Shown here: positions 1 to 64,000 of the stretch, piece by piece
Position numbering within the stretch: the first letter of the stretch is position 1
How the letters are laid out: every line of letters begins with the position of its first letter
Source of the DNA: Planctomycetota bacterium
GTDB lineage: Bacteria; Planctomycetota; UBA1135; GCA-002686595
DNA length: 64,000 nt
Direction of reading: 5' to 3'
NCBI GenBank assembly: GCA_012959525.1
Contig: DUDB01000047.1
Coordinates: forward strand, 198,779-262,778
The notes under the pieces: generated by a model
The model's input: only the letters and a program-made list of their open reading frames with translations
Told to the model about the DNA's origin: nothing
The model's database searches: none
Translations under genes and position numbers: made by a program

Positions 1-51
1 GAGTACTGATCCTCTGTATCGAAAAAGTCGAGTTGGGTGAAAGCGTCCATA
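1..51 (-). CDS. partial CDS, 5' end only, runs off the left edge
   Basis: Reading the minus strand from the ATG at 51 gives 17 open codons to the window edge, beginning MDAFTQLDFFDTEDQY. A GGAG lies 11 nt upstream of that ATG. The start is divergent from metG, with about 216 bp between them. The N-terminus has the flavour of an acyl-CoA dehydrogenase leader (acidic, F/L-rich), but 17 residues are too few to assign a family. Only the presence of an open, SD-preceded start is seen directly; the function is unknown. Confidence 0.4.
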
Positions 52-253
52 TGTGACCCGGCTCCGTGGTCGGGGGGATAACGAGGGAGGGGTCCGTGCG
101 ATGGTCCAAAATGGCCGCCAGGGGTGCTCCCGGGAGATATGGGTGGATTCTAGGCGCAGACCCCCAGGGTGCAAACCTGTGCACGTAGAACCGCCCCCAC
201 AGAACTCGACCGAATTGTCCTGATTCGCCCTGACACGCGTGCCTAATCCGGCG

Positions 254-267
254 CAGAATCTGACCCC
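254..267 (+). promoter_or_regulatory. possible -10 element immediately upstream of metG
   Basis: CAGAATC at 254-260 resembles the TAGAATC found upstream of gcvT, the gene at 44364 and the subtilase. It sits only 8 nt before the metG ATG, and there is no Shine-Dalgarno sequence. If it is a real -10, the metG transcript would be nearly leaderless. There is no convincing -35. Confidence 0.3.
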
Positions 268-1938
268 ATGCCTCGCTACACAGTCACCAGCGCCCTGCCC
301 TACGCCAATGGACCCATCCACTTCGGCCACGTGGCTGGGGCCTATCTGCCTGCCGATCTCTACGTGCGCACCTTGCGCATGCTGGGAGAGGAGGTGGCAT
401 TCATCTGCGGAACCGACGAGTACGGGGTCGCCATCACCCTGGGCGCAGAGAAAGCAGGCGTGCCCTACGACGAATACGTGGCCGGTTGGCACGACACCAT
501 CCGCGGCACCTTCGAGGCCCTGAGCATCGAGTTTGACATATGGTCGGGAACGAGCCGCTGTGCAGATCACACAGCGACGGCACAGGAGTTTTTCCGAACC
601 CTCGACGAAGCTGGCTATCTAACTCGCCGAGAAGTCGAGCAGCTGTACTGCGCCACCGACAACATGTTCCTGGCTGACCGCTACATCGGCGGCACCTGCT
701 ATGAGTGTGGGCACGCGGAGGCACGCGGCGACGAGTGCCCCGCCTGCGGCACGTGGATCGCGCCGCTGCGCCTCCTCGATCCAAGCTGCAAGATCTGTGG
801 AGGCACGCCCGAAAAACGCCCCACGACCCACTGGTACCTGAACCTACCCAAGTTGCGCGACGAGCACATTGGCGAGTGGATCGAGAAGCACGAGTGGAAG
901 CCAAACGTCTCTACCTTCATCAAGAACCTGCTCAAGGACGTACCGGAGCGTGCCATCACCCGCGACATGAGCTGGGGGGTGCCCTTGCCGGCCGAGTACG
1001 CGGATAAGGGCGGCGAAGGAAAGGTGCTGTACGTCTGGTTCGATGCGCCCATCGGCTACATCTCCTTCACCAAGGAACTCTGTGCTCAGCGGGGCGATCC
1101 GGACGGTTGGGAGAAGTGGTGGAAAGGCGACGATGTGCGCCTGGTGCACTTCTTGGGCAAGGACAACATCCCCTTCCACTGCATGGTCTTCCCGTCCATG
1201 CTTCATGGATCGCAGCAGGGCTACACCTTGCCGTGGCAGGTCCCCGCCAACGAGTTCTACAACCTAGAAGGCGGCAAGTTCTCCACGTCAGAGGGTCGCA
1301 CGCTGGATACAGCAGATCTGTTCGAACGCTACGAGTCGGACGCCCTGCGCTTCTACATCATCAGCACGCTGCCCGAGACGGCCGATGCGGAGTTCAGCCT
1401 GCAGGGCTTCGTCACCGCCAACAATGCGCATCTGGCAGGCAACATCGGCAATCTGGTCACCCGTGTCCTGAAGTTCATTGCGAAGAACTACGATGGGCGA
1501 GTCCCCGATCTCAGTGAAGCCCAGCGAGCTGAGATGGATCGGGAGATCCTGGAAGAGTGCGGCGCCTTTGGCGATCCGGCCCTGCATGCCAAGGCTTTCC
1601 AGTTCAGGCGCGCGGCCGATCAATTGGTGGCCAACGCCTCGGTGGCCAACGTCTTCATGCAGCGTCTTGAGCCTTGGGCCCTACGCAAGACAGATCCGGA
1701 GAAGGCTGCCAGCGCGCTCAACACTCTCTGCGAGTGGCTGCTCTGGCTGGCCCGATGGATGGCCCCCTTCATGCCGGGCAAGGCCCAAGAGCTGTGGGAG
1801 ATGCTTGGTCAGCCAGGCCGGGTGGACGGCCAGAGTTGGCCGGGTGCACCCGAACCGTCGACGTGGCGTCAGCTGGAAGACGGTGCAGCCCTGGGCGTTC
1901 CCGCTGCACTCTTCCCTCGCTTGGACGACCCCAGCTAG
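268..1938 (+). CDS. metG: methionyl-tRNA synthetase
   Basis: Charges tRNA-Met with methionine in the cytoplasm. The class I signatures are clear: an HIGH-type motif H18-F-G-H21 near the N-terminus and a KMSKS-type loop K337-F-S-T-S. Cys pairs CYEC (144-147), CPAC (157-160) and CKIC (174-177) form the zinc-knuckle insert of the long-form (archaeal/E. coli-like) MetRS. The C-terminus is the helical anticodon-binding domain, ending at 556 residues with no appended Trbp111/EMAP tRNA-binding module. The ATG has no Shine-Dalgarno and is preceded by a C-rich stretch. The gene is monocistronic: a tandem repeat begins at its stop codon and a hairpin follows. Confidence 0.95.
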   Translation: MPRYTVTSALPYANGPIHFGHVAGAYLPADLYVRTLRMLGEEVAFICGTDEYGVAITLGAEKAGVPYDEYVAGWHDTIRGTFEALSIEFDIWSGTSRCADHTATAQEFFRTLDEAGYLTRREVEQLYCATDNMFLADRYIGGTCYECGHAEARGDECPACGTWIAPLRLLDPSCKICGGTPEKRPTTHWYLNLPKLRDEHIGEWIEKHEWKPNVSTFIKNLLKDVPERAITRDMSWGVPLPAEYADKGGEGKVLYVWFDAPIGYISFTKELCAQRGDPDGWEKWWKGDDVRLVHFLGKDNIPFHCMVFPSMLHGSQQGYTLPWQVPANEFYNLEGGKFSTSEGRTLDTADLFERYESDALRFYIISTLPETADAEFSLQGFVTANNAHLAGNIGNLVTRVLKFIAKNYDGRVPDLSEAQRAEMDREILEECGAFGDPALHAKAFQFRRAADQLVANASVANVFMQRLEPWALRKTDPEKAASALNTLCEWLLWLARWMAPFMPGKAQELWEMLGQPGRVDGQSWPGAPEPSTWRQLEDGAALGVPAALFPRLDDPS

Positions 1939-2006
1939 GTAAAGACCAGCTAGCTAAAGACCAGCTAGCTAAAGACCAGCTAGCTAAAGACCAGCTAGCT
2001 AAAGAG
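1933..2006 (+). repeat. 15-bp tandem repeat, five copies, overlapping the metG stop
   Basis: The unit AGCTAGCTAAAGACC repeats at 1933, 1948, 1963, 1978 and 1993. The first copy has one change (AGCTAGG) and the last ends in GAG. The metG stop codon TAG (1936-1938) is part of the first copy. Each further copy puts another TAG in the metG frame and a TAA in a second frame, while the third frame stays open and would read LAKDQ repeatedly. It looks like slippage expansion of the gene end. Confidence 0.9.
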
Positions 2007-2010
2007 ATGA

Positions 2011-2040
2011 GGGCCGAACCTTGGTTTCAAGGTCCGGCCC
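2011..2040. terminator. hairpin between convergent metG and the HU gene
   Basis: GGGCCGAACCTT (2011-2022) pairs with AAGGTCCGGCCC (2029-2040) with one A-C mismatch around a 6-nt loop. It lies 5 nt after the tandem repeat and between convergent genes, so it may end transcription from both sides. Neither side carries a U-tract, so it may act with Rho or as a 3' stabiliser. Confidence 0.55.
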
Positions 2041-2099
2041 CCGTGTTCACTGATTCCGGCGGCAGCCCGCAGGGAATCGTCAAAGATCAGCGCAGAGAC

Positions 2100-2369
2100 C
2101 TAGACAGATTCCTTCAGGGCCTTTCCAACCCTGAAGCCCACCCGCTTGCCCGCCTTGATAGGAATCGGGGCTCCCGTGTGGGGGTTTCTGCCCATCCGGG
2201 CCTTGCGGTCCTTCACTTCGAAGGTCCCAAAGCCCGTGATGGTCACGGATCCGTCGGCCTTGAGCCCATCCTTGACGCCGTCGAGAACCGTGTCGACCAA
2301 GCGACCGGCCTGGAGCTTCGAAGTCTGAAGCTCCCGAGCGACGTACTGAATGAGGTGGCTCTTGTTCAC
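2100..2369 (-). CDS. HU-family nucleoid DNA-binding protein
   Basis: An 89-residue HU/IHF-type protein that bends and compacts DNA as a dimer. The sequence shows the full fold: N-terminal helices beginning MNKSHLIQYVA, the GFGTFEV strand turn around residues 46-52, and the Arg/Pro-containing DNA-binding arm RNPHTGAPIPIKA. The start is a GTG at 2369. It lies 23 bp after the H1-like gene on the same strand, so the two are probably cotranscribed as a chromatin-protein operon. The metG/HU intergenic hairpin is its only visible terminator. Confidence 0.93.
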   Translation of the reverse strand: MNKSHLIQYVARELQTSKLQAGRLVDTVLDGVKDGLKADGSVTITGFGTFEVKDRKARMGRNPHTGAPIPIKAGKRVGFRVGKALKESV

Positions 2370-2392
2370 GCCAAGTAACTCGTTGACGCAGC

Positions 2393-2647
2393 CTAGCGGC
2401 GGCGGGCCTTCTTCTTGGCCTTCTTGCGAGCGGGCTTCTTCTTGGCGGCCTTCTTCTTAGCCTTCTTGCGTGCGGGCTTCTTCTTGGCGGCCTTCTTCTT
2501 AGCCTTCTTACGCGCAGGCTTCTTCTTGGCCTTCTTCTTGGCCTTCTTCTTAGCCTTCTTGCGTGCGGGCTTCTTCTTGGCCTTTCGTTTCGTTGCCTTC
2601 TTGCGGGTGGCCTTCTTCTTGGCCGCCTTGCGTTTCTTCTTCGCCAT
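2393..2647 (-). CDS. histone H1-like Lys/Ala-rich repeat protein
   Basis: An 84-residue protein made almost entirely of Lys, Ala, Arg and Pro, built from repeats of the type KKKPARKKAKKKAA, like the C-terminal tail of eukaryotic H1 and bacterial Hc1/Hc2-type proteins. It should bind DNA non-specifically through charge. It has no globular domain. An AAGGAG Shine-Dalgarno sits 9 nt before the ATG, one of the clearest in the window. It is the first gene of a two-gene unit with HU. The repeats are nearly identical at DNA level, so the copy number may vary between strains. The coding reality rests on the SD, the operon context and the family likeness, since low-complexity sequence alone would not prove it. 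Confidence 0.85.
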   Translation of the reverse strand: MAKKKRKAAKKKATRKKATKRKAKKKPARKKAKKKAKKKAKKKPARKKAKKKAAKKKPARKKAKKKAAKKKPARKKAKKKARRR

Positions 2648-2656
2648 GAGAGTGGT

Positions 2657-2662
2657 CTCCTT
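2657..2662 (-). promoter_or_regulatory. strong Shine-Dalgarno of the H1-like gene
   Basis: AAGGAG on the minus strand, 9 nt before the ATG. It is notable because most gene starts in this window lack an SD. Confidence 0.7.
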
Positions 2663-3040
2663 GAGCCCGTAAGGGCCTGGGGGGTCTGTGTCCAGAGAGG
2701 TGCCCGGAATGGGCGTTGGACTGAACTAGGTAGGAAGACGCGACATCACGGGCATCATCGGTGCCGACTCATGGACTCCGAACCCAAGTTCTGGGAAACT
2801 TTTTTTGAGCCCTGGCCCTTTTCAATGAGTTCTGCCCCTTCCCGCACTGGAAGTGCTCCTTCGACCACGCGGGATCCGAGCGACTACGCAGTTATCCATG
2901 TTCGTGATTTCAATTGCGAACACGGCGTTTCCGTAGCGCCTTGAGTTACAGGATTGTCTCCCTTACGAGCGGCAGAGCTCCCGGACGGAGGGTGGTCAAG
3001 TCCACCAAGCCCCGTCTTAAGTTTCGGTCAATCGCTCCCC
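2663..3040. other. long intergenic region upstream of the H1-like/HU operon
   Basis: About 380 bp with no convincing gene; the short plus-strand frames have no start signal and run antisense into the Roadblock gene. It must contain the promoter for the H1-like/HU operon on the minus strand, but I could not pick a good -10/-35 pair. It holds the inverted repeat at 2899-2922 and ends at the terminator of the Roadblock gene. Confidence 0.6.
2899..2922. promoter_or_regulatory. inverted repeat TGTTCG-N12-CGAACA, possible operator
   Basis: Perfect 6-bp arms separated by 12 nt, lying 250 bp upstream of the H1-like gene in otherwise featureless DNA. The size suits a dimeric repressor site, but no regulator or second copy is known here. 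Confidence 0.3.
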
Positions 3041-3074
3041 AAAAAAATGGCCTCTGGACCCCTAATTACAGGCC
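3041..3074 (-). terminator. intrinsic terminator of the TPR-GTPase-Roadblock operon
   Basis: On the minus strand, starting directly after the Roadblock stop codon, GGCCT pairs with AGGCC around a 16-nt loop and is followed by AT7. The stem is short but the position and U-tract are right. Confidence 0.65.
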
Positions 3075-3500
3075 TCAGTTCCGCTCGGGTTTGAGCAACC
3101 CCGTCAGAAGTGCGCGTTCCTCATGCCAGTCATCGAGTTCGGGCGCGCTGAATGCCACGTCCCAGGAGACGAGAAGGAGGGTCTCGTGACCCATGGGCAG
3201 GACGGAGAACCCGCGTTCGTTTCCGCTCACCTTCAGGTGGGTGACCGCACCATTCCCCAAGGCAGAAAACACCTGAGCCAGGGCAGAGTAGGAGGCAGAA
3301 CTCAGCGCGACCAGAAGATCGGGATCCTGGGTGGATAGATCACCTGACGCCGCGATGGGGTGGCCCGCTGCGTCGATCACCATGGATCCCGCAACCCCCC
3401 CGCGTCTCAGCAGACCCTCAAGGCACGCTTGGATCTCCTCCGATTGAGCGGCGTGCCGCTCACGGTGCTGTCTTCGAAATTCCTGGTCCAGGTGACTCAT
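3075..3500 (-). CDS. Roadblock/LC7 domain protein (MglB-like)
   Basis: Roadblock/LC7 proteins partner with small Ras-like GTPases; MglB is the GTPase-activating partner of MglA in bacterial polarity. The core here runs from about residue 20 to 115: the GVAGSMVIDAAGHPIAASG strand-turn typical of the fold, a helix ending SYSALAQVFSALG, and a beta-strand pair around GFSVLPMGHETLLLVSW. The ATG at 3500 is chosen; a TTG at 3524 would overlap the GTPase stop by 4 nt and add eight residues. It directly follows the MglA-type gene, which supports a GTPase/partner pair. It is soluble, with no membrane segment. Confidence 0.8.
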   Translation of the reverse strand: MSHLDQEFRRQHRERHAAQSEEIQACLEGLLRRGGVAGSMVIDAAGHPIAASGDLSTQDPDLLVALSSASYSALAQVFSALGNGAVTHLKVSGNERGFSVLPMGHETLLLVSWDVAFSAPELDDWHEERALLTGLLKPERN

Positions 3501-3520
3501 GGTGAAAGTTTCCAGAGCCC

Positions 3521-4726
3521 TCAAAAGGGCTGTGCGAGGAAAGCCCCAAGAGCTATCCCCATCAAGAATGCCGTGACCACGTAGGCCGCGGTTGCCAGCG
3601 CCATGGAACGAGGGCGCACGCTGCTGGCCATGGGCGGTAGGCTGACATGGCGCTTGGGCGATGCAGAGGTCGAGGGTGATGGCACGGCCGCGGATGGCTG
3701 GGCCTTTGGAAGCGCAGGGGCCAGCGGCGCCGAGGGCATGACCTCCCTGGAAGGTGCCACCGGGGGCAACGGAGCGTGCGTCACCGGCGGCCGGCTCTCC
3801 GGAGCTGGATCGTCGCCAACCAATGCGATGGGGCTCCCCAGCCGCAGGGACGGTCCGCTCTGGGGGGAACTCGAAGGCAGCTCCGGATACTCATTCGGCC
3901 TTTCTTGCGGTAGAGCCGACAGCGCGGAAGCAGCCATCGGCATGGGGGGCAGGGTCAATGAAGGCACAGCCGGGGATACCGAGTTCGGGGAGGGCTCTGG
4001 AATGGGCGCCGGCTCCTCGCAGGGTGTCGCATCGGGCTGCACCGGGCTTGGCAGATCGACAGCCACGGCTGATGCGACAAAGGATCCGGGTACGGGGGCA
4101 GCAGGGCCTTCCGAAGCTGCCACAGCACCCGTCTGCCGGTGAACGCGATCCAGAACCAGGGCCGCCAGAGCCTTGAGAGTCGGAAACACGCCATGGCCCG
4201 TGTTGGCTACCGATTCCAAGTCGGGGACCTGACGCCCGCCCAAGGCCTCACGCAGGGCCGCCCGCAGCTCCTCCACAGGCATGGCGTTGGGCAGGTCCCG
4301 CTTGTTGAGTTGAAGAACGAGGGGCAGGTCGTCCAGGTCCTTGCCGTACTCCGCCAGGTTCTCACGCAGGTTTGCGAGGGACTCGAGGTTGGCCTCAAGC
4401 ATGTCTGCTGCGGAATCGGCCACGAAGACCACGCCGTCGGTACCTCTCAGCACGAGCTTGCGAGTGGAGTTGTAGTAGACCTGCCCCGGCACGGTGTACA
4501 GCTGGAAGCGAGTGCGCAGCCCAGCCACGGTGCCCAGATCCAGCGGCATGAAGTCGAAGAAGAGCGTGCGATCTCCGTCCGTCGAGATGCTCGTCAGCTC
4601 ACCCTTGCTCGAATCGGGGGCTCGCTCGTGAATCACCTGGAGGTTGGTCGTCTTGCCCGACATTCCCGGGCCGTAGAAGACGATCTTGGCCGTCACGCGT
4701 TTTTCGCTGAGCTGAATCTGAACCAT
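3521..4726 (-). CDS. MglA-type small GTPase with a long Pro/Ser-rich tail and C-terminal membrane anchor
   Basis: Residues 1-200 are an MglA-family Ras-like GTPase: P-loop G19-PGMSGK-T26, the FFDFMPLDLG segment (residues 56-65) characteristic of MglA, TVPGQ at 78-82, and NKRD at 141-144. MglA itself is about 195 residues. This protein continues with roughly 175 residues rich in Pro, Ser and Ala, which look disordered, and ends in a hydrophobic helix (about 377-399), so the GTPase should be tethered to the membrane as a tail-anchored protein. A GGAGG Shine-Dalgarno lies 9 nt before the ATG, inside the end of the TPR gene. It sits between that TPR membrane protein and the Roadblock gene. The role is probably in polarity or surface machinery, by analogy only. 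Confidence 0.9.
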   Translation of the reverse strand: MVQIQLSEKRVTAKIVFYGPGMSGKTTNLQVIHERAPDSSKGELTSISTDGDRTLFFDFMPLDLGTVAGLRTRFQLYTVPGQVYYNSTRKLVLRGTDGVVFVADSAADMLEANLESLANLRENLAEYGKDLDDLPLVLQLNKRDLPNAMPVEELRAALREALGGRQVPDLESVANTGHGVFPTLKALAALVLDRVHRQTGAVAASEGPAAPVPGSFVASAVAVDLPSPVQPDATPCEEPAPIPEPSPNSVSPAVPSLTLPPMPMAASALSALPQERPNEYPELPSSSPQSGPSLRLGSPIALVGDDPAPESRPPVTHAPLPPVAPSREVMPSAPLAPALPKAQPSAAVPSPSTSASPKRHVSLPPMASSVRPRSMALATAAYVVTAFLMGIALGAFLAQPF

Positions 4727-4728
4727 GG

Positions 4729-5511
4729 TTACCGGCCTCCGGCCGGGTAGAGGTTGGGAGAATGGAAGAACGGGGATGTGTGATCTGGTGCCGATAGCAG
4801 GTACTCGTCGATCGCATCGAGCTCTGCTTGAATGCGAACGCCTAAGTCCGAGCTAACCGGGACCGCTTTGAGCGCTTGAGCGAATTCGAACCTAGCCTCT
4901 GCCATGAGACCGTCCTCCAAGAGGAGCCGACCTCGGGTGCATGCTGCTTGAGCGACGAGCACCTGCAGCTCGCGCTCGGACCGCAGAGCCTCTTCACGCC
5001 GAGAGCGGGACGCAGCACCGGCGACCTCACGGGCATGAAGTTGCTCACGCTTCCTGCGCAGAGTCAGCCCCCCTATCCAGATAGGGTTATCGGACAGCAG
5101 GGAGTCCATGGCCGCCAGCCGGGCGCTCACACTGGCGGGCGCGTCGCTTCGAACTGCAGGCAAGCCCGCAACCAGTTCATTCAGTTGGGCCTCGCGCACG
5201 ATGACCCACGACCCCACAAGGGCCAGCATGAAAGCCGTCAGGGCGAAGGTCAGGCGTGAATCCCGGACTCGTCGAAGCTCTCGCTGCTCACGCTCCATCC
5301 AGGCGATTCTCTGAGCCACATCCGCACGCGCAGGATCGAGCTCGAGTACTTGTCGATAGGACTCTAGTGCCCGCCCCCATCGACCCGCCCTCATCAACTC
5401 ACTCGCATCCTCGATCAGCATCGGCACGCTGCTCACATGGCTGGCGCCCGCCTCTCCAAGGAGGGGCGAGCCCCCGGCGGGGGCTGATCTTGTTTGATGG
5501 GTGACGGACAT
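4729..5511 (-). CDS. TPR-like single-pass membrane protein
   Basis: A membrane protein encoded immediately upstream of the MglA-type GTPase; its stop lies 2 bp before the GTPase ATG. From the upstream ATG at 5541 it would be 270 residues; I prefer the ATG at 5511 (MSVTHQTRS), but the choice is open. A TPR-like unit (residues 44-73 from 5541) with the motif AGRWGRALESYRQVLELDP precedes a basic stretch and a membrane helix at about 97-115. The rest contains a second TPR-like region (MAEARFEFAQALKAVP). A cytoplasmic N-terminus with one crossing is likely. It may be an adaptor for the GTPase/Roadblock pair. Confidence 0.75.
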   Translation of the reverse strand: MSVTHQTRSAPAGGSPLLGEAGASHVSSVPMLIEDASELMRAGRWGRALESYRQVLELDPARADVAQRIAWMEREQRELRRVRDSRLTFALTAFMLALVGSWVIVREAQLNELVAGLPAVRSDAPASVSARLAAMDSLLSDNPIWIGGLTLRRKREQLHAREVAGAASRSRREEALRSERELQVLVAQAACTRGRLLLEDGLMAEARFEFAQALKAVPVSSDLGVRIQAELDAIDEYLLSAPDHTSPFFHSPNLYPAGGR

Positions 5512-5639
5512 GGACCTAGCCTTGGCTCCTGGGTGGGCCATACGGCGAACAGGCTTTTATCGGCAACGGGGCCGGTTGGACTGGAGCGAGAAGCAGCTCC
5601 TCGCCCTCCTCCCTGTCCGAGTCTGAGACCCTCTGAGGA

Positions 5640-8600
5640 TCAGTCCTGGGGGTCGATCGGCTGAGCCTGCAGCGTGCCCGCCTGGTTGCGAGCCACGTCC
5701 TGCTGGCCTGCGGCCAAGACAAGTGAGTCGCCAACCTGCAGGGCCTGGCTCAGGCTCAGGCGCACGTGGTCGGCCGAGAGCACGGTGACCGAGCTCACGC
5801 TGGCCGCACCGGTCGTGCTCCAGTTCGTCTCGTCGCCGCAGAACAGGCTGTCCACGTCCTCGTTGAACAGGACCTCGACGGTGGTGCCGGCGTTGTCCAG
5901 AGCGTAGTGCGTCCAAGCAACGTCCATGTCAGGAGCCGTGACGTCACCGGTGACCGAACCGCCCGCCGTCAAGGGGGCCCCGGGCAGGTTGCCAGCGCAG
6001 TCGGCCACGTTGCCCACTGTCACGGACAGGGCGCTGGCCGGGTCGAGCTCCATGCCCTCGGGGAGGACAAGGGCGATGGTGTGGTTGAGACTGTTCCAGC
6101 GTGCCGTTACAGCCGACATGTTCACGGTGAACGATCCGTTGCTGATTGCATAGCGCAGGGGATCGATAGCCATGGTGATATCGAGAGGCTCGTTGAAGAC
6201 CACGTGGACCTCATCGCCGCCCAACCCTTCCACGCTGACTCCCGCGACGGAGACCAGAGTGGGTGCAGTGGAGTCATCAAGCACAAGCAGGGTCATGTCC
6301 CCCACGGCAGTGTTTCCGGCTAGGTCTTCAGCAGAGGCCTGGCTGATCACGAGGCTCATGCCGGCGGTCACGGGCGTGCTGAAACTCACGCGCGCCACGG
6401 AGGGGCTCACCAGTGTGACCGAGTCCGCCAGTAGGCCAGGACCGAGGTCGTAGCTCGCTGCGAGCTCAACGGCGGAGCTGTAGACGGCCTCGTCGAAGGT
6501 GACCATCAACGAGCTCGGATCGAGCTTGTTCAAGCGTGCAGAAGAAGCCGCCTGGCTCGGACCATTGGTCACGTCGCCACCGACGCTCACCATCTGCGTG
6601 TCCGGAGCACTCAATGCGATGCCCTGAGCCGAGCGCAGAGGATCGCCTAGGAGGTTCATCGTCACATCGTAGAACTGAGCCGCACGCAGCTCCTGCCCCA
6701 GTGCCTGGGTCAGGGTGATGGTCAGGATCGATGCTCCGTCCCATGCGAACTCCGCGCTACTGAGGTCTATCTCCACCCCACCGGGGTTGGTCTTGATCGT
6801 GTACTGGCTCGGATCCGTGACTCCCCAGGGAGCCATGGGAGCGGAAAAATTCACGACGATCGTGTCGTTGTTCTCGCCCGAAACGGCCGTGGCAACGGGG
6901 GCGGCCCCGAGTCCGGGCCCGCTGGCGTCGGCCATGCTGATGGGGGTCCCCATGCAGGGGAACATCAGGTTGCCTGTCAGGTCCGTGGCACCGATCACGT
7001 CCAAAGTGTCCGTCAGGTTGACCGGGAAGGCATAGGTGAGTTGCGCACCCAGTCCCCCGTCGAAAGACGTTGCCGAAGTCGGGTAACCGCGCAGGACGCC
7101 TGAGGCGCGCAATGCGTAGCGGATGCCATAGGGGTTGCTGAAGGCGTCGTACAGATCTTCAAGCTGGTCACAGGCTTCGGTGAAGCGGACGGTCACGACA
7201 TTGTCGTTGGGTGCGTCCGAGCGCCAGGCCGTGCCCATGCCGGGCAGGTTGAACTCAGAGGTCAGGGTGCCTGCCAGGGAGGCGCCGTCGACCACGTTGC
7301 CGCCGATGTCGCGCATGCGCACGAAGGCTACCTGCACGCTATCGCCCTGCTTCAGGAACAGGCTGGCGCTGTCCAGGGTAACCAGAGCGCGCCGGGCGAC
7401 GGCGTCGTAGGTCACGCTGCAGGCCGAGACGTCAAGCGGAGTTCCCACGGGTGACTCGAAGGACCAGTTGGACAGGTTCATGACCTCACTCACCACCATG
7501 TCGTCATTGAAGACCACGTCGAGGGTGTCGTTGTCAGCCCCCTCGAGCGCGTTGGCGAAGAAATTCAAGCCCGCAGGAGCTGTCTGGTCGGTGGAACTGG
7601 GAAAGTGCGGACCTGAGATGCTGCCCATGGCATTGCCTGCCAGGTCGTCCACGTCGGCGTCCACACTCAGGGTCACATCGCCGGGCGTCATGATGCGATC
7701 ACTGGAGACCACGCGCACGGTGGAACCATCAGCCAGGATTGTGGCCGAGGTCAGCGAGGCGGCGGGGCTGAACATGTAGTTGGTGGGGTCCTGGCCCTGC
7801 AGTGCGTGCACGTCCTCTGAGAAGCTGACGTCCACGGTGTAGCCCGAAGGGTCCACGGTGCGGTTCTGGACAAGGCCCAGGACACTCGGAGCACTGGCAT
7901 CGCCAGTGGCGTTCACGGGACTCGCCTGAACGGTGAAGTCCTGGCCATCCACGTCCACCTGGCTCACCGCATCCACGACGACGGCGTCGTTGTTGCGCAT
8001 GTCGAAGTTGAGGCCCACGGTCAGGGTCTTGGCGCTGAGGTCGTAGGTATACACCTGAGAGGCCATATCGACGGAGATGCCGTCCACGGTCATGGCCCAA
8101 CGCGCGGGGTCAGAAGCGAAGTCGGGGTCGATAGCCTGATCGAGAACGACGAGAACCTGATCGCCACCGGCGTTTTCGGCCGTGAGCGCCGTAACAGAGG
8201 TGAATCCGTTGGGAGCATAGGTGCTCGTGAAAGACTCCTGGTTCGCACCCAGGGGGTTGCCGTGATAGCCCGTCAGTCGAGAGTGGGCGATCAGGTCAAA
8301 ATCGGGGGCGACGGGACGTGAAAAGGTCACGTGCAAGACGCTCGGATCAAGCTGTTGCTCGACTCCGGTGACAAAGGTGTACCCCTCGGCGGCAGGGTGA
8401 TCCACCACGGCGAAGCTACCGGAGGAGATTGAGATGTAGGGGTTCATCGGCTTGCTGAAGCTGAACTCCAGGACGCGGCCAAACTCATCCACGTCGAGGC
8501 GCTGTACGACTGAGTCCACGGTCGGCACTTGAGTGTCACCCGTGGCATTGCCTATCACCGGGCTGGAATCCGCGACCACGTCTGAGACGCTCTTGACGCC

Positions 8601-9227
8601 GCTGACGCTCAGCCAGAAGTTCGCGTGCAGGTTCGCATTCGCTCCTAGGTCAAACGTCGCTACTCCGCTGACTGCGTCGTAGGTCATGTTGGTCCCCGTC
8701 ATGTCCACGGCCAGACCGGCCACCATGAGCTGCCAGTTGGAGGGGTCGTCAACTCCGGCGTTCACCAGGCGGGCGCCGCTGAAGGTCACTTCCAGGTAGT
8801 CGCCTCCCAGAGCCGCGTCGGATGTGTCCTGCGTGGCGGTGGTAATGGTGAAGGTGGGTGCAGCGCCGTCGGTTGTGGTGACGGTGTGCCAGTCGGAGCT
8901 CGTGAAGTTGCTCAGCACACGCACACGGTGGCTAGGTGTCACGCGGGCGTCCCATGTCACGATGAGATCGCTTCCGCTGGGGGCCATGGCAATGGCCGAC
9001 TGGCCCCCATCGCACTCCACCTGGGACATGTCAAACACACCGTGCGAGCCGCTGAAGGAAAGCAGGGTGGTCAGGCCGGTAGGGTCCAACCCGAGATCCT
9101 GTAGAGCGCTCTCCATGGAAGAGCCGCCCGCGGGATCGCCCGAGGTGGTCACGTGGCTGGAGCAGGCAGCGCCCAGGAAGGCAAGACCGGTGAGAATCCA
9201 AGTGCGGGTAGAGGTGCCAGTCTTCAT
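5640..9227 (-). CDS. giant exported Ig-like repeat protein, probable lipoprotein
   Basis: About 1195 residues from the ATG at 9227 (an ATG at 9245 would add six). The N-terminus has a signal peptide ending FLGAAC-SS, an approximate lipobox, so surface lipid anchoring is likely but not certain. The body is around ten beta-rich repeats of 90-120 residues. Each has a strand like VLVVLDQAIDPD or VVFNEPLDITM, a turn with DPxxY/W, and an end of the type DLAGN; this matches the bacterial Ig-like SbsA/SwmB class of domains. No catalytic motif is seen. A structural or adhesive surface role is inferred. It has no close operon partner: 98-128 bp separate it from the TPR gene downstream. Confidence 0.85.
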   Translation of the reverse strand: MKTGTSTRTWILTGLAFLGAACSSHVTTSGDPAGGSSMESALQDLGLDPTGLTTLLSFSGSHGVFDMSQVECDGGQSAIAMAPSGSDLIVTWDARVTPSHRVRVLSNFTSSDWHTVTTTDGAAPTFTITTATQDTSDAALGGDYLEVTFSGARLVNAGVDDPSNWQLMVAGLAVDMTGTNMTYDAVSGVATFDLGANANLHANFWLSVSGVKSVSDVVADSSPVIGNATGDTQVPTVDSVVQRLDVDEFGRVLEFSFSKPMNPYISISSGSFAVVDHPAAEGYTFVTGVEQQLDPSVLHVTFSRPVAPDFDLIAHSRLTGYHGNPLGANQESFTSTYAPNGFTSVTALTAENAGGDQVLVVLDQAIDPDFASDPARWAMTVDGISVDMASQVYTYDLSAKTLTVGLNFDMRNNDAVVVDAVSQVDVDGQDFTVQASPVNATGDASAPSVLGLVQNRTVDPSGYTVDVSFSEDVHALQGQDPTNYMFSPAASLTSATILADGSTVRVVSSDRIMTPGDVTLSVDADVDDLAGNAMGSISGPHFPSSTDQTAPAGLNFFANALEGADNDTLDVVFNDDMVVSEVMNLSNWSFESPVGTPLDVSACSVTYDAVARRALVTLDSASLFLKQGDSVQVAFVRMRDIGGNVVDGASLAGTLTSEFNLPGMGTAWRSDAPNDNVVTVRFTEACDQLEDLYDAFSNPYGIRYALRASGVLRGYPTSATSFDGGLGAQLTYAFPVNLTDTLDVIGATDLTGNLMFPCMGTPISMADASGPGLGAAPVATAVSGENNDTIVVNFSAPMAPWGVTDPSQYTIKTNPGGVEIDLSSAEFAWDGASILTITLTQALGQELRAAQFYDVTMNLLGDPLRSAQGIALSAPDTQMVSVGGDVTNGPSQAASSARLNKLDPSSLMVTFDEAVYSSAVELAASYDLGPGLLADSVTLVSPSVARVSFSTPVTAGMSLVISQASAEDLAGNTAVGDMTLLVLDDSTAPTLVSVAGVSVEGLGGDEVHVVFNEPLDITMAIDPLRYAISNGSFTVNMSAVTARWNSLNHTIALVLPEGMELDPASALSVTVGNVADCAGNLPGAPLTAGGSVTGDVTAPDMDVAWTHYALDNAGTTVEVLFNEDVDSLFCGDETNWSTTGAASVSSVTVLSADHVRLSLSQALQVGDSLVLAAGQQDVARNQAGTLQAQPIDPQD

Positions 9228-9453
9228 GGGGAGAACTCGATACATTCGGGGTTCGATTGCGGCTCGTGGAACAGGGGTAGGTCCACGGAGAGGGTGGGGA
9301 ACAGGGGGCTACTGCCGCAGGAGCAATCGCCCGTCTTTACGCGGTATCGGCGAGTGGCCGCACCGGCTTGAGCCCGTTCGCGAAACCTGCGCACAACCCT
9401 GCCCCCCACGCAGCCGGTCCGCCGTCCCACGATGCCCCCCATTCTGGGGCCGC

Positions 9454-9471
9454 CCAGGGGGGCAGCGCCCC
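9454..9471 (-). terminator. GC hairpin just after the beta-propeller gene
   Basis: On the minus strand, AGGGGC lies just past the stop codon and can pair with the CCCCT run 6 nt later. There is no U-tract, so terminator function is uncertain. Confidence 0.3.
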
Positions 9472-11046
9472 TCAGGGGAGGATCAGGGGCTCCACCACGT
9501 GGGGCGAGAGCACCGTTCCCGTGGGCGTACGAAAGGCCGCCTGCAGAGCAATGTGTGTCCCAATCAAAGACGCATCATTGGGGATGGTAAGGACAAACTG
9601 GGAGCGGCCCGCTTGGGGCACCTGCCAGAGATAGCTGAGGGTCTTGCGGTCGATGTGCAACAGACCCTGGACGCCGGGGAACTGGACTGGTGTCGACCGC
9701 TGTCCGTATAGCAGGAAGGCGAAGGAGGCCGAACTCAGGCGCGTGTCGACGGCAAGGCCCGCTCCAAGCTCGGCAGGCCCGAGTTGAACCAGTTCCCGGT
9801 CAGCGCTCTGGTAGAGGGCTACCCCGCCCGTGTTGGAGAACTGGCTGCGGTGGCTGTCCTGGTAGGCAATGACGACCTGGGTGCCACTGTCGTCGAGCTC
9901 AAGATCGCGCACGCTCCCGGGCAGTGTCGCTTCCAGCACGGCCTGGTCCACGCCCCTGTCGAACACGAACACCTCCGCATCTCGGCCGTTGCCCCAGGTT
10001 CCGAATGCCACGCGTGACCCATCGGGGCTCACGTCCACGACCTCAACCCGGTTCTGGACGCCACCTGCCACGCCAGGCAGGTCCAGGGAGTTCAGAGGCC
10101 GCCCGGTCCGGGTATCCCAGACCTCAAGCTCCACGTCCCGCCCCGCACTCGATTCCCACCATCCGACGCCCAGGACGTCTCCTGCATGATCCAGGTCCAG
10201 GGCGGTGGCAATCTGGACAGGGCTGCGGGTGACATTGAGACGGTTCACCCAGCCCCCCGCTTGATCATCCAGGAGGGCTACCTGGCCCGCGCCTCCCACG
10301 GCCACGGTGCTGCCACTCTCGTTCAAGGCCAGGCAGCGCACCGCCGAGTTGAGGGGCTCCGCATGCAGCACACCGCCCGCGGAATCCAGGACCAGGAGGG
10401 TCAGGCCCGTGGAGACCGCTGCCCGGGTGCCATCGGCAGAGGTGGCCAGGGCCTCCAGGTTCAGTGCTGAGAACGTGCGGCGCACCAGAAGTGCGCCGTT
10501 CGTGCCATCCAACCAGTCCATTTGAATCCGACCTGTGGCGTTGTTCCAGACCGCGACAAGAATCCGCTCTCCTTCCCTGTCCACCACCATCCGCGCCGGG
10601 CCGTTGGTATCGAAGCCCACGTCGTGGGTCCATAGGGGGGTCATGATGCCCGCGCTGGGCACGCTGCCGCCGTCGAATCCGTGCACCAGGGTCTGGCGCT
10701 GATAGGGACCGGGGTTGGGACGCTGAACGATGCTGAAGAGGGCATCGGCCCGGCGACCGGCCGCGCCGTGCAGGTAACTCGCGCCGAGCTGAGAGATGGG
10801 GTCGCTAGCTCTGGGAGCCTGAAGCCCACTGGAGGCGCTGTGGAACAGCATCATGCCCCCCGATGGCCCCTTGCTGCCTGCCCAGACGAGGTCCTCGCGG
10901 GCGGCGAAGGCAACCGCGTCGGGCACCCAGGGGGCCCGGGTGGTTGCGTCGTGGTGCCAGCGCTCCCCCCCGGCAAAGGGGTCCTGCGCCAAGGCCTGAG
11001 AAGAGAGGCAGGTGAGAAGGAGGGCGAGCGATGCGGAGCGGATCAT
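9472..11046 (-). CDS. exported beta-propeller (WD40/YVTN-like) protein
   Basis: 524 residues from the ATG at 11046, which gives a clean signal peptide (MIRSASLALLLTCLSSQALA, cleavage before QDPF). The mature part is a series of blade-like repeats: SADGTRAAVST, LNESGSTVAVGG, DHAGDVLGVGWW, SPDGSRVAFGTWGNG and DLELDDSGTQVVIAY. This is the pattern of seven-bladed propellers used as binding scaffolds or quinoprotein-like sensors. No catalytic residues are evident. It is convergent with nothing and divergent from the glycine riboswitch unit, with about 180 bp between its start and the gcvT promoter. The ligand is unknown. Confidence 0.8.
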   Translation of the reverse strand: MIRSASLALLLTCLSSQALAQDPFAGGERWHHDATTRAPWVPDAVAFAAREDLVWAGSKGPSGGMMLFHSASSGLQAPRASDPISQLGASYLHGAAGRRADALFSIVQRPNPGPYQRQTLVHGFDGGSVPSAGIMTPLWTHDVGFDTNGPARMVVDREGERILVAVWNNATGRIQMDWLDGTNGALLVRRTFSALNLEALATSADGTRAAVSTGLTLLVLDSAGGVLHAEPLNSAVRCLALNESGSTVAVGGAGQVALLDDQAGGWVNRLNVTRSPVQIATALDLDHAGDVLGVGWWESSAGRDVELEVWDTRTGRPLNSLDLPGVAGGVQNRVEVVDVSPDGSRVAFGTWGNGRDAEVFVFDRGVDQAVLEATLPGSVRDLELDDSGTQVVIAYQDSHRSQFSNTGGVALYQSADRELVQLGPAELGAGLAVDTRLSSASFAFLLYGQRSTPVQFPGVQGLLHIDRKTLSYLWQVPQAGRSQFVLTIPNDASLIGTHIALQAAFRTPTGTVLSPHVVEPLILP

Positions 11047-11224
11047 GTTCGATGGACGGGACCAAGTCAGAATGGCCCCCACAAACCGTACCCCGCAGGC
11101 CTGCCGGGGCCCCATCCCACAGGCCAGCGGCCGTAGAGGGGGCCAAGGCCCTGGCCAGGAGGGAAAGGGTTTCCACTTCGGGTAAGGCCAGCCTACCCCT
11201 CTGGGATCTGGAGCCCCGAAGCAC

Positions 11225-11230
11225 TAGAAT
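11225..11230 (+). promoter_or_regulatory. -10 element of the gcvT riboswitch transcript
   Basis: TAGAAT, followed by C, lies 30 nt before the riboswitch P1 stem. That places the RNA start at about 11237. The same TAGAATC string precedes the genes at 44364 and 55900. No good -35 hexamer is visible 17 nt upstream. Confidence 0.6.
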
Positions 11231-11260
11231 CCGCCCCCGCCGAACAAAACGGCGAACGGA

Positions 11261-11354
11261 CTCCAGGGAGAGATCTGCGGCACGACTCGCGCAGACGCCG
11301 AAGGGGCAAGCCGGGGACACCCGCGCGAAACTCTCAGGCACCAGGGACCTGGAG
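11261..11354 (+). promoter_or_regulatory. glycine riboswitch aptamer upstream of gcvT
   Basis: A single glycine aptamer. P1 is a perfect 7-bp stem, CTCCAGG (11261-11267) with CCTGGAG (11348-11354). The conserved core strings are present: GGGAGAG at the start, GACGCCGAAGGGGCAAG near 11294-11310, and CTCTCAGGCACCAGGGAC at the end. Glycine binding to this class normally turns on the glycine cleavage system, which fits gcvT-gcvH-lipM downstream. I see no clear second aptamer, so it is a singlet type. Confidence 0.95.
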
Positions 11355-11395
11355 CCCGTCAAACCCTCTGAACACTCCGGTCCCTTCAAGGGACC
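11344..11395 (+). promoter_or_regulatory. mutually exclusive pairings downstream of the aptamer
   Basis: GGTCCC at 11379-11384 is complementary to two copies of GGGACC, at 11344-11349 and at 11390-11395. Pairing with the first copy disrupts P1 of the aptamer; pairing with the second makes a 6-bp hairpin. This is the layout expected of a riboswitch expression platform. Confidence 0.55.
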
Positions 11396-11398
11396 CAT

Positions 11399-11442
11399 CG
11401 AACAGGGGCGCAACGATCCACCGACCGTTGCGCCCCTGTTCG
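11399..11442 (+). terminator. 17-bp perfect hairpin between the riboswitch and gcvT
   Basis: CGAACAGGGGCGCAACG (11399-11415) is exactly complementary to 11426-11442, with a 10-nt loop. It ends 16 nt before the gcvT ATG. No U-tract follows and there is no SD in the remaining 16 nt, so it may be a Rho-independent-like stop without a U-tract, or a structure governing translation. Confidence 0.6.
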
Positions 11443-11458
11443 TGCGCTACCCCTTCCC

Positions 11459-12556
11459 ATGCGACACACCCCACTACACAACGAGCACCAACCCCTCGGT
11501 GGGAAGATGGTCGAGTTTGGCGGATGGCGTATGCCGGTCCAGTACGGGCCGATACTCGAAGAGGTGCGCTGTGTGCGGAAGCGAGTGGGCCTGTTCGACC
11601 TCTCCCACATGGGACGCTTCAACCTCACGGGCCCCGATGCAGTGGCATTTGTGGATCGCGTGGCCAGTTGCTACTGCGCACGCATTCCCATCGGCTCCAT
11701 ACGCTATGGCTTGCTGTGTCGCCCAACCGGCAACCCCATCGATGACATCCTGGTGTACAGGAGTGAGGACGAGGTCTTCCTGGTCGTCAATGCGGGTAAC
11801 GCCGACGCGGACCGCGAGTGGCTTCTCGCCCACGCTGATGGGTTTGAGGTCACCCTCGAAGACCAGACGGATGATCTGGCCATGATCGCCCTGCAAGGGC
11901 CCCTCTCGGAAGAGAGCCTAGCGCGCGTGACCGAGGACTTGGACCTCTCCCAACTGGGCTACTACAAGTTCGCCCGCGGCACGGTTTGCGGCTGCCCGAA
12001 CGTGCGCGTCAGCCGCACCGGATACACGGGGGAGGATGGCTTCGAGATCTACCTACCCACCGACCAGGCCATCGGCGCCTGGCGAAGCCTCCTCGAAGCG
12101 GGTCAGGCCAGCGGCATGGCACCCATCGGCCTGGGCGCCCGTGACACCCTGCGCCTCGAGGCGGGGATGCCCCTCTACGGCCACGAGATTGACGCCGAGC
12201 ACAACCCCATCGAGGCCGGCTTGAAGTTCGGCGTGTCCTTCCACGAGGAGAAAGGCGACTGGATCGGTCGCGCGCCCCTGGAGGCGCTGCACGCCGCCCC
12301 CTCCCGCGCCCTGGTCGGCCTCGTCACCGACGGCAAGCGCGTCCCCCGCCAGGGCTACGCGCTCTTCGACGGGGAGGGAAGCGTGGGCACGATCTGCTCG
12401 GGCGCCGTCTCCCCCACCGTGGGCAAGAACATCGCCACGGCCTACCTACCACTGCACCTGGCCCAGACCGGTCAGGTGGTTGACATGGATCTTCGCGGCA
12501 AGCGACAAGCCTGCACCGTGGTAGATCTTCCTTTCTATTCGCGCAAGCGATCCTGA
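11459..12556 (+). CDS. gcvT: glycine cleavage system T protein (aminomethyltransferase)
   Basis: Transfers the methylene group from aminomethyl-lipoyl GcvH to tetrahydrofolate and releases ammonia. The 365-residue length is normal. Conserved features: FGGWRMPVQY near residue 20, the folate-site acidic pair in NPIDDILVY (D95/D96), RTGYTGEDGFEIY, and GLGARDTLRLEAGMPLYGHE. The C-terminal beta-barrel ends with the usual GxVTSG-like segment, here GTICSGAVSPTVGKNIA. The ATG at 11459 lacks an SD; the leader is the glycine riboswitch. It begins the operon gcvT-gcvH-lipM, with 36 bp to gcvH. Confidence 0.97.
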   Translation: MRHTPLHNEHQPLGGKMVEFGGWRMPVQYGPILEEVRCVRKRVGLFDLSHMGRFNLTGPDAVAFVDRVASCYCARIPIGSIRYGLLCRPTGNPIDDILVYRSEDEVFLVVNAGNADADREWLLAHADGFEVTLEDQTDDLAMIALQGPLSEESLARVTEDLDLSQLGYYKFARGTVCGCPNVRVSRTGYTGEDGFEIYLPTDQAIGAWRSLLEAGQASGMAPIGLGARDTLRLEAGMPLYGHEIDAEHNPIEAGLKFGVSFHEEKGDWIGRAPLEALHAAPSRALVGLVTDGKRVPRQGYALFDGEGSVGTICSGAVSPTVGKNIATAYLPLHLAQTGQVVDMDLRGKRQACTVVDLPFYSRKRS

Positions 12557-12592
12557 CCCTCACTCACCTCGACCCCCCACCCCCTAATTCCC

Positions 12593-12991
12593 ATGCGTCC
12601 TGACGACCGCCACTACCTTCCCTCCCACGAATGGGTCAAGACCGACGGTGACACCGTCGTGTTCGGCATCACCGATTTCGCCGTGGAGGAGCTCTCCCAC
12701 GGAAACGAAGATGACCTGGTCTATTGCGACCTGCCCGAGCCGGGCCGCAAGCTCACCCAAGGCGAGACCTTCGGCGAGATCGAATCGGTCAAAGCCGTCG
12801 CCGACCTGAACTCGCCCGTCGCAGGAGAGGTCGTGGAGATCAACAAGACCATCGAAGATCACCTTCAGGTCCTGGCAAAGGATCCCTGGGACAAGGGCTG
12901 GCTGATCCGCGTCAAGCCCGACAACACGAGCATGAGCCACCTGCTCGACGCTGAAGGCTATGAGGCCTCGGTGGGCGAAGCGGACGAGTAG
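12593..12991 (+). CDS. gcvH: glycine cleavage system H protein (lipoyl carrier)
   Basis: Carries the lipoyl arm that shuttles the aminomethyl group between GcvP and GcvT. It is 132 residues, the usual size. The lipoylation site is K67 in the canonical context GEIESVKAVADLNSP, and HEWV at residues 12-15 and GITDFA are also typical. It is second in the riboswitch-controlled operon and is followed 7 bp later by a lipoyl-attachment enzyme gene, so the substrate and its modifier are coexpressed. Confidence 0.97.
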   Translation: MRPDDRHYLPSHEWVKTDGDTVVFGITDFAVEELSHGNEDDLVYCDLPEPGRKLTQGETFGEIESVKAVADLNSPVAGEVVEINKTIEDHLQVLAKDPWDKGWLIRVKPDNTSMSHLLDAEGYEASVGEADE

Positions 12992-12998
12992 AGCGCTC

Positions 12999-13766
12999 AT
13001 GACGCGGCCCTCGGTGCGGTCCGACTCAGGAGCCGTCGAGACATGGCGCCTGATCGAATCCTGGGACGCCGCCCCGGAGTTCAACATGGGCCTGGACGAG
13101 GCCCTGCTGGATGATCCAGGGGCGCCGCCCACGCTCCGGCTATACACCTGGTCCCCCGACACCCTCAGCCTCGGCTACTTCCAGAAATGGGCCGACGTGC
13201 CGGGAACCGAGAACGCGGGCGCGGTGGTTCGGCGCATCACGGGAGGTGGAGCCATCCACCACACTCGGGAGTTGACCTTCTCCATCGTCCTGCCCCAAGA
13301 CCACCCCCTCTTCCGGGGCCCGATTCCGCTCTCCTACGGACGCATCCATGAGGCCCTGATCGCCGCCTTGTCCGGATTCGGGGTCGAGGCGAGCCTGGCG
13401 GGGCAGGCTAGCCTTCTCTCAGACCGCGAGAAGACGGGTATGTGCTTCCATGAATCGACCCCCTTGGACGTGGCCTGGGGCGAGCGCAAGGGAGTGGGGT
13501 CGGCTCAGCGCCGCCGCGGGGGCCGGGTTCTCCACCATGGCTCCATCAAGCTGGGGAGCACACCCCTGGAAGGAGACATTGCCACCCTTGAGGGCTACCT
13601 GCCCGGCGAGAACCCCATCGGAGCCTTCGCACCGGCCCTCTTACGAGAAATCGAGACGAACTTCGCCGTGCATCTTGAGAGGAGCGAACCCACCAACTCC
13701 GAACGGAGCGCGGCGCAACACCTCGGGGAGCGCTACGCGTCCCCATCGTTCTTGCGCCGGCGCTGA
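12999..13766 (+). CDS. LipM-type octanoyltransferase / lipoate-protein ligase family
   Basis: Attaches octanoyl or lipoyl groups to lipoyl domains. The start chosen is ATG 12999, 7 bp after gcvH; an upstream ATG at 12960 would overlap gcvH. The protein has the family signature RRITGGGAIHH and the segment GVGSAQRRRGGRVLHHGSI, which matches the LplA/LipM lysine-containing core. C149 in GMCFHESTPLD sits where LipM keeps its acyl-accepting cysteine, which favours octanoyltransferase over ATP-dependent ligase. It lies directly behind gcvH, so GcvH is the likely substrate. LplA-type ligase remains possible. Confidence 0.85.
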   Translation: MTRPSVRSDSGAVETWRLIESWDAAPEFNMGLDEALLDDPGAPPTLRLYTWSPDTLSLGYFQKWADVPGTENAGAVVRRITGGGAIHHTRELTFSIVLPQDHPLFRGPIPLSYGRIHEALIAALSGFGVEASLAGQASLLSDREKTGMCFHESTPLDVAWGERKGVGSAQRRRGGRVLHHGSIKLGSTPLEGDIATLEGYLPGENPIGAFAPALLREIETNFAVHLERSEPTNSERSAAQHLGERYASPSFLRRR

Positions 13767-13779
13767 CCTCAGACCCCGT

Positions 13780-14475
13780 CTACAGTCCGACGTCCAGCCA
13801 CCATGGATCGGCGCTGGTGATGCTCATGCTGCAGCCGACAACCTGCAGACCATCGCCGACGCGTAGTGGGCGCCATGAATTCAACTCGGGGCGATCGCTC
13901 AGCCAACCCAAAGCCCCCGCCTCCTTGTGCAGGCCGTTGGAAATGGATGGGGAGTTCGCCTTGGCACCCAACTCAAGGGTCAGCACACCCTTTCCGGTGC
14001 GGCCATCAACCGTTGAACGGCCGAGTGCGGTGATGCGCAGCGTCGAGGCACTCTCCAATTGGGTGGAGCGCTCCAAGCGAAGCCAGGCGGGAGGGCCTTC
14101 GCTGGTTGTGATGGTCAGCTCCAGACCATCCCCGACGCGTGCGCGCACTCGAGCGGCGTCCAGCACAAAGAGGCTGGCAAGGCGCTTGTCGGTCGTGGGA
14201 CGAACAGTGGTGACACCCGCGGCTTGAAGCCTGGCGTCGATCAAGGCAAGCACGTCGCTACTCGACGTACGCGCAGCGATGTACAAGCTCAAGTCCACCT
14301 GTACGAGTCGGGGCTCCATGGGTTGGGTGTCGAATGCAGTGACACTCAACTCCACCAGGGCCCCGTGCGGTCCAGCCGACCCATCGAGACCTAGCTGCAC
14401 GCCACCCTGGGCGAGACAAGGGGATGCCGTTAGGCCGAACAACACGCAGGCGAGCGAGAAAAGGGAGCGCAGCAT
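13780..14475 (-). CDS. exported protein of unknown function
   Basis: 231 residues beginning with a clear signal peptide (MLRSLFSLACVLFGLTASPCLA, cleavage before QGG). The mature part is beta-rich with alternating hydrophobics and includes the segments VELSVTAFDTQPMEPRLVQVDLSLYI and TVDGRTGKGVLTLELGA. No known family or catalytic motif was recognised. It is convergent with the gcvT-H-lipM operon (13 bp apart). It looks like a small periplasmic or surface beta-sandwich protein. Confidence 0.75.
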   Translation of the reverse strand: MLRSLFSLACVLFGLTASPCLAQGGVQLGLDGSAGPHGALVELSVTAFDTQPMEPRLVQVDLSLYIAARTSSSDVLALIDARLQAAGVTTVRPTTDKRLASLFVLDAARVRARVGDGLELTITTSEGPPAWLRLERSTQLESASTLRITALGRSTVDGRTGKGVLTLELGAKANSPSISNGLHKEAGALGWLSDRPELNSWRPLRVGDGLQVVGCSMSITSADPWWLDVGL

Positions 14476-14588
14476 GGGCAGGAATGAGGAAAGGGATCAG
14501 GGAGGCGCGGTCCGCTCAGGGACAGGTTTCACTGCTGGGATCTACTCGACGCGCGCACCGCGCGGTTATTCCCACGCCCCTCCGCAAA

Positions 14589-14663
14589 TGGTTACCCCGC
14601 CAGGACTTGAACCTGAAATGACTGGACCAAAACCAGTTGTGTTGCCAATTACACCACGGGGTA
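14589..14663 (-). tRNA. tRNA-Gln (anticodon UUG)
   Basis: A 75-nt cloverleaf including encoded CCA. Acceptor TACCCCG pairs with CGGGGTA and the discriminator is A. D-stem GTG/CAC, anticodon stem ACTGG/CCAGT with loop TTTTGGT (anticodon TTG), T-stem TCAGG/CCTGG with one U-G pair and loop TTCAAGT. The UUG anticodon reads CAA and, by wobble, CAG. Confidence 0.95.
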
Positions 14664-14743
14664 ACGCTGGTCCGGGCGACAAGATAGCAACGCACCCCGT
14701 GAGAGTGGATCCCCCCGGGCGGGTTTTTCGGAGCCCAGAGACG

Positions 14744-16012
14744 TCAATCCGGGAACTGGCCACGCACTGCCTGCAATCCGAGAACCATCGCCTGTGCCGT
14801 TGCCCAACGCCGGATTCGCTCCCGGCCCACGGGGGGCCAACGCCGCTCCAGGCTGGCGGTCTGCCCCTTGAAGTGCACCCCAAACCACACCAGACCCACG
14901 GGCTTGTCTTCGGTTCCGCCGCCGGGCCCAGCCACACCGCTGGTGGCCAAGGCCAGATCGGCTCCGGACCGCTCCGCCATCCCGCGAGCCATGGCCTCAG
15001 CCACAGGCCCCGAGACGGCTCCGTGGGCACGCAGCAGCTCCTCGTCCACCCCCAGGCGCTCGACCTTGGCCTGGTTGGCGTAGGTCACGACAGCTTCTCG
15101 AAACACGCCGCTGATTCCAGCCACTCCGGTCAGGGCCTGAGCCAGTGCCCCACCGGTGCAGGACTCTGCGGTGGTCACGGTCGTACCTGTTGAGAGCAGC
15201 TCCATGCCCAGGACCTGGGCCGGATCCGACTCGTCCTCGCTGAAGACATGGGCCCCCAGGCGCTCGGTGAACTCCGTAGCGCGCGCAGCCAGGAGGGCTT
15301 GAGCCTCGCGCTCACCTTCAGCTTCCGCCACCAAGCGCACGGAAAGCACACCGTCCTTGGCGGTCACACCCATGAGAGGATTGGCTCCGCGCTCCATCCA
15401 GTCCCCGACCTCATCCGCGAAGAGGCTCTCGGAGATTCCGAACAGATGAAACCGCTGGACCCGGCGCACACTCCCCTCAACATCCTGACTTGCAAGCCAA
15501 GGGTGGAGGTACGTCTCCAGCATGGGCCCGTACTCTCTTGGAGGGCCGGGCAGAGCGAACACGTCGGCAGAATCCATGCGCATGTGGATCCCGGGCGCTG
15601 TCCCCTGTGCGTTCTCCAGAGAACGCGCGCCCTCGGGCAGGAGCGCTTGGCGTTCGTTCGAGGGGGGTGGGGTTCGGTCGCTGCGCTGATACCAGGCCTC
15701 GACCTGAGCCCAGGCCTCAGGGCTTGGCTCGAGGTTCACGCCGGCGGCCCGGGCGAGACCGTGCCGGGTCAAGTCGTCGAGGGTCGGTCCCAGGCCTCCG
15801 CTCACAAGCACGAGGGCATGGTCACGGGCCAGCTCCATCAAGGCTGCCGCGATGACTTTCTCCTCATCGCCCACCACCTGAACTCGCTCCAGGCTCCAAC
15901 CGCGCTCCCCGAGAAAGCGGGCGAGGGCTGGGGAATTCAGGTCCACCTGGAAGCCATCCAACAGCTCATCGCCGACGGCCAGGGCCGCGGCCCTACGTCC
16001 GCGAACGGTCAT
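14744..16012 (-). CDS. cinA: CinA family protein (competence/damage-inducible, NMN amidase C-domain)
   Basis: 422 residues, the two-domain CinA form. The N-terminal MoaB/MogA-like domain includes VSGGLGPTLDDLTR (residues 70-83) and FALPGPPREYGPMLE. The C-terminal PncC nicotinamide-nucleotide amidase domain includes the TTAESCTGGALAQALT segment with its conserved Ser/Lys-type active-site region and LATSGVAGPGGGTEDKPVGLVW. It recycles NMN to NaMN in the pyridine cycle; an ADP-ribose pyrophosphatase role is known in some members. Its start overlaps the tatC stop by 4 nt (ATGA), so the two are translationally coupled. Confidence 0.93.
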   Translation of the reverse strand: MTVRGRRAAALAVGDELLDGFQVDLNSPALARFLGERGWSLERVQVVGDEEKVIAAALMELARDHALVLVSGGLGPTLDDLTRHGLARAAGVNLEPSPEAWAQVEAWYQRSDRTPPPSNERQALLPEGARSLENAQGTAPGIHMRMDSADVFALPGPPREYGPMLETYLHPWLASQDVEGSVRRVQRFHLFGISESLFADEVGDWMERGANPLMGVTAKDGVLSVRLVAEAEGEREAQALLAARATEFTERLGAHVFSEDESDPAQVLGMELLSTGTTVTTAESCTGGALAQALTGVAGISGVFREAVVTYANQAKVERLGVDEELLRAHGAVSGPVAEAMARGMAERSGADLALATSGVAGPGGGTEDKPVGLVWFGVHFKGQTASLERRWPPVGRERIRRWATAQAMVLGLQAVRGQFPD

Positions 16013-16938
16013 TGGTCCGAACCGACTACCGATCTGGGAGCCACAAGACGGCCGATCCAGATACCCACCTCGTAGAGGATCGCGATGGGGACGGCCATCA
16101 TCATCTGGGTGTAGGGGTCGGGAGGAGTGATGAGCGCGGCCAGAAACAAGGAGCCGACGATCATGTGCGGCCGAAACTTGGCGAAGGTCGCAGGCGCCAC
16201 TATGTCGATTTTGGCCAGGGCCATCATGACCACGGGCAGCTGGAACACACAGCCCAGAGCCAGAGTCAGGGTCACGAAGAAGGACCAGTAGTTACCGACA
16301 CTCTCAAAGTACTGAATCTGCGTCAGGGTCATACGCGCCAGGAAGTACAGGGCGTTCGGCACCATGACGAAGTAGCCGAACAGCACGCCGCCCAGGAACA
16401 GCGACGTCGAAAATGGGAAGTAGCGATACACCACTCCGCGCTCTTGCCGATAGAGGCCCGCTGCAACAAACATCCATGCCTGCCACAGGACCACGGGACC
16501 GGCCAGAAACAAACTGACGAAGAGGCACATCTTCAGGATGAAGATGAAACCGTGCGAGGCCGCATCCCCCTTCATCCGGTCGGGTACGCGCAGGTCGGTT
16601 CGAAGGGTCTTCACTTCGGGATAGCCCGCCACCGCGTACCACTCACGCCACTCCTCTGCGCCCAGGGTCGCAACCGGATCATCCTCGGCTTCAGCCAGAG
16701 CGATAGCCTCAGTCGCCTGCTGATCCAGGTCTGCGTTCAGTCGATCGGCGGCAATGGCATAAGGTTCAAACACCAGGTCCGTCAGGGGCACCCGGTAGGC
16801 CCAACAGGCGCAGAAGGCCACCGCCACGGCGATGGCGGAGCGGAACAACCGCAGACGCAGCTCCTCAAGGTGCTCCCCGAGGGTCATGCGGCGATCATCC
16901 TCGTCGCTCTCGATCTTCTCGGTAACGTGCTCGACCAT
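16009..16938 (-). CDS. tatC: Sec-independent protein translocase TatC, with enlarged first periplasmic loop
   Basis: The core subunit of twin-arginine export, which receives folded substrates with RR signal peptides. The N-terminal signature MTLGEHLEELRLRLF precedes TM1, and the segments GPVVLWQAWMFVAAGLYRQER and FGYFVMVPNALYFL are typical of TatC TM2-TM4. At 309 residues it is longer than the usual 240-260. The extra length lies between TM1 and TM2 (about residues 60-135), an acidic periplasmic loop containing AIALAEAEDDPVATLGAEEW. No tatA is seen next to it. It is the first gene of the tatC-cinA pair, downstream of a strong terminator. Confidence 0.94.
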   Translation of the reverse strand: MVEHVTEKIESDEDDRRMTLGEHLEELRLRLFRSAIAVAVAFCACWAYRVPLTDLVFEPYAIAADRLNADLDQQATEAIALAEAEDDPVATLGAEEWREWYAVAGYPEVKTLRTDLRVPDRMKGDAASHGFIFILKMCLFVSLFLAGPVVLWQAWMFVAAGLYRQERGVVYRYFPFSTSLFLGGVLFGYFVMVPNALYFLARMTLTQIQYFESVGNYWSFFVTLTLALGCVFQLPVVMMALAKIDIVAPATFAKFRPHMIVGSLFLAALITPPDPYTQMMMAVPIAILYEVGIWIGRLVAPRSVVGSDQ

Positions 16939-16994
16939 GTTGGGGTGACGAACAGGGCTACGGGGCAGCCGCGGCTCGTGGGGCCAGACCTATC

Positions 16995-17030
16995 AAAAAA
17001 GGAGGGGCGAGCCCAATGGCCCGCCCCTCC
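16995..17030 (-). terminator. intrinsic terminator of the coiled-coil gene
   Basis: On the minus strand GGAGGGGCG pairs with CGCCCCTCC and is followed by T6. It lies about 60 bp after the stop of the coiled-coil gene and before tatC. It is the clearest Rho-independent terminator in the window. Confidence 0.88.
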
Positions 17031-17088
17031 AGAATACCTTGTGGCACCTTGGACTCAGCATCCAAAGAGCCTTGAGTGCGGCTGAGCG

Positions 17089-18345
17089 CTACTTCTTGAA
17101 GTACTGCCTCAGATCGTTGATCGAGATGGTGTACACGCCTTGGGCTTGCGCGTCCTGGTACTCACCCAACTCTGAAGCCTGGATGGGCTCCTCGCTGGGC
17201 TCCCCATCGGCGTCCACAAAGACCGGACCGCCCACGATCAGGTAGTTGGTGGTCAGGTCGAGCTTGTCTTGGATGGTGATCCCGACGCTCTCGAGCAGAG
17301 CACGCACCTCAGCACCGTTGTAGGTACCCGAGAAGCGACCCACGAGCACCGCGTAGCGGTCGCCATTGGGATCGAAGACCGGGTTGTAGATCTTGTCGCG
17401 TGCCCCGATGGGGTCGTAGCGATCCGCTTCGTCGAAGATGCGCACGAGGGAGCGATGCTCCTCAACGTCCGTGACCTCCGCCCAGCCCTTGGTCTGGCCT
17501 TGAATGGCAGGATTCGGATTGCCCGTGCGGACCTCGAAGACCATGCCACGGCTGACGCGATCCGCAGCACCGCGGTTGATCCAGCCGGTCATCAGCCCGC
17601 GAGAGACGGCGAGCATTTCACCATCGGGGCCCGCGGTTTCCTTCAGGATCTTGAGCTGTCGGTTGAGAGACGCCTGGCGGGTCGTCGCTGCGGACGCATC
17701 GCGCTGGGCCTGAGCCTGCAGGTCATCGATGGATCCTTTCTCGGTGACCAGGTCGCTGTTGAGCTGGTTAACGGTGGAGCGCAACTGGGCGACGTCATTC
17801 TCAAGACGAGTCTTCTCGTCCCCAGACTGCTGCTCAAGGTCCGAATAATCCTGGGCGGCCTTGTTGATCTTGCCTTGCAACTCGGAGGAGATGTTCTGGT
17901 TGGCCTGCTGAGCCGCTGAGAGCCGTCCCTCCGTATTGGCGAGCTGAGTCTTCAGGTTAGATACCTCCGTGTCCTTCTGACGGAGTGCATCAATCACCGG
18001 CTGAATGGCCTTCTCGTAGTCCTGTACGGACTCGGGCATGTCAACCACCGCCCTCAGGCTGCTCAGACCATCGGCCGCCGTGGTGACGTCACTGGCCGAA
18101 CCCAAGATCTCTCGGTTGTAGAAACCGAGGACCTTGGATACGTCGCGGGCCAGGTCGTATTCCACGCTGGCGCTTGCCTCGGCGGTTGCCGCTTTACCGT
18201 CCGCGATGACCGCTCGATCCTGAGCAATCACGGCCTCCTGGTTGGCCACATAAGCAAAGCCGAGAGAAACGAAGAACAGGACGATCACGACGATCATCCA
18301 GGCTGCGGAGACGCGGGCAGCACCGCGCTGCGAACGCTTGTTCAT
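17089..18345 (-). CDS. membrane-anchored coiled-coil protein with a BRCT-like C-terminal domain
   Basis: 418 residues from ATG 18345, chosen because MNKRSQRG leads directly into a membrane helix at residues 14-33; an upstream GTG-type start would add a non-conserved Pro/Arg-rich stretch. After the helix comes a long coiled coil (about 35-245), then a beta-rich middle (GLMTGWINRGAADRVSRGMVFEV) and a C-terminal segment resembling a BRCT fold (YAVLVGRFSGTYNG, EVRALLESVGITI, NYLIVGG, YTISINDLRQYF). The topology suggests an N-in anchor with an extracytoplasmic body. The BRCT resemblance is my inference, since an extracytoplasmic BRCT would be odd. A partial second copy lies at 63795-64000. Confidence 0.8.
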   Translation of the reverse strand: MNKRSQRGAARVSAAWMIVVIVLFFVSLGFAYVANQEAVIAQDRAVIADGKAATAEASASVEYDLARDVSKVLGFYNREILGSASDVTTAADGLSSLRAVVDMPESVQDYEKAIQPVIDALRQKDTEVSNLKTQLANTEGRLSAAQQANQNISSELQGKINKAAQDYSDLEQQSGDEKTRLENDVAQLRSTVNQLNSDLVTEKGSIDDLQAQAQRDASAATTRQASLNRQLKILKETAGPDGEMLAVSRGLMTGWINRGAADRVSRGMVFEVRTGNPNPAIQGQTKGWAEVTDVEEHRSLVRIFDEADRYDPIGARDKIYNPVFDPNGDRYAVLVGRFSGTYNGAEVRALLESVGITIQDKLDLTTNYLIVGGPVFVDADGEPSEEPIQASELGEYQDAQAQGVYTISINDLRQYFKK

Positions 18346-18802
18346 GCGGGCAGGTCCTGATAGGGGTCCCTGGCGGTCCCGAGGGGGGCGCGTGAGGACG
18401 AAGCCGGGGGGGGAGTAAATTGGATGCACGGAAACCACTGGGAAGCGGACCATCGGGCCGGGGGACGACTCGACACGGGCAGGAAGCCCATTCCGGGGCC
18501 ATCTTGATACCCGAAGGCGCCTTCCACGGCAAGTCGAAAGCCCCTTCTCGGGTGCCACCTTGACCCATCCTGGCCCGTATCGACCCTAGGACCTCGCCCA
18601 CAAGAAGGAGTCAAGGACCCGAAGCGGGTCCAGAGACAGTTCAATATGTGGGGGTGGATTTGCATGGGAGGGTGTCTCTCGGACGGGTCCCTGGTTCCAG
18701 GGGCCCCCAACTGCGAGAATCGACCAAGCGCTCCTCCGCCAGCCGGGGCTTGCCGGGCCTACCCCCAGCATCCGCCCGGGTTTCCTCCCCCACACCATCT
18801 AT
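18346..18802. other. long intergenic region between the coiled-coil gene and coaE
   Basis: 457 bp between divergent genes, without a convincing gene. The only structure I see is a 7-bp hairpin GGACCCG-AAG-CGGGTCC at 18615-18631. No SD precedes coaE, and no TANNNT lies 6-7 nt before its ATG. Confidence 0.5.
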
Positions 18803-19444
18803 ATGCCCAGCACCACCGCATCCTCCAGGGCCACCGAGCCTCTGATCCTGGGAATCCTGGGGGGTGTAGCCGCCGGCAAGACACGGGTCGGGATGCGCCT
18901 CGCGGGGCCCGGAGGGTGCCTGATCCAGGCCGACGTCATGGCCCGGGAGGCCCTGGAGCTGCCCCAGCTGGTCCCCATGCTGACGCAGGCCTTCGGCCCC
19001 GATGTCCTGGATGGAGACGGAAAGGTGCGCCGGGAGATCATCGCCAAGCAGGTCTTTTCCGATCCCGGACTCCGGGAGACGCTAGAGGGCTGGATCCATC
19101 CGCGGGTTCGTGCGAGGATTGGGCTAGCCCTGATCGAGGCGCAGACCGCTGGCGCCGAGCCCATCGTGCTCGACGTTCCCCTGCTTCTCGAAAACGACAG
19201 TGAGCATGGGCTCGCCAGTCGCTGCAGGTATCTCGTCTTCGTGGACTCTCCGGCGGCCCTGCGCCAGGAGCGTGCCACCCAGCAGCGCGGATGGCCCGCC
19301 GACGAAGTCTCCCGACGCGAGGCCACCCAGATCCCCCTCTCTCACAAGCGCGAACGCGCAGACTTCGTGGTCGCCAACGACGGCAGCGACCATGACTTGA
19401 ACAACGCCGTCGATCAACTGCGGGCCCAGCTGGGCCTGACCTGA
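18803..19444 (+). CDS. coaE: dephospho-CoA kinase
   Basis: The last step of CoA synthesis: phosphorylation of dephospho-CoA at the ribose 3'-hydroxyl. The P-loop GGVAAGKT lies at residues 20-27 with the following R-x-G-M-R-L substrate segment. D-V-P-L-L-L-E-N-D (about residue 127-135) and WIHPRVR are typical of the family. 213 residues is normal. There is no SD at the ATG. It is cotranscribed with rho, 14 bp downstream. Confidence 0.93.
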   Translation: MPSTTASSRATEPLILGILGGVAAGKTRVGMRLAGPGGCLIQADVMAREALELPQLVPMLTQAFGPDVLDGDGKVRREIIAKQVFSDPGLRETLEGWIHPRVRARIGLALIEAQTAGAEPIVLDVPLLLENDSEHGLASRCRYLVFVDSPAALRQERATQQRGWPADEVSRREATQIPLSHKRERADFVVANDGSDHDLNNAVDQLRAQLGLT

Positions 19445-19458
19445 CCCCCTATCGGCCC

Positions 19459-20910
19459 ATGGCCCAGACCAAGACCAAACGCCCCTACAAGCCCAAGGCC
19501 CACGGCCACTCCTACCAGAAGCCCATGCCCAACAAGCCGGGTGGAGTCTTCATCGACTTCCACGCCCTGCCCGCCAGCCTGAGCGAGGACGAGTACAAGG
19601 AGTTGGTGAAAGGTCTGCCCAAGGCCAAGGGTCGCGGCAAGCCGAGCCCCGTGGAGCACACGGTCCTCTTGGCCACCAAGCTGAACGAGATGCACGAAGT
19701 GGCCGAGAAGGAGGGCGTGGCCGATTTCGTCGGCCGCACCCGCCGGGACGCCATCTGGGAGATCACCACCCATCGCCTGAACTCCCGCATCCCGGTGATT
19801 GTCGAGGGGGTGCTGGACGAGCACGGCAAGGGGCACTACTTCCTACGCACCCACTCACGGGACTACATCCCCGCCGAAGAGGACGTCTTCGTGCCGCAGG
19901 AGCTGCGCGAGCGATATGGCCTTGTTCAGGGCATGACCGTGCGCGGTCCCCTGCGGGCCGTGCGCGAGGGTGAAAAATACCTGTGCCTGCACGACGTGGA
20001 GCAGATCGACGAGGCCGACCCCGAAGAGCTCAACGGCCGGACCCCTTTCAAGGAACTCGTGCCGCTCTACCCCGAGGAACGCATCATCCTCGAGGGGGCC
20101 CCCGAGAATCCCCTCGAGATGCGCATCGTGGACCTCATCACGCCGCTGGGCCGAGGCCAGCGGGGCCTGATCGTGGCGCCCCCGCGCACGGGCAAGACCG
20201 TGCTGCTGAAGATGCTGGCCCAGTCGGTGATGGCCAACGCACCCGACGCGCACCTGATCATCCTGCTGGTGGATGAACGCCCCGAGGAGGTCACCGACTT
20301 CGAGCGCAGCGTGACGGGCAAGAACGTGGAGGTGGTGAGTTCCACCTTCGACGAGCCCGCGACGCGCCACATCCAGGTGGCCGAGCGGGTGATCGAGCGC
20401 GCCAAGAACATGGTCGAGGCCGGTGCCGACGTGATCATCCTGCTCGATTCCATCACGCGCCTCGCGCGCTCCTGCAACGTCGAGGCGCCCAGCAACGGCA
20501 AGCTCCTCTCGGGCGGCCTGGAAGCCACGGCCCTGCAGTTCCCCAAGCGCTTCTTCGGTGCCGCGCGCAACATGGAGGACGGCGGCTCCTTGACGATCCT
20601 GGGCACGGCCCTGATCGAGACCGGGTCCAAGATGGACGAGGTCATCTTTGAAGAGTTCAAGGGCACGGGCAACATGGAGATCGTGCTCGACCGGCGTATC
20701 TCCGACCGACGCATCTTCCCCGCCATCGACATCAACCGCTCGGGCACGCGCAAGGAAGAGCTGCTCTTCACGCCCGAGGAGATCGAGCGCATCTGGATGC
20801 TGCGCAAGGTGCTCAACGAGCTCGACCCGGTGGAGGCCATGGAGATGCTCATCCAGAAGATGCGCAAGACTAGCGTCAACGCCGAGTTCCTGATGACCAT
20901 CGGCAGCTGA
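19459..20910 (+). CDS. rho: transcription termination factor Rho
   Basis: The ATP-dependent RNA helicase that ends transcription at C-rich sites. The hexameric ATPase core is complete: Walker A APPRTGKT (240-247), the LLVDERPEEVTDFERSV segment, LLDSITRLARS, and the R-loop/Q-loop around LSGGLEATALQFPKRFFGAARN. The N-terminus is a basic tail of about 40 residues, followed by the S1-like RNA-binding segment. The gene has no SD (ATCGGCCCATG). It directly follows coaE with a 14-bp gap. Because many genes here lack intrinsic terminators, Rho is probably important in this organism. Confidence 0.97.
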   Translation: MAQTKTKRPYKPKAHGHSYQKPMPNKPGGVFIDFHALPASLSEDEYKELVKGLPKAKGRGKPSPVEHTVLLATKLNEMHEVAEKEGVADFVGRTRRDAIWEITTHRLNSRIPVIVEGVLDEHGKGHYFLRTHSRDYIPAEEDVFVPQELRERYGLVQGMTVRGPLRAVREGEKYLCLHDVEQIDEADPEELNGRTPFKELVPLYPEERIILEGAPENPLEMRIVDLITPLGRGQRGLIVAPPRTGKTVLLKMLAQSVMANAPDAHLIILLVDERPEEVTDFERSVTGKNVEVVSSTFDEPATRHIQVAERVIERAKNMVEAGADVIILLDSITRLARSCNVEAPSNGKLLSGGLEATALQFPKRFFGAARNMEDGGSLTILGTALIETGSKMDEVIFEEFKGTGNMEIVLDRRISDRRIFPAIDINRSGTRKEELLFTPEEIERIWMLRKVLNELDPVEAMEMLIQKMRKTSVNAEFLMTIGS

Positions 20911-20956
20911 TCCGGTCTCGGATCACGTCCACCTGAGTGCTAGGTTGACCCCCACG

Positions 20957-22237
20957 ATGCGACTGCTCTTGGGGATTGGACACTGGCGCCTGATCGGAGG
21001 ATCGGAGCGCTATGCGCTTGAGACCGCTCGGCAGTTGGCTGCCCGTGGCCACGAGGTCACCGTCCTGCACGGCACGGGCGAGGGCTATCCCGAGCCGGGC
21101 CTCGCCTTTGAGCTCTTCGAGCCCCTGGGCGAGCTGACGCCTGATGCCAGGGATCGGCGTCGATTGCGCGCACGCCTGAGCGAACTGCGCCCCGACCTGA
21201 TCTTCCAGCTGACCCCCTGCGCGTCCTGGGTGATCGAAGAGCAGCTACGGGCCGCACCCCTGGTGCGCTTCGTCCAGGACCACACCCTGTTCTGCCCGGG
21301 CCTGAACAAGATGCTCGTGGAGGGCCAGCCTTGTACGGAGCCCATGGGCATGGGCTGCCTGACCCGGCACTGGTTTGGGGAGAGTTGCCATGGACTCTCC
21401 GGGACGCACACGCGGGGCGACGTACTTGGTCCCACGAGCCGCCTGCGCGCCAAGCAGCGCGAGCTGCAGTTGTCGGCGCGTTCCCAACGACTGCTGGTGG
21501 GCTCGCGATACATGGCCGATGAGCTGATCGCCGTGGGCATGTCCGAAGAGCAGATCGCGATCCTGCCCTACTGCACCCAGGCCGGAACGGACGGGCAGGG
21601 CGCTGAGCATGCCGCCGACCTCCCGGAGGCAACGCGCGAGTTTCTGGCCGCTGGAGTCGAGCCCGTGCTCTTCACCCCCGCGCGTCTGACGCTCCCGGAC
21701 AAGGGTGTCGATTTCCTGCTGACCGCCCTGACCAAGGTGACGGGTTCCTTCCGAGCCATCATCTCCGGGTCCGGACCCGCAGCGGAGTGGCTGCAGCAGA
21801 AAGCCACAGACGAGGGACTGGGCGACCGCGTGCACTTCACGGGTTGGCTGAACGCCGGCCCGCTTGAGCACTTGTACACCCAGGCCGACCTGGTGATCTT
21901 TCCCTCCGTCTGGGACGAGCCCTTCGGCTTGGTGGGCATTGAAGCCATGGCCCACGGGGTGCCCGTCGTCGCCTTTGAAGTGGGCGGGGTCCGGGAGTGG
22001 CTGACCGAAGGAGTGGGAGGCTGGGGCGTTCCGCGCCGGGACGTGGACGCCATGGCCCGCGCCATCGACCACGCCCTGGCCGACCCCGACCTCCGCCGCG
22101 AGGTGGGCGAGGCCGGCCGGCAGCGGGTCGAACGCGACTTCCGCCCCCAGGGTTACTACGACCAGCTTGAGGCGCTCCTGCAGAACTGCGCCTCTGCGCC
22201 AGGCTCGGACATGGCCCCCGATCCGGCGCAAACCTAG
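20957..22237 (+). CDS. GT4-family glycosyltransferase
   Basis: 426 residues from ATG 20957, with a TTG at 20945 as an alternative start. The N-terminal half has GIGHWRLIGGSERYALETARQLAARGHEVTVLHG, the glycine-rich acceptor-side motif of GT-B glycosyltransferases. The C-terminal half has the retaining E-x7-E motif in DEPFGLVGIEAMAHGVPVVAF and VGGVREWL. It probably makes a lipid-linked or capsular polysaccharide; donor and acceptor cannot be told. TAGGTT lies 10 nt before the ATG, so the transcript may be nearly leaderless. The neighbouring genes do not suggest a polysaccharide locus. Confidence 0.88.
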   Translation: MRLLLGIGHWRLIGGSERYALETARQLAARGHEVTVLHGTGEGYPEPGLAFELFEPLGELTPDARDRRRLRARLSELRPDLIFQLTPCASWVIEEQLRAAPLVRFVQDHTLFCPGLNKMLVEGQPCTEPMGMGCLTRHWFGESCHGLSGTHTRGDVLGPTSRLRAKQRELQLSARSQRLLVGSRYMADELIAVGMSEEQIAILPYCTQAGTDGQGAEHAADLPEATREFLAAGVEPVLFTPARLTLPDKGVDFLLTALTKVTGSFRAIISGSGPAAEWLQQKATDEGLGDRVHFTGWLNAGPLEHLYTQADLVIFPSVWDEPFGLVGIEAMAHGVPVVAFEVGGVREWLTEGVGGWGVPRRDVDAMARAIDHALADPDLRREVGEAGRQRVERDFRPQGYYDQLEALLQNCASAPGSDMAPDPAQT

Positions 22238-22334
22238 CGTTGACCTCCCAGCCCTGCATCGCATCGCCTCGGTGCAGCCCCCTCTCCGCCCACACCCAAA
22301 GAAAGTGTGTGCGTGCAGCGAATCCCACAGACCC

Positions 22335-22346
22335 TAGACTGCCCCC
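22335..22346 (+). promoter_or_regulatory. leaderless promoter: TAGACT-N6-GTG
   Basis: TAGACT at 22335-22340, then GCCCCC, then the GTG start. The expected RNA start is at or next to the start codon. Confidence 0.6.
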
Positions 22347-22838
22347 GTGGACCCCGCCCGCATCTTGCCCCTCTGGCAGCGACTGTCCGGCATACCCGGT
22401 GGCCGCTGGATCTTCTCGCGCCTGATCGGATTCGGCGTGCCCTACTCGGGATCGATCGGTGCGAACGTGGTTGAGCTCGAACCGGGGCACGCTGTTCTCG
22501 ACCTGCCCGACCGACGCAAGGTGCGCAATCACCTGCGTAGCGTGCACGCCATCGCCCTTTGCAACCTGGGTGAATTGTCGAGCGGTCTGGCGATGCTGGC
22601 TGGACTCCCCCCCCACCTGCGCGGCATCGTCACCAAGATCGAGACCTCTTACTTGAAGAAGGCGCGCGGCACCCTGCGGGCCACCTGCACCTGTCCGGAC
22701 TTCGAAGGGATGCTTGCCTCCGAAGAGGACCAGACCGTGCAAGTGCAGGCACTTCTGTGCGACACCACCGGCGAGCAGGTGGCCGTCACCACCGTGCACT
22801 GGCTCATCGGCCAGCGACCCGAGAAGGCCAATCGATGA
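22347..22838 (+). CDS. DUF4442-type hotdog-fold protein (thioesterase-like)
   Basis: 163 residues, from a GTG start that follows a leaderless-type promoter. The sequence fits the hotdog fold of PaaI-like acyl-CoA thioesterases: DLPDRRKVRNHLRSVHAIALCNLGELSSG, where RNHLxSVHxxAL is the strand/helix turn typical of DUF4442, and EDQTVQVQALLCDTTGEQVAVTTVHW as the long strands. The acyl substrate is unknown. It overlaps the nitronate monooxygenase gene by 4 nt (ATGA), so the two are made together. A thioesterase with an oxidase of nitronates suggests detoxification of an acyl or nitro compound, but that is guesswork. Confidence 0.82.
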   Translation: MDPARILPLWQRLSGIPGGRWIFSRLIGFGVPYSGSIGANVVELEPGHAVLDLPDRRKVRNHLRSVHAIALCNLGELSSGLAMLAGLPPHLRGIVTKIETSYLKKARGTLRATCTCPDFEGMLASEEDQTVQVQALLCDTTGEQVAVTTVHWLIGQRPEKANR

Positions 22839-23836
22839 CCGCGACGGATCCTCCCCCCATCAAGACGGCCTTCACGCTCCAGGCGGGCATCGAATATCCG
22901 ATCATCTGTGGGGCCATGTACCCCTGCAGCAATCCGGAGCTGGTGGCGGCAGCCAGCGAGGCGGGAGGCATAGGCATCGTCCAGCCGATCTCCCTGACCT
23001 ACGTGCACGGCCGGAAATTCCGGGCGGGGCTGCAGGAGATCAAGGCACTCACGGACAAACCCATAGGCCTCAACGCCATCGTCGAGAAATCGGTCAAGCG
23101 CTACGAGGATCGCATGCGCGAGTGGATCGACATCTCCCTGGAAGAAGGGGTGCGGTTCTTCGTGACGGCTCTCGGCAATCCCCGCTGGGTCGTGGACGCG
23201 GTACACGCTTGCGGAGGGATCGTGTACCACGACGTCACCGAGAGGCGCTGGGCCGAGAAGGCCCTGCAAGAGGGGGTGGACGGCCTGATCTGCGTCAACC
23301 GCAGGGCGGGTGGGCATGCGGGAAATCGCAGCCCCGAGGAGTTGCATGAGGAGCTGGCAGACCTGGGGGTCCCTCTCGTCCTCGCCGGGGGCGTCGGCGA
23401 TGGGACCCAGTTCAAGGCCGCGCTGGACATCGGCTACGACGGCGTCCAGATGGGGACGCGCTTCATCGCCACGTCCGAATGCGAGGTCCACGCCGACTAC
23501 CACCAGGCCATCATCGAAGCCGAGGAGGAGGACATCGTGCTCACCGACAAGCTCTCGGGGGTGCCCTGCTCCGTGATCAAGACACCTCTCGTCGAGCGTC
23601 TCGGAACCAGCGCAGGCCCGCTCGCGAGTCGGCTCCTGCGGCACCCACGCACCAAGCACTGGATGCGCACCTTCTACACGCTGCGCTCCTTGCGCCAGCT
23701 GAAGCGCTCGTCCCAGCGCGGACTCTCCTACCGGGACGTGTTCCAGGCGGGCAAAAGCGCCGGGTCCATCCATCGGGTGGAGCCCGTGGGAGAGGTCGTG
23801 AGGCGGTTTATGCGCACCGCCCAGGGGTTGGAATAG
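22835..23836 (+). CDS. nitronate monooxygenase (2-nitropropane dioxygenase family)
   Basis: An FMN TIM-barrel enzyme that oxidises alkyl nitronates. Conserved strings: IICGAMYPCSNPELVAAASEAGGIG at the N-terminus, the flavin-phosphate segment RRAGGHAG, and the classical VLAGGVGDGTQFKAALDIG followed by YDGVQMGTRFIATSEC. The start is the ATG at 22835 that overlaps the DUF4442 stop. The C-terminal 80 residues are basic (SLRQLKRSSQRGLSYRDVFQ). It could equally be an enoyl-reductase-type member (FabK-like); I did not see the FabK-specific NADH features. Confidence 0.85.
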   Translation: MTATDPPPIKTAFTLQAGIEYPIICGAMYPCSNPELVAAASEAGGIGIVQPISLTYVHGRKFRAGLQEIKALTDKPIGLNAIVEKSVKRYEDRMREWIDISLEEGVRFFVTALGNPRWVVDAVHACGGIVYHDVTERRWAEKALQEGVDGLICVNRRAGGHAGNRSPEELHEELADLGVPLVLAGGVGDGTQFKAALDIGYDGVQMGTRFIATSECEVHADYHQAIIEAEEEDIVLTDKLSGVPCSVIKTPLVERLGTSAGPLASRLLRHPRTKHWMRTFYTLRSLRQLKRSSQRGLSYRDVFQAGKSAGSIHRVEPVGEVVRRFMRTAQGLE

Positions 23837-23915
23837 GCCCGCCGCCCCGTCCCGGGTGTGGCAGTGGTAAAGTTGGGCTCAGGCCCCGTCCCCCTGCCCC
23901 CTAGCCCCTCAAGAC

Positions 23916-25208
23916 ATGCTCCTGCGCCTTATTCCCTGCTTGACTCTCGCACTCCCCGCCGCGGCCCAGGACTTCGACTTCGTCATCGATCAGGCCCAGA
24001 GTTCGTCGTCCGTGTACGCCGACCTGGAAACCGACCTGGCGGGTTCCGTGATTGGCGACTATGACGCAGCCACCAACCCTGGCGGCACACGCACGGTGAA
24101 CGGCCTGTTTGGGGGAAGTAGCAACGAGGTCGTCACCATGAACACGACCATCGACAATCTGGCCAACTTCTCCGGCGCATCCTCCGGCGTGTTCAGCATG
24201 AACATGGACCAGGGTGCCCTCACCATGAGCCTCTCGGGGACCAACGTCGACCTGTTGGGCGGTTCGAGCGGAACGGTATCGGTGGACGTCACACTCCTGT
24301 TCAACACGTTCCGTACGTACAACCCCGACTCTCTGTACGTGGGCGGCATTCCGATCACGATTCCTCTGGGGAACATCAACGTGACAGAGGCCACGGTGGT
24401 TCAGACCGGCGCGAGCATGGGTGGCACGCTCATGCCGGGAAGCGGAGCAAGCGACTACGACTTCGCAGCGGTTGTCCCGGTGCTCATGACCCTGACCGCA
24501 GACTTCAACGGCACCGCCGTCGCTATTCCCCCCCTCGACGTGATGATGCCCGTGACAGGCGTCGTCACCCTGACGGGCACCGGCGCAACCGCCTCTGCGG
24601 GGTTCCAGTTCTCCAACCAGACGGCCACCAATGACCCCTTCCCCGGGTTCGCCCTCACGGACGTCCCCATAAGCATCCCCACGATCCTGCCCCCCGGGTT
24701 CATGGCGAACCTGCTGCTCACCGCGACCGTGGCGGCGATAGACTGGGATATGCAGGTCGACCTCAGTCTTGTGGCCGATGGCACACCCGGTGGCGGCAAC
24801 TGCAACGTCGTGTTCTGTGATACCGACCTCAACAACATTGGCGACGTGAGCCTGAGCACTTGCGACTGCTCGGGTGGCTCGATCACCCTCGACCTGAACA
24901 TGAGCTTCCCTGGCCAGTTCACCTACCCCCTCGTGGGACTGGGGACGACGGCAGTGAGTCCGACGGGGGTCTCTGAGCTTTGTCTCGCTGGCTCGACGAT
25001 TGGCCGTTACACCAAGGACGCGGGTGCCATCAGTTCGTCGGGGACCTACAGCATTGACCTTCTGAACGCGAATTCCGCCCCCGGCGGCGGCGTGCCCACG
25101 ATTGGTGGTGCACTGTGTAACGGCAACACCTGGCGCTTCCAGTACTGGCACCGCGACGGCATGAATCCTTCGCGGTTCTCGAAGGGAATCTCAGGGCTGA
25201 TCAACTGA
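23916..25208 (+). CDS. exported beta-rich protein with a Planctomycetota-type C-terminal domain
   Basis: 430 residues with a short signal peptide (MLLRLIPCLTLALPAAAQ, cleavage before DFD). The body is repetitive beta-structure rich in Thr, Gly, Asn and Ser. The C-terminus reads LCLAGSTIGRYTKDAG, an SGTYSIDLL segment and NTWRFQYWHRDG, ending in SRFSKGISGLI. I recall that combination as a recurrent domain in marine Planctomycetota (Poly30 group), with the form GDTWNFQAWHRDxxxxSNFS, so it supports the taxonomic call. Cys pairs VFCDTD and STCDCSG suggest disulfides. No enzyme motif was found. It is an outer-surface or secreted structural protein by inference. Confidence 0.82.
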   Translation: MLLRLIPCLTLALPAAAQDFDFVIDQAQSSSSVYADLETDLAGSVIGDYDAATNPGGTRTVNGLFGGSSNEVVTMNTTIDNLANFSGASSGVFSMNMDQGALTMSLSGTNVDLLGGSSGTVSVDVTLLFNTFRTYNPDSLYVGGIPITIPLGNINVTEATVVQTGASMGGTLMPGSGASDYDFAAVVPVLMTLTADFNGTAVAIPPLDVMMPVTGVVTLTGTGATASAGFQFSNQTATNDPFPGFALTDVPISIPTILPPGFMANLLLTATVAAIDWDMQVDLSLVADGTPGGGNCNVVFCDTDLNNIGDVSLSTCDCSGGSITLDLNMSFPGQFTYPLVGLGTTAVSPTGVSELCLAGSTIGRYTKDAGAISSSGTYSIDLLNANSAPGGGVPTIGGALCNGNTWRFQYWHRDGMNPSRFSKGISGLIN

Positions 25209-25217
25209 TCTTCACGT

Positions 25218-25238
25218 AGCGGCGCTGACTCCGCCGCT
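25218..25238 (+). terminator. hairpin after the exported protein gene
   Basis: AGCGGCG pairs with CGCCGCT around a 7-nt loop, starting 9 nt after the stop. The following bases are GTTCCTG, so there is no real U-tract. Plausible as a terminator or 3' structure. Confidence 0.4.
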
Positions 25239-25306
25239 GTTCCTGTGGCCATTGCCGGCTCGGTAGCGCCCCCGGGGTGCAGCCAACGCCGGCCTCGAAT
25301 GCCTGC

Positions 25307-25324
25307 GGCCAGAAGATTCTGGCC
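25307..25324. promoter_or_regulatory. 18-bp palindrome GGCCAGAA-GA-TTCTGGCC, possible operator
   Basis: Perfect 8-bp arms around GA, in the region between an exported-protein gene and the homocysteine-methyltransferase-like gene, about 120 bp before its start. The size suits a dimeric repressor. The downstream gene has its own leaderless-type -10, so if this is an operator it works from a distance or serves another transcript. Confidence 0.35.
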
Positions 25325-25433
25325 CAAGAACAGTGGGTAAACGGTCCAGGCGGCCGGCGTGGCTGCGGGCACCTAGGTCGCGGAGCGCGTGCGGTTTCAG
25401 CCCCGAGCTTGGATTCCGGAGCAGACCTGCACG

Positions 25434-25445
25434 TATCGTGGAGCC
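25434..25445 (+). promoter_or_regulatory. leaderless promoter: TATCGT-N6-ATG
   Basis: TATCGT at 25434-25439, then GGAGCC, then the ATG at 25446. GGAG is too close to the ATG (2 nt) to be a good Shine-Dalgarno. Confidence 0.55.
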
Positions 25446-26336
25446 ATGGATCGGCACCCCACGCCACTTACTGATCGGCTGGACCGTGGCCCACTACTCT
25501 TGGACGGCGCGCTGGCAACGGCGCTCTTCGCCAGGGGTCTAGACCGCGACGTGCCCGGGGACCTTTGGAACGTAGAGCGCCCCCAGGAGGTGGGCGAGGT
25601 GCACGACTCCCATCGCCTCGCAGGCAGTCAGGTGCTTCAGACCAATACCTTTCGGTCTAACGCCCTGGCCCTGGACGCACTGGGCTGCCGCGGGCGAGCG
25701 GTAGAGTTCAACCAACGCGGCGCCGCGATCGCCCTGGAGTGCGCGGCGCAGTCTCCGTCGCCGAAACGGCCTCTTGTGGCGGGGAACATCGGACCCAGTG
25801 GCAAGCGGATGCAGAGCGGTGGCTCTCGCCAAGAATGGACGGATGCGTTTGCCCAACAAGCGGAGGCGCTGGCAGCGGCGGGCGTCGACTATCTGGGCCT
25901 TGAGACCTTCACGGAACTCGAGGAGGCCCGGGTAGCTCTAGAAGCTGCCCGTGGGGCAACCCAGCTGGAAGTCAGCGTCAGCTTGGCCCCTACCGGATCA
26001 GACGGCGATCTGCTTCTAATCGGGGGGGGCACCATGACCGAGTGCTTGGGTGTTCTGGACGCGGAAGGAGCTACAGCACTCGGACTCAACTGCTGCACGG
26101 GCGCGGAGATGCTGACCGCCCTGCCCCATTGCCTGAAGGCTACCGAACGACCCTTCTTCCTGCGCCCCAATGCAGGTCTGCCTGTGGAAGAGGCAGACGC
26201 CTTGATCTACCCCGACGATCCGGAGGCCTTCGCAAGTCATCTGGCCGCAGCCATCCAGCTGGGTGCAGCCGGGGTGGGCGGGTGCTGTGGGACAGACGCC
26301 CGCCATACCCGCGCCCTGCGCCAAGCAATTGGTTGA
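25446..26336 (+). CDS. homocysteine S-methyltransferase family protein
   Basis: 296 residues from ATG 25446. The Zn-thiolate TIM-barrel family is recognised by LLDGALATALFARG at the N-terminus, the GLNCCTG turn and the C-terminal GGCCGTDARHTRALR, which together supply the zinc-binding cysteines. Most members use S-methylmethionine or betaine-type methyl donors to make methionine. There is no attached cobalamin domain, so it is not MetH. Which donor it uses cannot be told. Next comes the ABC transporter gene, after an unusual 35-nt spacer. No SAM or cobalamin riboswitch is visible upstream. Confidence 0.9.
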   Translation: MDRHPTPLTDRLDRGPLLLDGALATALFARGLDRDVPGDLWNVERPQEVGEVHDSHRLAGSQVLQTNTFRSNALALDALGCRGRAVEFNQRGAAIALECAAQSPSPKRPLVAGNIGPSGKRMQSGGSRQEWTDAFAQQAEALAAAGVDYLGLETFTELEEARVALEAARGATQLEVSVSLAPTGSDGDLLLIGGGTMTECLGVLDAEGATALGLNCCTGAEMLTALPHCLKATERPFFLRPNAGLPVEEADALIYPDDPEAFASHLAAAIQLGAAGVGGCCGTDARHTRALRQAIG

Positions 26337-26340
26337 ATCC

Positions 26341-26369
26341 GGAGGTCCCACCTCCCAAGCTGGGAGGTG
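26341..26369 (+). promoter_or_regulatory. competing hairpins that bury the ABC transporter Shine-Dalgarno
   Basis: CACCTCCC (26349-26356) pairs perfectly with GGGAGGTG (26362-26369), whose GGGAGG is the SD of the gene starting at 26372. Alternatively ACCTCC (26350-26355) pairs with GGAGGT (26341-26346) and frees the SD. The spacer therefore holds an on/off pair. It could also act as the upstream gene's terminator. Function is inferred from pairing only. Confidence 0.6.
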
Positions 26370-26371
26370 CC

Positions 26372-27289
26372 ATGGCCAGCTTCGCGATCCACTCCCTGCA
26401 CAAGTCGTTCGGATCGGTGAAGGCCGTGCAGGATCTGTCCTTCGAAGTGCACCCCGGCCAGGTCCACGGCCTGCTCGGGCCCAACGGGTCGGGTAAGACC
26501 ACGACCCTGTGTTGCGCTCTAGGGCTCATGCGGCCCACCAAGGGGTCGGTGGAGGTACTCGGGGTGTCCTCCCGCGCACTCCACCGGACCAGAGGGCGGC
26601 TGGGCGTTGTGTTCGACCAACCCGTGCTCCTCAAGCGCCGCAGCGTGGCAGCCAACCTGGCCTACCACGCGAAGATCCGCGGGCATAAGGGGGGAAGATC
26701 CCACGATGAGGTATTGGACCTGGTCGGCTTGTCGGACCTGAAGAAGCGCCGGGCGGGAGCCCTCTCCCTGGGCCAGGGCAAGCGCCTGGCCCTGGCTACG
26801 GCCCTGGCGGGAGACCCGGAGTTGGTTGTACTGGACGAGCCTCTCTCGGGCCTCGACCCCGTGGGCACGCGCGAGATCCTGGCACTCATCAGCAAGCTAG
26901 CCACCAGCGGCCTGACCCTGATCCTGTCCACGCACCGCCTGCACGACGTGGAACCTGTGCTAACCCACGCGACGATAATGGTGCGCGGGCGACGCGTGGC
27001 CACCGGGCCCCTGAGCGAGATCCTGGGACGAGGGGAAGGCATGCTGCAAGCCACCGTCCAGAATCCCAAGCGTGCACTCGAGGCTCTGTCCACCATGGGT
27101 GGCTGGCAAGTCTGCAGCGAAGAGGGCTCGGTGATCGACGTGGATCTGGGTTCGAGTGGCGCGCAGCCATCCGAGCTGGCGGAAGTCCTAGTCAAGGCCG
27201 GCGCGGGACTAGTACGCCTGCAACCCGCGGGACAACGACTGGCGGATGCCTTTGACCGGCTCGTGGCCCAGGAGTCCACTCTCGAATGA
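26372..27289 (+). CDS. ABC transporter ATP-binding protein
   Basis: 305 residues from ATG 26372, chosen because it directly follows the GGGAGG SD. It has the full nucleotide-binding domain: Walker A GPNGSGKTT (near residue 38), signature LSLGQGKRLALATAL, and Walker B LVVLDEPLSGLDP. The FDQPVLLKRRSVAANLAYHAK Q-loop region and the C-terminal extension of about 90 residues resemble exporters of the ABC-2 type (drug or lipid efflux, NatA-like). It is translationally coupled with the permease gene by a 4-nt ATGA overlap. Substrate unknown. Confidence 0.93.
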   Translation: MASFAIHSLHKSFGSVKAVQDLSFEVHPGQVHGLLGPNGSGKTTTLCCALGLMRPTKGSVEVLGVSSRALHRTRGRLGVVFDQPVLLKRRSVAANLAYHAKIRGHKGGRSHDEVLDLVGLSDLKKRRAGALSLGQGKRLALATALAGDPELVVLDEPLSGLDPVGTREILALISKLATSGLTLILSTHRLHDVEPVLTHATIMVRGRRVATGPLSEILGRGEGMLQATVQNPKRALEALSTMGGWQVCSEEGSVIDVDLGSSGAQPSELAEVLVKAGAGLVRLQPAGQRLADAFDRLVAQESTLE

Positions 27290-28110
27290 CTGGCACTCTG
27301 CGCATCTTCCGTTCGGAACTCGACCGGCTCATCTGCGGCTTCGGCCTGTGGATCGTGGGCCTGACCGTGGGAGCAGTGGCAGCCATAAGCGCCCTGAAGT
27401 CATCCATTGAACTTGCCGGCGATCTCTCGATTACGAGTGGAGCGGGCTGGTCGTGCATGCTGGAGGGCATGGGAACGGGTGTCGCATTGATGGCGTTTGC
27501 CCTGCTCATTGCGAGCGCCCGCAGTCTGGCCGGAGACCACGAGTCGGGGCTCTTGCGTATGGCCGTCACGCGCAGCGCCTCACGCCCCGCTCTGGTTCTG
27601 GGTCGGCTCCTTGTCGCACCTCTGCCGATTCTCGGGGGCCTGTTGGCCGCCTTCCTCGGTGCGTGGCTCGTGGCCCGCAGCCAACTGGACTTCGGGCCCT
27701 TTGTACAAGATAAGTTCGAGCACATGACGGCCGAGGAGTCTCTTGCGGAGGTCTGCAAGGCTCTCTTCGCGACCCTGCCCGCTCTGGTTGCCCTGTGGTC
27801 GTTCGGCCTCTTGATCTCGGCTTGCTCCCGCAGCGCCGTGGGGGCGGTGGCGTTGGCACTGGGACTCTTCGTTGCCTTTGACCTGGTAAAGGAGTCCCTG
27901 AGCGACGAGCACCTCTATCTGATCTTCGCCAGTTTCGCGCCCAGCCTGGCGGACTCCTCGGCGCTGGGTGAAGCACCCAAGGTCCTGCAGGGGTTCAGTG
28001 ATGCGGGGCTTGGAGATTTTGTACTGCGACAGGCCATGTGGCTGCCAGGGGCCCAAGCCCTGCTGATCGTGGCGCTGGCAGTGGCGGTCATCCAACGCAG
28101 GACTCTGTGA
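27286..28110 (+). CDS. ABC-2 type transporter permease
   Basis: 274 residues with about six hydrophobic segments (near 18-36, 60-78, 105-122, 165-182, 185-200, 250-268), the layout of ABC-2 permeases that pair with the NatA-like ATPase encoded immediately upstream. The segment GDHESGLLRMAVTRSASRPALVLGRLL, a cytoplasmic loop between TM2 and TM3, is typical of ABC-2 proteins. It starts at ATG 27286, overlapping the ATPase stop. No further gene follows within the unit. Confidence 0.88.
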   Translation: MTGTLRIFRSELDRLICGFGLWIVGLTVGAVAAISALKSSIELAGDLSITSGAGWSCMLEGMGTGVALMAFALLIASARSLAGDHESGLLRMAVTRSASRPALVLGRLLVAPLPILGGLLAAFLGAWLVARSQLDFGPFVQDKFEHMTAEESLAEVCKALFATLPALVALWSFGLLISACSRSAVGAVALALGLFVAFDLVKESLSDEHLYLIFASFAPSLADSSALGEAPKVLQGFSDAGLGDFVLRQAMWLPGAQALLIVALAVAVIQRRTL

Positions 28111-28234
28111 TTCTGCTGATCCCTGCCCTGTAAACGCCCGTCTTGAGGAGCCAGGCGCGAATGAAAATGCGCGCTCATGCTCATCCTTGGCGCTCGTTCA
28201 GAGACCGGCTCTGAGGTACGCTGGGGGGAATCCC

Positions 28235-29188
28235 ATGCGTACTCCGTCAGCTCCACTCCAAGTTCATGAGGTCTCGTCACCTTCTACCCTCCCGTGGGGT
28301 TCGAAATGGGCCGCCCTCCTGCTCCTTTCTGGTTGCGTCACGGGCCCTTCCTACCCCCTTCCCGAACCTCTTCCTGAGGTTTTGGACTGGACCGCCGATC
28401 AAGCTCAAGCGGGCAATTTCCTGGGATTGGACGTCCGCGAGAACGACAGCGGCTCCCTGGAGGATCTGTTCTTCGCACCGGGAGTGAAGGTCACCCGGGT
28501 GGAGGGCAACTCACCTGCTGAGAAGGCCGGGTTCCAGGTGGGCGACGTGTTGCTGGAGCTTGGCGGGCACGAGGTCAATGACCCCGGAGCGCTGGAGACC
28601 CTGGTGAACCAGTCACCGGTCGGAGAAGACGTGACGCTGCGGGTCAGTCGCGGCGATTCGGTCTTTGACGTGAAGGTTCAATTCGCCTCTACGGAGGGTA
28701 CGGGACCCGAGACCGAACGGGTATGGCGAAGCGACCCTTCGCGCACGCGTGCTGGCTGGCTGACGGTCGGGAGTGGCGTGCGCCTGGTCACGGCCGACCC
28801 ACGCGGCCCAGCAGCCAAGGCAGGCATGGAGGTGGGCACGGTGGTGACCGCGCTCGATGGCGAGCCCGTGTACTCCGCGCGCTCCCTCATCCGCCGGGTG
28901 CAAGCCCTGCCCGCGGGTACTCGGGTCCGTTTGGAGACCCTCGATTCAGAGGGCGATGGCGGCGAGGTGAGAATGACCCTGCTGTCAGCTCCCAATCGTG
29001 TCCTGAACTTCCACCTGCCCTTTCTGGTGGACTACACCTCAAGCCCCGATGGCGATTTCGTTTCACTTGAACTGCTCGATGTCTGGTTGATCTGGCTCTT
29101 CAACTACGAGCGCATCGGGCTCGAACGCAGGTGGAGCATCCTGCGTTTCATCCGTTTCTCCAGCGGCATTGGAGAACTCGGTCAGTGA
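28235..29188 (+). CDS. double-PDZ lipoprotein
   Basis: 317 residues from ATG 28235. A basic N-terminus and hydrophobic run end in LLLLSGC (C34), a good lipobox, so the protein is membrane anchored by acylation. Two PDZ domains follow: one at about residues 74-140 (VEGNSPAEKAGFQVGDVLLELGG) and one at about 175-250 (TADPRGPAAKAGMEVGTVVTALDGEPV). PDZ pairs usually bind C-terminal peptides, as in HtrA-type proteins, but there is no protease domain here. The gene overlaps the next one by 4 nt (GTGA). It is first of a three-gene cassette with two FG-GAP proteins, which may be its binding partners. Confidence 0.85.
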   Translation: MRTPSAPLQVHEVSSPSTLPWGSKWAALLLLSGCVTGPSYPLPEPLPEVLDWTADQAQAGNFLGLDVRENDSGSLEDLFFAPGVKVTRVEGNSPAEKAGFQVGDVLLELGGHEVNDPGALETLVNQSPVGEDVTLRVSRGDSVFDVKVQFASTEGTGPETERVWRSDPSRTRAGWLTVGSGVRLVTADPRGPAAKAGMEVGTVVTALDGEPVYSARSLIRRVQALPAGTRVRLETLDSEGDGGEVRMTLLSAPNRVLNFHLPFLVDYTSSPDGDFVSLELLDVWLIWLFNYERIGLERRWSILRFIRFSSGIGELGQ

Positions 29189-30792
29189 TCGCCTCCCTGG
29201 CCCTGACAGCCTCCGCGCTCGGCATCCTCGGGGCCGGGATTCCCAAGGCGGACGCTCTCGCGGCGGAGGGATCCCAAGAGGTCTTCTTCGTGGATGCGTC
29301 CTTGGAACTCGAAGCCCGCCTCCTCGATTGGAGGGTCGTGCGAGGCCTCGGCCGCACAGGCGCTCAGTCACGGGACCTGGTGCTCACTCTGCTGCTCGAT
29401 GATGGTAGCCGCGAACTGCGCCTGCACGATCTGAGCGCAGCCGGGGTCGACCAGGAGCCCCGGGTGAAGGTCACCATCAAGGAGCACTTCACCGCCTGGA
29501 GCGTGGCGGACGTTCGCACGGAGACCGGCTTGGAGTTGCTGCTCTTTACGGGCTCCAAGGTCTTCTCCTACAGCATCACCCACAGCCGATACCCAGACAA
29601 CCTGCGGGTCCTGGCGGAGACGCCCGTGCTTTTCGACGTCCCGAGCCCCTGGGCCCTGCCCTTCTGGGGCTACCGCCTCCCAGGAACGGGAGGTGCGGGA
29701 CACGATTCCGTCCTACTGCCCCAAGAAGAGGGCCTGGTGCTCTGGTCGCCCAAAGAGAATGAGGAGGGCAATCCTGAAAAGGACGATAAAGGCCATCCGG
29801 TCTACGTCCGTCGCCACCTGGTCGGCGGCGACTCGGCCGACCCCCACCGCGACTTCGTGGAGTCCCACGCGGCGACGCGCCGCTACCGCAACGCCAGCGA
29901 CCGCAACGGGCCCTTCATGGGTAGCGGAGGCACGAGTGGCACCATGCTGGCGTCGTCCCATGGTTTCGACGCACCCGCAGTCGTCGACGTGGATGGAGAT
30001 GGACGCCGGGACGTGCTCGCCCTTACGGAGAAAGAGCTGCGCGTCTACCTCTCCGCCAGCCGTACGCCAACCCGTATCGAGCCCATTCCGGACTACATGG
30101 ATCCAGGAGATGGGCGCCGTCGATTGATCCTGGCCGACGTGGACGGGGACCGCGACATCGACCTGTTGGTGATACTGCAGGCCGAACTGCAGTCCCTCGG
30201 CAAGGCACCGGCTCGGATCCTGGTCCTGATCAATGACGGTAAGCGTCTGCTTCCCCCCAAACCCACGCAGGCCCTGAAGGTGGAGGGCACGGAGCTGAGC
30301 CTCCAGATCACGGACGTGAACGGAGACGGTCGCGGGGACCTAGTGCTACGGAAATTCGAGCTTCCCGGCATCACGGAAGCCCTCACGGGGCTGAAGTTCC
30401 AGTTCACCCACCTCGTTTTCTTCGGAGAGGGGCGTGCCTTCGCCAAGAAGCCCGCCGTCAAACACGAGGAGACCTATGACGAGAGCAATCTCCAGGACGC
30501 CGTGGGAAACTACGAACTGCGTGCGGACTCCAGCGGCGATGGGGTGGCGGATCTGGCTGCGATTGGTTTGGAGGGCCGAATCACCTTGCGCCGCATCCGG
30601 TTCCGGAAGGGGGGATTTTTTCGAGCGGATTCATGGAGCCTGGATCCCAGCCCCTGGAAGGAGTTCAAGACGCCCGGGGAGGTCACTTCCCTGCGCGTAC
30701 AGGATCTGAACGGGGACGGACTCGGAGATCTGATCTCGGGCGGGGAGCGACGCCTGACCATCCACCTCAGCCAGCGGCAGAGGGCCAGGTGA
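29185..30792 (+). CDS. exported FG-GAP/VCBS repeat protein, first copy
   Basis: 535 residues from the GTG at 29185, which overlaps the PDZ stop. The N-terminal IASLALTASALGILGAG is a signal peptide. The C-terminal half holds FG-GAP/VCBS calcium-loop repeats: DVDGDGRRDVLAL, DVDGDRDIDLLVI, DVNGDGRGDLVLR, DSSGDGVADLAAI and DLNGDGLGDLISG, each a Dx-D-GDGxxDL-type Ca2+ loop. This indicates a beta-propeller typical of integrin-like adhesins and surface proteins. The N-terminal part is less clear. It ends where the second copy begins (TGATG overlap). Confidence 0.87.
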   Translation: MIASLALTASALGILGAGIPKADALAAEGSQEVFFVDASLELEARLLDWRVVRGLGRTGAQSRDLVLTLLLDDGSRELRLHDLSAAGVDQEPRVKVTIKEHFTAWSVADVRTETGLELLLFTGSKVFSYSITHSRYPDNLRVLAETPVLFDVPSPWALPFWGYRLPGTGGAGHDSVLLPQEEGLVLWSPKENEEGNPEKDDKGHPVYVRRHLVGGDSADPHRDFVESHAATRRYRNASDRNGPFMGSGGTSGTMLASSHGFDAPAVVDVDGDGRRDVLALTEKELRVYLSASRTPTRIEPIPDYMDPGDGRRRLILADVDGDRDIDLLVILQAELQSLGKAPARILVLINDGKRLLPPKPTQALKVEGTELSLQITDVNGDGRGDLVLRKFELPGITEALTGLKFQFTHLVFFGEGRAFAKKPAVKHEETYDESNLQDAVGNYELRADSSGDGVADLAAIGLEGRITLRRIRFRKGGFFRADSWSLDPSPWKEFKTPGEVTSLRVQDLNGDGLGDLISGGERRLTIHLSQRQRAR

Positions 30793-32450
30793 TGCTCACG
30801 GTCCTGTTGGCCCTCGCCTGCCAGGGTGTATCTCCAGGCACGGAAGGCGACAAGTCGCTGCAGACTCTGATCGACCTGGACGTGGGGGCCGCGGACCTGA
30901 CCCTGCGGGACATGGACGGGGACGGGGACATGGATCTGGTGCGCGTGGACGGCGCGGGTCTGGCGGTGTTTACGCTGGGCGAGAGGGGACGCTACGCCCG
31001 GGCGCCCACGGCTCTCATGAAATGGCCCGTTGGCCGCACGGCCTGGACTGTGGCGGACATGGACGGCTCGGGTACGCATCGCGTCCTGTTGCTCACCGGA
31101 GAGGGGAGGGTCTTCCGTCACGACTTCGACGGGGAGGGCTTCTCGAAAGGCAGGCTGATGGTGGAAGACGACGTCTTCTTGCCCCCCGGGATCACGGCCA
31201 TGGATTTTTGTCGGGACGTGGATGGGGATGGCCTTCCCGACCTGGTCTTGCCCACGCGAAGCGCGCACCACGTCCACCTGGCGAATGGCGCGGGCTTTGA
31301 CCCGCCCCTCATCATCGCGTTCGACCTGTCCATCACCATTTCCGCAGGTTCGCCGGGGCAGCTGGGAGCGCGTGTGGGCCGGCAGGTATCCGTGCCCAAG
31401 TTCCGCATGTACGACCTGGACGGGGATGGAGAGCGCGATCTCATCTCCCAGACACGAGAGCGGGTGACGGTTCATCTGGCGGGAGAAGAGGGACTTCCCA
31501 GCGAGCACACCTGGGTCATGGACCTGGTGGCTCTGCAGGCTGAGCTCCCCAAGCGCCCTGGGCTCGACTTCGACGATCTGCTGGCCAACGTGGAGGAGGA
31601 AGTGTCGTGGGCCGTGCGTGACTTGGACGGCGTGGCCCCCAAGGATCTGATTGTGGTCTTGGGATCGAAGTTCCGGGTGTACCTGGGCGGCTCGCACACC
31701 GGCACACGCGAAGAGCCCGATCAAATCCTCAAGGCGAGCGGCAAGGTCCTCGGTTGGTTTGTGCGGCAGGTGGTCGGTGATGCGCAACTCGACCTGCAGA
31801 TCGTGCGGGGCCAACGCATCAGCCTCGGACGCGTGCTGCGCTATCTGATCCTGCCCGGCAAGCTCGATTTCGACATCTACACCTACACCAACTCGGGAGG
31901 AACCTTCAGTCGAAAACCCACCCAGAGGGGTCGGGTCTCCGTGAAAATTCCTCGACTCCTTCCGCTGATCGCAAAAGCCGAAGAGATCGGCAAGGCGGTC
32001 ATCGAACAACTGGAGATCCCCGCGAGGCGACTGACGTGGGGTGGCGATTCGGAGACCGACGACGTGGTGGACATCGAGGGTGATACGATTTCGGTCTATC
32101 TCGATTGCGCGCCCGAAGAGGATCGCCTCGAGCGCGCCTGGAGTGGCGAGCCCGACGTCATGAGTCTTTTGGAAGTGCTGGTCCTCGAGGATCTCGATGC
32201 TCTGGGAGATCAGGGCAACATCACACTGGAGATGAGCGACCTGTTCGAGCGGGACTTCTCTGCGGGCGCCGCCCTGCGCCGCGGTCGAGCCGGCAAACAA
32301 GCTCACTGGACCCTTGAGGTACCAGGTCTCGCCGATGCCGATCAAGTCGTCCTGCTGCCCACCGATCTGACCGGCTCGGGTAGCGATGATCTGGTGCTGT
32401 GCTCCCTGCTTGACGACCACTGGACCGTGCAGGTCTGGGTGCGGGATTGA
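30792..32450 (+). CDS. exported FG-GAP/VCBS repeat protein, second copy
   Basis: 552 residues from the ATG at 30792, which overlaps the first copy's stop. The N-terminus is short (MLTVLLALACQG) with a possible lipobox at LALAC. The repeats are DMDGDGDMDLVRV, DMDGSGTHRVLLL, DVDGDGLPDLVLP, DLDGDGERDLISQ and DLDGVAPKDLIVV. The architecture matches the first copy, so the two arose by duplication and the pair may form one complex with the PDZ lipoprotein. A hairpin at 32451-32470 lies directly past its stop, ending the cassette. Confidence 0.86.
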   Translation: MLTVLLALACQGVSPGTEGDKSLQTLIDLDVGAADLTLRDMDGDGDMDLVRVDGAGLAVFTLGERGRYARAPTALMKWPVGRTAWTVADMDGSGTHRVLLLTGEGRVFRHDFDGEGFSKGRLMVEDDVFLPPGITAMDFCRDVDGDGLPDLVLPTRSAHHVHLANGAGFDPPLIIAFDLSITISAGSPGQLGARVGRQVSVPKFRMYDLDGDGERDLISQTRERVTVHLAGEEGLPSEHTWVMDLVALQAELPKRPGLDFDDLLANVEEEVSWAVRDLDGVAPKDLIVVLGSKFRVYLGGSHTGTREEPDQILKASGKVLGWFVRQVVGDAQLDLQIVRGQRISLGRVLRYLILPGKLDFDIYTYTNSGGTFSRKPTQRGRVSVKIPRLLPLIAKAEEIGKAVIEQLEIPARRLTWGGDSETDDVVDIEGDTISVYLDCAPEEDRLERAWSGEPDVMSLLEVLVLEDLDALGDQGNITLEMSDLFERDFSAGAALRRGRAGKQAHWTLEVPGLADADQVVLLPTDLTGSGSDDLVLCSLLDDHWTVQVWVRD

Positions 32451-32470
32451 GCCCACGGGGACGCGTGGGC
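32451..32470 (+). terminator. hairpin right after the FG-GAP cassette
   Basis: GCCCACG pairs with CGTGGGC around a 6-nt loop (GGGACG), starting at the base after the stop codon. No U-tract follows, and a leaderless-type promoter for the next gene begins 7 nt later. Confidence 0.45.
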
Positions 32471-32476
32471 TGGAGG

Positions 32477-32488
32477 TATGATTCTCCC
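32477..32488 (+). promoter_or_regulatory. leaderless promoter: TATGAT-N6-ATG
   Basis: TATGAT at 32477-32482, TCTCCC, then the ATG at 32489. A GGAGG at 32472-32476 lies too far upstream of the ATG (12 nt) to be an efficient SD, and it would be outside the transcript. Confidence 0.65.
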
Positions 32489-34120
32489 ATGAGGGTCGCA
32501 ACGGCACGGACTGGGATGGCCCGCTGGGGGGTTGGAGCACTCATTCTGCTTCCAGTCGCCCTTGCTGGGTGCTCCGACCCCGGTGGAGACGGGGGCACCG
32601 CAACCGAGTCTGCGTCCACTCAGCGCAATCTGATCATGATCGCCGTGGACACGCTGCGCGCGGATCATCTGGGCTGCTACGGATCCGACATCCCCACCCC
32701 TCACATCGACGCCTTGGCTGCCGCCGGAGCGCGCTTTTCAGCGGCCCGCACGCACATACCCCTGACGGGACCCAGTCACGCGTCGCTCTTCACCTCCAGC
32801 CTGCCCTCTGATCACGGCTGCACGGTGAACTCCCAGAGTTTTCCGGAGGCGAATCACACCCTAGCCGAGATCTTGAGTGAGCAAGGGTGGGCCACGGCCG
32901 CATTCGTAAGCCTCGGCGTCTTGAGCGACCGCTTCGGGTTCGCCCAAGGATTCGATACTTACGGCGGGACCTTCATTCGGCGATGGTGGAAGTCATCGGA
33001 GGAGGTCAACGCACGGCTCTCGAAGTGGTTGAGGATTGAAGGACGGGGGAGCCCACTGTTCCTGTTCGTGCACTACTCCGACCCCCACTCCCCCTACGCT
33101 CCCCCGAGCCGAGAGTACCCCAAGATCGAGATACGGCACGGAGAGGCGGTGCTCGCCAACGTGCCCGCAGATTCCCGAGACCACGACGTCACGGTGGAAG
33201 TGTCGAGCCTTCGTGAGGATTTTGAGTTTGTACTGCCGGAGGGAGTGAGCCGCAGTGAAGTGGGATGCTGGATGATCCGCACGGACGACCGCAGGGTGAC
33301 GGTTAAGTTCGCGGAGGAAGATGAGTTCATCCAAAGCAACCGGGGCGCGCCCGGGTTCAAGAATCTTCCTCGCGTCTTCCGGCTGATCAACCTGGAGAAG
33401 AGCACGAAAAAGGTGACTCTGCATGTCACCCTGCGCGAACAGTTGAATCCAGAGACCCTGATCGCCCGCTACCGCGAAGAGGTGGCCTACGTGGACTCAC
33501 AGATCGGCTTGGCGATCGAGGCCCTGCAAGCGGCTGACTTGTGGGAGAACTCCGTGGTGGTCTTTACGGCCGACCATGGTGAGGGGCTCGGAGAGCACGA
33601 CCTGGTGGGCCACGTGGATCAGCTCTACGACTCCGTACTGCACGTGCCCCTGATAGTCGTAGCTCCCGGACTCGTGCAACCGGGCACCGTCATTGATGCG
33701 GCGACAGGCCACATTGACGTTCTCCCCACGGTGCTCGACCTGTTGGGTGTTTCCGTCACGGATAGGTTCCGCGGCGTGAGCCGCATGCCGTGGTTTGAGG
33801 GGACCGGCTCCGCAAGCGGCACGCTCGTCTTGGGCGAGACCCACAAGCCCGAAGCCAAGACCAACCAACGTTCGGTCGTCCAGGGTGGATTTAAGTACAT
33901 CCTGCACCAGGCCGACGGGTCGGAAGAACTCTACGACCTCACTCGGGACCCCCGCGAAGAGTGCAACCTGGCCTCAGAAATGCCGCAGAAGGTGACGCTT
34001 CTGAGCGATCTGCTGCTCAGCGAATTTGAACGCGAGTTTGGACCGGGCGTCGTCGGTGAAGGTCAGGACCTGTCCGAGGAGGATAAGGTCAATCTGCAGG
34101 GCATTGGCTACGCCCGCTGA
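32489..34120 (+). CDS. sulfatase-fold (alkaline-phosphatase superfamily) lipoprotein hydrolase
   Basis: 543 residues from ATG 32489. Signal peptide with lipobox LAGC (C28), so probably surface or periplasmic. The alkaline-phosphatase-superfamily fold is shown by AVDTLRADHLGCYG (metal Asp near 54), the nucleophile loop PLTGPSHASLFTS (T93-G-P-S-H), HYSDPHSPYAPP and FTADHGEGLGEHDLVGH (metal ligands). The nucleophile is Thr, not the Cys that becomes formylglycine, so classic arylsulfatase activity is unlikely; a phosphodiesterase-like reaction is possible. Residues about 210-340 are an inserted beta-rich domain not found in typical sulfatases. The next gene is a sulfotransferase. Confidence 0.88.
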   Translation: MRVATARTGMARWGVGALILLPVALAGCSDPGGDGGTATESASTQRNLIMIAVDTLRADHLGCYGSDIPTPHIDALAAAGARFSAARTHIPLTGPSHASLFTSSLPSDHGCTVNSQSFPEANHTLAEILSEQGWATAAFVSLGVLSDRFGFAQGFDTYGGTFIRRWWKSSEEVNARLSKWLRIEGRGSPLFLFVHYSDPHSPYAPPSREYPKIEIRHGEAVLANVPADSRDHDVTVEVSSLREDFEFVLPEGVSRSEVGCWMIRTDDRRVTVKFAEEDEFIQSNRGAPGFKNLPRVFRLINLEKSTKKVTLHVTLREQLNPETLIARYREEVAYVDSQIGLAIEALQAADLWENSVVVFTADHGEGLGEHDLVGHVDQLYDSVLHVPLIVVAPGLVQPGTVIDAATGHIDVLPTVLDLLGVSVTDRFRGVSRMPWFEGTGSASGTLVLGETHKPEAKTNQRSVVQGGFKYILHQADGSEELYDLTRDPREECNLASEMPQKVTLLSDLLLSEFEREFGPGVVGEGQDLSEEDKVNLQGIGYAR

Positions 34121-34140
34121 ATCCCTGGAGTCCCCCAGCA

Positions 34141-35049
34141 GTGACGTCCCCACACCCCACCTGGAACCCCGATCTGGAGGAGCTGGCTCGCCACCGGAAG
34201 CGACTGCGTGGGCGCCGCCGCAAGCTGCTCTTGAGGTTGGCCTCACGCCTGCCCAGCGCACCCTTCCGCGTGCTGCCCGACTTCCTGATCATCGGCGCGG
34301 CCAAGAGTGCGACCACCACCTTGTACGCCTATCTGGAGCAGAGTCCTCACGTGGCCTGGTCCTTGCGCAAGGAAGCGTTCTTTTTTGACAAGACCTTTCA
34401 TTGGGGGCTGACTTGGTACCGGGCGTTCTTCCCCCTCAAATCTGCCGTTGCGCGTCAGGCACGGGAGACGGGTGGCACCGTCAGGACAGGGGAGGGCTCG
34501 CCCGACTACCTATTTCACCCCCACGCCGCACGCCGCGTACGTGAGACGCTACCCAACACCAAGCTAGTAGCCATCCTGCGCAATCCTGTCGACCGCGCGT
34601 TTTCCTTCTACAAGCATCAGATCATGCGTACGAACGAGCCCTTCACTTTCGAGGAGGCCGTGGACGCAGAAGAGAAACGCCTCCAAGGAGAGTTGGAGCG
34701 GATGGAACGCGACGAAGGTTACGCCTCCTTCAATCGCCAGCACTATTCGTACAAGGCCCGTGGCTGCTACATGGACCAGTTGGACCGTTGGCTGGAGCAC
34801 TTTCCCCGCGAGCAGATCCTGGTCCAGATCACAGATGACCTGCACAGCGATCCGCAGACCGGTGTCAACGAGTTGACCGAGTTCCTAGGCCTTCCGCCCA
34901 TCGAGGTGAAAATACCCAAACGCACCCACGAGGGGGTCAGAATCGACCCTATGAAGCCGGAAGTGCGTGCGCGCCTTCTGGAGCACTTCAGGCCCCACAA
35001 TGAACGCCTGGAGGCGTTCCTGGGCCGTGATCTGAATTGGGACCGCTAG
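34141..35049 (+). CDS. PAPS-dependent sulfotransferase
   Basis: 302 residues from the GTG at 34141, 20 bp after the hydrolase gene. It transfers sulfate from PAPS to a carbohydrate or other acceptor. The 5'-phosphosulfate loop IIGAAKSATTTLYAYLE lies near residues 50-66, and the 3'-phosphate-binding motif AILRNPVDRAFSFYKHQ near 142-158. The order resembles heparan-sulfate N/O-sulfotransferases. It is adjacent to a sulfatase-fold hydrolase, so the two may act on the same sulfated or phosphorylated polymer. No signal peptide; it is cytoplasmic or faces the cytoplasm. Confidence 0.9.
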   Translation: MTSPHPTWNPDLEELARHRKRLRGRRRKLLLRLASRLPSAPFRVLPDFLIIGAAKSATTTLYAYLEQSPHVAWSLRKEAFFFDKTFHWGLTWYRAFFPLKSAVARQARETGGTVRTGEGSPDYLFHPHAARRVRETLPNTKLVAILRNPVDRAFSFYKHQIMRTNEPFTFEEAVDAEEKRLQGELERMERDEGYASFNRQHYSYKARGCYMDQLDRWLEHFPREQILVQITDDLHSDPQTGVNELTEFLGLPPIEVKIPKRTHEGVRIDPMKPEVRARLLEHFRPHNERLEAFLGRDLNWDR

Positions 35050-35061
35050 GCACTGCAACGC

Positions 35062-35075
35062 CCCCGAATTCGGGG
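35062..35075. repeat. 14-bp palindrome CCCCGAATTCGGGG
   Basis: Perfect palindrome between the sulfotransferase and the S9 peptidase, about 50 bp before the latter. It could be a short terminator stem or an operator. Confidence 0.4.
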
Positions 35076-35124
35076 CAGGGGATATGCTGGGACTTGTCCC
35101 TTTGCCACCGCCTCAAGGTACCCA

Positions 35125-38100
35125 ATGAAGCTCTCCCTACGCCTGAGTGTTCTGCTCGTCGTCAGTTCCGTGTTCTGCGCTCCCGTGCTTACTCAAGACC
35201 GGGTAGTCACTCCCAACTATGAGCAGGCCAGTAAGTTCGACTCGGCCTACCTGCGCCAGCGCACCTACAGCTCTTCGGTCTCCCCCAACTGGATCGGCGA
35301 GACGGATCGGTTCTGGTACAGCTACAAGACCAGCGCGGGAACGCGCTACTACCTGGTAGATCCCGGAGCGGGGACTCGCGCGCACCTGTTTGATCACGAG
35401 GCGGTGGCGTCAGCCCTCTCCCTAGCTGTGAGGCAACCGCTCGAATCCACTCAACTTTCCTTGGGACGGGCAAAGATCAATGACGAGGGGACAGAGCTCT
35501 CGGTGACGGTCGAGAAGAAAGGCTTCACGATCGAGCTAGCCACGGGAGAGGTGACTCCACGAGAGACCAGCTCCGATGGGAATGATGAGGAAGCCAACTC
35601 GTCTGAGTCCCGCCGACGTTCCTTCCGGCAGCGGTCGAACTCCTCTGAAGATGACGACGACAAGAAACCCGTGGACCCGCGGGCGCATCGCAATTTCTCA
35701 CCTGATCGCACGGCCTACGTCTTCCTGAAGGAGCACAACCTCTACTACGTGGAGGCCAGCGAGGAAGTCCAGGCAGAGGTCAAGGCCATCGATGCGCGCA
35801 TGAAGAAGGAGAAGCGCGAGAAAGCCAAGGCCGAGAAGGCCAAGGACAAGGCCGGCGAAGAAGACAAGGGTGAGAACTCAGACAAGCAGGGAGAGACTAA
35901 GGACGGGGAGAAGCAAGAAGAGAAGACCACCGAGACCAAGGACAAGAGCGATGAGGACAAGGGCGATGAGGACAAGGGCGACGAGGACAAGGGCGACGAG
36001 GACAAGAGCGACGAGGACAAGAGCGACGAGGGAAAGGACGAAGACAAAGGCAAGGGCGATGAGGAAGGCGACGAAGATTCCAAGAAGGACGGCGATGACG
36101 ATGCAGAAACATCCAAGGACTCCGACCAAGACGACGGAGAGGAGAAAGAGCCCGAGAAGAAGGTGGACGAGCGCGAGGCCTGGGCGGATGCCATGGACGA
36201 GAGCCTGGCTCTGCAGTTGACGGACGACGGTGCGGAAGACTACGGGTTTTCGGGTGGACGCTCCCGTGGTCCCCAGGACCAGCTGGCCGAGGGTCAAGAG
36301 GCCTACCTCGACATTCTCCAGACCGGAGAGTTCGAAGACTTCCTGCCCGGCCTTGACGACGAGAAGGACGACGACAAGAAGGAGGTCAAGACCGACGACG
36401 AGGACGAGAAGTCCAAGGACTCCGAGGAGGAAGACGAGAAACCCGAGGAACCCAAGAAATCCCGCCCGAGCGTGAGCTGGTCCCAGGACTCCACGGCCTT
36501 CTACGCCACGCGCAGGGACTCACGGAACGTCGAGGAGCTGTTCCTTGTCAACTCCCTCTCCACCCCGCGCCCCACCCTTGAGTCCTATTCCTATCCCCTA
36601 CCGGGCGAGGAGAACATCAGGCGCAGCGAGTTGTTCGTGTTTGACCGCACCCGCAAGACCCTCTTCCGCGTCGACCCCGTGTGGAAGGACGAGGGCTACA
36701 GCAACGTGCACTGGGGCAAGACGGTCACACGCGACGAGGATGACGAAGAAGAGAAAGAGGGTGATGAAGCCGAAGAGGAAGTGGAGCTCGATTTCACCGG
36801 CACCGGTGACACCCTGCGCTTCCTCCGTCGAGACCGCCTGGTACGCAACGTGGAGTTCTGCACGCTCGACACGCGCACCTCAGAGTGCACAACTCTGATT
36901 GAAGAGGGCTTCCAGCGTGCCAACATCAGCACCCAGAGTGTGCGCTACCTGAAGGACCGCGACGAGTTGGTCTGGTGGAGCGAGCGCAGTGGCTGGGGCC
37001 ACTTCTACCTCTACAGTCGGGACGGCGAGTTTAAGAACGCCATCACCTCCGGCCCTTTCCGCGCTAGTCGCATCATCGAAGTCGACGAAGACAAGGGTCT
37101 GCTCTACTTCCGCGGTAATGCCCGCGAGGAAGGAGAAAACCTCTACTACGACCACCTCTACCGGGTTTTCCTGGACGGCTCGGGGCTCACCCTGCTCGAC
37201 CCCGGCGATGCAACGCACCGCTCAAGCCTCTCGCCCACGCGCAAGTTCCTTGTGGACAACTGCTCACGGGTGGACATGGCCCCCATCTCGCGCTTGTGCG
37301 ATGCCGAAGGGAAGGAGGTCATGCAGCTCGAGGAGTCGGACCTGTCGCGGCTGTATGCCGCAGGCTGGGTCATGCCCGAGGCCTTCACGTTCAAGGCCGC
37401 CGACGGGATCACGGATCTGTACGGCAACCTCTGGAAGCCCTTCGACTTTGACCCCACCAAGAAATACGCCGTCATCGCCGAGGTCTATCCTGGCCCCCAG
37501 ATGGAGGGCGTGAGCCACTCCTTCTCCACCTCCCATGGCCGGCAGCAGCTGGCGCAGTTGGGCTTCTTGGTGGTGCAGCTGGGTCACCGTGGCGGAACGC
37601 CGGGTCGCTCGAAGGCTTATCACAGCTACGGCTACTTCAACCTGCGAGACTACGGGTTGGCGGACAAGAAGGCGGGCATCGAACAGTTGGCCGAGCAGCG
37701 ACCCTACGTGGACATCAACCGCATCGGAATCTACGGCCACTCCGGCGGTGGATTCATGACGGCAGCCGCCCTGATGCAAGAGCCCTACAACGACTTCTTC
37801 AAGGTCGGTGTGTCCTCCTCCGGAAACCACGACAACAACGTGTATGGCTACTACTGGGCGGAGCGCTACCACGGACTGCGTGAGGTCGAGGTAGAGCAGA
37901 AGGAGCAGGAACGCTCCCGAAGCCGCGGCCGCGGACGAGGAGAGGTCGAAGCCCGTGATGACGAGGATGACGACAAGGAGAAGAAGGACGACAAGAAAGT
38001 CGAGGGCGACAACCAGAAGAAAGACGGCGAAAAGAGCGACAAGGATGGCGAGAAGAAGGACGGCGAAGAAACTGAAGAGGAGAAGGACGGCGAAGAAACT

Positions 38101-38412
38101 GAAGAGGAGAAGGAAGCCGAGACGCGCTTCCAGATCCAGGTGCCTTCAAATGCCGAGCTCGCCGCCAACCTCAAGGGCCATCTCCTGCTCGTCCACGGTG
38201 ACATGGACAACAACGTGCACCCGGCCGGAACCATGCGCCTTGTGGATGCCCTGATCCGCGAGAACAAGCGCTTCGACATGCTCATCATTCCTGGCAAGCG
38301 CCACGGCTACGGGGACGCATCCGGCTACTTCACCCAACGCAAGTGGGACTACTTCGTGGAACACCTGATGGGCCACACCCCCGACAGCGCGGACATCAAG
38401 AACAAGGACTAG
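35125..38412 (+). CDS. S9-family prolyl-oligopeptidase with acidic/lysine-rich inserts
   Basis: 1095 residues, exported (signal peptide MKLSLRLSVLLVVSSVFCAPVLT). An N-terminal beta-propeller is followed by an alpha/beta-hydrolase domain with nucleophile S873 in IYGHSGGGFMT, an acid site in LLVHGDMDNNVHP and a His in GKRHGYGDASG: an S9 serine peptidase, DPP IV/acylaminoacyl-type. It is interrupted by several low-complexity blocks rich in Asp, Glu and Lys: near residues 150-195, 215-345, 410-440, 535-550 and 925-1010. The last sits inside the catalytic domain just before the acid residue. These inserts make it much longer than the usual 650-750 residues. Nearby genes: sulfotransferase upstream, dus downstream. 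Confidence 0.9.
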   Translation: MKLSLRLSVLLVVSSVFCAPVLTQDRVVTPNYEQASKFDSAYLRQRTYSSSVSPNWIGETDRFWYSYKTSAGTRYYLVDPGAGTRAHLFDHEAVASALSLAVRQPLESTQLSLGRAKINDEGTELSVTVEKKGFTIELATGEVTPRETSSDGNDEEANSSESRRRSFRQRSNSSEDDDDKKPVDPRAHRNFSPDRTAYVFLKEHNLYYVEASEEVQAEVKAIDARMKKEKREKAKAEKAKDKAGEEDKGENSDKQGETKDGEKQEEKTTETKDKSDEDKGDEDKGDEDKGDEDKSDEDKSDEGKDEDKGKGDEEGDEDSKKDGDDDAETSKDSDQDDGEEKEPEKKVDEREAWADAMDESLALQLTDDGAEDYGFSGGRSRGPQDQLAEGQEAYLDILQTGEFEDFLPGLDDEKDDDKKEVKTDDEDEKSKDSEEEDEKPEEPKKSRPSVSWSQDSTAFYATRRDSRNVEELFLVNSLSTPRPTLESYSYPLPGEENIRRSELFVFDRTRKTLFRVDPVWKDEGYSNVHWGKTVTRDEDDEEEKEGDEAEEEVELDFTGTGDTLRFLRRDRLVRNVEFCTLDTRTSECTTLIEEGFQRANISTQSVRYLKDRDELVWWSERSGWGHFYLYSRDGEFKNAITSGPFRASRIIEVDEDKGLLYFRGNAREEGENLYYDHLYRVFLDGSGLTLLDPGDATHRSSLSPTRKFLVDNCSRVDMAPISRLCDAEGKEVMQLEESDLSRLYAAGWVMPEAFTFKAADGITDLYGNLWKPFDFDPTKKYAVIAEVYPGPQMEGVSHSFSTSHGRQQLAQLGFLVVQLGHRGGTPGRSKAYHSYGYFNLRDYGLADKKAGIEQLAEQRPYVDINRIGIYGHSGGGFMTAAALMQEPYNDFFKVGVSSSGNHDNNVYGYYWAERYHGLREVEVEQKEQERSRSRGRGRGEVEARDDEDDDKEKKDDKKVEGDNQKKDGEKSDKDGEKKDGEETEEEKDGEETEEEKEAETRFQIQVPSNAELAANLKGHLLLVHGDMDNNVHPAGTMRLVDALIRENKRFDMLIIPGKRHGYGDASGYFTQRKWDYFVEHLMGHTPDSADIKNKD
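35941..36030 (+). repeat. six tandem copies of a 15-bp unit in the S9 peptidase
   Basis: GACAAGGGCGACGAG (or GATGAG / AGCGAC variants) repeats at 35941, 35956, 35971, 35986, 36001 and 36016, encoding D-K-(G/S)-D-E. It is in frame, so length changes leave the peptidase intact. Confidence 0.95.
38059..38112 (+). repeat. two perfect copies of a 27-bp unit in the S9 peptidase
   Basis: 38059-38085 and 38086-38112 are identical, encoding DGEETEEEK twice within the insert of the catalytic domain. Recent duplication is likely, since the DNA copies are identical. Confidence 0.9.
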
Positions 38413-38413
38413 A

Positions 38414-39367
38414 GTGCCCCGACTGCCTTTCACGGCACCTTGGCTCCTGGCCCCCATGGAAGGGGTGACGGATCCCTGTTTCCGGGCCGTGCTCCTCGCC
38501 CTGCACCGACCAGAGGACCTGGGGGGCGCGTGCACCGAGTTCCTGAGGGTGGTGGATCACCCCTACCGGCCTGGTCAGGTCCGCAAACATCTGGGCCCAA
38601 AAACAGGTTCCATCCCAGTGGGCGTTCAACTCATGGGCAGCCATGAGTCCGCGCTCGCCGCAACGGCAGAATCGGTCCTACAGACCGACGCCGCCTTCCT
38701 GGACCTGAACTTCGGCTGTCCGACCAAGGGGGCTCTCAAGGGCTGCGCGGGCTCGGCCCTGCTCAGGGAGCCCAAGCGTCTGGAGTCGATCGTGCGCACT
38801 TGCGTGGAGGCTTGCGGTGGGGACCTGCCTGTGACCGCCAAGATCCGTGCGGGCTTTGATGATGCAGAGAGCGTCGAGGAGTTGGCACGCGCGGCCGAAG
38901 CAGGGGGCGCGTCCTTGCTGACAGTGCACTGCAGAACCCGCAGCGAGCACTACACCGATCAGGTGGACTGGACGCGCATCACTCGGGCCGTCGAGGCCGT
39001 GGAGATTCCCGTGTGCGGCAATGGCGGAGTGCTGGTCCACGAAGACCTGGAGCGTATGCGCGAAGTGACGGGCTGCCTGTTCGTCATGGTGGGCCACGCA
39101 GCCCTGGCGGACCCGTGGATTTTCTCCGGGCAGGAGGTCACGGCCCAGGCAGCGGCGGAGTTCCTGCACGAGTATTCTCTCGCCCTGGAGAGCGCCGGTG
39201 CCGGTCCCCGTAAACGCGCCGCACGCCTAAAGCAGTTGCTGAAGGTCTGGAGCGCAGGCGGGTTGATCTCCGACGAAGCCGACCGCAAGAGCTGGATGGC
39301 GGAGCGGGAACCGGAGCGGCTGCTGGCCGCCATGGAGGCACGAGCCCACGCCGAGGCTATCCCCTAG
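38414..39367 (+). CDS. tRNA-dihydrouridine synthase family protein
   Basis: 317 residues from a GTG 2 bp after the S9 peptidase stop. An FMN TIM-barrel enzyme that reduces uridines in tRNA D-loops. The catalytic Cys is C102 in LNFGCPTKG; further family motifs are APMEGVTDPCFR at the N-terminus, VTAKIRAGFDD, the HCRTRSEHYTD flavin-phosphate region and NGGVLVHEDLERM. I cannot tell DusA, DusB or DusC-type from sequence alone, since the C-terminus is short. It may be cotranscribed with the peptidase through tight spacing, though the functions are unrelated. Confidence 0.92.
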   Translation: MPRLPFTAPWLLAPMEGVTDPCFRAVLLALHRPEDLGGACTEFLRVVDHPYRPGQVRKHLGPKTGSIPVGVQLMGSHESALAATAESVLQTDAAFLDLNFGCPTKGALKGCAGSALLREPKRLESIVRTCVEACGGDLPVTAKIRAGFDDAESVEELARAAEAGGASLLTVHCRTRSEHYTDQVDWTRITRAVEAVEIPVCGNGGVLVHEDLERMREVTGCLFVMVGHAALADPWIFSGQEVTAQAAAEFLHEYSLALESAGAGPRKRAARLKQLLKVWSAGGLISDEADRKSWMAEREPERLLAAMEARAHAEAIP

Positions 39368-39389
39368 GCAGGAGCCGGCCTACCCTCGA

Positions 39390-40844
39390 TCAAAGCCGTC
39401 TCACAGCCTCCGACAGCAGTGCCACTCCGAACCCGGTTGCGCGCTTGCCCAGCATGGAAGGCCCAGCCAGATCCACGTGGGCCCAGCGCGTTCCTGTGTC
39501 CTCGATGTGCCAGTAGATGAATTGCCCCGCGCAGCTGGCCTGGGCGTTGGCGCGATTGGCCACCGAGTTGCGCATGTCCGCGACCGCGCTGCTGAACTCC
39601 GGCTTGTAGAACTCCGGCGCAAAGGGCAGGGGATGCACGAGGTCGCCGGAAGCGCGGCCGGCCTCCACCATGAGGTCCTCCAAGCCGCCGTCATTGGACA
39701 TCAACCCCGCGTGGAGCTTCCCCGTGGCCACGAGTTGGGCCCCGGTGAGGGTGGCCGCATCCAGGATCGTGTCCGCGCCCAACACCCGCGCCGCGTAGCT
39801 GACACCATCCGCCAGCACGAGGCGCCCCTCGGCATCGGTGTTGTTGACCTCCACACTCAGGCCCGAGTGAGCGCGCAGGATGTCGTCAGGCTTGTACGCG
39901 CTGGGTCCGACGGCGTTCTCCGCCAAGCAGAGTACGGCGCTGAGTTTGTGTCGGCATCCACTCCGCGCGAGCACGTTGAACGCTCCGAGAACAGCGGCCG
40001 CCCCACCCATGTCGCTCTTCATTCCGACCATGTGGCCGCCAGTCTTCAACGACAAACCACCGGTGTCGTAGGTGATCCCCTTACCCACCAGGGCGATGTG
40101 TTTCTTGGTGGAGCGCTTGGGCTTGTGCGTGAGCACCACGAGCCGCGGCGCTTCCAGTGCCGTGCGTCCAACGGCGTGCAGGCAACCCAATCCGGCATCG
40201 AGAAGGCGGTTGCCGACGATTGCCTTGCGGGTTACCCGTTCACAGCCGCGGAGGATGCGGGTCGCTTCTTTGTGCATCTTGCCCGGGTGCATTTCGCTGG
40301 GCGGGAAGTCGACCAGGCGCGCCGCTTCGCGGGAGCTCTCCACCGTGGTCTTGACTTGTGCATTAGCCGTCAGGCTGCGCTCACCGGGGCCCACAGCTGC
40401 AATGGTCAGAACGGGCTCGGGCTTCGACGGCTTATTGGCGTGATACATCGGAAGGGCACGCGCTATGGCATTCGCGGCGGGAAGTAGGTGTTCGGGCTCA
40501 TCCAAGAAGAGCAAGAGACCCGCTTTCCCGCGCGTGCCGGTTGAAGACAGGGAGACCACACGCCTGATGGCCTCCGCCCGGGCGGGTGAGTTGTGGCGCG
40601 AGACTGAATCTGGAAGGACGCCAACGGCGAGCTTGCGCGGGGTAGAGCCGGTGAGGGTGCCCGCGACGGCCCCGCGTTCACCGGGCTTGAGGTCTGTGAG
40701 CAGGTCGAGCGCCAGGCGCATGTGCTCCTCCGGCAGGCAGTCGAGGAGTGCACCATCCTGCAGAGTGGATGCGGTTCCGACGATGAGCAGGTAGTCGCCG
40801 TCGAGCAGGCGGGGGATGGACTTGGTGAAGCGGATCTTTGTCAT
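39390..40844 (-). CDS. pepA: leucyl aminopeptidase (M17)
   Basis: 484 residues from ATG 40844, chosen for the leaderless-type promoter and because it aligns well with M17 starts. The C-terminal catalytic domain carries the metal and catalytic motifs GKGITYDTGGLSLKT (conserved Lys/Asp), MKSDMGGAAAVLGAF and NNTDAEGRLVLADGVSYAA, the family signature NTDAEGRL. Removes N-terminal leucine and other residues from peptides with two metals. It is monocistronic. It is divergent from speA; the two start codons are about 230 bp apart, and both carry TANNNT-N6 starts. Confidence 0.95.
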   Translation of the reverse strand: MTKIRFTKSIPRLLDGDYLLIVGTASTLQDGALLDCLPEEHMRLALDLLTDLKPGERGAVAGTLTGSTPRKLAVGVLPDSVSRHNSPARAEAIRRVVSLSSTGTRGKAGLLLFLDEPEHLLPAANAIARALPMYHANKPSKPEPVLTIAAVGPGERSLTANAQVKTTVESSREAARLVDFPPSEMHPGKMHKEATRILRGCERVTRKAIVGNRLLDAGLGCLHAVGRTALEAPRLVVLTHKPKRSTKKHIALVGKGITYDTGGLSLKTGGHMVGMKSDMGGAAAVLGAFNVLARSGCRHKLSAVLCLAENAVGPSAYKPDDILRAHSGLSVEVNNTDAEGRLVLADGVSYAARVLGADTILDAATLTGAQLVATGKLHAGLMSNDGGLEDLMVEAGRASGDLVHPLPFAPEFYKPEFSSAVADMRNSVANRANAQASCAGQFIYWHIEDTGTRWAHVDLAGPSMLGKRATGFGVALLSEAVRRL

Positions 40845-40856
40845 GGGCGTAGGGTA
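40845..40856 (-). promoter_or_regulatory. leaderless promoter of pepA: TACCCT-N6-ATG
   Basis: On the minus strand TACCCT (40856-40851), ACGCCC, then the ATG at 40844. Confidence 0.55.
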
Positions 40857-41060
40857 GTGAAGGGACCACAGGGGTGGTCTGGGTTCCTCTTGGTTGTTTG
40901 GGCCCTCCTTGGGAATATCGGTATCACCCCAACCGCCGCCCCCACCCACCCGGGCTGACGAATCCAATGGCGCTCGCGTTGCAGGCCCCGGCCCGATTAT
41001 CTGCGAGGCTCACCCCTTCCTATCCCCTCCGCTCCCTGCCCCGGAGGTCGGATTCCCGCC

Positions 41061-41072
41061 TATACTCCCCCC
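41061..41072 (+). promoter_or_regulatory. leaderless promoter of speA: TATACT-N6-ATG
   Basis: TATACT at 41061-41066, six C residues, then the ATG at 41073. This is the best match to the -10 consensus among the set. No SD. Confidence 0.65.
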
Positions 41073-43046
41073 ATGTCCCCCTGGACCTCTGCATCAAGCT
41101 CCGACCTGTACCAGGTCCCCACCTGGGCCGCCGGGTTTTTCTCCATCCACGAGAACGGGAACCTCCAGGTCCACCCGGATTCCCCTAGCGGTCCGAGCAC
41201 CGACCTCTTCGAGCTGACGCGCACCGTCCGCCGACGCGGCATCGACACTCCCGTTCTCCTGCGATTCCCAGGCATCCTCCGCGCTCGCGTTCGGCAGCTC
41301 ACCGACGCATTCACCCAGGCACGCGAAGAATTCGACTATCCCGCGGCTTACCGCTGCGTCTTTCCCATCAAGGTCAATCAGGAGCGATGGGTCGTCGAGG
41401 GGCTCCTCGAAGAGGGCCGCCAGCATGGCATGGGGCTTGAAGTCGGCAGCAAGCCCGAGCTCATCGCGGGCATCGCCCTCCAGGCAGGTGAGGGATCGCT
41501 CCTCATCTGCAACGGCTACAAGGATGCCGAGTACATCGAGATGGCTCTCCTCTCGGAGCGCATCGGGATCACGAGTGTGATCGTGATCGAAAAGCTCAGC
41601 GAACTCGATACGATCCTGCGCAGCGCTCGCCTTCTGAACCTCCGCCCGCGCATCGGCGTGCGTTGCAAGCTCACCTCCCCCTCCAGCGGACGCTGGAGCG
41701 CATCCACTGGAGTGCGATCCAAGTTCGGCCTCACGGCACAGGAAATCGTCACCGTGGTTGAGACGTTGCAGAATGCAGACATGCTCGACTGCCTCGAGCT
41801 ATTGCACGTGCATATCGGGAGCCAGATCACGCATATCCGTGCCGTCAAGAAGGCGATGCGAGAGGCCACGCAGATCCTTGCGAACCTGAACTCCATGGGA
41901 GCGCACATCACCTGGTTTGACGCCGGTGGCGGTTTGGCGGTGGACTACGACGGATCGGGATCCACGGGAGATTCGTCCATGAACTACTCCTTGCAGGAGT
42001 ACGCCAACGACGTCGTCTGGGCCCTGGCAGAGACCTGCCGAGAGCATGAGATCCCTCCCCCCACCCTGCTGACCGAATCGGGCCGCGCCCTGGTAGCCCA
42101 CCACTCCATGCTCGTGACCGAGGTCGTGGGAACCACTGGGCTCGGCGGCCAGTTGCCCCTGCTCGATCTGCAAGAGAGCCGCCATGAACTCCTCGAAGAG
42201 TTCGTCGACCTTGCCGACGGGATCACCGAAGACAATGCCGTCGAGCACTATCACGATGCTCAAGAACTCCGCGAGCGCGCCCTGCAGCTCTTCAATACCG
42301 GGCACCTTTCCCTGACTGACAAGGGCCGCGCCGAACAGCTCTTCTTCCAGACCTGCCAGAGTGTGCAGCGCGCCACGCGCCACATGGAGGCCCTCCCCGA
42401 AGCCCTGGCCAGCCTGGAGCGAGACCTCGCGGCCACGTACTTCCTGAACGCTTCGATCTTCCAGTCGCTGCCCGACTCCTGGGCCATCGACCAACTCTTC
42501 CCCATCCTGCCTCTGCACCGGCTCGCTGAAGAGCCCACCCAGGGTGCCATCCTGGCGGACCTGACCTGTGACTCCGACGGCCGAGTTGATCGCTTCATCG
42601 GTACGCGGGGCCCCAAACACGTGCTTGAGCTGCACCCACCCATCGCCGGCCAGCCCTATTACCTGGGGATCTTCCTGCTGGGCGCCTACCAGGAGATCCT
42701 GGGAGACATCCACAATCTGTTCGGCAACACCCACGTGGCACACGTGGAGATCAACGCTGACGGCCGGCCTCGCTTGGTTCACGTTCAGTCCGGAGAGCGT
42801 GTTGAAGACGTACTCTCCCATGTGAAGTATCATGGAGCCGAACTACGCCGAACCGTACGACGGCACGTGGAGCACGCCCTGGCCATGGAGCACATGAGCG
42901 ACGAAGAGTCCGCTCTGTTCCTGCGGCGATTTGAATCCAGCCTGCAAGGCTACACCTACCTGACACGCGCTACGGCGAAACCCAAGGTCCCACCCCCCCA
43001 AAAAACAGGACAGTCGATTGAAGATTCAAGATCAGAGCAAAGTTGA
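41073..43046 (+). CDS. speA: biosynthetic arginine decarboxylase
   Basis: 657 residues, full length for SpeA. Converts arginine to agmatine as a route to polyamines. The PLP lysine is K100 in FPIKVNQERWVVE; LEVGSKPEL, LICNGYKDAEYIEMAL, the LHVHIGSQ phosphate-side motif, WFDAGGGLAVDYDGS and LLTESGRALVAHHSML mark the fold-III barrel. The C-terminal HIGTRxxKHVxxLH-type region fits SpeA. It has a leaderless-type start. The next gene begins within its final codons, so the two are coexpressed. No agmatinase is seen nearby. Confidence 0.96.
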   Translation: MSPWTSASSSDLYQVPTWAAGFFSIHENGNLQVHPDSPSGPSTDLFELTRTVRRRGIDTPVLLRFPGILRARVRQLTDAFTQAREEFDYPAAYRCVFPIKVNQERWVVEGLLEEGRQHGMGLEVGSKPELIAGIALQAGEGSLLICNGYKDAEYIEMALLSERIGITSVIVIEKLSELDTILRSARLLNLRPRIGVRCKLTSPSSGRWSASTGVRSKFGLTAQEIVTVVETLQNADMLDCLELLHVHIGSQITHIRAVKKAMREATQILANLNSMGAHITWFDAGGGLAVDYDGSGSTGDSSMNYSLQEYANDVVWALAETCREHEIPPPTLLTESGRALVAHHSMLVTEVVGTTGLGGQLPLLDLQESRHELLEEFVDLADGITEDNAVEHYHDAQELRERALQLFNTGHLSLTDKGRAEQLFFQTCQSVQRATRHMEALPEALASLERDLAATYFLNASIFQSLPDSWAIDQLFPILPLHRLAEEPTQGAILADLTCDSDGRVDRFIGTRGPKHVLELHPPIAGQPYYLGIFLLGAYQEILGDIHNLFGNTHVAHVEINADGRPRLVHVQSGERVEDVLSHVKYHGAELRRTVRRHVEHALAMEHMSDEESALFLRRFESSLQGYTYLTRATAKPKVPPPQKTGQSIEDSRSEQS

Positions 43047-43488
43047 GTTCAGCTACGTCATCGAAGGCATGGACGGGAAAGTCCTCGAGTCTAGCGACGA
43101 GGCAGCTCCCATGGACTACACCCATGGCCAGGAAGACCTACCTCCCAAGCTCGAAGAGGCCCTCACCGGTATGGAAAAGGGCGGAGAAGCCGTGGTCGAG
43201 TTTGACCCCGGGGAGTGCTATGGCGACAAGGACCCCGAGATGATCTTCACGGTCCCGCGGACAGAGTTCCCGGAGGACTTGGAAATCGAGGTCGGAGAGT
43301 TCTTGTCCATCGCCCTCGAGGACAACGGAGAGGAGAAGGACAACATCCAGGTAGACGACGCCAAGGAAGAGGCCTACCTCGACGCCCGGGTGATGGAAGT
43401 CAATCCAGAAGCTGTCATCCTCGACGCCAACCACCCGCTCGCCGGTATCCCCATTCGTTTCCGGGTCAAGGTCCTGACGGTCAACTGA
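43018..43488 (+). CDS. FKBP-type peptidyl-prolyl isomerase, SlyD-like
   Basis: 156 residues from a TTG that overlaps the end of speA by 29 nt; an internal Met would delete the first beta strand (KVEFSYVIEG), so TTG is kept. It has the SlyD layout: GKVLESSDEAAPMDYTHGQEDLPPKLEEALTGMEKGGEAVVEFDPGECYGDKDPE, then an acidic insert-in-flap region and the C-terminal strand NHPLAGIPIRFRVKVLTV. SlyD accelerates proline isomerisation and has a chaperone flap. The metal-binding His/Cys-rich tail of E. coli SlyD is absent. Coupling with speA is tight but the logic is unclear. Confidence 0.88.
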   Translation: MKIQDQSKVEFSYVIEGMDGKVLESSDEAAPMDYTHGQEDLPPKLEEALTGMEKGGEAVVEFDPGECYGDKDPEMIFTVPRTEFPEDLEIEVGEFLSIALEDNGEEKDNIQVDDAKEEAYLDARVMEVNPEAVILDANHPLAGIPIRFRVKVLTVN

Positions 43489-43497
43489 GGATAGCCC

Positions 43498-44283
43498 TCA
43501 GGCCAGCGGCGCGCTGTCCCTGGTCGGGTCGTGCTCCAACCCCAGGACGCGCTCCACTACCCAGCGCCCAGCATAGATCAAGGGTGTGTCCACGATGGCC
43601 AGGGCGACCTTGCATAGGTACACGGCCACGATGATGCTGATCACGTCCGCACGGTTAAGGCCCAGGCCGAAGTGCAGGAAGATCCCGTTCACGATGGCCG
43701 TGTCCACCAACTGACTGATCATGGTGGAGCCATTGTTGCGAATCCACATGTGCCTTCCACCGGTCACCTTCCACCAGAAGTGGTACAGGCGCACGTCCAT
43801 CAACTGAGCCATGAGGTAGGCCAGCATGGACGCAAAGAGAAGGATGGCTGGATTCGCGAAGGTGGCAGAGAAGGCTCGTTGCATGGAGCCCCCTGTCGGG
43901 AACCCAAGATCCGGCTGAGTCCATATGTCTGATGGAGGCAGGGCGATGGCAACCTGCAGGACGAGCAACATCATCAGGCTCATCACAAAGCCCCAGATCA
44001 CCATGCGCCCCGCGCGGCGATGGCCCCAAATTTCCGAGACAATGTCGGTCAAGAGAAACGTCAGCGGGTAGGTGATAATGCCCGAGGTCAAGGTCACCGG
44101 CTTGCCCCCCATGAGCCAGGCCGGTCCACCTTCCGGGAAGAGCACGAACAGCTTGGTTCCAATGATGTTGGTGAGTACGAGCACCACCACAAACAGAGTG
44201 GCGAAGAAGGCATAGCATGAGTTGGCCCGTTCCTGCATTTCAGGGGTCAACTCGACGCGTGGGGTTGGCTTGTTGGGCTGCAT
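43498..44283 (-). CDS. yhhQ: queuosine precursor transporter (YhhQ/QPTR family)
   Basis: 261 residues with about six hydrophobic helices and the family motifs TNIIGTKLF (start of TM1), ITYPLTFLLTDIVSEIWGHRRAGRMV (the conserved D-x-x-S-E-x-x-G core) and ISQLVDTAIVNGIFL (residue Q-x-x-D). It imports queuine or preQ precursors for tRNA modification. Its presence suggests the organism salvages these rather than making them, though biosynthesis genes may exist elsewhere. It is convergent with the isomerase gene (9 bp) and divergent from the gene at 44364. Confidence 0.9.
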   Translation of the reverse strand: MQPNKPTPRVELTPEMQERANSCYAFFATLFVVVLVLTNIIGTKLFVLFPEGGPAWLMGGKPVTLTSGIITYPLTFLLTDIVSEIWGHRRAGRMVIWGFVMSLMMLLVLQVAIALPPSDIWTQPDLGFPTGGSMQRAFSATFANPAILLFASMLAYLMAQLMDVRLYHFWWKVTGGRHMWIRNNGSTMISQLVDTAIVNGIFLHFGLGLNRADVISIIVAVYLCKVALAIVDTPLIYAGRWVVERVLGLEHDPTRDSAPLA

Positions 44284-44311
44284 GGGGATGGGATTTGGGC
44301 CTAACCGTGGT

Positions 44312-44317
44312 TAGAAT
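44312..44317 (+). promoter_or_regulatory. TAGAAT promoter with a normal leader
   Basis: TAGAAT followed by C lies 52 nt before the ATG at 44364, and the gene has an AAGGA Shine-Dalgarno at 44354-44358. This represents the other promoter type in this window, shared with gcvT and the subtilase. Confidence 0.5.
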
Positions 44318-44363
44318 CTGCGCCCACAATCGCGCCTCCCAGCCTTCGCCGCAAGGACTCAGT

Positions 44364-44834
44364 ATGCAGGTCATCCAACAACTGAAAAAGATGAGCGAGG
44401 ATCGCTTCCTCCACATCTACGACACCCTATCCAAGGACGGTTTCGGCCCTCTCGACGGCGAGGTGGCCGCAGCACTCAAGTTCCGGCCGCATACGATCAA
44501 GCGCCTGCCCATGGCCAAGCGCGCCGGTCGCGCTCGAATGATCCTCCAATCCGACAGCAATGCCGAGCTGGCCTATGAGCTCTTCGGCGCCTATCTGATG
44601 AACAGCTGCAAGGAGATCATCACCGCCTTCCTCGACGCGACCGATGTGCAGCACGAAGATGGCATGATCGGCGACCCCGCCACCGACAGGCCCGACCCCG
44701 CCAAGGTCGCCGCTGCGGTGGCCAGTCTCGACGAGGCTCACCCGCCCGAGGATGTAACCCTGTACCTCTCGATGTGTGCCGAGCAGTGGCCCGACATTGA
44801 AGAAGTGAACAGCGTCTGGCAGATGCGCAGCTAG
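44364..44834 (+). CDS. protein of unknown function, helical, 156 residues
   Basis: Starts at ATG 44364, since the upstream in-frame codons run into the transporter promoter and AAGGA lies 5-9 nt before this ATG. The sequence (MQVIQQLKKMSEDRFLHIYDTL) is predominantly helical with no signal peptide or membrane segment. It has an acidic middle (ATDVQHEDGMIGDP) and a C-terminus with conserved-looking aromatic and acidic positions (LYLSMCAEQWPDIEEVNSVWQ). I do not recognise a family. Divergent from yhhQ and convergent with efpL. Confidence 0.65.
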   Translation: MQVIQQLKKMSEDRFLHIYDTLSKDGFGPLDGEVAAALKFRPHTIKRLPMAKRAGRARMILQSDSNAELAYELFGAYLMNSCKEIITAFLDATDVQHEDGMIGDPATDRPDPAKVAAAVASLDEAHPPEDVTLYLSMCAEQWPDIEEVNSVWQMRS

Positions 44835-44841
44835 CCGAACG

Positions 44842-45411
44842 CTACTTCGCCCGCTCCAGGAAGTGACCATCGCGCGTATCCACTCGGATGCGCTCACCCA
44901 CCGAGAGGTAGGAAGGTACCGGCACGACCAGACCGCTCTCCGTGGTCGCCGGCTTGAGTTGCGCCTGGGCCGTGGCCCCCTTGATGGTGGGGTCGCACTC
45001 GGTCACGGTCATCTCCACCGAGAGAGGCAATTCGATGGCCAGAATACTGCCATCGATCAACACGGCCTGCAGGCCTTCGATCCCATCGCTCAGGTAGAGT
45101 TCCGCACCGCCTAGAGCTTCCTTGTCGAAAGAGAACTGGTCGAAGCTCTCGTCATCCATGAAGTGCCAGTTCGAGCCGTCGCTGTACATGAAGCTCGCCT
45201 TGTGGCGCTCCAAGTCGACCTCTGCGAACTTCTCGCCGCTGCGGATGGACTCATTCAAGATCTGGCCACTCTTCAGGTTGCGCAGCTTGGTCTTGTAGAT
45301 CGTGTTGCCCCCCCGGGCCGTGGGCGTGCTTACGGTGTAGTCCGCAATAATCATGGGCTCGCCCTTGTAGACCAGGCACACCCCTTTCTTGAACGCGTTG
45401 GTTTCAATCAT
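44842..45411 (-). CDS. efpL: EfpL/YeiP-type elongation factor P paralogue
   Basis: 189 residues from ATG 45411 (upstream codons belong to mutM). An EF-P fold of three beta-barrels. The loop that in EF-P carries the modified Lys34 is here TPTARGGNTIYK with R33, which is the hallmark of EfpL (YeiP) and matches E. coli EfpL, whose tip Arg33 is functionally important. Other matching segments are NWHFMDDESFDQ and IKGATAQAQLKPATTESGLVVPVPSYLS. EfpL rescues ribosomes at proline motifs and some others without post-translational modification. The start overlaps the mutM stop by 4 nt. Confidence 0.88.
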   Translation of the reverse strand: MIETNAFKKGVCLVYKGEPMIIADYTVSTPTARGGNTIYKTKLRNLKSGQILNESIRSGEKFAEVDLERHKASFMYSDGSNWHFMDDESFDQFSFDKEALGGAELYLSDGIEGLQAVLIDGSILAIELPLSVEMTVTECDPTIKGATAQAQLKPATTESGLVVPVPSYLSVGERIRVDTRDGHFLERAK

Positions 45412-46262
45412 GATCGCGAGGAGGATAGTGGGCGAGGAGCCGGCTGACAACGGGTGCAGATGTGAGTCCCTCTCTGACCCACCACTAGGCGGCAAATGGC
45501 GCGCCCGCAGGTGCGACAGGGCTTACCCGTCCGGCCGTAGACCTGAAACTGCTCCTGGTAGGCCCCCGGTTGGCCCTCCGGCGTTCGATAGAACTCGTCA
45601 AAGGAGGACCCCTCCCGCTCTATGGCCTCTCGCAGGACCGTCTGGATCATGCTGTGCAGGAGCGCCACCTTCTTCCCCGGGACCCTGTCCGAGCGCCGCA
45701 GGGGATGCAGCCCAGACCCGAAGAGCACCTCATCCACATAGATATTGCCCAGCCCCGCCAGAAACGACTGGTCGAGCAGCAGGGGCTTCAACGCCCGCCG
45801 GCGTCCTCCCAAGGCACGGCGCAGCCAAGCCACCGAGAACTCCTCGCTCAGGGGCTCAGGTCCATAGCGCGCAAAGAGGTCCGTGGGGTCGGCATGCCAG
45901 GTCATCCTCCCGAACTTGCGTACGTCCAGGAAGTGCAGCACGCCACGATCGAGGAGCAAGCTGATCCGCGCAAAACGCCCCGGGTCGGAGCGCTTTTTGA
46001 GCACCACAAGGCGCCCCGTCATGCGCAGGTGCACGGCCAGGATGCCGATCTGCTTTCCCCTACGGGCCAGCTCGATGACCACAAGCTTGGCGCGCCGGCT
46101 GACGCCGGTGATGCGCGCACCGCGGATTTGCTCCCGCACCCAGCCCTCTTCTTGCCCGCCCAGGCTCCGCGGCCACTGCACCTCCAGCCCGCATACCTGA
46201 CGCCCCACGAGGGGTCCGCGCAGGAGTCGGGCAGTGGTCTCGACCTCAGGAAGTTCGGGCAT
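45408..46262 (-). CDS. mutM: formamidopyrimidine-DNA glycosylase
   Basis: 284 residues. Removes oxidised purines such as 8-oxoguanine and cuts the abasic strand. The N-terminal catalytic PELPEVET motif is intact (P2, E3), H2TH residues are in SFLAGLGNIYVDEVLF, and the zinc finger CRTCGRAICRLVVGQRGTHICTRC has the C-x2-C-x16-C-x2-C form. Its ATG has TAACCT 7 nt upstream on the minus strand, the leaderless pattern. It is followed by efpL in an overlapping two-gene unit. Confidence 0.95.
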   Translation of the reverse strand: MPELPEVETTARLLRGPLVGRQVCGLEVQWPRSLGGQEEGWVREQIRGARITGVSRRAKLVVIELARRGKQIGILAVHLRMTGRLVVLKKRSDPGRFARISLLLDRGVLHFLDVRKFGRMTWHADPTDLFARYGPEPLSEEFSVAWLRRALGGRRRALKPLLLDQSFLAGLGNIYVDEVLFGSGLHPLRRSDRVPGKKVALLHSMIQTVLREAIEREGSSFDEFYRTPEGQPGAYQEQFQVYGRTGKPCRTCGRAICRLVVGQRGTHICTRCQPAPRPLSSSRS

Positions 46263-46275
46263 GCTTGTCAGGTTA
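46263..46275 (-). promoter_or_regulatory. leaderless promoter of mutM: TAACCT-N7-ATG
   Basis: On the minus strand TAACCT (46275-46270), then GACAAGC, then the ATG at 46262. Confidence 0.5.
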
Positions 46276-46332
46276 CCTCCGCGACCCGGATTTCGGCTGG
46301 AACTACCCTGCCCCTTCCGCTACCTCTAGGTC

Positions 46333-46752
46333 ATGTGCAACACCCTCAAGCTCCTGGCCCCCCTTGTCCTGTGCATCGCAGCCGCCAGCGCGTGGAGCTG
46401 CGCAGGCCCTGGCACGGGAGCAGCCACCCGCGGGTCAACCACCTCCAGCCGTAGCCAGGGCACCGTTCTGACCTACTCACCCGCCACGATCTGGCCCCAC
46501 GCGCGGCGGGTCGTGCAGGCCTCGTCCCGGGATATGGTCCTGGACGAGTCCGCGATGCGGGCCACGGGACTATGGGGGGATGGGCGGTTGCCGTCGAAGA
46601 ACCGGGTCGAGGTCTCGGTTGAACCGTTCGACAGTGCAGGCAGAAAGGCGATCCTGCGGGTGAGAGCCTGGCACTCGGAGACGGGGGCAAATGATCCTCA
46701 GTTGGCCGAGCGCATACTGCTGGCCATCCAACAGTCCCTGCTGGCGCGCTGA
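46333..46752 (+). CDS. small exported protein of unknown function
   Basis: 139 residues with a hydrophobic N-terminus (MCNTLKLLAPLVLCIAAASA). A Cys follows at SAWSCAGP, an imperfect lipobox, so secretion is likely but lipidation is uncertain. The mature part holds a PSKNRVEVSVEPFDSAGRKAILRVRAWHS segment, which looks like a small alpha/beta domain. No family recognised. Divergent from mutM, with the next gene 21 bp downstream. Confidence 0.65.
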   Translation: MCNTLKLLAPLVLCIAAASAWSCAGPGTGAATRGSTTSSRSQGTVLTYSPATIWPHARRVVQASSRDMVLDESAMRATGLWGDGRLPSKNRVEVSVEPFDSAGRKAILRVRAWHSETGANDPQLAERILLAIQQSLLAR

Positions 46753-46773
46753 ACACGCTAGGCTGCGGGTCCT

Positions 46774-48165
46774 GTGGCCAAAGCACTCGCCATCATCGCC
46801 GTCGGCCTGACCCGCCGTCAGGTCTCCTCCGACACCCCCCACCTGGCCGCCCTGGCCCAGCGGGGAAGCGCTGCCCCCATGTCGAGCGTCCTGCCCGCGG
46901 TCACCTGTAGCGCGCAGGCCACCTTGTTGACGGGCAAGCTCCCGCGCGAGCACGGCGTGGTAGGCAATGGGTGGATGGCTCCCGATTCGCGCGAGGTCGC
47001 TCTCTGGCGCCAAGCAAACGGCCACGTCCAGGCTGAGAAGATCTATGAGACCGCACGCCGCCTGGATCCCGACTTCACCTGCGCAAAGCTATTCTGGTGG
47101 TGGAACATGGGCGCGGCCGTGGACTGGTCCATCACCCCCCGCCCCTACTACCCCGCCGACGGTCGCAAGATCCCTGCGGTCTACGGATCGCCAACCCAGT
47201 TCCCGGAAGGCCTGGAAGCGGACCTGGGCCCTTTCCCGTTCTTCGACTTCTGGGGGCCCAAGGCCGGCCTTCCCTCGAGCCGGTGGATCGCCTCCGCGGC
47301 ACAACGCACGCTGCGGACTCAGAATCCCGACCTGACGATGGTCTACCTGCCGCACCTGGACTACAGCCACCAACGGTTCGGCCCAGATGACGCAGCCTCC
47401 CGCCAGGCTTTGGTTGAGCTGGATACTCTGATCGGCGAGCTGGTCGAGAGCGCGGATGAGTGCGGGGCACAGACCATTGTCTTGAGCGAGTATGGGATCC
47501 AAGAGGTCTCGCGCCCCGTCCACATCAACCGTGCCCTGCGTGAAGCCGGACTGTTGCAGGTGCGGGCCACCCCCACCGGAGAAGTCCTCGACACCTTCGC
47601 CAGCCGGGCCTTCGCCGTGGCAGATCACCAGGTAGCCCACGTCTACTGCCAGGGCGAGGGCACTCTCGAGCGCACCCGCGCCGTCCTGCAAGACCTGGAG
47701 GGTGTCGAGCAGGTCATGGATCGCGGTGAGCAAGGCGCCCATGGCATCGACCATCCCAACGCCGGCGACCTGGTTGCCGTCTCCCAGTCCGGTGCCTGGT
47801 TCACCTACTACTACTGGACGGATCCAGCATCGGAGCCGGACTTCGCGCGGACCGTCGACATCCACCGCAAGGTGGGCTACGACCCCTGCGAGATGATCAT
47901 GGACCCTGCCCTGCTCTTTCCGCACCTCACGGTTGCTGGCTATCTGGCGCGCAAGAAACTCGGTCAACGGGGCCTGCTCAAGGTCATCTCCGTCGACGCG
48001 CAGCTCATTCGCGGCAGCCACGGGCGTCTGCCCGACCAGCCGGATGACGGTCCCGTGTTCCTCTCCAGCATGAACTGGAGCGCCACGAACCCTGAGCCGG
48101 TCGATGGCCGGGTGGAGATGACATCGGTCCGTGACCGCCTGCTCGGCGCGCTCGGGCTCGGCTGA
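46774..48165 (+). CDS. type I phosphodiesterase/nucleotide pyrophosphatase family protein
   Basis: 463 residues from a GTG at 46774. No signal peptide, so it is probably cytoplasmic. It belongs to the alkaline-phosphatase superfamily through the N-terminal nucleophile loop SSVLPAVTCSAQATLLTGKLPREHGVVGNGW and the LPHLDYSHQRFGPD segment, as in nucleotide pyrophosphatase/phosphodiesterase (NPP) and AP-type pyrophosphatases. The nucleophile is the Thr of AVTCSAQ. Its substrate is unknown. The C-terminus shares LSEYGIQEV and H-G-I-D-H-P with the family, and these supply metal ligands. TAGGCT lies 9 nt before the start, so it too may be nearly leaderless. Confidence 0.88.
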   Translation: MAKALAIIAVGLTRRQVSSDTPHLAALAQRGSAAPMSSVLPAVTCSAQATLLTGKLPREHGVVGNGWMAPDSREVALWRQANGHVQAEKIYETARRLDPDFTCAKLFWWWNMGAAVDWSITPRPYYPADGRKIPAVYGSPTQFPEGLEADLGPFPFFDFWGPKAGLPSSRWIASAAQRTLRTQNPDLTMVYLPHLDYSHQRFGPDDAASRQALVELDTLIGELVESADECGAQTIVLSEYGIQEVSRPVHINRALREAGLLQVRATPTGEVLDTFASRAFAVADHQVAHVYCQGEGTLERTRAVLQDLEGVEQVMDRGEQGAHGIDHPNAGDLVAVSQSGAWFTYYYWTDPASEPDFARTVDIHRKVGYDPCEMIMDPALLFPHLTVAGYLARKKLGQRGLLKVISVDAQLIRGSHGRLPDQPDDGPVFLSSMNWSATNPEPVDGRVEMTSVRDRLLGALGLG

Positions 48166-48187
48166 TCGGGCCGCTGGGAGGCCGAGC

Positions 48188-49588
48188 CTAGAAGCGGAAG
48201 TAGTCGAAGGGCTGGATCTCCACGACCTGGAAGCGCAGGACAATGCCCGCCAGAAGGAGGAACCAAGCCGTGCGCCCGATGCGGCCCACACGGTTCCAGA
48301 CCTGGACCAGGTTCATCATGGAACCCGCGCCATGCAGCACCAGACCCACGGCGAGCAGGCCCAGCAGGCGGCCCAGGAATGGCAGGCTCTCAGCGCTGGG
48401 CATCCCCCCACCGAAGACAGAGCGCAGGTTGGCCGTGGCCGTCGCCATCTCGAGGCTATAGAAACCCGCGGTGAATAGAGCCAGGTAGAGCATGGTGAAG
48501 AGCCAGGGGAGAAGCGCGCCCCTGCGCGGCACGGGACCTTCCCTTGTGCGCCTGCTCCGGCGCGCCCACTGCTCAAGCGTGATCACAAGGCCCGCGGACC
48601 CCCAGGACAAGATGTAGGTCCAGCGCGCACCGTGCCAGAGCCCGACCAATCCGAACAAGAGCAGATTGATCCACAGAATTCCCAGGGCTCCCGATCGCAT
48701 GCGCATCAAGGGTCGATACAGGTTCTCCCGCAGCCAGCTGATCAGGGAGGTGTGCCACCGACCGGCGAAAGCGCCCACGCTGGTGGCCAGGAACGGAGAA
48801 CGGAAGTTGGGCACGAGGCGCACCCCAAATAGGACGGCACTGCCGCGCGCGATGTCGATGTAGCCGCTGAAGTCCAGGTAGAGAATGACGAGGAGCCCGA
48901 GGTTCACGGTCAAGAGCGTCAGGGAGTCGACACCCTCCGGGTGATGGAACACCTCCAGCAGCAGCGGTCGGAAACGGTCGGCAATCACCAACTTCTTGGC
49001 GAGCCCCCACAAGATCCAGCGCGACCCCAGGGACAGGTTCGCCGGGTTCAGCAACTGGAGTCGCGTCAACTGCGGGAGCAGGTGCCTCGCGCGCTCGATC
49101 GGACCGCAGATCAGCTGCGGGAAGAAGGAGACGTACAGGGCGTACTGAGACCAGCTGCGGCAGGGTTGCACACGCCCCCGAAAGACGTCGATGGAGTAGC
49201 CCAGCGTCTGAAAGGTGTAGAAGCTGATCCCCAGCGGAAGGCTGGAGGCTCCACCCAGGACAGGGTTGTCCGTTGCTGGATCCGGAGAATCACCCAAGAA
49301 CACACCCGCGTACTTGAAGACACCCAACAGGCCCAGGTTTCCAGCGAGGCTGCAGCCCAGGAGCCAGCGCCGGGTTCGCTGCTTCTGGGTGCGGCCCATG
49401 CCCAATCCGACGCCAAAATCCAAGAGGGAGGAAACGGCCAGCAGCACGAGGTAGATCGGCTGGTCGTGGAGGTAGAACACGATGCTCGCCACGAGCAGGT
49501 AGGCAATGCGCATGCGCACCGGAACGAACTGAAACAGGCCGAGTACCAGGAGCAGGAATGCCAGATAGTCCAGTTGGACGAATGACAT
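48188..49588 (-). CDS. MBOAT-family membrane O-acyltransferase
   Basis: 466 residues with about ten hydrophobic segments. It has the AlgI-type organisation: an N-terminal hydrophobic pair, FKYAGVFLGD (residues near 90), SLPLGISFYTFQTLGYSID and the catalytic His in LVGLWHGARWTYILSW. In alginate and related polymers this protein O-acetylates a sugar using an acetyl donor. It is immediately after an SGNH hydrolase gene on the same strand, which resembles the AlgI/AlgJ or AlgX pairing for polysaccharide acetylation. The stop of the SGNH gene and the MBOAT ATG are 2 bp apart. Confidence 0.92.
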   Translation of the reverse strand: MSFVQLDYLAFLLLVLGLFQFVPVRMRIAYLLVASIVFYLHDQPIYLVLLAVSSLLDFGVGLGMGRTQKQRTRRWLLGCSLAGNLGLLGVFKYAGVFLGDSPDPATDNPVLGGASSLPLGISFYTFQTLGYSIDVFRGRVQPCRSWSQYALYVSFFPQLICGPIERARHLLPQLTRLQLLNPANLSLGSRWILWGLAKKLVIADRFRPLLLEVFHHPEGVDSLTLLTVNLGLLVILYLDFSGYIDIARGSAVLFGVRLVPNFRSPFLATSVGAFAGRWHTSLISWLRENLYRPLMRMRSGALGILWINLLLFGLVGLWHGARWTYILSWGSAGLVITLEQWARRSRRTREGPVPRRGALLPWLFTMLYLALFTAGFYSLEMATATANLRSVFGGGMPSAESLPFLGRLLGLLAVGLVLHGAGSMMNLVQVWNRVGRIGRTAWFLLLAGIVLRFQVVEIQPFDYFRF

Positions 49589-49590
49589 GG

Positions 49591-50736
49591 TCAGAACCCG
49601 AAGAAGCCCTGCTCGCGCAAGCCCTCATGGATCTCGTCGGCCAACATTGCGTGTCCCCTGGGAGTGAAGTGCTTGGGGTCGTGCAAGAAGAACAGGGACT
49701 GATCTGCCCATTGAGGGTCGATCTGGTCCATCGACTCTCTATCGGTGGACCAGATCCGATCGGGATCCAGCCCCATCTCCGCCACATGCTTCAGCAGTGG
49801 ATCCATCACCTTGCGGGCCGCTGAAAACGTGTCCAGTCGGTCGAGCTCGTGAATCGGGTCCCAGTCGGCCAAGAGAGCCGCCAGGCGCGGACGATCGGGG
49901 TGACGGCAATGGACGAAGGCTGGCAAAGGAATAAGGACCAGCTGCGATCCATCCGAGTGGACCTCGCCAGCGAGCTCCGCTGTCCTTCTTATGAACCGCC
50001 TCCACAGGACCTCGTGAGCTGGCGCGAAGGGCTCCTCCCAGATGGCCTGCACTCGCCTGTGCTCAGCGCGTTCACTCGAATTGTATCGCCGGCCCTGGGC
50101 GTGATTCCCAGCCGAGACGCTGCGCTGCCAGAAGTCGTACAGAGCGGTCTCACGCACGGCTTGGGCCAGGGCGGAGGCGTGCTCGGGCTCCCAGACGGAG
50201 GCTGGCCGTGCAGAGACGTCATTGAGAGCGAGCAACACCAGATCCGGCTTGTGAGGTCGTACGGCATGCTCATAGCACTGGGCCATCTGCTCCAGGGTGT
50301 ATCCGGGCAGCCCGAAGTTCATGACGACGGTCGCGCGCTGGGGAGTCTCTGCACGCATGGACTCCTCCAGTAGATCCGTCCAACGTTCGGTCTCTTCGAC
50401 CCCCGCGCCAAAGGTGACCGAATCGCCCAGGACGGCGATGCGCAGGGTCGCCCCCTGTTCGGAGCCAGGAGGGAGCCACTCCTGGTCGCGGAAACCATGG
50501 GAGTTGATGCGTAGGGGTATCCCAGACTCTCCATAGGCGAGGTCGGCCGTTCGCAGGCGCCAACCCAGGGCGGGGTCGGCCTCTCTTTCCACGGTAGCAC
50601 CATAGGAGGTGTAGGACCTGAGGCTCCATTCGATCGCCAATAGGCCCAGCATCACGGCGAAGATCAGGCCCCGGGCAAGGGAGGGCCGACCTGTCGGTGA
50701 AGGAGGCAGAACAGATGGGCTCGTGGTCGATGTCAT
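49591..50736 (-). CDS. membrane-anchored SGNH hydrolase, probable partner of the MBOAT protein
   Basis: 381 residues with an N-terminal membrane helix (about 22-40). SGNH catalytic motifs: VLGDSVTFGAG (block I nucleophile Ser), LALNDVSA (block III Asn) and the C-terminal D-x-x-H in HDPKHFTPRGHAML. A soluble domain outside the membrane completes it. Such proteins move acetyl groups to polysaccharide in the periplasm, in AlgJ/AlgX fashion, together with an MBOAT transporter, here encoded directly downstream. Other substrates are possible. No export of a polysaccharide is evident from neighbours. Confidence 0.88.
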   Translation of the reverse strand: MTSTTSPSVLPPSPTGRPSLARGLIFAVMLGLLAIEWSLRSYTSYGATVEREADPALGWRLRTADLAYGESGIPLRINSHGFRDQEWLPPGSEQGATLRIAVLGDSVTFGAGVEETERWTDLLEESMRAETPQRATVVMNFGLPGYTLEQMAQCYEHAVRPHKPDLVLLALNDVSARPASVWEPEHASALAQAVRETALYDFWQRSVSAGNHAQGRRYNSSERAEHRRVQAIWEEPFAPAHEVLWRRFIRRTAELAGEVHSDGSQLVLIPLPAFVHCRHPDRPRLAALLADWDPIHELDRLDTFSAARKVMDPLLKHVAEMGLDPDRIWSTDRESMDQIDPQWADQSLFFLHDPKHFTPRGHAMLADEIHEGLREQGFFGF

Positions 50737-50998
50737 GGCGAAGCGAATGCGAAAACAGAACCCGCAATCTCCACCTGAACCACCGTTAGGGACTCGTACG
50801 TCCCGCCGATGAGCGGGAGTAATTCACACGAGCATCCGAAGGCCAGACATGTGTCAACGTTGAGGATCAACTTCCAAAGTAAGCGAGCCATTGGAATCCC
50901 ACCACCGGGCCCAAAACGATTCGGAACCAAGCCGCCGTTACTTCTCGAAAAGACTACCGACTTGTCCCCGATTGAGACCTTCAAGTAGACCGAAGGGC

Positions 50999-51535
50999 CT
51001 ACGCGTTGCGATCGTTGTTGACCCGAGCTTCGTCGTAGAACGCGATGCCATGGTCGATGCCCGCGCGGCTCTTTGCAATCCAAACAGCCTGGCCCACGTG
51101 CCACGAGAAGTGCTCCACGACGTGGAAGATGGCCTCTAAACCCGTAACCTCAAATCCCTGGATCGCGTAGCCCTTCTGCAGGGGTTCCTCCCCGAGCGAG
51201 GCAAGCAACTCGGTCGCTGCACGGGTCGTGGTTATCAACTGCTCGAGCAGCTCTGTGCGCTCAACGCTCGCCTCTTCCCGGTACTCGTTCGAGAACTCAA
51301 GGGTGCGTTCCCGGGCATCGGGCTCGCCTCCCACCCCAGAAAGGATCCACTGTCGCACGTTGCCTTCGAGGTGCATGAGGATCGTCCCCATGCTCAAGGC
51401 TCCCGAGTGCGGCTGCCACCACAGCTCACCCTCCGGCAGCACGGCCAGGGCAGCCGTCAGTCGTTCGGGATAGACACGGCCCAGGTACTCGCGGCTGCGC
51501 GACAGGAAGAGATCGCTGCTGGACGGGTCACTCAC
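50999..51535 (-). CDS. DinB-family (DUF1572-like) metal-binding protein
   Basis: 178 residues. A four-helix bundle of the DinB/YfiT class with metal His ligands in MHLEGNVRQW (residue near 55) and HVVEHFSWHVGQ (near 140). These proteins are often thiol S-transferases using bacillithiol or mycothiol, but many are uncharacterised. It overlaps the end of the upstream gene by 8 nt, so the pair is cotranscribed behind gcvP. Confidence 0.88.
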   Translation of the reverse strand: MSDPSSSDLFLSRSREYLGRVYPERLTAALAVLPEGELWWQPHSGALSMGTILMHLEGNVRQWILSGVGGEPDARERTLEFSNEYREEASVERTELLEQLITTTRAATELLASLGEEPLQKGYAIQGFEVTGLEAIFHVVEHFSWHVGQAVWIAKSRAGIDHGIAFYDEARVNNDRNA

Positions 51536-52025
51536 TAGTCGATTCCTGCAGCCAGGTCAGCTGGGCCGCACCACCCGGGTCGAGGGAGACGCCCTCGATA
51601 ACGATGCCGGCCAGCCGTTGCTCCTGATCCAGTGCCAGCCAGATCAGGTTTGAGCCGATGCGACCCCATTCGTCGGCCACGCGCTCACTGAACTGGATCT
51701 TGAGTACGCCCGCTGATGGATCGAAGAAGCACGCTGCAGGGAGGTCGGGCTCGACCTCGACCTCTGCAAAGGTAGCTGCCCGCTCATCCCCCGGACGATC
51801 TAAGGGGTCTTCCAGCTCGCCCGCGCATGCCGCCACAACTACCGACAAGTGCACCACGTGCTCTTCATCATCGAGGGAAATGACCACCCCTTCGCCCAAC
51901 GAGATGGACACTCCCCCGATGGCGGTCCGGTTGGAGACGGCCTCCACCAAGCCGGCATCGGGATCAAAAAATGCCTTGAAGCAATCGCTCCCCAACCACA
52001 TCACCTGAACTTGGGGTGCGGTCAA
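51528..52025 (-). CDS. protein with an internal repeat, DUF2283-like, unknown function
   Basis: About 165 residues from TTG 52025, directly behind the gcvP stop, with GTG 52004 and ATG 52001 as alternatives. There are two similar halves: FFDPDAGLVEAVSNRTAIGG...VVISLDDEEHVVHL and FFDPSAGVLKIQFSERVADEW...IWLALDQEQRLAGIVIEGVS. Each half looks like a DUF2283 unit (a small beta domain with a DPxAG turn and a D-xx-xR turn), so this is probably a tandem duplication. It has no signal peptide. It is between gcvP and DinB on the same strand. Confidence 0.65.
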   Translation of the reverse strand: MTAPQVQVMWLGSDCFKAFFDPDAGLVEAVSNRTAIGGVSISLGEGVVISLDDEEHVVHLSVVVAACAGELEDPLDRPGDERAATFAEVEVEPDLPAACFFDPSAGVLKIQFSERVADEWGRIGSNLIWLALDQEQRLAGIVIEGVSLDPGGAAQLTWLQESTSE

Positions 52026-52026
52026 C

Positions 52027-54975
52027 TCACACCCCGCTCTCGCAAGGGAGCACCGATTCGGCCGCCAGCTCTTCAACGCTCGAACAGGTGCAGATCAGGT
52101 TCTTGTCACCGTAGCCGTTGTCTATTCGCCCCACGTGTGGCCAGAACTTGTGTCGCCGCGACCAGGGCGCGGGCCAAACGGCCTGCTCTCGAGTGTAGGG
52201 GTGATCCCAGTTATCCGACGTGACTGCTCCGGCGGTGTGCGGTGCGTTCTTCAAGGGGTTGTCTGCTCGGTCCAAACGCCCCTCTTCAACGTCGCGAACC
52301 TCGCCACGGATCGAGATCAGCGCGACGCACAACCGATCGAGCTCGTGCCTGGGTTCGGACTCGGTGGGCTCGATCATCAAGGTACCAGCAACAGGGAAGG
52401 ACATGGTGGGTGCGTGGAACCCATAGTCCATCAGGCGCTTGGCCACGTCCTCGGCGACGATGCCCGCACTCTTCTCAAAGGGGCGCAGGTCGATGATGAA
52501 TTCGTGGGCCACACGGCCACGCGCACCACGGAAGAGCACCGCGTAGTGCTCGGAGAGTCTGCTCGCCATGTAGTTGGCTGACAGAATCGCAACCTGCGTG
52601 GCACGCTTGAGACCCGCGGCGCCCAGCAGGTGGATGTACATCCAGGAGATGGGGAGCACGCCCGCGCTGCCCCAAGGGGCCGCAGAGATCGCGCCGATAG
52701 CCTCTGAACCGCCACTCGGCACGACGGGGTTCGAGGGCAAGAAAGGCGCCAGGTGAGCCGCGACTCCTATGGGCCCCATGCCCGGGCCGCCTCCCCCATG
52801 GGGAATGGCAAAGGTCTTGTGCAGGTTCAGATGGCAGACGTCGGCGCCGATATCCCCGGGCCGGCACAGGCCAACCTGGGCATTCATGTTGGCCCCATCC
52901 ATATACACCTGTCCACCAGCATCGTGCACCACCTGGCACAACTCGATCACGCCCTCCTCGAAGACGCCGTGGGTCGAGGGGTAGGTGATCATCATGGCCG
53001 AGAGGGTCTCGCTGTGTTCCTGCGCCTTGGCGCGCAGGTCCTCCATGTCCACGTTTCCATTGACATCGCAGGCGACAGCCACCACACGCATGCCCGCAAG
53101 CACAGCGCTGGCCGGATTGGTTCCGTGTGCAGACGTTGGGATCAGGCACACGTCACGCCCCATCTCTCCGCGTGCCTCCTGGTAGGCACGAATAACAAGC
53201 ATGCCCGCATACTCGCCTTGAGATCCGGCATTGGGCTGCAGCGAGACGGCCGCAAATCCTGTGATCTCCTCCAGGGCGCCCTCCAGGGTTCGGAAGAGCT
53301 CGGCGTAGCCCTGAGCCTGTTCGGTGGGCGCGAAGGGATGCAGTGATCCGAACTCGGGCCAGGTTATGGGCAACATCTGAGTCGTGGCGTTGAGCTTCAT
53401 CGTGCATGATCCCAGAGGAATCATGGATGTCGTCAATGACAGGTCGCGGCCGGAAAGGCGGTGCAAGTAGCGCAGCATCTCGTGCTCGCTGCGGTACTCA
53501 TTGAAGACGGTGCCACTCAGGTACTCACTGGTCCTTGCCAGCGGGACGGGCAGTTCTTCAACCGCCCGTTCGAGGGCTTCGACGTTCACGCCGGACGCGG
53601 CGCTTGCATCCCCGAAGACGCCAAGCAGATCGCGCACGTCGTCCAAGCTCGTGGTCTCATCCAACGAGATCCCCACCGCCCGCTCGTCGATGACACGCAA
53701 GTTCATCCCCGCCGCGTGGGCGCGCCCATGCAAGGCCTCAGCGCCGCCATCAGACGGCTCCACCCGGAGGGTGTCGAAGACCTCTCCGGGCTGCACCTTG
53801 CACCCCAGCTTCTCCAGAGCGGCTGCCAGCCCCAGGGTGCGTCGCCGCACGCGGCTGGCGATATGACGCAGACCATCGGCACCGTGGTACGTGGCGTACA
53901 AGCCAGCCATGATCGCGAGCAGGACCTGGGCCGTGCAGATATTGCTCGTGGCCTTGTCGCGTCGGATGTGCTGTTCGCGGGTCTGCAGGGCCATGCGCAG
54001 GGCAGGGTTGCCATGCACGTCACGGGAAACGCCAATCACCCGACCGGGCAGCTGGCGCTTGTACTCCTCGCGGGTCGCCATGAACGCGGCGTGGGGCCCG
54101 CCGTATCCCATGGGCACTCCAAACCGCTGGCTGTTGCCCACCGCCACGTCCGCACCAAACTCTCCTGGTGCACGCAACAGGGTCAGGGCCAGCAGGTCGG
54201 TGGCGACAACGAGCAGGGCACCGGCAGCGTGCACCCGCTCAGCGAGGGCCTCTTGATCTTCGACGCAGCCATAGGTGTCGGGATACTGCACCAGTACGGC
54301 GCTGCACTCTGAAAACTCTGCGGCCGCTGGGTTCCCCACTTCGACGGTGAGGCCCAGGGCACCGGCCCTTGTGCGAACGACCGAGATTGTCTGCGGGTGG
54401 CACGTGTCTGCAACGAAGAACGTAGAGCGTTTCTTGCGCCCCGCCGCCCAACACAAGTTCAAGGCCTCGGCTGCTGCAGTGCCTTCGTCGAGCAGAGAGG
54501 CGTTCGCCAAGGGCAGGCCGGTCAGGTCCGCCACCATGGTCTGGTAGTTCAAGAGCGCTTCCAGACGGCCCTGACTAATCTCTGCCTGGTAGGGCGTGTA
54601 CTGGGTGTACCAGCTGGGATTCTCCAGCACGTTGCGCTGAATAACGGTGGGCACGAGGCACGGCGAGTAGCCCATGCCGATGTAGCTCTTGTGGCACTGA
54701 TTTTTCGCTGCAATCAAGCGCAACTCCTCCAGCAGGCCGTTCTCTGAACGGGGCGGGCCCAGCTTCAGATCCCCCTGCATGCGAATGGACGCAGGCAGCG
54801 TCTCATCCATGAGGCCGTCTAGGCTATTGACCCCCAACTCCTCCAACATGGCCTGCACGTCATCGTCGCTGAGGGCAATGTGGCGCTGAACGAACGAGTC
54901 GTGTCGGGAGGCAGGGCTTTGCGGGGAATCGGTCAACGCAGTGGTCGGGGCAAGGGCTTCAGGGGGGGCCACCAT
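52027..54975 (-). CDS. gcvP: glycine dehydrogenase (decarboxylating), single-chain P protein
   Basis: About 982 residues; decarboxylates glycine with PLP and loads the aminomethyl group on lipoyl GcvH. Fused GcvPA-GcvPB type, as in proteobacteria. The PLP lysine is K720 in [25 protein letters not shown], and FVQRHIAL at the start matches the usual FxxRHIG. The start is uncertain: ATG 54975 (used here), an upstream TTG 54987, or a TTG at 54936, which gives an N-terminus closest in length to E. coli. It has no riboswitch, unlike gcvT. It lies 40 kb from gcvT-H and is divergent from the Nudix gene across a 16-bp inverted repeat. Confidence 0.96.
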
Positions 54976-55011
54976 ACGCTGTCGCAACCCGACGTGCGAC
55001 AGCGTATGGTG
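54970..55011. promoter_or_regulatory. 16-bp perfect inverted repeat between gcvP and the Nudix gene
   Basis: CACCATACGCTGTCGC (54970-54985) is the exact complement of 54996-55011, with a 10-nt centre (AACCCGACGT). On both strands the arm reads GCGTATGGTG, so each arm contains a TATGGT hexamer; the plus-strand copy is exactly 6 nt before the Nudix ATG. It spans the shared control region of two divergent genes and overlaps the first codons of gcvP. A bidirectional operator/promoter is likely, with a cruciform as an alternative. Confidence 0.7.
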
Positions 55012-55016
55012 ACTCC
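55005..55016 (+). promoter_or_regulatory. leaderless promoter: TATGGT-N6-ATG (within the inverted repeat)
   Basis: TATGGT at 55005-55010, GACTCC, then the ATG at 55017. It lies inside the right arm of the 16-bp inverted repeat, so a protein bound there would control this start directly. Confidence 0.55.
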
Positions 55017-55763
55017 ATGGACCTCACGGCCATCGAAATCGTCGGAGATCGGACGGCCACGAGCCGCTGCGACGAGGGCTACATCAAGGTGTCGCGCCTG
55101 GACGTTCGCAACGTCTACTCGGACGGATCGACATCCAAGACCTACTCCTGCGACGTGATGAGCCGGCCCCAGAGCGACGCGGTGGTGGCCGTGCTCTACG
55201 CCCTGGACGGCGAGGGTGGGATCGAGGTGGTGCTACGCGAGGCCCCGCGGGTACCGATCTACCTGCGCAGGGACAAGGAGTTTGTGCACCCGGATCCCAG
55301 GGAGTACCTCTCCTTGCACGAAGTGGTGGCGGGAGTGGTCGAAGCCAGCGATCCTGCGGGGATCGAGGGTCTCAGGGTCCGTGCCCATGCCGAGGCCTTG
55401 GAGGAGGCTGGGGTCACCATCGACCCCGGTGATTTTCAGCCCCTAGGCGGTGAGAGCTTCGCCAGCCCTGGGGTGACGGACGAGAAGATCTACTTCCTTG
55501 CCGGACACGTGCCGAGCGGGCAGGAGGCCACGACTCCCGAGGGCGACGGCTCCACCATGGAGGAGTGGTGTGTCTTACACCGCTTCGAATTGGGCCGAGC
55601 TATCGAGGCCTGCCGCTCGGGGGAGATTCCGGACATGAAGACCGAGGTGGCCCTGTTGCGTCTGGCGGACTACCTGGGTTGGATCCCGCAGTTGCGCTGC
55701 TTCCGATCCGATCTGCCGCCGGAGTTGGCGGCGCGGTACTCGTCGCTGGGCATCGATTCCTAA
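55017..55763 (+). CDS. Nudix hydrolase family protein (ADP-ribose pyrophosphatase-like)
   Basis: 248 residues. The Nudix fold is suggested by [33 protein letters not shown] and by the box-like region [33 protein letters not shown]. The catalytic glutamates (A-E-A-L-E-E) are kept, but the box Arg is replaced by Ala. It also has the C-terminal PPELAARY. The family cleaves nucleoside diphosphates linked to another moiety. Divergent from gcvP, with shared control DNA. Confidence 0.8.
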
Positions 55764-55845
55764 TCTGGAGCACGCATCGGGGCCTAGCTCAAGGCGTCTA
55801 ATGGCAGGTGATCCGCGGATCTCCACCCTAAAGCCGCGATCGCGC

Positions 55846-55851
55846 TAGAAT
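55846..55851 (+). promoter_or_regulatory. TAGAAT promoter of the subtilase gene
   Basis: TAGAAT followed by C, 48 nt before the ATG at 55900. A 12-bp palindrome GATCCGCGGATC lies upstream at 55810-55821. Confidence 0.45.
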
Positions 55852-55899
55852 CACCTCCAGACTAGAGAATCGCCTCACGCACACCGCCCCAACAGATCA

Positions 55900-58083
55900 A
55901 TGAAGTACACGCTCTCCACCGATCACCTAGCTCTCCTCGCCCTACTCGTTACCTGGGTCCCCGCCGCCCAAGCACAAGAGCCCACAGTGAACCGAGCCGA
56001 GGGCGATGGCGATGGCCTCTTCCATCACCTCTCCCAGGTCGCCTCCGACGTTCGGGTGATCCCCGTTCCGAACAGTCAGGCATGGGCCATCACCTGGAGT
56101 GAGCAAGAGTCCAATGGAGCACCCCAGCCCTACTTCTCCCTGAGCCTTGGCGGCAGCACCTTCACCAATCCCAAGGCGAATGACGCCCGCATCCTGTTGC
56201 GCTTTGCTGAGTTCGACCCGCTCGAAGCTCTCCCGGCAGTCCCCACCACCCTCCATCGCCCCAGCGGGAGCAACCTGCACATCGTCCAATTCTGGACTCA
56301 GGGCATCGAGCCCTACCGGGAGACCCTGCGCAGCATGGGCGTGCGCCTGCATCTGTTCCTCGCCAACCACTCCCACGTGGTGGGCATGGACGCGAAGCAG
56401 GCCGAGCAGGTTCGTAGTCTGCCTTTTGTGCGCTGGGTCGGCCCGTTCCACGTGGCCTACAAGTTTGAGAGAGGCCTACTCTCCGCGGATCACCCCGCCT
56501 GGGACGAGGGTCCGACGGCGCGCTTCAACATGCTGACCATGGAGCGCGGCATGGAGGGTCAGGAGCCCGTCTCCCAGTTCATCACGGCTATCGGGGGGAC
56601 GGTGAATCAGACAACGCCCCAGACCTTCCTGATGAGCGCCACGCTAACCCGTGACCAGTTGTTGGAGGTCGCGCGTCTGGATCACGTGCAGTGGATCGAC
56701 GTCTGGGGTGAGCCCGAGCACGACATGGACATCGCCCGTCAGATGCACGGCAGCGACTACGTTCAGTCCGTCGGGGGGTACCTCGGTCAGGGAGTCCAGG
56801 TCGAAGTTCTCGACGGGGGCTGCGACAAGAAGCATCCAGATCTCAAGAATTACAAGGAGCACGGCCCCAACTCGCCCAGCAGTCATGGCACCTCCACGTC
56901 AGGTATCGTCTGCGGTTCGGGGGGCATGGAGCTTCATGGTGGTTTGCTGACCATCGACCGCTCCCGAAACTGGGCGGCTCGCGGTGTCATGCCCCTGGCG
57001 AAGCTTGTCATCGCCGACTACGCCAATGTGGGCAACCGCTACACGCACACTCAAGATCTGCAGGCCAAGCCCTACCGCTGTGTGCTCCAAACGAACAGCT
57101 GGGGCGACCCGCGCACGACGGACTACACGAGTGTCTCCCAGCAGATGGACCTGATCCTGTTCGATTTTTCGCGCATCAGCATCCTGCAATCCCAATCCAA
57201 CGCCGGAGACCAGATGTCGCGACCCCAGGCCTGGGCCAAGAACATCATCGCTGTGGGTGGCGTGCGCCATCAGAACTCCCTGACCAAGAACGACGACAGT
57301 TGGAATGGCGGGGGGAGCATCGGCCCAGCGGCTGATGGCCGCATCAAGCCTGATCTGGCGAGCTACTACGACAACATTCTGACCACCACCATCGGAGGCG
57401 GATACACGTCGAATTTCGGCGGCACGTCTGGAGCGACCCCCATCATCGCAGGCCACCTGGGCCTCTTCTATCAGATGTGGTCGGATGGCATTTTCGGAAA
57501 CCCGGCACCCAAGGCCACGGTGTTCGCCAACCGTCCCCAGAACACGACCGCCAAGGCGGTGCTCATCAACACGGCCTCACAGTGGACCTTCTCGGGCTCC
57601 ACCCATGACCTGACCCGCGTCCACCAGGGCTGGGGCCACGCGGACCTGCAGACCATGTACGACCAGAAGGACCGCATGCTCGTCATTGATGAGACGGACG
57701 TCCTGACGGAGACCCAGGCGACGACTTACAACGTGACGGTCGATGGGACATCGCCTCTGAAGGTCACCATGATCTACCGCGACTGGCCGGGAACCACGGG
57801 TTCGTCTCTGCACCGCATCAATGACATGGACCTCATGGTGACCGACCCCAGCGGGACGGTCTACTGGGGCAACCGTGGCCTGAAGAACAACATGTGGTCC
57901 AATGCCGGTGGCAAAGCGAACACGAAGGACACTGTGGAGAACGTCTTCGTCCAGAAGCCTGCCGCCGGGACCTGGAGCGTGACGGTCACCGCTAGCGAGC
58001 TCAATCAGGACACGCACGTGGAGACGGCGGCCCTGGATTCCGACTACGCCCTGGTCGTCAGCGGGATCACGCCCGGGCCCTAG
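55900..58083 (+). CDS. exported subtilase-family (S8) serine protease
   Basis: 727 residues with a signal peptide (cleavage near AAQAQ). The catalytic triad is seen as D305 in VEVLDGGCDKKHPDL, H329 in SSHGTSTSGIV, and S510 in GGTSGATPIIAGH. The D-to-H spacing of 24 is short but within the family. The N-terminal 290 residues form a prodomain-like region with alternating strands (FVRWVGPFHVAYKFE), and the C-terminal 130 residues form a P-domain/PPC-like beta sandwich (TSPLKVTMIYRDWPGTTGSSLHRINDMDLMVTDPSG). It is a secreted peptidase, as expected for a polymer-degrading planctomycete. Confidence 0.92.
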   Translation: MKYTLSTDHLALLALLVTWVPAAQAQEPTVNRAEGDGDGLFHHLSQVASDVRVIPVPNSQAWAITWSEQESNGAPQPYFSLSLGGSTFTNPKANDARILLRFAEFDPLEALPAVPTTLHRPSGSNLHIVQFWTQGIEPYRETLRSMGVRLHLFLANHSHVVGMDAKQAEQVRSLPFVRWVGPFHVAYKFERGLLSADHPAWDEGPTARFNMLTMERGMEGQEPVSQFITAIGGTVNQTTPQTFLMSATLTRDQLLEVARLDHVQWIDVWGEPEHDMDIARQMHGSDYVQSVGGYLGQGVQVEVLDGGCDKKHPDLKNYKEHGPNSPSSHGTSTSGIVCGSGGMELHGGLLTIDRSRNWAARGVMPLAKLVIADYANVGNRYTHTQDLQAKPYRCVLQTNSWGDPRTTDYTSVSQQMDLILFDFSRISILQSQSNAGDQMSRPQAWAKNIIAVGGVRHQNSLTKNDDSWNGGGSIGPAADGRIKPDLASYYDNILTTTIGGGYTSNFGGTSGATPIIAGHLGLFYQMWSDGIFGNPAPKATVFANRPQNTTAKAVLINTASQWTFSGSTHDLTRVHQGWGHADLQTMYDQKDRMLVIDETDVLTETQATTYNVTVDGTSPLKVTMIYRDWPGTTGSSLHRINDMDLMVTDPSGTVYWGNRGLKNNMWSNAGGKANTKDTVENVFVQKPAAGTWSVTVTASELNQDTHVETAALDSDYALVVSGITPGP

Positions 58084-58217
58084 GGGCTCCCGCCCGAGTT
58101 CAGAGGGGTCGGTGGGCAGAGAGTCGGGCGATTACCCCGCTGGATTCCTGCGGATGGAGGACCTATAGGCACCCCACACTCTGCCCATGTCGGTTCCCAG
58201 CTACCCACTAATCGGAC

Positions 58218-60260
58218 ATGCCCCGAAACGCCACCCGCCTCGCTGCTCTCGCTACTGCCCTTCTCCTCGCCTGGTTCCTCGTTGTAGAGCATCGCTCCGC
58301 CCTGAGCGCCCCCCCCATGGAGGGCCTCACGTCCGCACCAGCCGAGGCCGGATCTGACCTCCAGCCTCTTCTGGAAGCCCGGGCAACGGCACGACAAGCC
58401 CAACCCACGGGCTCCGACGAGCCACGCATCGCAATCGCGGCCCTCGAGCCTGCGCCGGGCCCGGCGACCTTGCGTGGGCGCGTGCTCTTGGAAGACGAGC
58501 GGGGAATCCTGAGGGGCGCGAGTGAGTGCACCATTGAGCTGTGGATGGATTGCCTCGATGAAGGCCTGGAAATCTACTGCTCCGATGGAACCTGGACCGT
58601 CGAGCTCGATCCGGAAGCGCTCCAGCCTAAGTTCCTCGATGAAGATGGGACCTCCCTGAACGCGGACCTCGGAACGTTGGAGGTCTGGTCCATTCTGGTC
58701 GGGGATCAACCGGCACTCGCCACTCAGAGCTCCTTCAACGTCCACCGTGGACAGGAAACGATCATCACTTGTCGATTGCCGCAGCCCACGCTCTTGCGTG
58801 TGATAGACGGAGCGACAGGGGTCGAATTGAACGCTGTGGACGTAGCCAGCGCGTATTCAGATCTTATTCCAGTCACACAAGAGGACATGCATGACGAGCT
58901 GGTGGTCCGCTCTGAACCCTCACCTCTCTCCTTCTCCCCGAATTTCGAGGACATGGCGGAGATGCTCTTGGAGAACTCCCTCCCCTGGTGGATTGGTTCG
59001 CAGGGCTATGGCTGGGAGAGGGTCATCATCGACCACCGGCGGGGCGGCGAGCGTAGCGTTGAGCTTTTCGCGGCGGGCTCACTGGAGCTGACACTGCTGG
59101 GCGATTGGCCGCAGACCACGTCGATTGAACTCTCGCCTCTATTCGGGCCGCTCGAATACGAAGACATCATCAAGCTGATCCCCGCAAGCGGCAGGCCATT
59201 GTCCGTACCTCGCTTGGCGCCTGGAACCTGGAGGGTCTCCGCGAGTAGTGGCGTCCACTGGCGGCACCGCGCGACCCTGGCCAGTGCCGAGGTACTCATC
59301 ACGGCTGGAGCGACGAGCGAGTTGGAATTGGAGATCCCAGCCCTGGCCCCCCTGGGAGATCCTGTCCCCATGGGCGGAATCCTCGAAGTACCCCCGACCT
59401 GGATGGAAACAGGCACCCTGACCATGTCGCTCGAGATCCTGGACGACCTGCCCCATGACTATGAAGTGATCTATCACTCGGATCAGGCGAGCGTATCCAA
59501 GAACACTGAGGTCAGGGATCTGCCCCGAGTTGATGGCGAGGCCAACCAATATCAATGGCATGGCGGGCTTCGCCCACCCGGTCGGTACGCCGCCCAGATC
59601 GCCCTCAGGGGAGCGGGGTGCCTGTGGCGTCAGGAGTTTGAGTTGGGATACCAAGGAGACGAACGGCTCCTGCTGGTGATGCCGGCGCCTGCGCGGATTC
59701 GCGTCGTGCCGGTCGACGCCGAAACGACGCGGCCGATCCTTGGGGGGCACGCCTCGCAACGTGAGGTGGGTGTCGGGTTCAGCTTCCGCGGCTCCGGCGG
59801 GCAGATGATGTTCACGCCCTTGCATGGGGAGGTGGATGCCACAAGCGGGACGTTCGTGTCCACGCTGCCCGTGGGACCTGTCCGGCTCTCCGTAGATGCG
59901 GACGGCTACATGTGGGAGACCGTGCACCTCGAAATCCAACCGGGCGACAACGACGTGACCGTGCTCATGCACCCCCTCCTTGAAGTGCAGGTATCGCTCA
60001 CGTGCGATGGCGGTCCTGTGACGGTCCCCGACAACTGGTTCTGGAATACGGAAGCCACTGATCTAACGGGCGAGGAGCTCGACATGGGCTGCGAAAACAG
60101 CCCAGACCGACCTGAGTGGGTGCGGTTTCTCCTCCCCAACGTGGGCACGTGCCGCCTTGTCTTCCCCGAGGTCAACGGCTACGAGCGCCCAAGCCCCGTT
60201 GAGCTTCGCCTCGATCCCCTGCAGCCCATCGAGCTCATCCTGAACCTTCGCCGCAAGTAG
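58218..60260 (+). CDS. membrane-anchored protein with carboxypeptidase-regulatory-like beta domains
   Basis: 680 residues with a signal anchor at residues 8-25 (LAALATALLLAWFLVVEH), so the body is exported. It consists of serial beta-sandwich units: GRVLLEDERG near residue 88, TLLRVIDGATGVELNAVDV, LPVGPVRLSVDADGYMWETVHLEIQPGDNDVTVLMHPLLEVQVSL, and the ending NVGTCRLVFPEVNGYERPSPVELRL. These resemble the carboxypeptidase-regulatory-like/CNA-B domains common in Planctomycetota cell-surface proteins. No catalytic residues are seen. It is convergent with the sulfatase pair (9 bp). Specific role unknown. Confidence 0.75.
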   Translation: MPRNATRLAALATALLLAWFLVVEHRSALSAPPMEGLTSAPAEAGSDLQPLLEARATARQAQPTGSDEPRIAIAALEPAPGPATLRGRVLLEDERGILRGASECTIELWMDCLDEGLEIYCSDGTWTVELDPEALQPKFLDEDGTSLNADLGTLEVWSILVGDQPALATQSSFNVHRGQETIITCRLPQPTLLRVIDGATGVELNAVDVASAYSDLIPVTQEDMHDELVVRSEPSPLSFSPNFEDMAEMLLENSLPWWIGSQGYGWERVIIDHRRGGERSVELFAAGSLELTLLGDWPQTTSIELSPLFGPLEYEDIIKLIPASGRPLSVPRLAPGTWRVSASSGVHWRHRATLASAEVLITAGATSELELEIPALAPLGDPVPMGGILEVPPTWMETGTLTMSLEILDDLPHDYEVIYHSDQASVSKNTEVRDLPRVDGEANQYQWHGGLRPPGRYAAQIALRGAGCLWRQEFELGYQGDERLLLVMPAPARIRVVPVDAETTRPILGGHASQREVGVGFSFRGSGGQMMFTPLHGEVDATSGTFVSTLPVGPVRLSVDADGYMWETVHLEIQPGDNDVTVLMHPLLEVQVSLTCDGGPVTVPDNWFWNTEATDLTGEELDMGCENSPDRPEWVRFLLPNVGTCRLVFPEVNGYERPSPVELRLDPLQPIELILNLRRK

Positions 60261-60269
60261 CCTCGCTCG

Positions 60270-61970
60270 CTACTTGCCTTGTTCCTCAAGCTCCGCGACG
60301 AGCCTCTCGACGGTCCCCGCGACGCTGGCCTCGGCGGGGCGCAGAGCCAGGGCTGCGCGGTAGGCGTCCAGAGCCTTACGGATCTCGCCCCGGGCCTCGT
60401 AGGCGCTGCCGAGGTAGGTGAAGGATGCGAAGCGATCCAGTCGGCCCGCTGCAACGAGAGGGGCGAAGAGTGCGACGATCTGGTCGTGCTGAGCCTCGTC
60501 CACGAGGCAGCCGCCCAAGGTCTCCGTGGCCAGCATGTTGCCCGGATTGGCGACGATCACTTCGCGTAGCAGTGGAATGGCCTCAGCGCTCCGCCCGGCT
60601 TGAGCCAAACCGACGGCCTCACAGAAACGGGCGTAGTGTTCAGCGTGGTCCCGGGGAGCCGGGCGCGTGCTCGGCTCCAGAGGGTCAGGCAGTTCTCGCA
60701 CCTCTTCCCCCGCCGCGGCGTAGCCCAGGGCTCGTAGCTGCTTGAGTTGATCCTCTTCCAGAGCCAACGCGCCGGATTGTAAGCGGGGGAGCTGGCTCAA
60801 TGCAGCGAGCGCCTCGCGATAGGGAGCCACATCCACGTTGCCACGAGAGAGCAGATCGTCCAGCTCGCCCGGATCCGCAGACAGGTCGTAGTACTCCGGC
60901 CGCGTGCTGTGCAGGTACTTGCCGCGCTCGTCCAGCCAGCCCGCCAGGGGACTCCAGCCGTAGTTCAGGTAGCCCGAGTAGGACTCCATGTACACACCGC
61001 GCCCGGCACCGATGGGCTCGCCCGCGAGGTTTGCGCCATCGACGTCCCCCACGCTTCCCAGCCCCAGCACGTCCATGAACGTCGGGAAAACGTCCACCAC
61101 GCTGACGAGTTCGTTCGAGCGTGTCCCCGCGCCGCGTCCATCCGGGAAGCGCATCAGGAAGGGGACGTGGATGGTGGCCTCGTAGGCGTAGGCCGTGTGG
61201 GTGGGCTCTCCGTGTCGCCCGAAGGACTCGCCATGGTCCGCCACGATGGCGAGCAGGTACCCGTCGGTTCCCAGCACTTCATCCAACCGATCCACGAGGC
61301 GACCCACGTCGTGGTCCATGGAAGCCACTTCCGCCAGGTAGGGCTTGCCCCCGGCCTGCTCCAGGAATTCGGGCGGCGGCGCATAGGGAAAGTGCGGATC
61401 GAAGTAGTGCACCCACAGGAGGAAGGGCTGATCGGGATCTCGTTGCTCAAGCCAGGCGAGGGCATCGTCCGTCACCTCTCGTGAGCTCCTGCGCGTGAGC
61501 GCGGCCACGGGTGCCCCGTTGGGCGGGACGGGCTCCGAGTAGAGGTCGAAGCCTTGGTCCAATCCGTAGGCGGCGGAGAGGACGACGGCTGAAACGAAGG
61601 CTGCCGTTTCGAAGCCGCGCTCCTTGGCGCACTCGGCGAGGGTGCGGGCTTCCGGCGAGAGACTGGCCCAGCCGTTGTCCCGCACCCCGTGTCGCAGGGG
61701 ATAGAGGCCCGTCATCATCGAGACGTGCGCGGGCAGGGTGATGGGCGCAACCGTATGCGCGCTGTCGTAGACGACGCCGGGTTGGGCCAGGCGCGTCAGG
61801 TTGGGGGTGATCCCGCGATCCGCACCGTACAAATCCAGCGCACCCGCGCGAGTCGTATCCAGGGTGATGATGACACCCGATCGGGGCGCCTGCTCCTGCG
61901 ATCCACAGCTCACGGCAAACATCGCGGCCGAGAGAACAGCGAGCGAGAGGCTTAAGGAGGTGGTCTTCAT
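60270..61970 (-). CDS. sulfatase-fold lipoprotein with C-terminal TPR repeats, copy 2
   Basis: 566 residues. Lipobox at FAVSC (C22). The alkaline-phosphatase-superfamily domain has LDTTRAGALDLYG (metal Asp), the nucleophile loop PITLPAHVSMMTGLYP (T78-L-P-A-H), HYFDPHFPYAPP and VADHGESFGRHGE. As in its neighbour, the nucleophile is Thr, so formylglycine-dependent sulfatase activity is not expected. Residues from about 450 on are TPR-like repeats (LAQAGRSAEAIPLLREVIVANPGN; YEARGEIRKALDAYRAALALRPAE). Second gene of a two-gene unit, 22 bp after its paralogue. Confidence 0.9.
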   Translation of the reverse strand: MKTTSLSLSLAVLSAAMFAVSCGSQEQAPRSGVIITLDTTRAGALDLYGADRGITPNLTRLAQPGVVYDSAHTVAPITLPAHVSMMTGLYPLRHGVRDNGWASLSPEARTLAECAKERGFETAAFVSAVVLSAAYGLDQGFDLYSEPVPPNGAPVAALTRRSSREVTDDALAWLEQRDPDQPFLLWVHYFDPHFPYAPPPEFLEQAGGKPYLAEVASMDHDVGRLVDRLDEVLGTDGYLLAIVADHGESFGRHGEPTHTAYAYEATIHVPFLMRFPDGRGAGTRSNELVSVVDVFPTFMDVLGLGSVGDVDGANLAGEPIGAGRGVYMESYSGYLNYGWSPLAGWLDERGKYLHSTRPEYYDLSADPGELDDLLSRGNVDVAPYREALAALSQLPRLQSGALALEEDQLKQLRALGYAAAGEEVRELPDPLEPSTRPAPRDHAEHYARFCEAVGLAQAGRSAEAIPLLREVIVANPGNMLATETLGGCLVDEAQHDQIVALFAPLVAAGRLDRFASFTYLGSAYEARGEIRKALDAYRAALALRPAEASVAGTVERLVAELEEQGK

Positions 61971-61992
61971 CCCGATGGATCAGAGGGTGTGG

Positions 61993-63726
61993 TCAGTTCC
62001 CGCCCTGGCGCTGGCTCTTCAATTCCGCCTGACGCTTTTCGATATTGCGTCTGAACTCCGCCGCCTGGGGATCGCCCGGACAGAACTCCTCGAACGCGCG
62101 TGCGTGCTCAAGGGCCAGCTTGTACTCCCCCAACATGGCGTGAGCCAGGGCCAGGTTGCGCCGCAGACCGGGACGGTCCAACTCCAGTTCGATCATGGCG
62201 GACAGAACGGCAATGGCCTTGCGCGGCTTCTTTACCTCCAGGAGCATCTCTCCAAGGAGGGAGTGGGCGAAGGAGTGGCGGGGGTTCTTGGCCACGACTT
62301 GCTGCAGTCCGGCGATGGCGAGGTCCACCTTGCCCCGGTCGGACTGAGCCAACGCGGACCAGACGGCGTAGTGCTCATCGAGGTTCTCGGCTGGAGCGGG
62401 CAGGGTGCTGGGACTGGCCGGTTCGGGTAAGGCGACGCTCACGCTGGCCGAGCCCGCGTAGCCCATGCCCCGCATGCCCTCCTGGCTGACGGCACCTTCT
62501 TCGGTGGATGTGCGCTCCAGCGCGGGCGCCTGGGCGATGCGCATCATGGCCTCTCGCGCCGCGGAGACGACTCCTCCTTCACGCAGGGAACCATCCGAGT
62601 CCTTGTACTTACCGAACGGGTTTCTGACCAGGAGATCGGAGGTCTCCTCGGGATCCAAGCCCGTGTCGTACAGCTCGGGCGTCGGACCGTGGATGTACTT
62701 CTTGCCCCCGGGACCCACCCAACCCGCCAGGTGTCCCCAACCGTAGTTCAGGTATCCGTAGTAGCTCTCGAAGTACACGCCGCGATTGGCCGCAATGTCA
62801 CCGGCGACCAGGGACAGCCCATCGCTCTCCGGCACGCTCAGCCCCATGGCCTCGAGCGCTGTGGGAAACACATCCACTATGCTGACCCGTTCCGTCGATC
62901 GCTCCCGCGCCCGCGCCCGTCCAGGCAGGCGCACGATCAGGGGCACCTTCAGGGTGGCGTCGTAGCAGAAGAGGCCGTGGCTGGCCTCGCCATGCTTGCC
63001 GCCACTCTCACCGTGGTCGGCCACGACAATGACGCAGAAGTCCTCGTAGTCGGGTTCGACGCGCAGCCGGTCGAGCAAGGGGCCGATGGCCGCGTCCATG
63101 GCGGCGACCTCGCCCAGGTAGGGCTTGCCCTCCGCGCGCTTCAAGAACTCAGCGGGCGCCTCATAGGGTGCGTGAGGATCAAAGTAGTGGACCCACAGGA
63201 AGAACGGCTCCTCTCCGTCGCGTCCGTTGAGCCACTCGATGGCCTCCGCGGACACCTCGGTTCCGATGCGGTCGCCCACGCCGCCCCGGTGTGCCGAAAC
63301 CGCAGGCGACTCGCCATACACGTCGAAGCCCTGATTGAGGCCGTAGAGCTCGCGCAGAACGCCAGCGGCGACGAAAGCGCCCGTGCGGCAGCCCGCGTCC
63401 TTGGCGCGCTCTGCCAGAGTCTCGGCTGAGCTGGGCAGGGACATGTAGCCGTTGTCGCGCACTCCATGCCGCGGCGGATACAGCCCCGTCAGCATGGAGG
63501 CGTGGGAGGCGATCGTGATGGGAGCCACGGCGCGGGCGTCCTCAAAGACGATGCCTTCGCTGGCCAGGCGGTTCAGATTGGGCGTGAGCCCGCGCTTGTC
63601 CCCATACACGTCAAGCGCGTCGGGGTTGGTGGTATCCAGCGTGATGAGCACGCAGGACTTCGGCGCGTCCTGTTTGGGCGCGCAACCGCAGAGGTAGCAG
63701 GCGATGAGGACCGGTAGGAGGCGCAT
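61993..63726 (-). CDS. sulfatase-fold lipoprotein with C-terminal TPR repeats, copy 1
   Basis: 577 residues from ATG 63726, chosen because MRLLPVLIACYLCGC gives a clean signal and lipobox (C15) and because a TACACT hexamer lies 7 nt upstream. An ATG at 63744 would add six residues. The nucleophile loop is PITIASHASMLTG (T71-I-A-S-H): the family Pro is Ala here. Metal-site regions LDTTNPDALDVYG, HYFDPHAPYEAP and VADHGESGGKHGE are intact. TPR repeats occupy the C-terminus (QSDRGKVDLAIAGLQQVVAKNPRH; EMLLEVKKPRKAIAVLSAMIELELDRPG). It is paralogous to the gene downstream, about 45% by eye. Confidence 0.9.
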   Translation of the reverse strand: MRLLPVLIACYLCGCAPKQDAPKSCVLITLDTTNPDALDVYGDKRGLTPNLNRLASEGIVFEDARAVAPITIASHASMLTGLYPPRHGVRDNGYMSLPSSAETLAERAKDAGCRTGAFVAAGVLRELYGLNQGFDVYGESPAVSAHRGGVGDRIGTEVSAEAIEWLNGRDGEEPFFLWVHYFDPHAPYEAPAEFLKRAEGKPYLGEVAAMDAAIGPLLDRLRVEPDYEDFCVIVVADHGESGGKHGEASHGLFCYDATLKVPLIVRLPGRARARERSTERVSIVDVFPTALEAMGLSVPESDGLSLVAGDIAANRGVYFESYYGYLNYGWGHLAGWVGPGGKKYIHGPTPELYDTGLDPEETSDLLVRNPFGKYKDSDGSLREGGVVSAAREAMMRIAQAPALERTSTEEGAVSQEGMRGMGYAGSASVSVALPEPASPSTLPAPAENLDEHYAVWSALAQSDRGKVDLAIAGLQQVVAKNPRHSFAHSLLGEMLLEVKKPRKAIAVLSAMIELELDRPGLRRNLALAHAMLGEYKLALEHARAFEEFCPGDPQAAEFRRNIEKRQAELKSQRQGGN

Positions 63727-63739
63727 GGTCTGAAGTGTA
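63727..63739 (-). promoter_or_regulatory. leaderless promoter of the sulfatase-TPR pair: TACACT-N7-ATG
   Basis: On the minus strand TACACT (63739-63734), TCAGACC, then the ATG at 63726. This fits the rule seen in seven other genes. Confidence 0.5.
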
Positions 63740-63794
63740 GCCATGGGAGGGTGCCACGAGGAGTGCTTTCGCTGGCCTGTCCTCCACTGGGTCG

Positions 63795-64000
63795 GCCCTC
63801 AGGCTGCTGAGACCATCGCCCGCCGTGGTGACGTCACTGATCGAGCCCAAGAGCTCCCGGTTGTAGAAACCCAGGACCTTGGAGACCTCGCGGGTCTTGT
63901 CCAGTTCTGCGCTGTAGTTGGCTTCTGCGGTTGCCGCTTTACCGTCCGCGATGACCGCTCGATCCTGAGCAATCACGGCATCCTGGTTGGCCACATAAGC
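63795..64000 (-). pseudogene. truncated second copy of the coiled-coil gene at 17089-18345
   Basis: 206 bp aligned without gaps to 18050-18255, about 88% identical by my hand count (25 differences). The 74 bp at 63927-64000 differ at one base. The frame reads AYVANQDAVIAQDRAVIADGKAATAEA and on to VSKVLGFYNREL, VTTAGDGLSSLRA, then changes to unrelated sequence (DPVEDRPAKALLVAP) at 63795 and stops at 63611, inside the sulfatase start. The coiled-coil body and BRCT-like domain of the full gene are absent, so this copy is broken. Its 5' end lies beyond the window. Confidence 0.75.

Follow-up and report, generated by a model that had tools for sequence, protein, structure and literature searches.

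The window analysed here is a 64-kb stretch (contig C47, positions 198,779–262,778) of the focal genome G000, which comprises 4.04 Mb in 84 contigs. In it, TANNNT hexamers stand 6 or 7 nt (N6 or N7) before the start codons of eight genes, and an earlier note on this DNA had read them as signs of widespread leaderless transcription. The question raised by the locus is whether these hexamers are promoter elements that start transcription directly at the start codon and, if so, how far this mode extends in the genome and in related bacteria. The −10 hexamer of a standard sigma-70 promoter spans positions −12 to −7, so that with N6 transcription would start (+1) at the first letter of the start codon, and with N7 one base before it. 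Judged from the DNA, TANNNT at N6/N7 is very probably a −10 box, presumably the sigma-70 element, from which transcription starts at the start codon and yields leaderless mRNAs, whose 5′-terminal AUG or GUG the ribosomes would take directly.

Genome sample and gene calls

The focal sample consisted of 1,049,476 bases of the 4.04 Mb, the window included. Genes were called from codon usage and the start codon, with the upstream sequence ignored; the first gene call gave 797 genes (91% coding) and a second training gave 790 usable genes. All gene starts are thus computed, and the two calls disagree at some of them. A gene was taken as leading when its upstream neighbor was divergent or lay on the same strand at a distance of 20 nt or more (n = 563), the internal genes numbering 218. 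One of the 37 leading genes of the window had no called upstream neighbor and was excluded from the 563.

Eight predicted −10 boxes in the window

The eight hexamers, six at N6 and two at N7, were found exactly as previously described, both in their letters and in their distances (Table 1). The base frequencies were 0.189 for A and 0.172 for T, and a box at the called start was present in 5 of the 37 leading genes of the window, compared to 0.47 expected.

Table 1. Predicted −10 boxes (TANNNT) in the window, the start codons that they precede, and their state in the same-genus relatives G001 and G002.
Box	Position	Strand	Spacing	Start codon	Gene product	State in relatives
TAGACT	22335..22340	+	N6	GTG 22347	DUF4442 protein (Pfam)	Box and spacing same in G002
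TATCGT	25434..25439	+	N6	ATG 25446	Homocysteine S-methyltransferase domain (Pfam)	
TATGAT	32477..32482	+	N6	ATG 32489	Sulfatase (Pfam)	
TACCCT	40851..40856	−	N6	ATG 40844	Leucyl aminopeptidase M17 (Pfam)	
TATACT	41061..41066	+	N6	ATG 41073	speA, biosynthetic arginine decarboxylase (NCBIfam)	Spacing same in G001 and G002
TAACCT	46270..46275	−	N7	ATG 46262	fpg, formamidopyrimidine-DNA glycosylase (NCBIfam)	
TATGGT	55005..55010	+	N6	ATG 55017	Weak Nudix-type match (NCBIfam, below cut-off)	Kept in G002
TACACT	63734..63739	−	N7	ATG 63726	Sulfatase with TPR repeats (Pfam)	

Seven of the eight starts were recovered by the first gene call and five by the second, which missed 32489, 40844 and 63726. 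The start at 32489 is uncertain, the first call having placed it at 32516 instead, and that at 63726 is ambiguous, as an in-frame ATG also occurs at 63744. The start at 40844 is supported by the alignment of the focal genome with G001 and G002, in which the box and the ATG are identical in all three; a 1-nt indel in one of the three lies farther upstream than the box. No ortholog of gene 25446 passed the filter in the fetched relatives. An inverted repeat overlaps the box of gene 55017.

Two further statements concern these genes. All eight had been regarded as the first genes of their transcription units, which can be deduced from the gene layout: in the first gene call the upstream gene is divergent at 40844, 41073, 46262 and 55017, the same-strand upstream gap was 109 nt before 22347, 237 nt before 25446 and 65 nt before 32516 (by subtraction, 38 nt if counted from 32489), and 63726, close to the end of the contig, has no called gene upstream. 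None was thought to have a usable Shine-Dalgarno (SD) sequence; of the five sites scored, 22347, 25446, 41073 and 55017 indeed had no SD-like word, but at 46262 a GGAGG runs into the box. This word is absent from G001, and G002 has GAGGGG instead.

Enrichment of TANNNT before leading genes

In the focal sample, TANNNT at N6/N7 preceded 58 of the 563 leading genes, an eightfold enrichment over the 7.1 expected from other spacings (39 at N6 and 19 at N7, vs. a mean of 3.56 per spacing across N14–N45). When the upstream regions were shuffled 200 times with dinucleotides preserved, the comparison proposed in the earlier note, the count averaged 4.8 and never exceeded 14. Among the 64 XYNNNZ masks at N6/N7 of the leading genes, TANNNT ranked first, as it did in the divergent genes alone (25 of 226, vs. 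4.2 expected). Outside the window the box was present in 53 of 527 leading genes, so the signal is independent of the sites originally picked. Internal genes carried it in 5 of 218 cases, more than their own expectation of 0.5, and its concentration in leading genes is therefore a strong bias rather than an exclusion. With any in-frame start within 60 nt allowed, the number of genes with a box was 74; the control pairs averaged 15.8 and reached 25 at most. A search for a −35 element gave a weak result, four of the 58 carriers having a TTG 25 nt ahead of the box; the focal genome has five matches to sigma-70 region 3.

A mixture model with offsets 5–8 returned a motif of T0.69 A0.85 ... T0.94 with free middle bases, weights of 0.61 for N6, 0.26 for N7 and 0.12 for N8, and a log-likelihood of 142 vs. 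29–55 at eight control offset sets. It assigned about 18% of the leading genes to the motif, a rough figure only, because the control sets reached fractions of 15–40% with other, diffuse motifs and the internal genes reached 61% at a log-likelihood of 167. The suggestion that this may be the main initiation mode for single genes is not supported by these numbers: 505 of the 563 leading genes have no box at N6/N7, and the share is about 10% by strict match and about 18% by the mixture model, the latter fraction being poorly controlled.

Counted plainly over the whole focal genome, TANNNT-N6-ATG was hardly enriched (311 vs. 281 with the pattern reversed), since the majority of ATGs do not serve as start codons, and a tighter pattern with spacing decoys was used for this reason. 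The pattern, fitted on the focal genome at spacing 6, requires an ATG preceded by C, with spacings 13 and 15 as decoys. In the focal sample, 17 of its 25 matches lay at called starts and another four at in-frame alternatives. Neither the single match at spacing 13 nor any of the four at spacing 15 lay at a called start, one of the latter being at an in-frame alternative. Other spacings also had matches at called starts, namely 7 of 13 at spacing 9, 2 of 4 at spacing 12 and 1 of 3 at spacing 18.

At N8–N12 the leading genes showed a shoulder of 7, 11, 8, 7 and 7 boxes, 40 sites in all vs. about 18 (3.6 per spacing), which implies that some leaders are a few nucleotides long. If this were the rule, the boxes would still be true promoters, but most transcripts would have very short leaders of 1–6 nt. 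Such a reading accommodates both the shoulder and the N9 matches, but it is improbable, as the maximum is at N6, followed by N7, where the standard −10 geometry puts +1.

Shine-Dalgarno signals and gene position

SD-like words in the focal genome were found before 101 of the 218 internal genes, vs. 42 at the control position, and before 84 of the 563 leading genes, vs. 77; the excess is thus limited to operon-internal genes. Box carriers had such a word in 6 of 58 cases and the other leading genes in 78 of 505. Since the operon-internal genes retain the SD signal, initiation would be divided by gene position into two modes, the leaderless one and an SD-dependent one within operons. The relatives varied in this respect, with an SD excess in the leading genes of G018 (22 of 116, vs. 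9), G031 (13 of 85, vs. 5) and G095 (19 of 37, vs. 7) and none in those of G002 or G032. The anti-SD sequence CCTCC was present in all four 16S loci of the family examined, while the focal 16S match ends, short of the anti-SD, at model position 873 near a contig end.

Conservation of boxes and the history of speA

Orthologous starts of the 58 carriers were compared with a filter that required each match to begin within the first 60 nt of the gene and to have at least 60 nt of upstream sequence; the genes at 32489, 40844 and 63726 fell outside this carrier set, not being called starts there. TANNNT and its spacing were kept in 8 of 8 cases in the sampled portion of G002, as well as in 2 of 2 G001 loci. 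The kept boxes sit in visibly changed flanks, as for fpg (46262), whose N7 spacing is retained in G001 and G002 although the flanks diverge. In the control, TANNNT located elsewhere upstream of non-carriers was also kept, in 8 of 16 cases in G002 and 2 of 2 in G001, so that conservation by itself is not specific; some of these kept sites may be promoters.

The speA gene offers a view of the possible origin of the leaderless state. Within the focal genus, TATACT is located 6 nt before the ATG in all three genomes. Among 18 speA loci from the family's other genera, 10 had a TANNNT (TATACT, TATAAT or TAGAAT) 26–48 nt before the start codon nearest the aligned one, vs. a rough chance level of about 2 of 18 if the background of G018 and G013 (0.3–0.5% per spacing) is applied. 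Another of the 18, L165, has TATAAT at 9, and a few further speA loci of the family showed, by eye, a similar box higher up. In an arginine decarboxylase tree with 110 rows, the focal genome and two genomes of the same genus fell within a family clade holding Planctomycetes bacterium Pla163, a placement by one gene that makes the focal organism a likely planctomycete; in the same tree the focal genus is nested among these relatives. The likely course, as read from these alignments, is that the box predates the leaderless state and that the focal genus lost a predicted leader of about 20–42 nt by deletion, the old promoter box being left directly before the gene.

The same locus bears on the idea that the motif acts in RNA as a translation element, e.g., an A/U-rich signal for ribosomal protein S1 or for initiation, and is no promoter at all. 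An A/T bias upstream of starts can reflect either leaderless promoters or S1 sites, according to PMC5397173. However, TA...T is fixed while the middle bases are free, the motif is rare before internal genes, albeit above expectation, and a similar box lies 26–48 nt upstream of speA in 10 of the 18 other loci of the family, all of which makes a translation element very improbable.

Distribution in relatives and in the phylum

By gene calls, the N6/N7 peak recurred in G002 (13 of 166 leading genes, 1.9 expected), G018 (10 of 116, 0.8 expected), G013 (9 of 100, 1.0 expected) and G032 (20 of 106, 2.1 expected). It was weaker in G031 (9 of 85, 2.8 expected, p = 0.0025), where another spacing pair reached 7. 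The 60 kb each of G064 and G095, both outside the order, gave no peak by gene calls (0 of 34, and 2 of 37 with 1.0 expected, respectively), and G095 passed the whole-genome pattern test (p = 1.9e-5). The earlier prediction of widespread leaderless transcription is supported by the sharp peak outside the window, the boxes and spacings kept within the genus and the same peak in relatives.

E. coli K-12 treated by the same procedure had the box in 0 of 79 genes, vs. 4.1 expected. It is scarcely credible that the pattern is an artefact of chance, of how the gene finder picks starts or of upstream stop codons (TAG/TAA): TAG is the commonest form by the third base of the box and the two gene calls disagree on some starts, but the gene finder was blind to the upstream sequence, the peak is absent from both E. 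coli and the shuffles, and its presence in divergent genes, which have no same-strand stop upstream, rules out stop codons of upstream genes as the source.

In 119 Planctomycetota genomes, the tighter pattern totaled 4688 matches at spacing 6, 2349 at spacing 13 and 2094 at spacing 15. Spacing 6 was enriched after Bonferroni correction in 51 of the 119, belonging to 23 of 66 families, and in 46 of the 113 genomes outside the order. Because the fit was made on the focal genome and a C must precede the ATG, few matches in another genome do not prove that it lacks the boxes: G031, positive by gene calls, failed the test, and the fetched sample of G018, also positive, had zero matches.

Ten more genomes, seven of them Planctomycetota, were reached via named loci and compared against the spacing-15 decoy only. 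The counts at spacings 6 and 15 within the phylum were those of Pla163 (51 vs. 2), Phycisphaerae Co_bin.225 (105 vs. 15), Phycisphaera sp. RI_382 (60 vs. 9), two Phycisphaeraceae (31 vs. 9 and 40 vs. 21), Humisphaera (34 vs. 14) and Fuerstiella (48 vs. 30). Outside the phylum, Myxococcus (23 vs. 12) and Chamaesiphon (45 vs. 23) were near 2, so that a ratio of about 2 is not phylum-specific; Prevotella jejuni had 43 vs. 44. Being a named strain with a strong pattern, Pla163 makes the prediction testable by mapping of 5′ ends.

A wider proposal can be put forward tentatively, as possible though not quite probable: Planctomycetota may be a large phylum whose leaderless habit has gone unrecognised; in many of its families the −10 box itself would fix the translation start of the first gene, SD sequences would serve internal genes, and leaders may have been deleted under a conserved −10 box as at speA. 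The predicted leaderless mode would extend the known leaderless groups to a deep phylum whose cell biology is unusual; it provides a start-codon rule for use in annotating the genomes of this phylum, and speA serves as a worked example of possible leader loss.

Relation to known leaderless systems

This kind of initiation is already known from Deinococcus-Thermus and Actinobacteria, while the literature found gives just a hint for Planctomycetota, from the single species treated in PMC5397173, where leaderless mRNA and/or S1 use is allowed. Two planctomycete classes are grouped by anti-SD type in PMC10783764, and among the matches listed in the open-access literature there was no planctomycete transcript map naming leaderless genes. 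The genes called TA-led by Zheng et al. (2011; PMC3160421), with TANNNT about 12 bp upstream taken as leaderless in 207 of 953 bacterial genomes, share the motif and its reading with the focal case, which adds a likely planctomycete lineage and ortholog footprints; the string “planctomycet” is absent from the main text of that paper. Extensive leaderless transcripts are described for Mycobacterium tuberculosis (PMC3898074, the text of which contains TANNNT), where the set was mapped from RNA 5′ ends, whereas the focal set is predicted from DNA.

A close likeness is to the −10-motif expression studied experimentally in Deinococcus-Thermus (PMC12340547), with leaderless genes, TANNNT about 6–7 bp before the ORF and a separate GGAG class, and the resemblance to Deinococcus drawn in the earlier note is apt. 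The domain-wide motif scan of that study may include Planctomycetota in its coverage. Unlike D. radiodurans, in which nearly one third of genes are reported to belong to this class (PMC12340547), the focal genome belongs to another phylum and has the box in 58 of 563 leading genes as read from DNA. A Deinococcus deserti plasmid analysed by our procedure showed a modest peak (5 of 77, vs. 1.2 expected, p = 0.009).

Inverted repeats at predicted promoters

The intergenic region between the divergent genes 54975(-), whose product is GcvP-like, and 55017(+) holds an inverted repeat which overlaps the TATGGT box of 55017(+), with a mirror TATGGT lying on the opposite strand. The plus-strand half of the repeat is conserved in the same-genus genome G002. 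The repeat looks like an operator sitting on a predicted leaderless promoter.

Elsewhere in the focal genome, at C19:1255, the inverted repeat CCGGTTTTCAAAACCGG stands immediately 5' of the TACCAT box of another box-carrying gene; in G002, one arm base of this repeat is changed.

Features located in the window
Feature	Position	Description	Basis
Inverted repeat	54970-55011	17-nt arms CACCATACGCTGTCGCA / TGCGACAGCGTATGGTG, 8-nt spacer	read by eye
-10-like box through to the start codon of speA	41061-41073

Box position, distribution and start-codon context

The -10-like box of speA lies 6 nt upstream of the gene in the focal genus. Of the 18 other loci of the family (L150-L166, L175), ten have such a box at a distance of 26-48 nt ahead of the gene.

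In the phylum scan, the distribution of the spacing-6 box-plus-ATG pattern was patchy inside the single family f17, the ratios to decoy spacings being 9.8 (G099), 3.7 (G150), 1.1 (G117) and 0.8 (G080).

In the genome sample, C occupied base -2 relative to start codons at a frequency of 0.53 in leading and 0.47 in operon-internal genes, compared to 0.26 ahead of internal in-frame ATGs. Since the operon-internal genes share this enrichment, leaderless transcription does not explain it.
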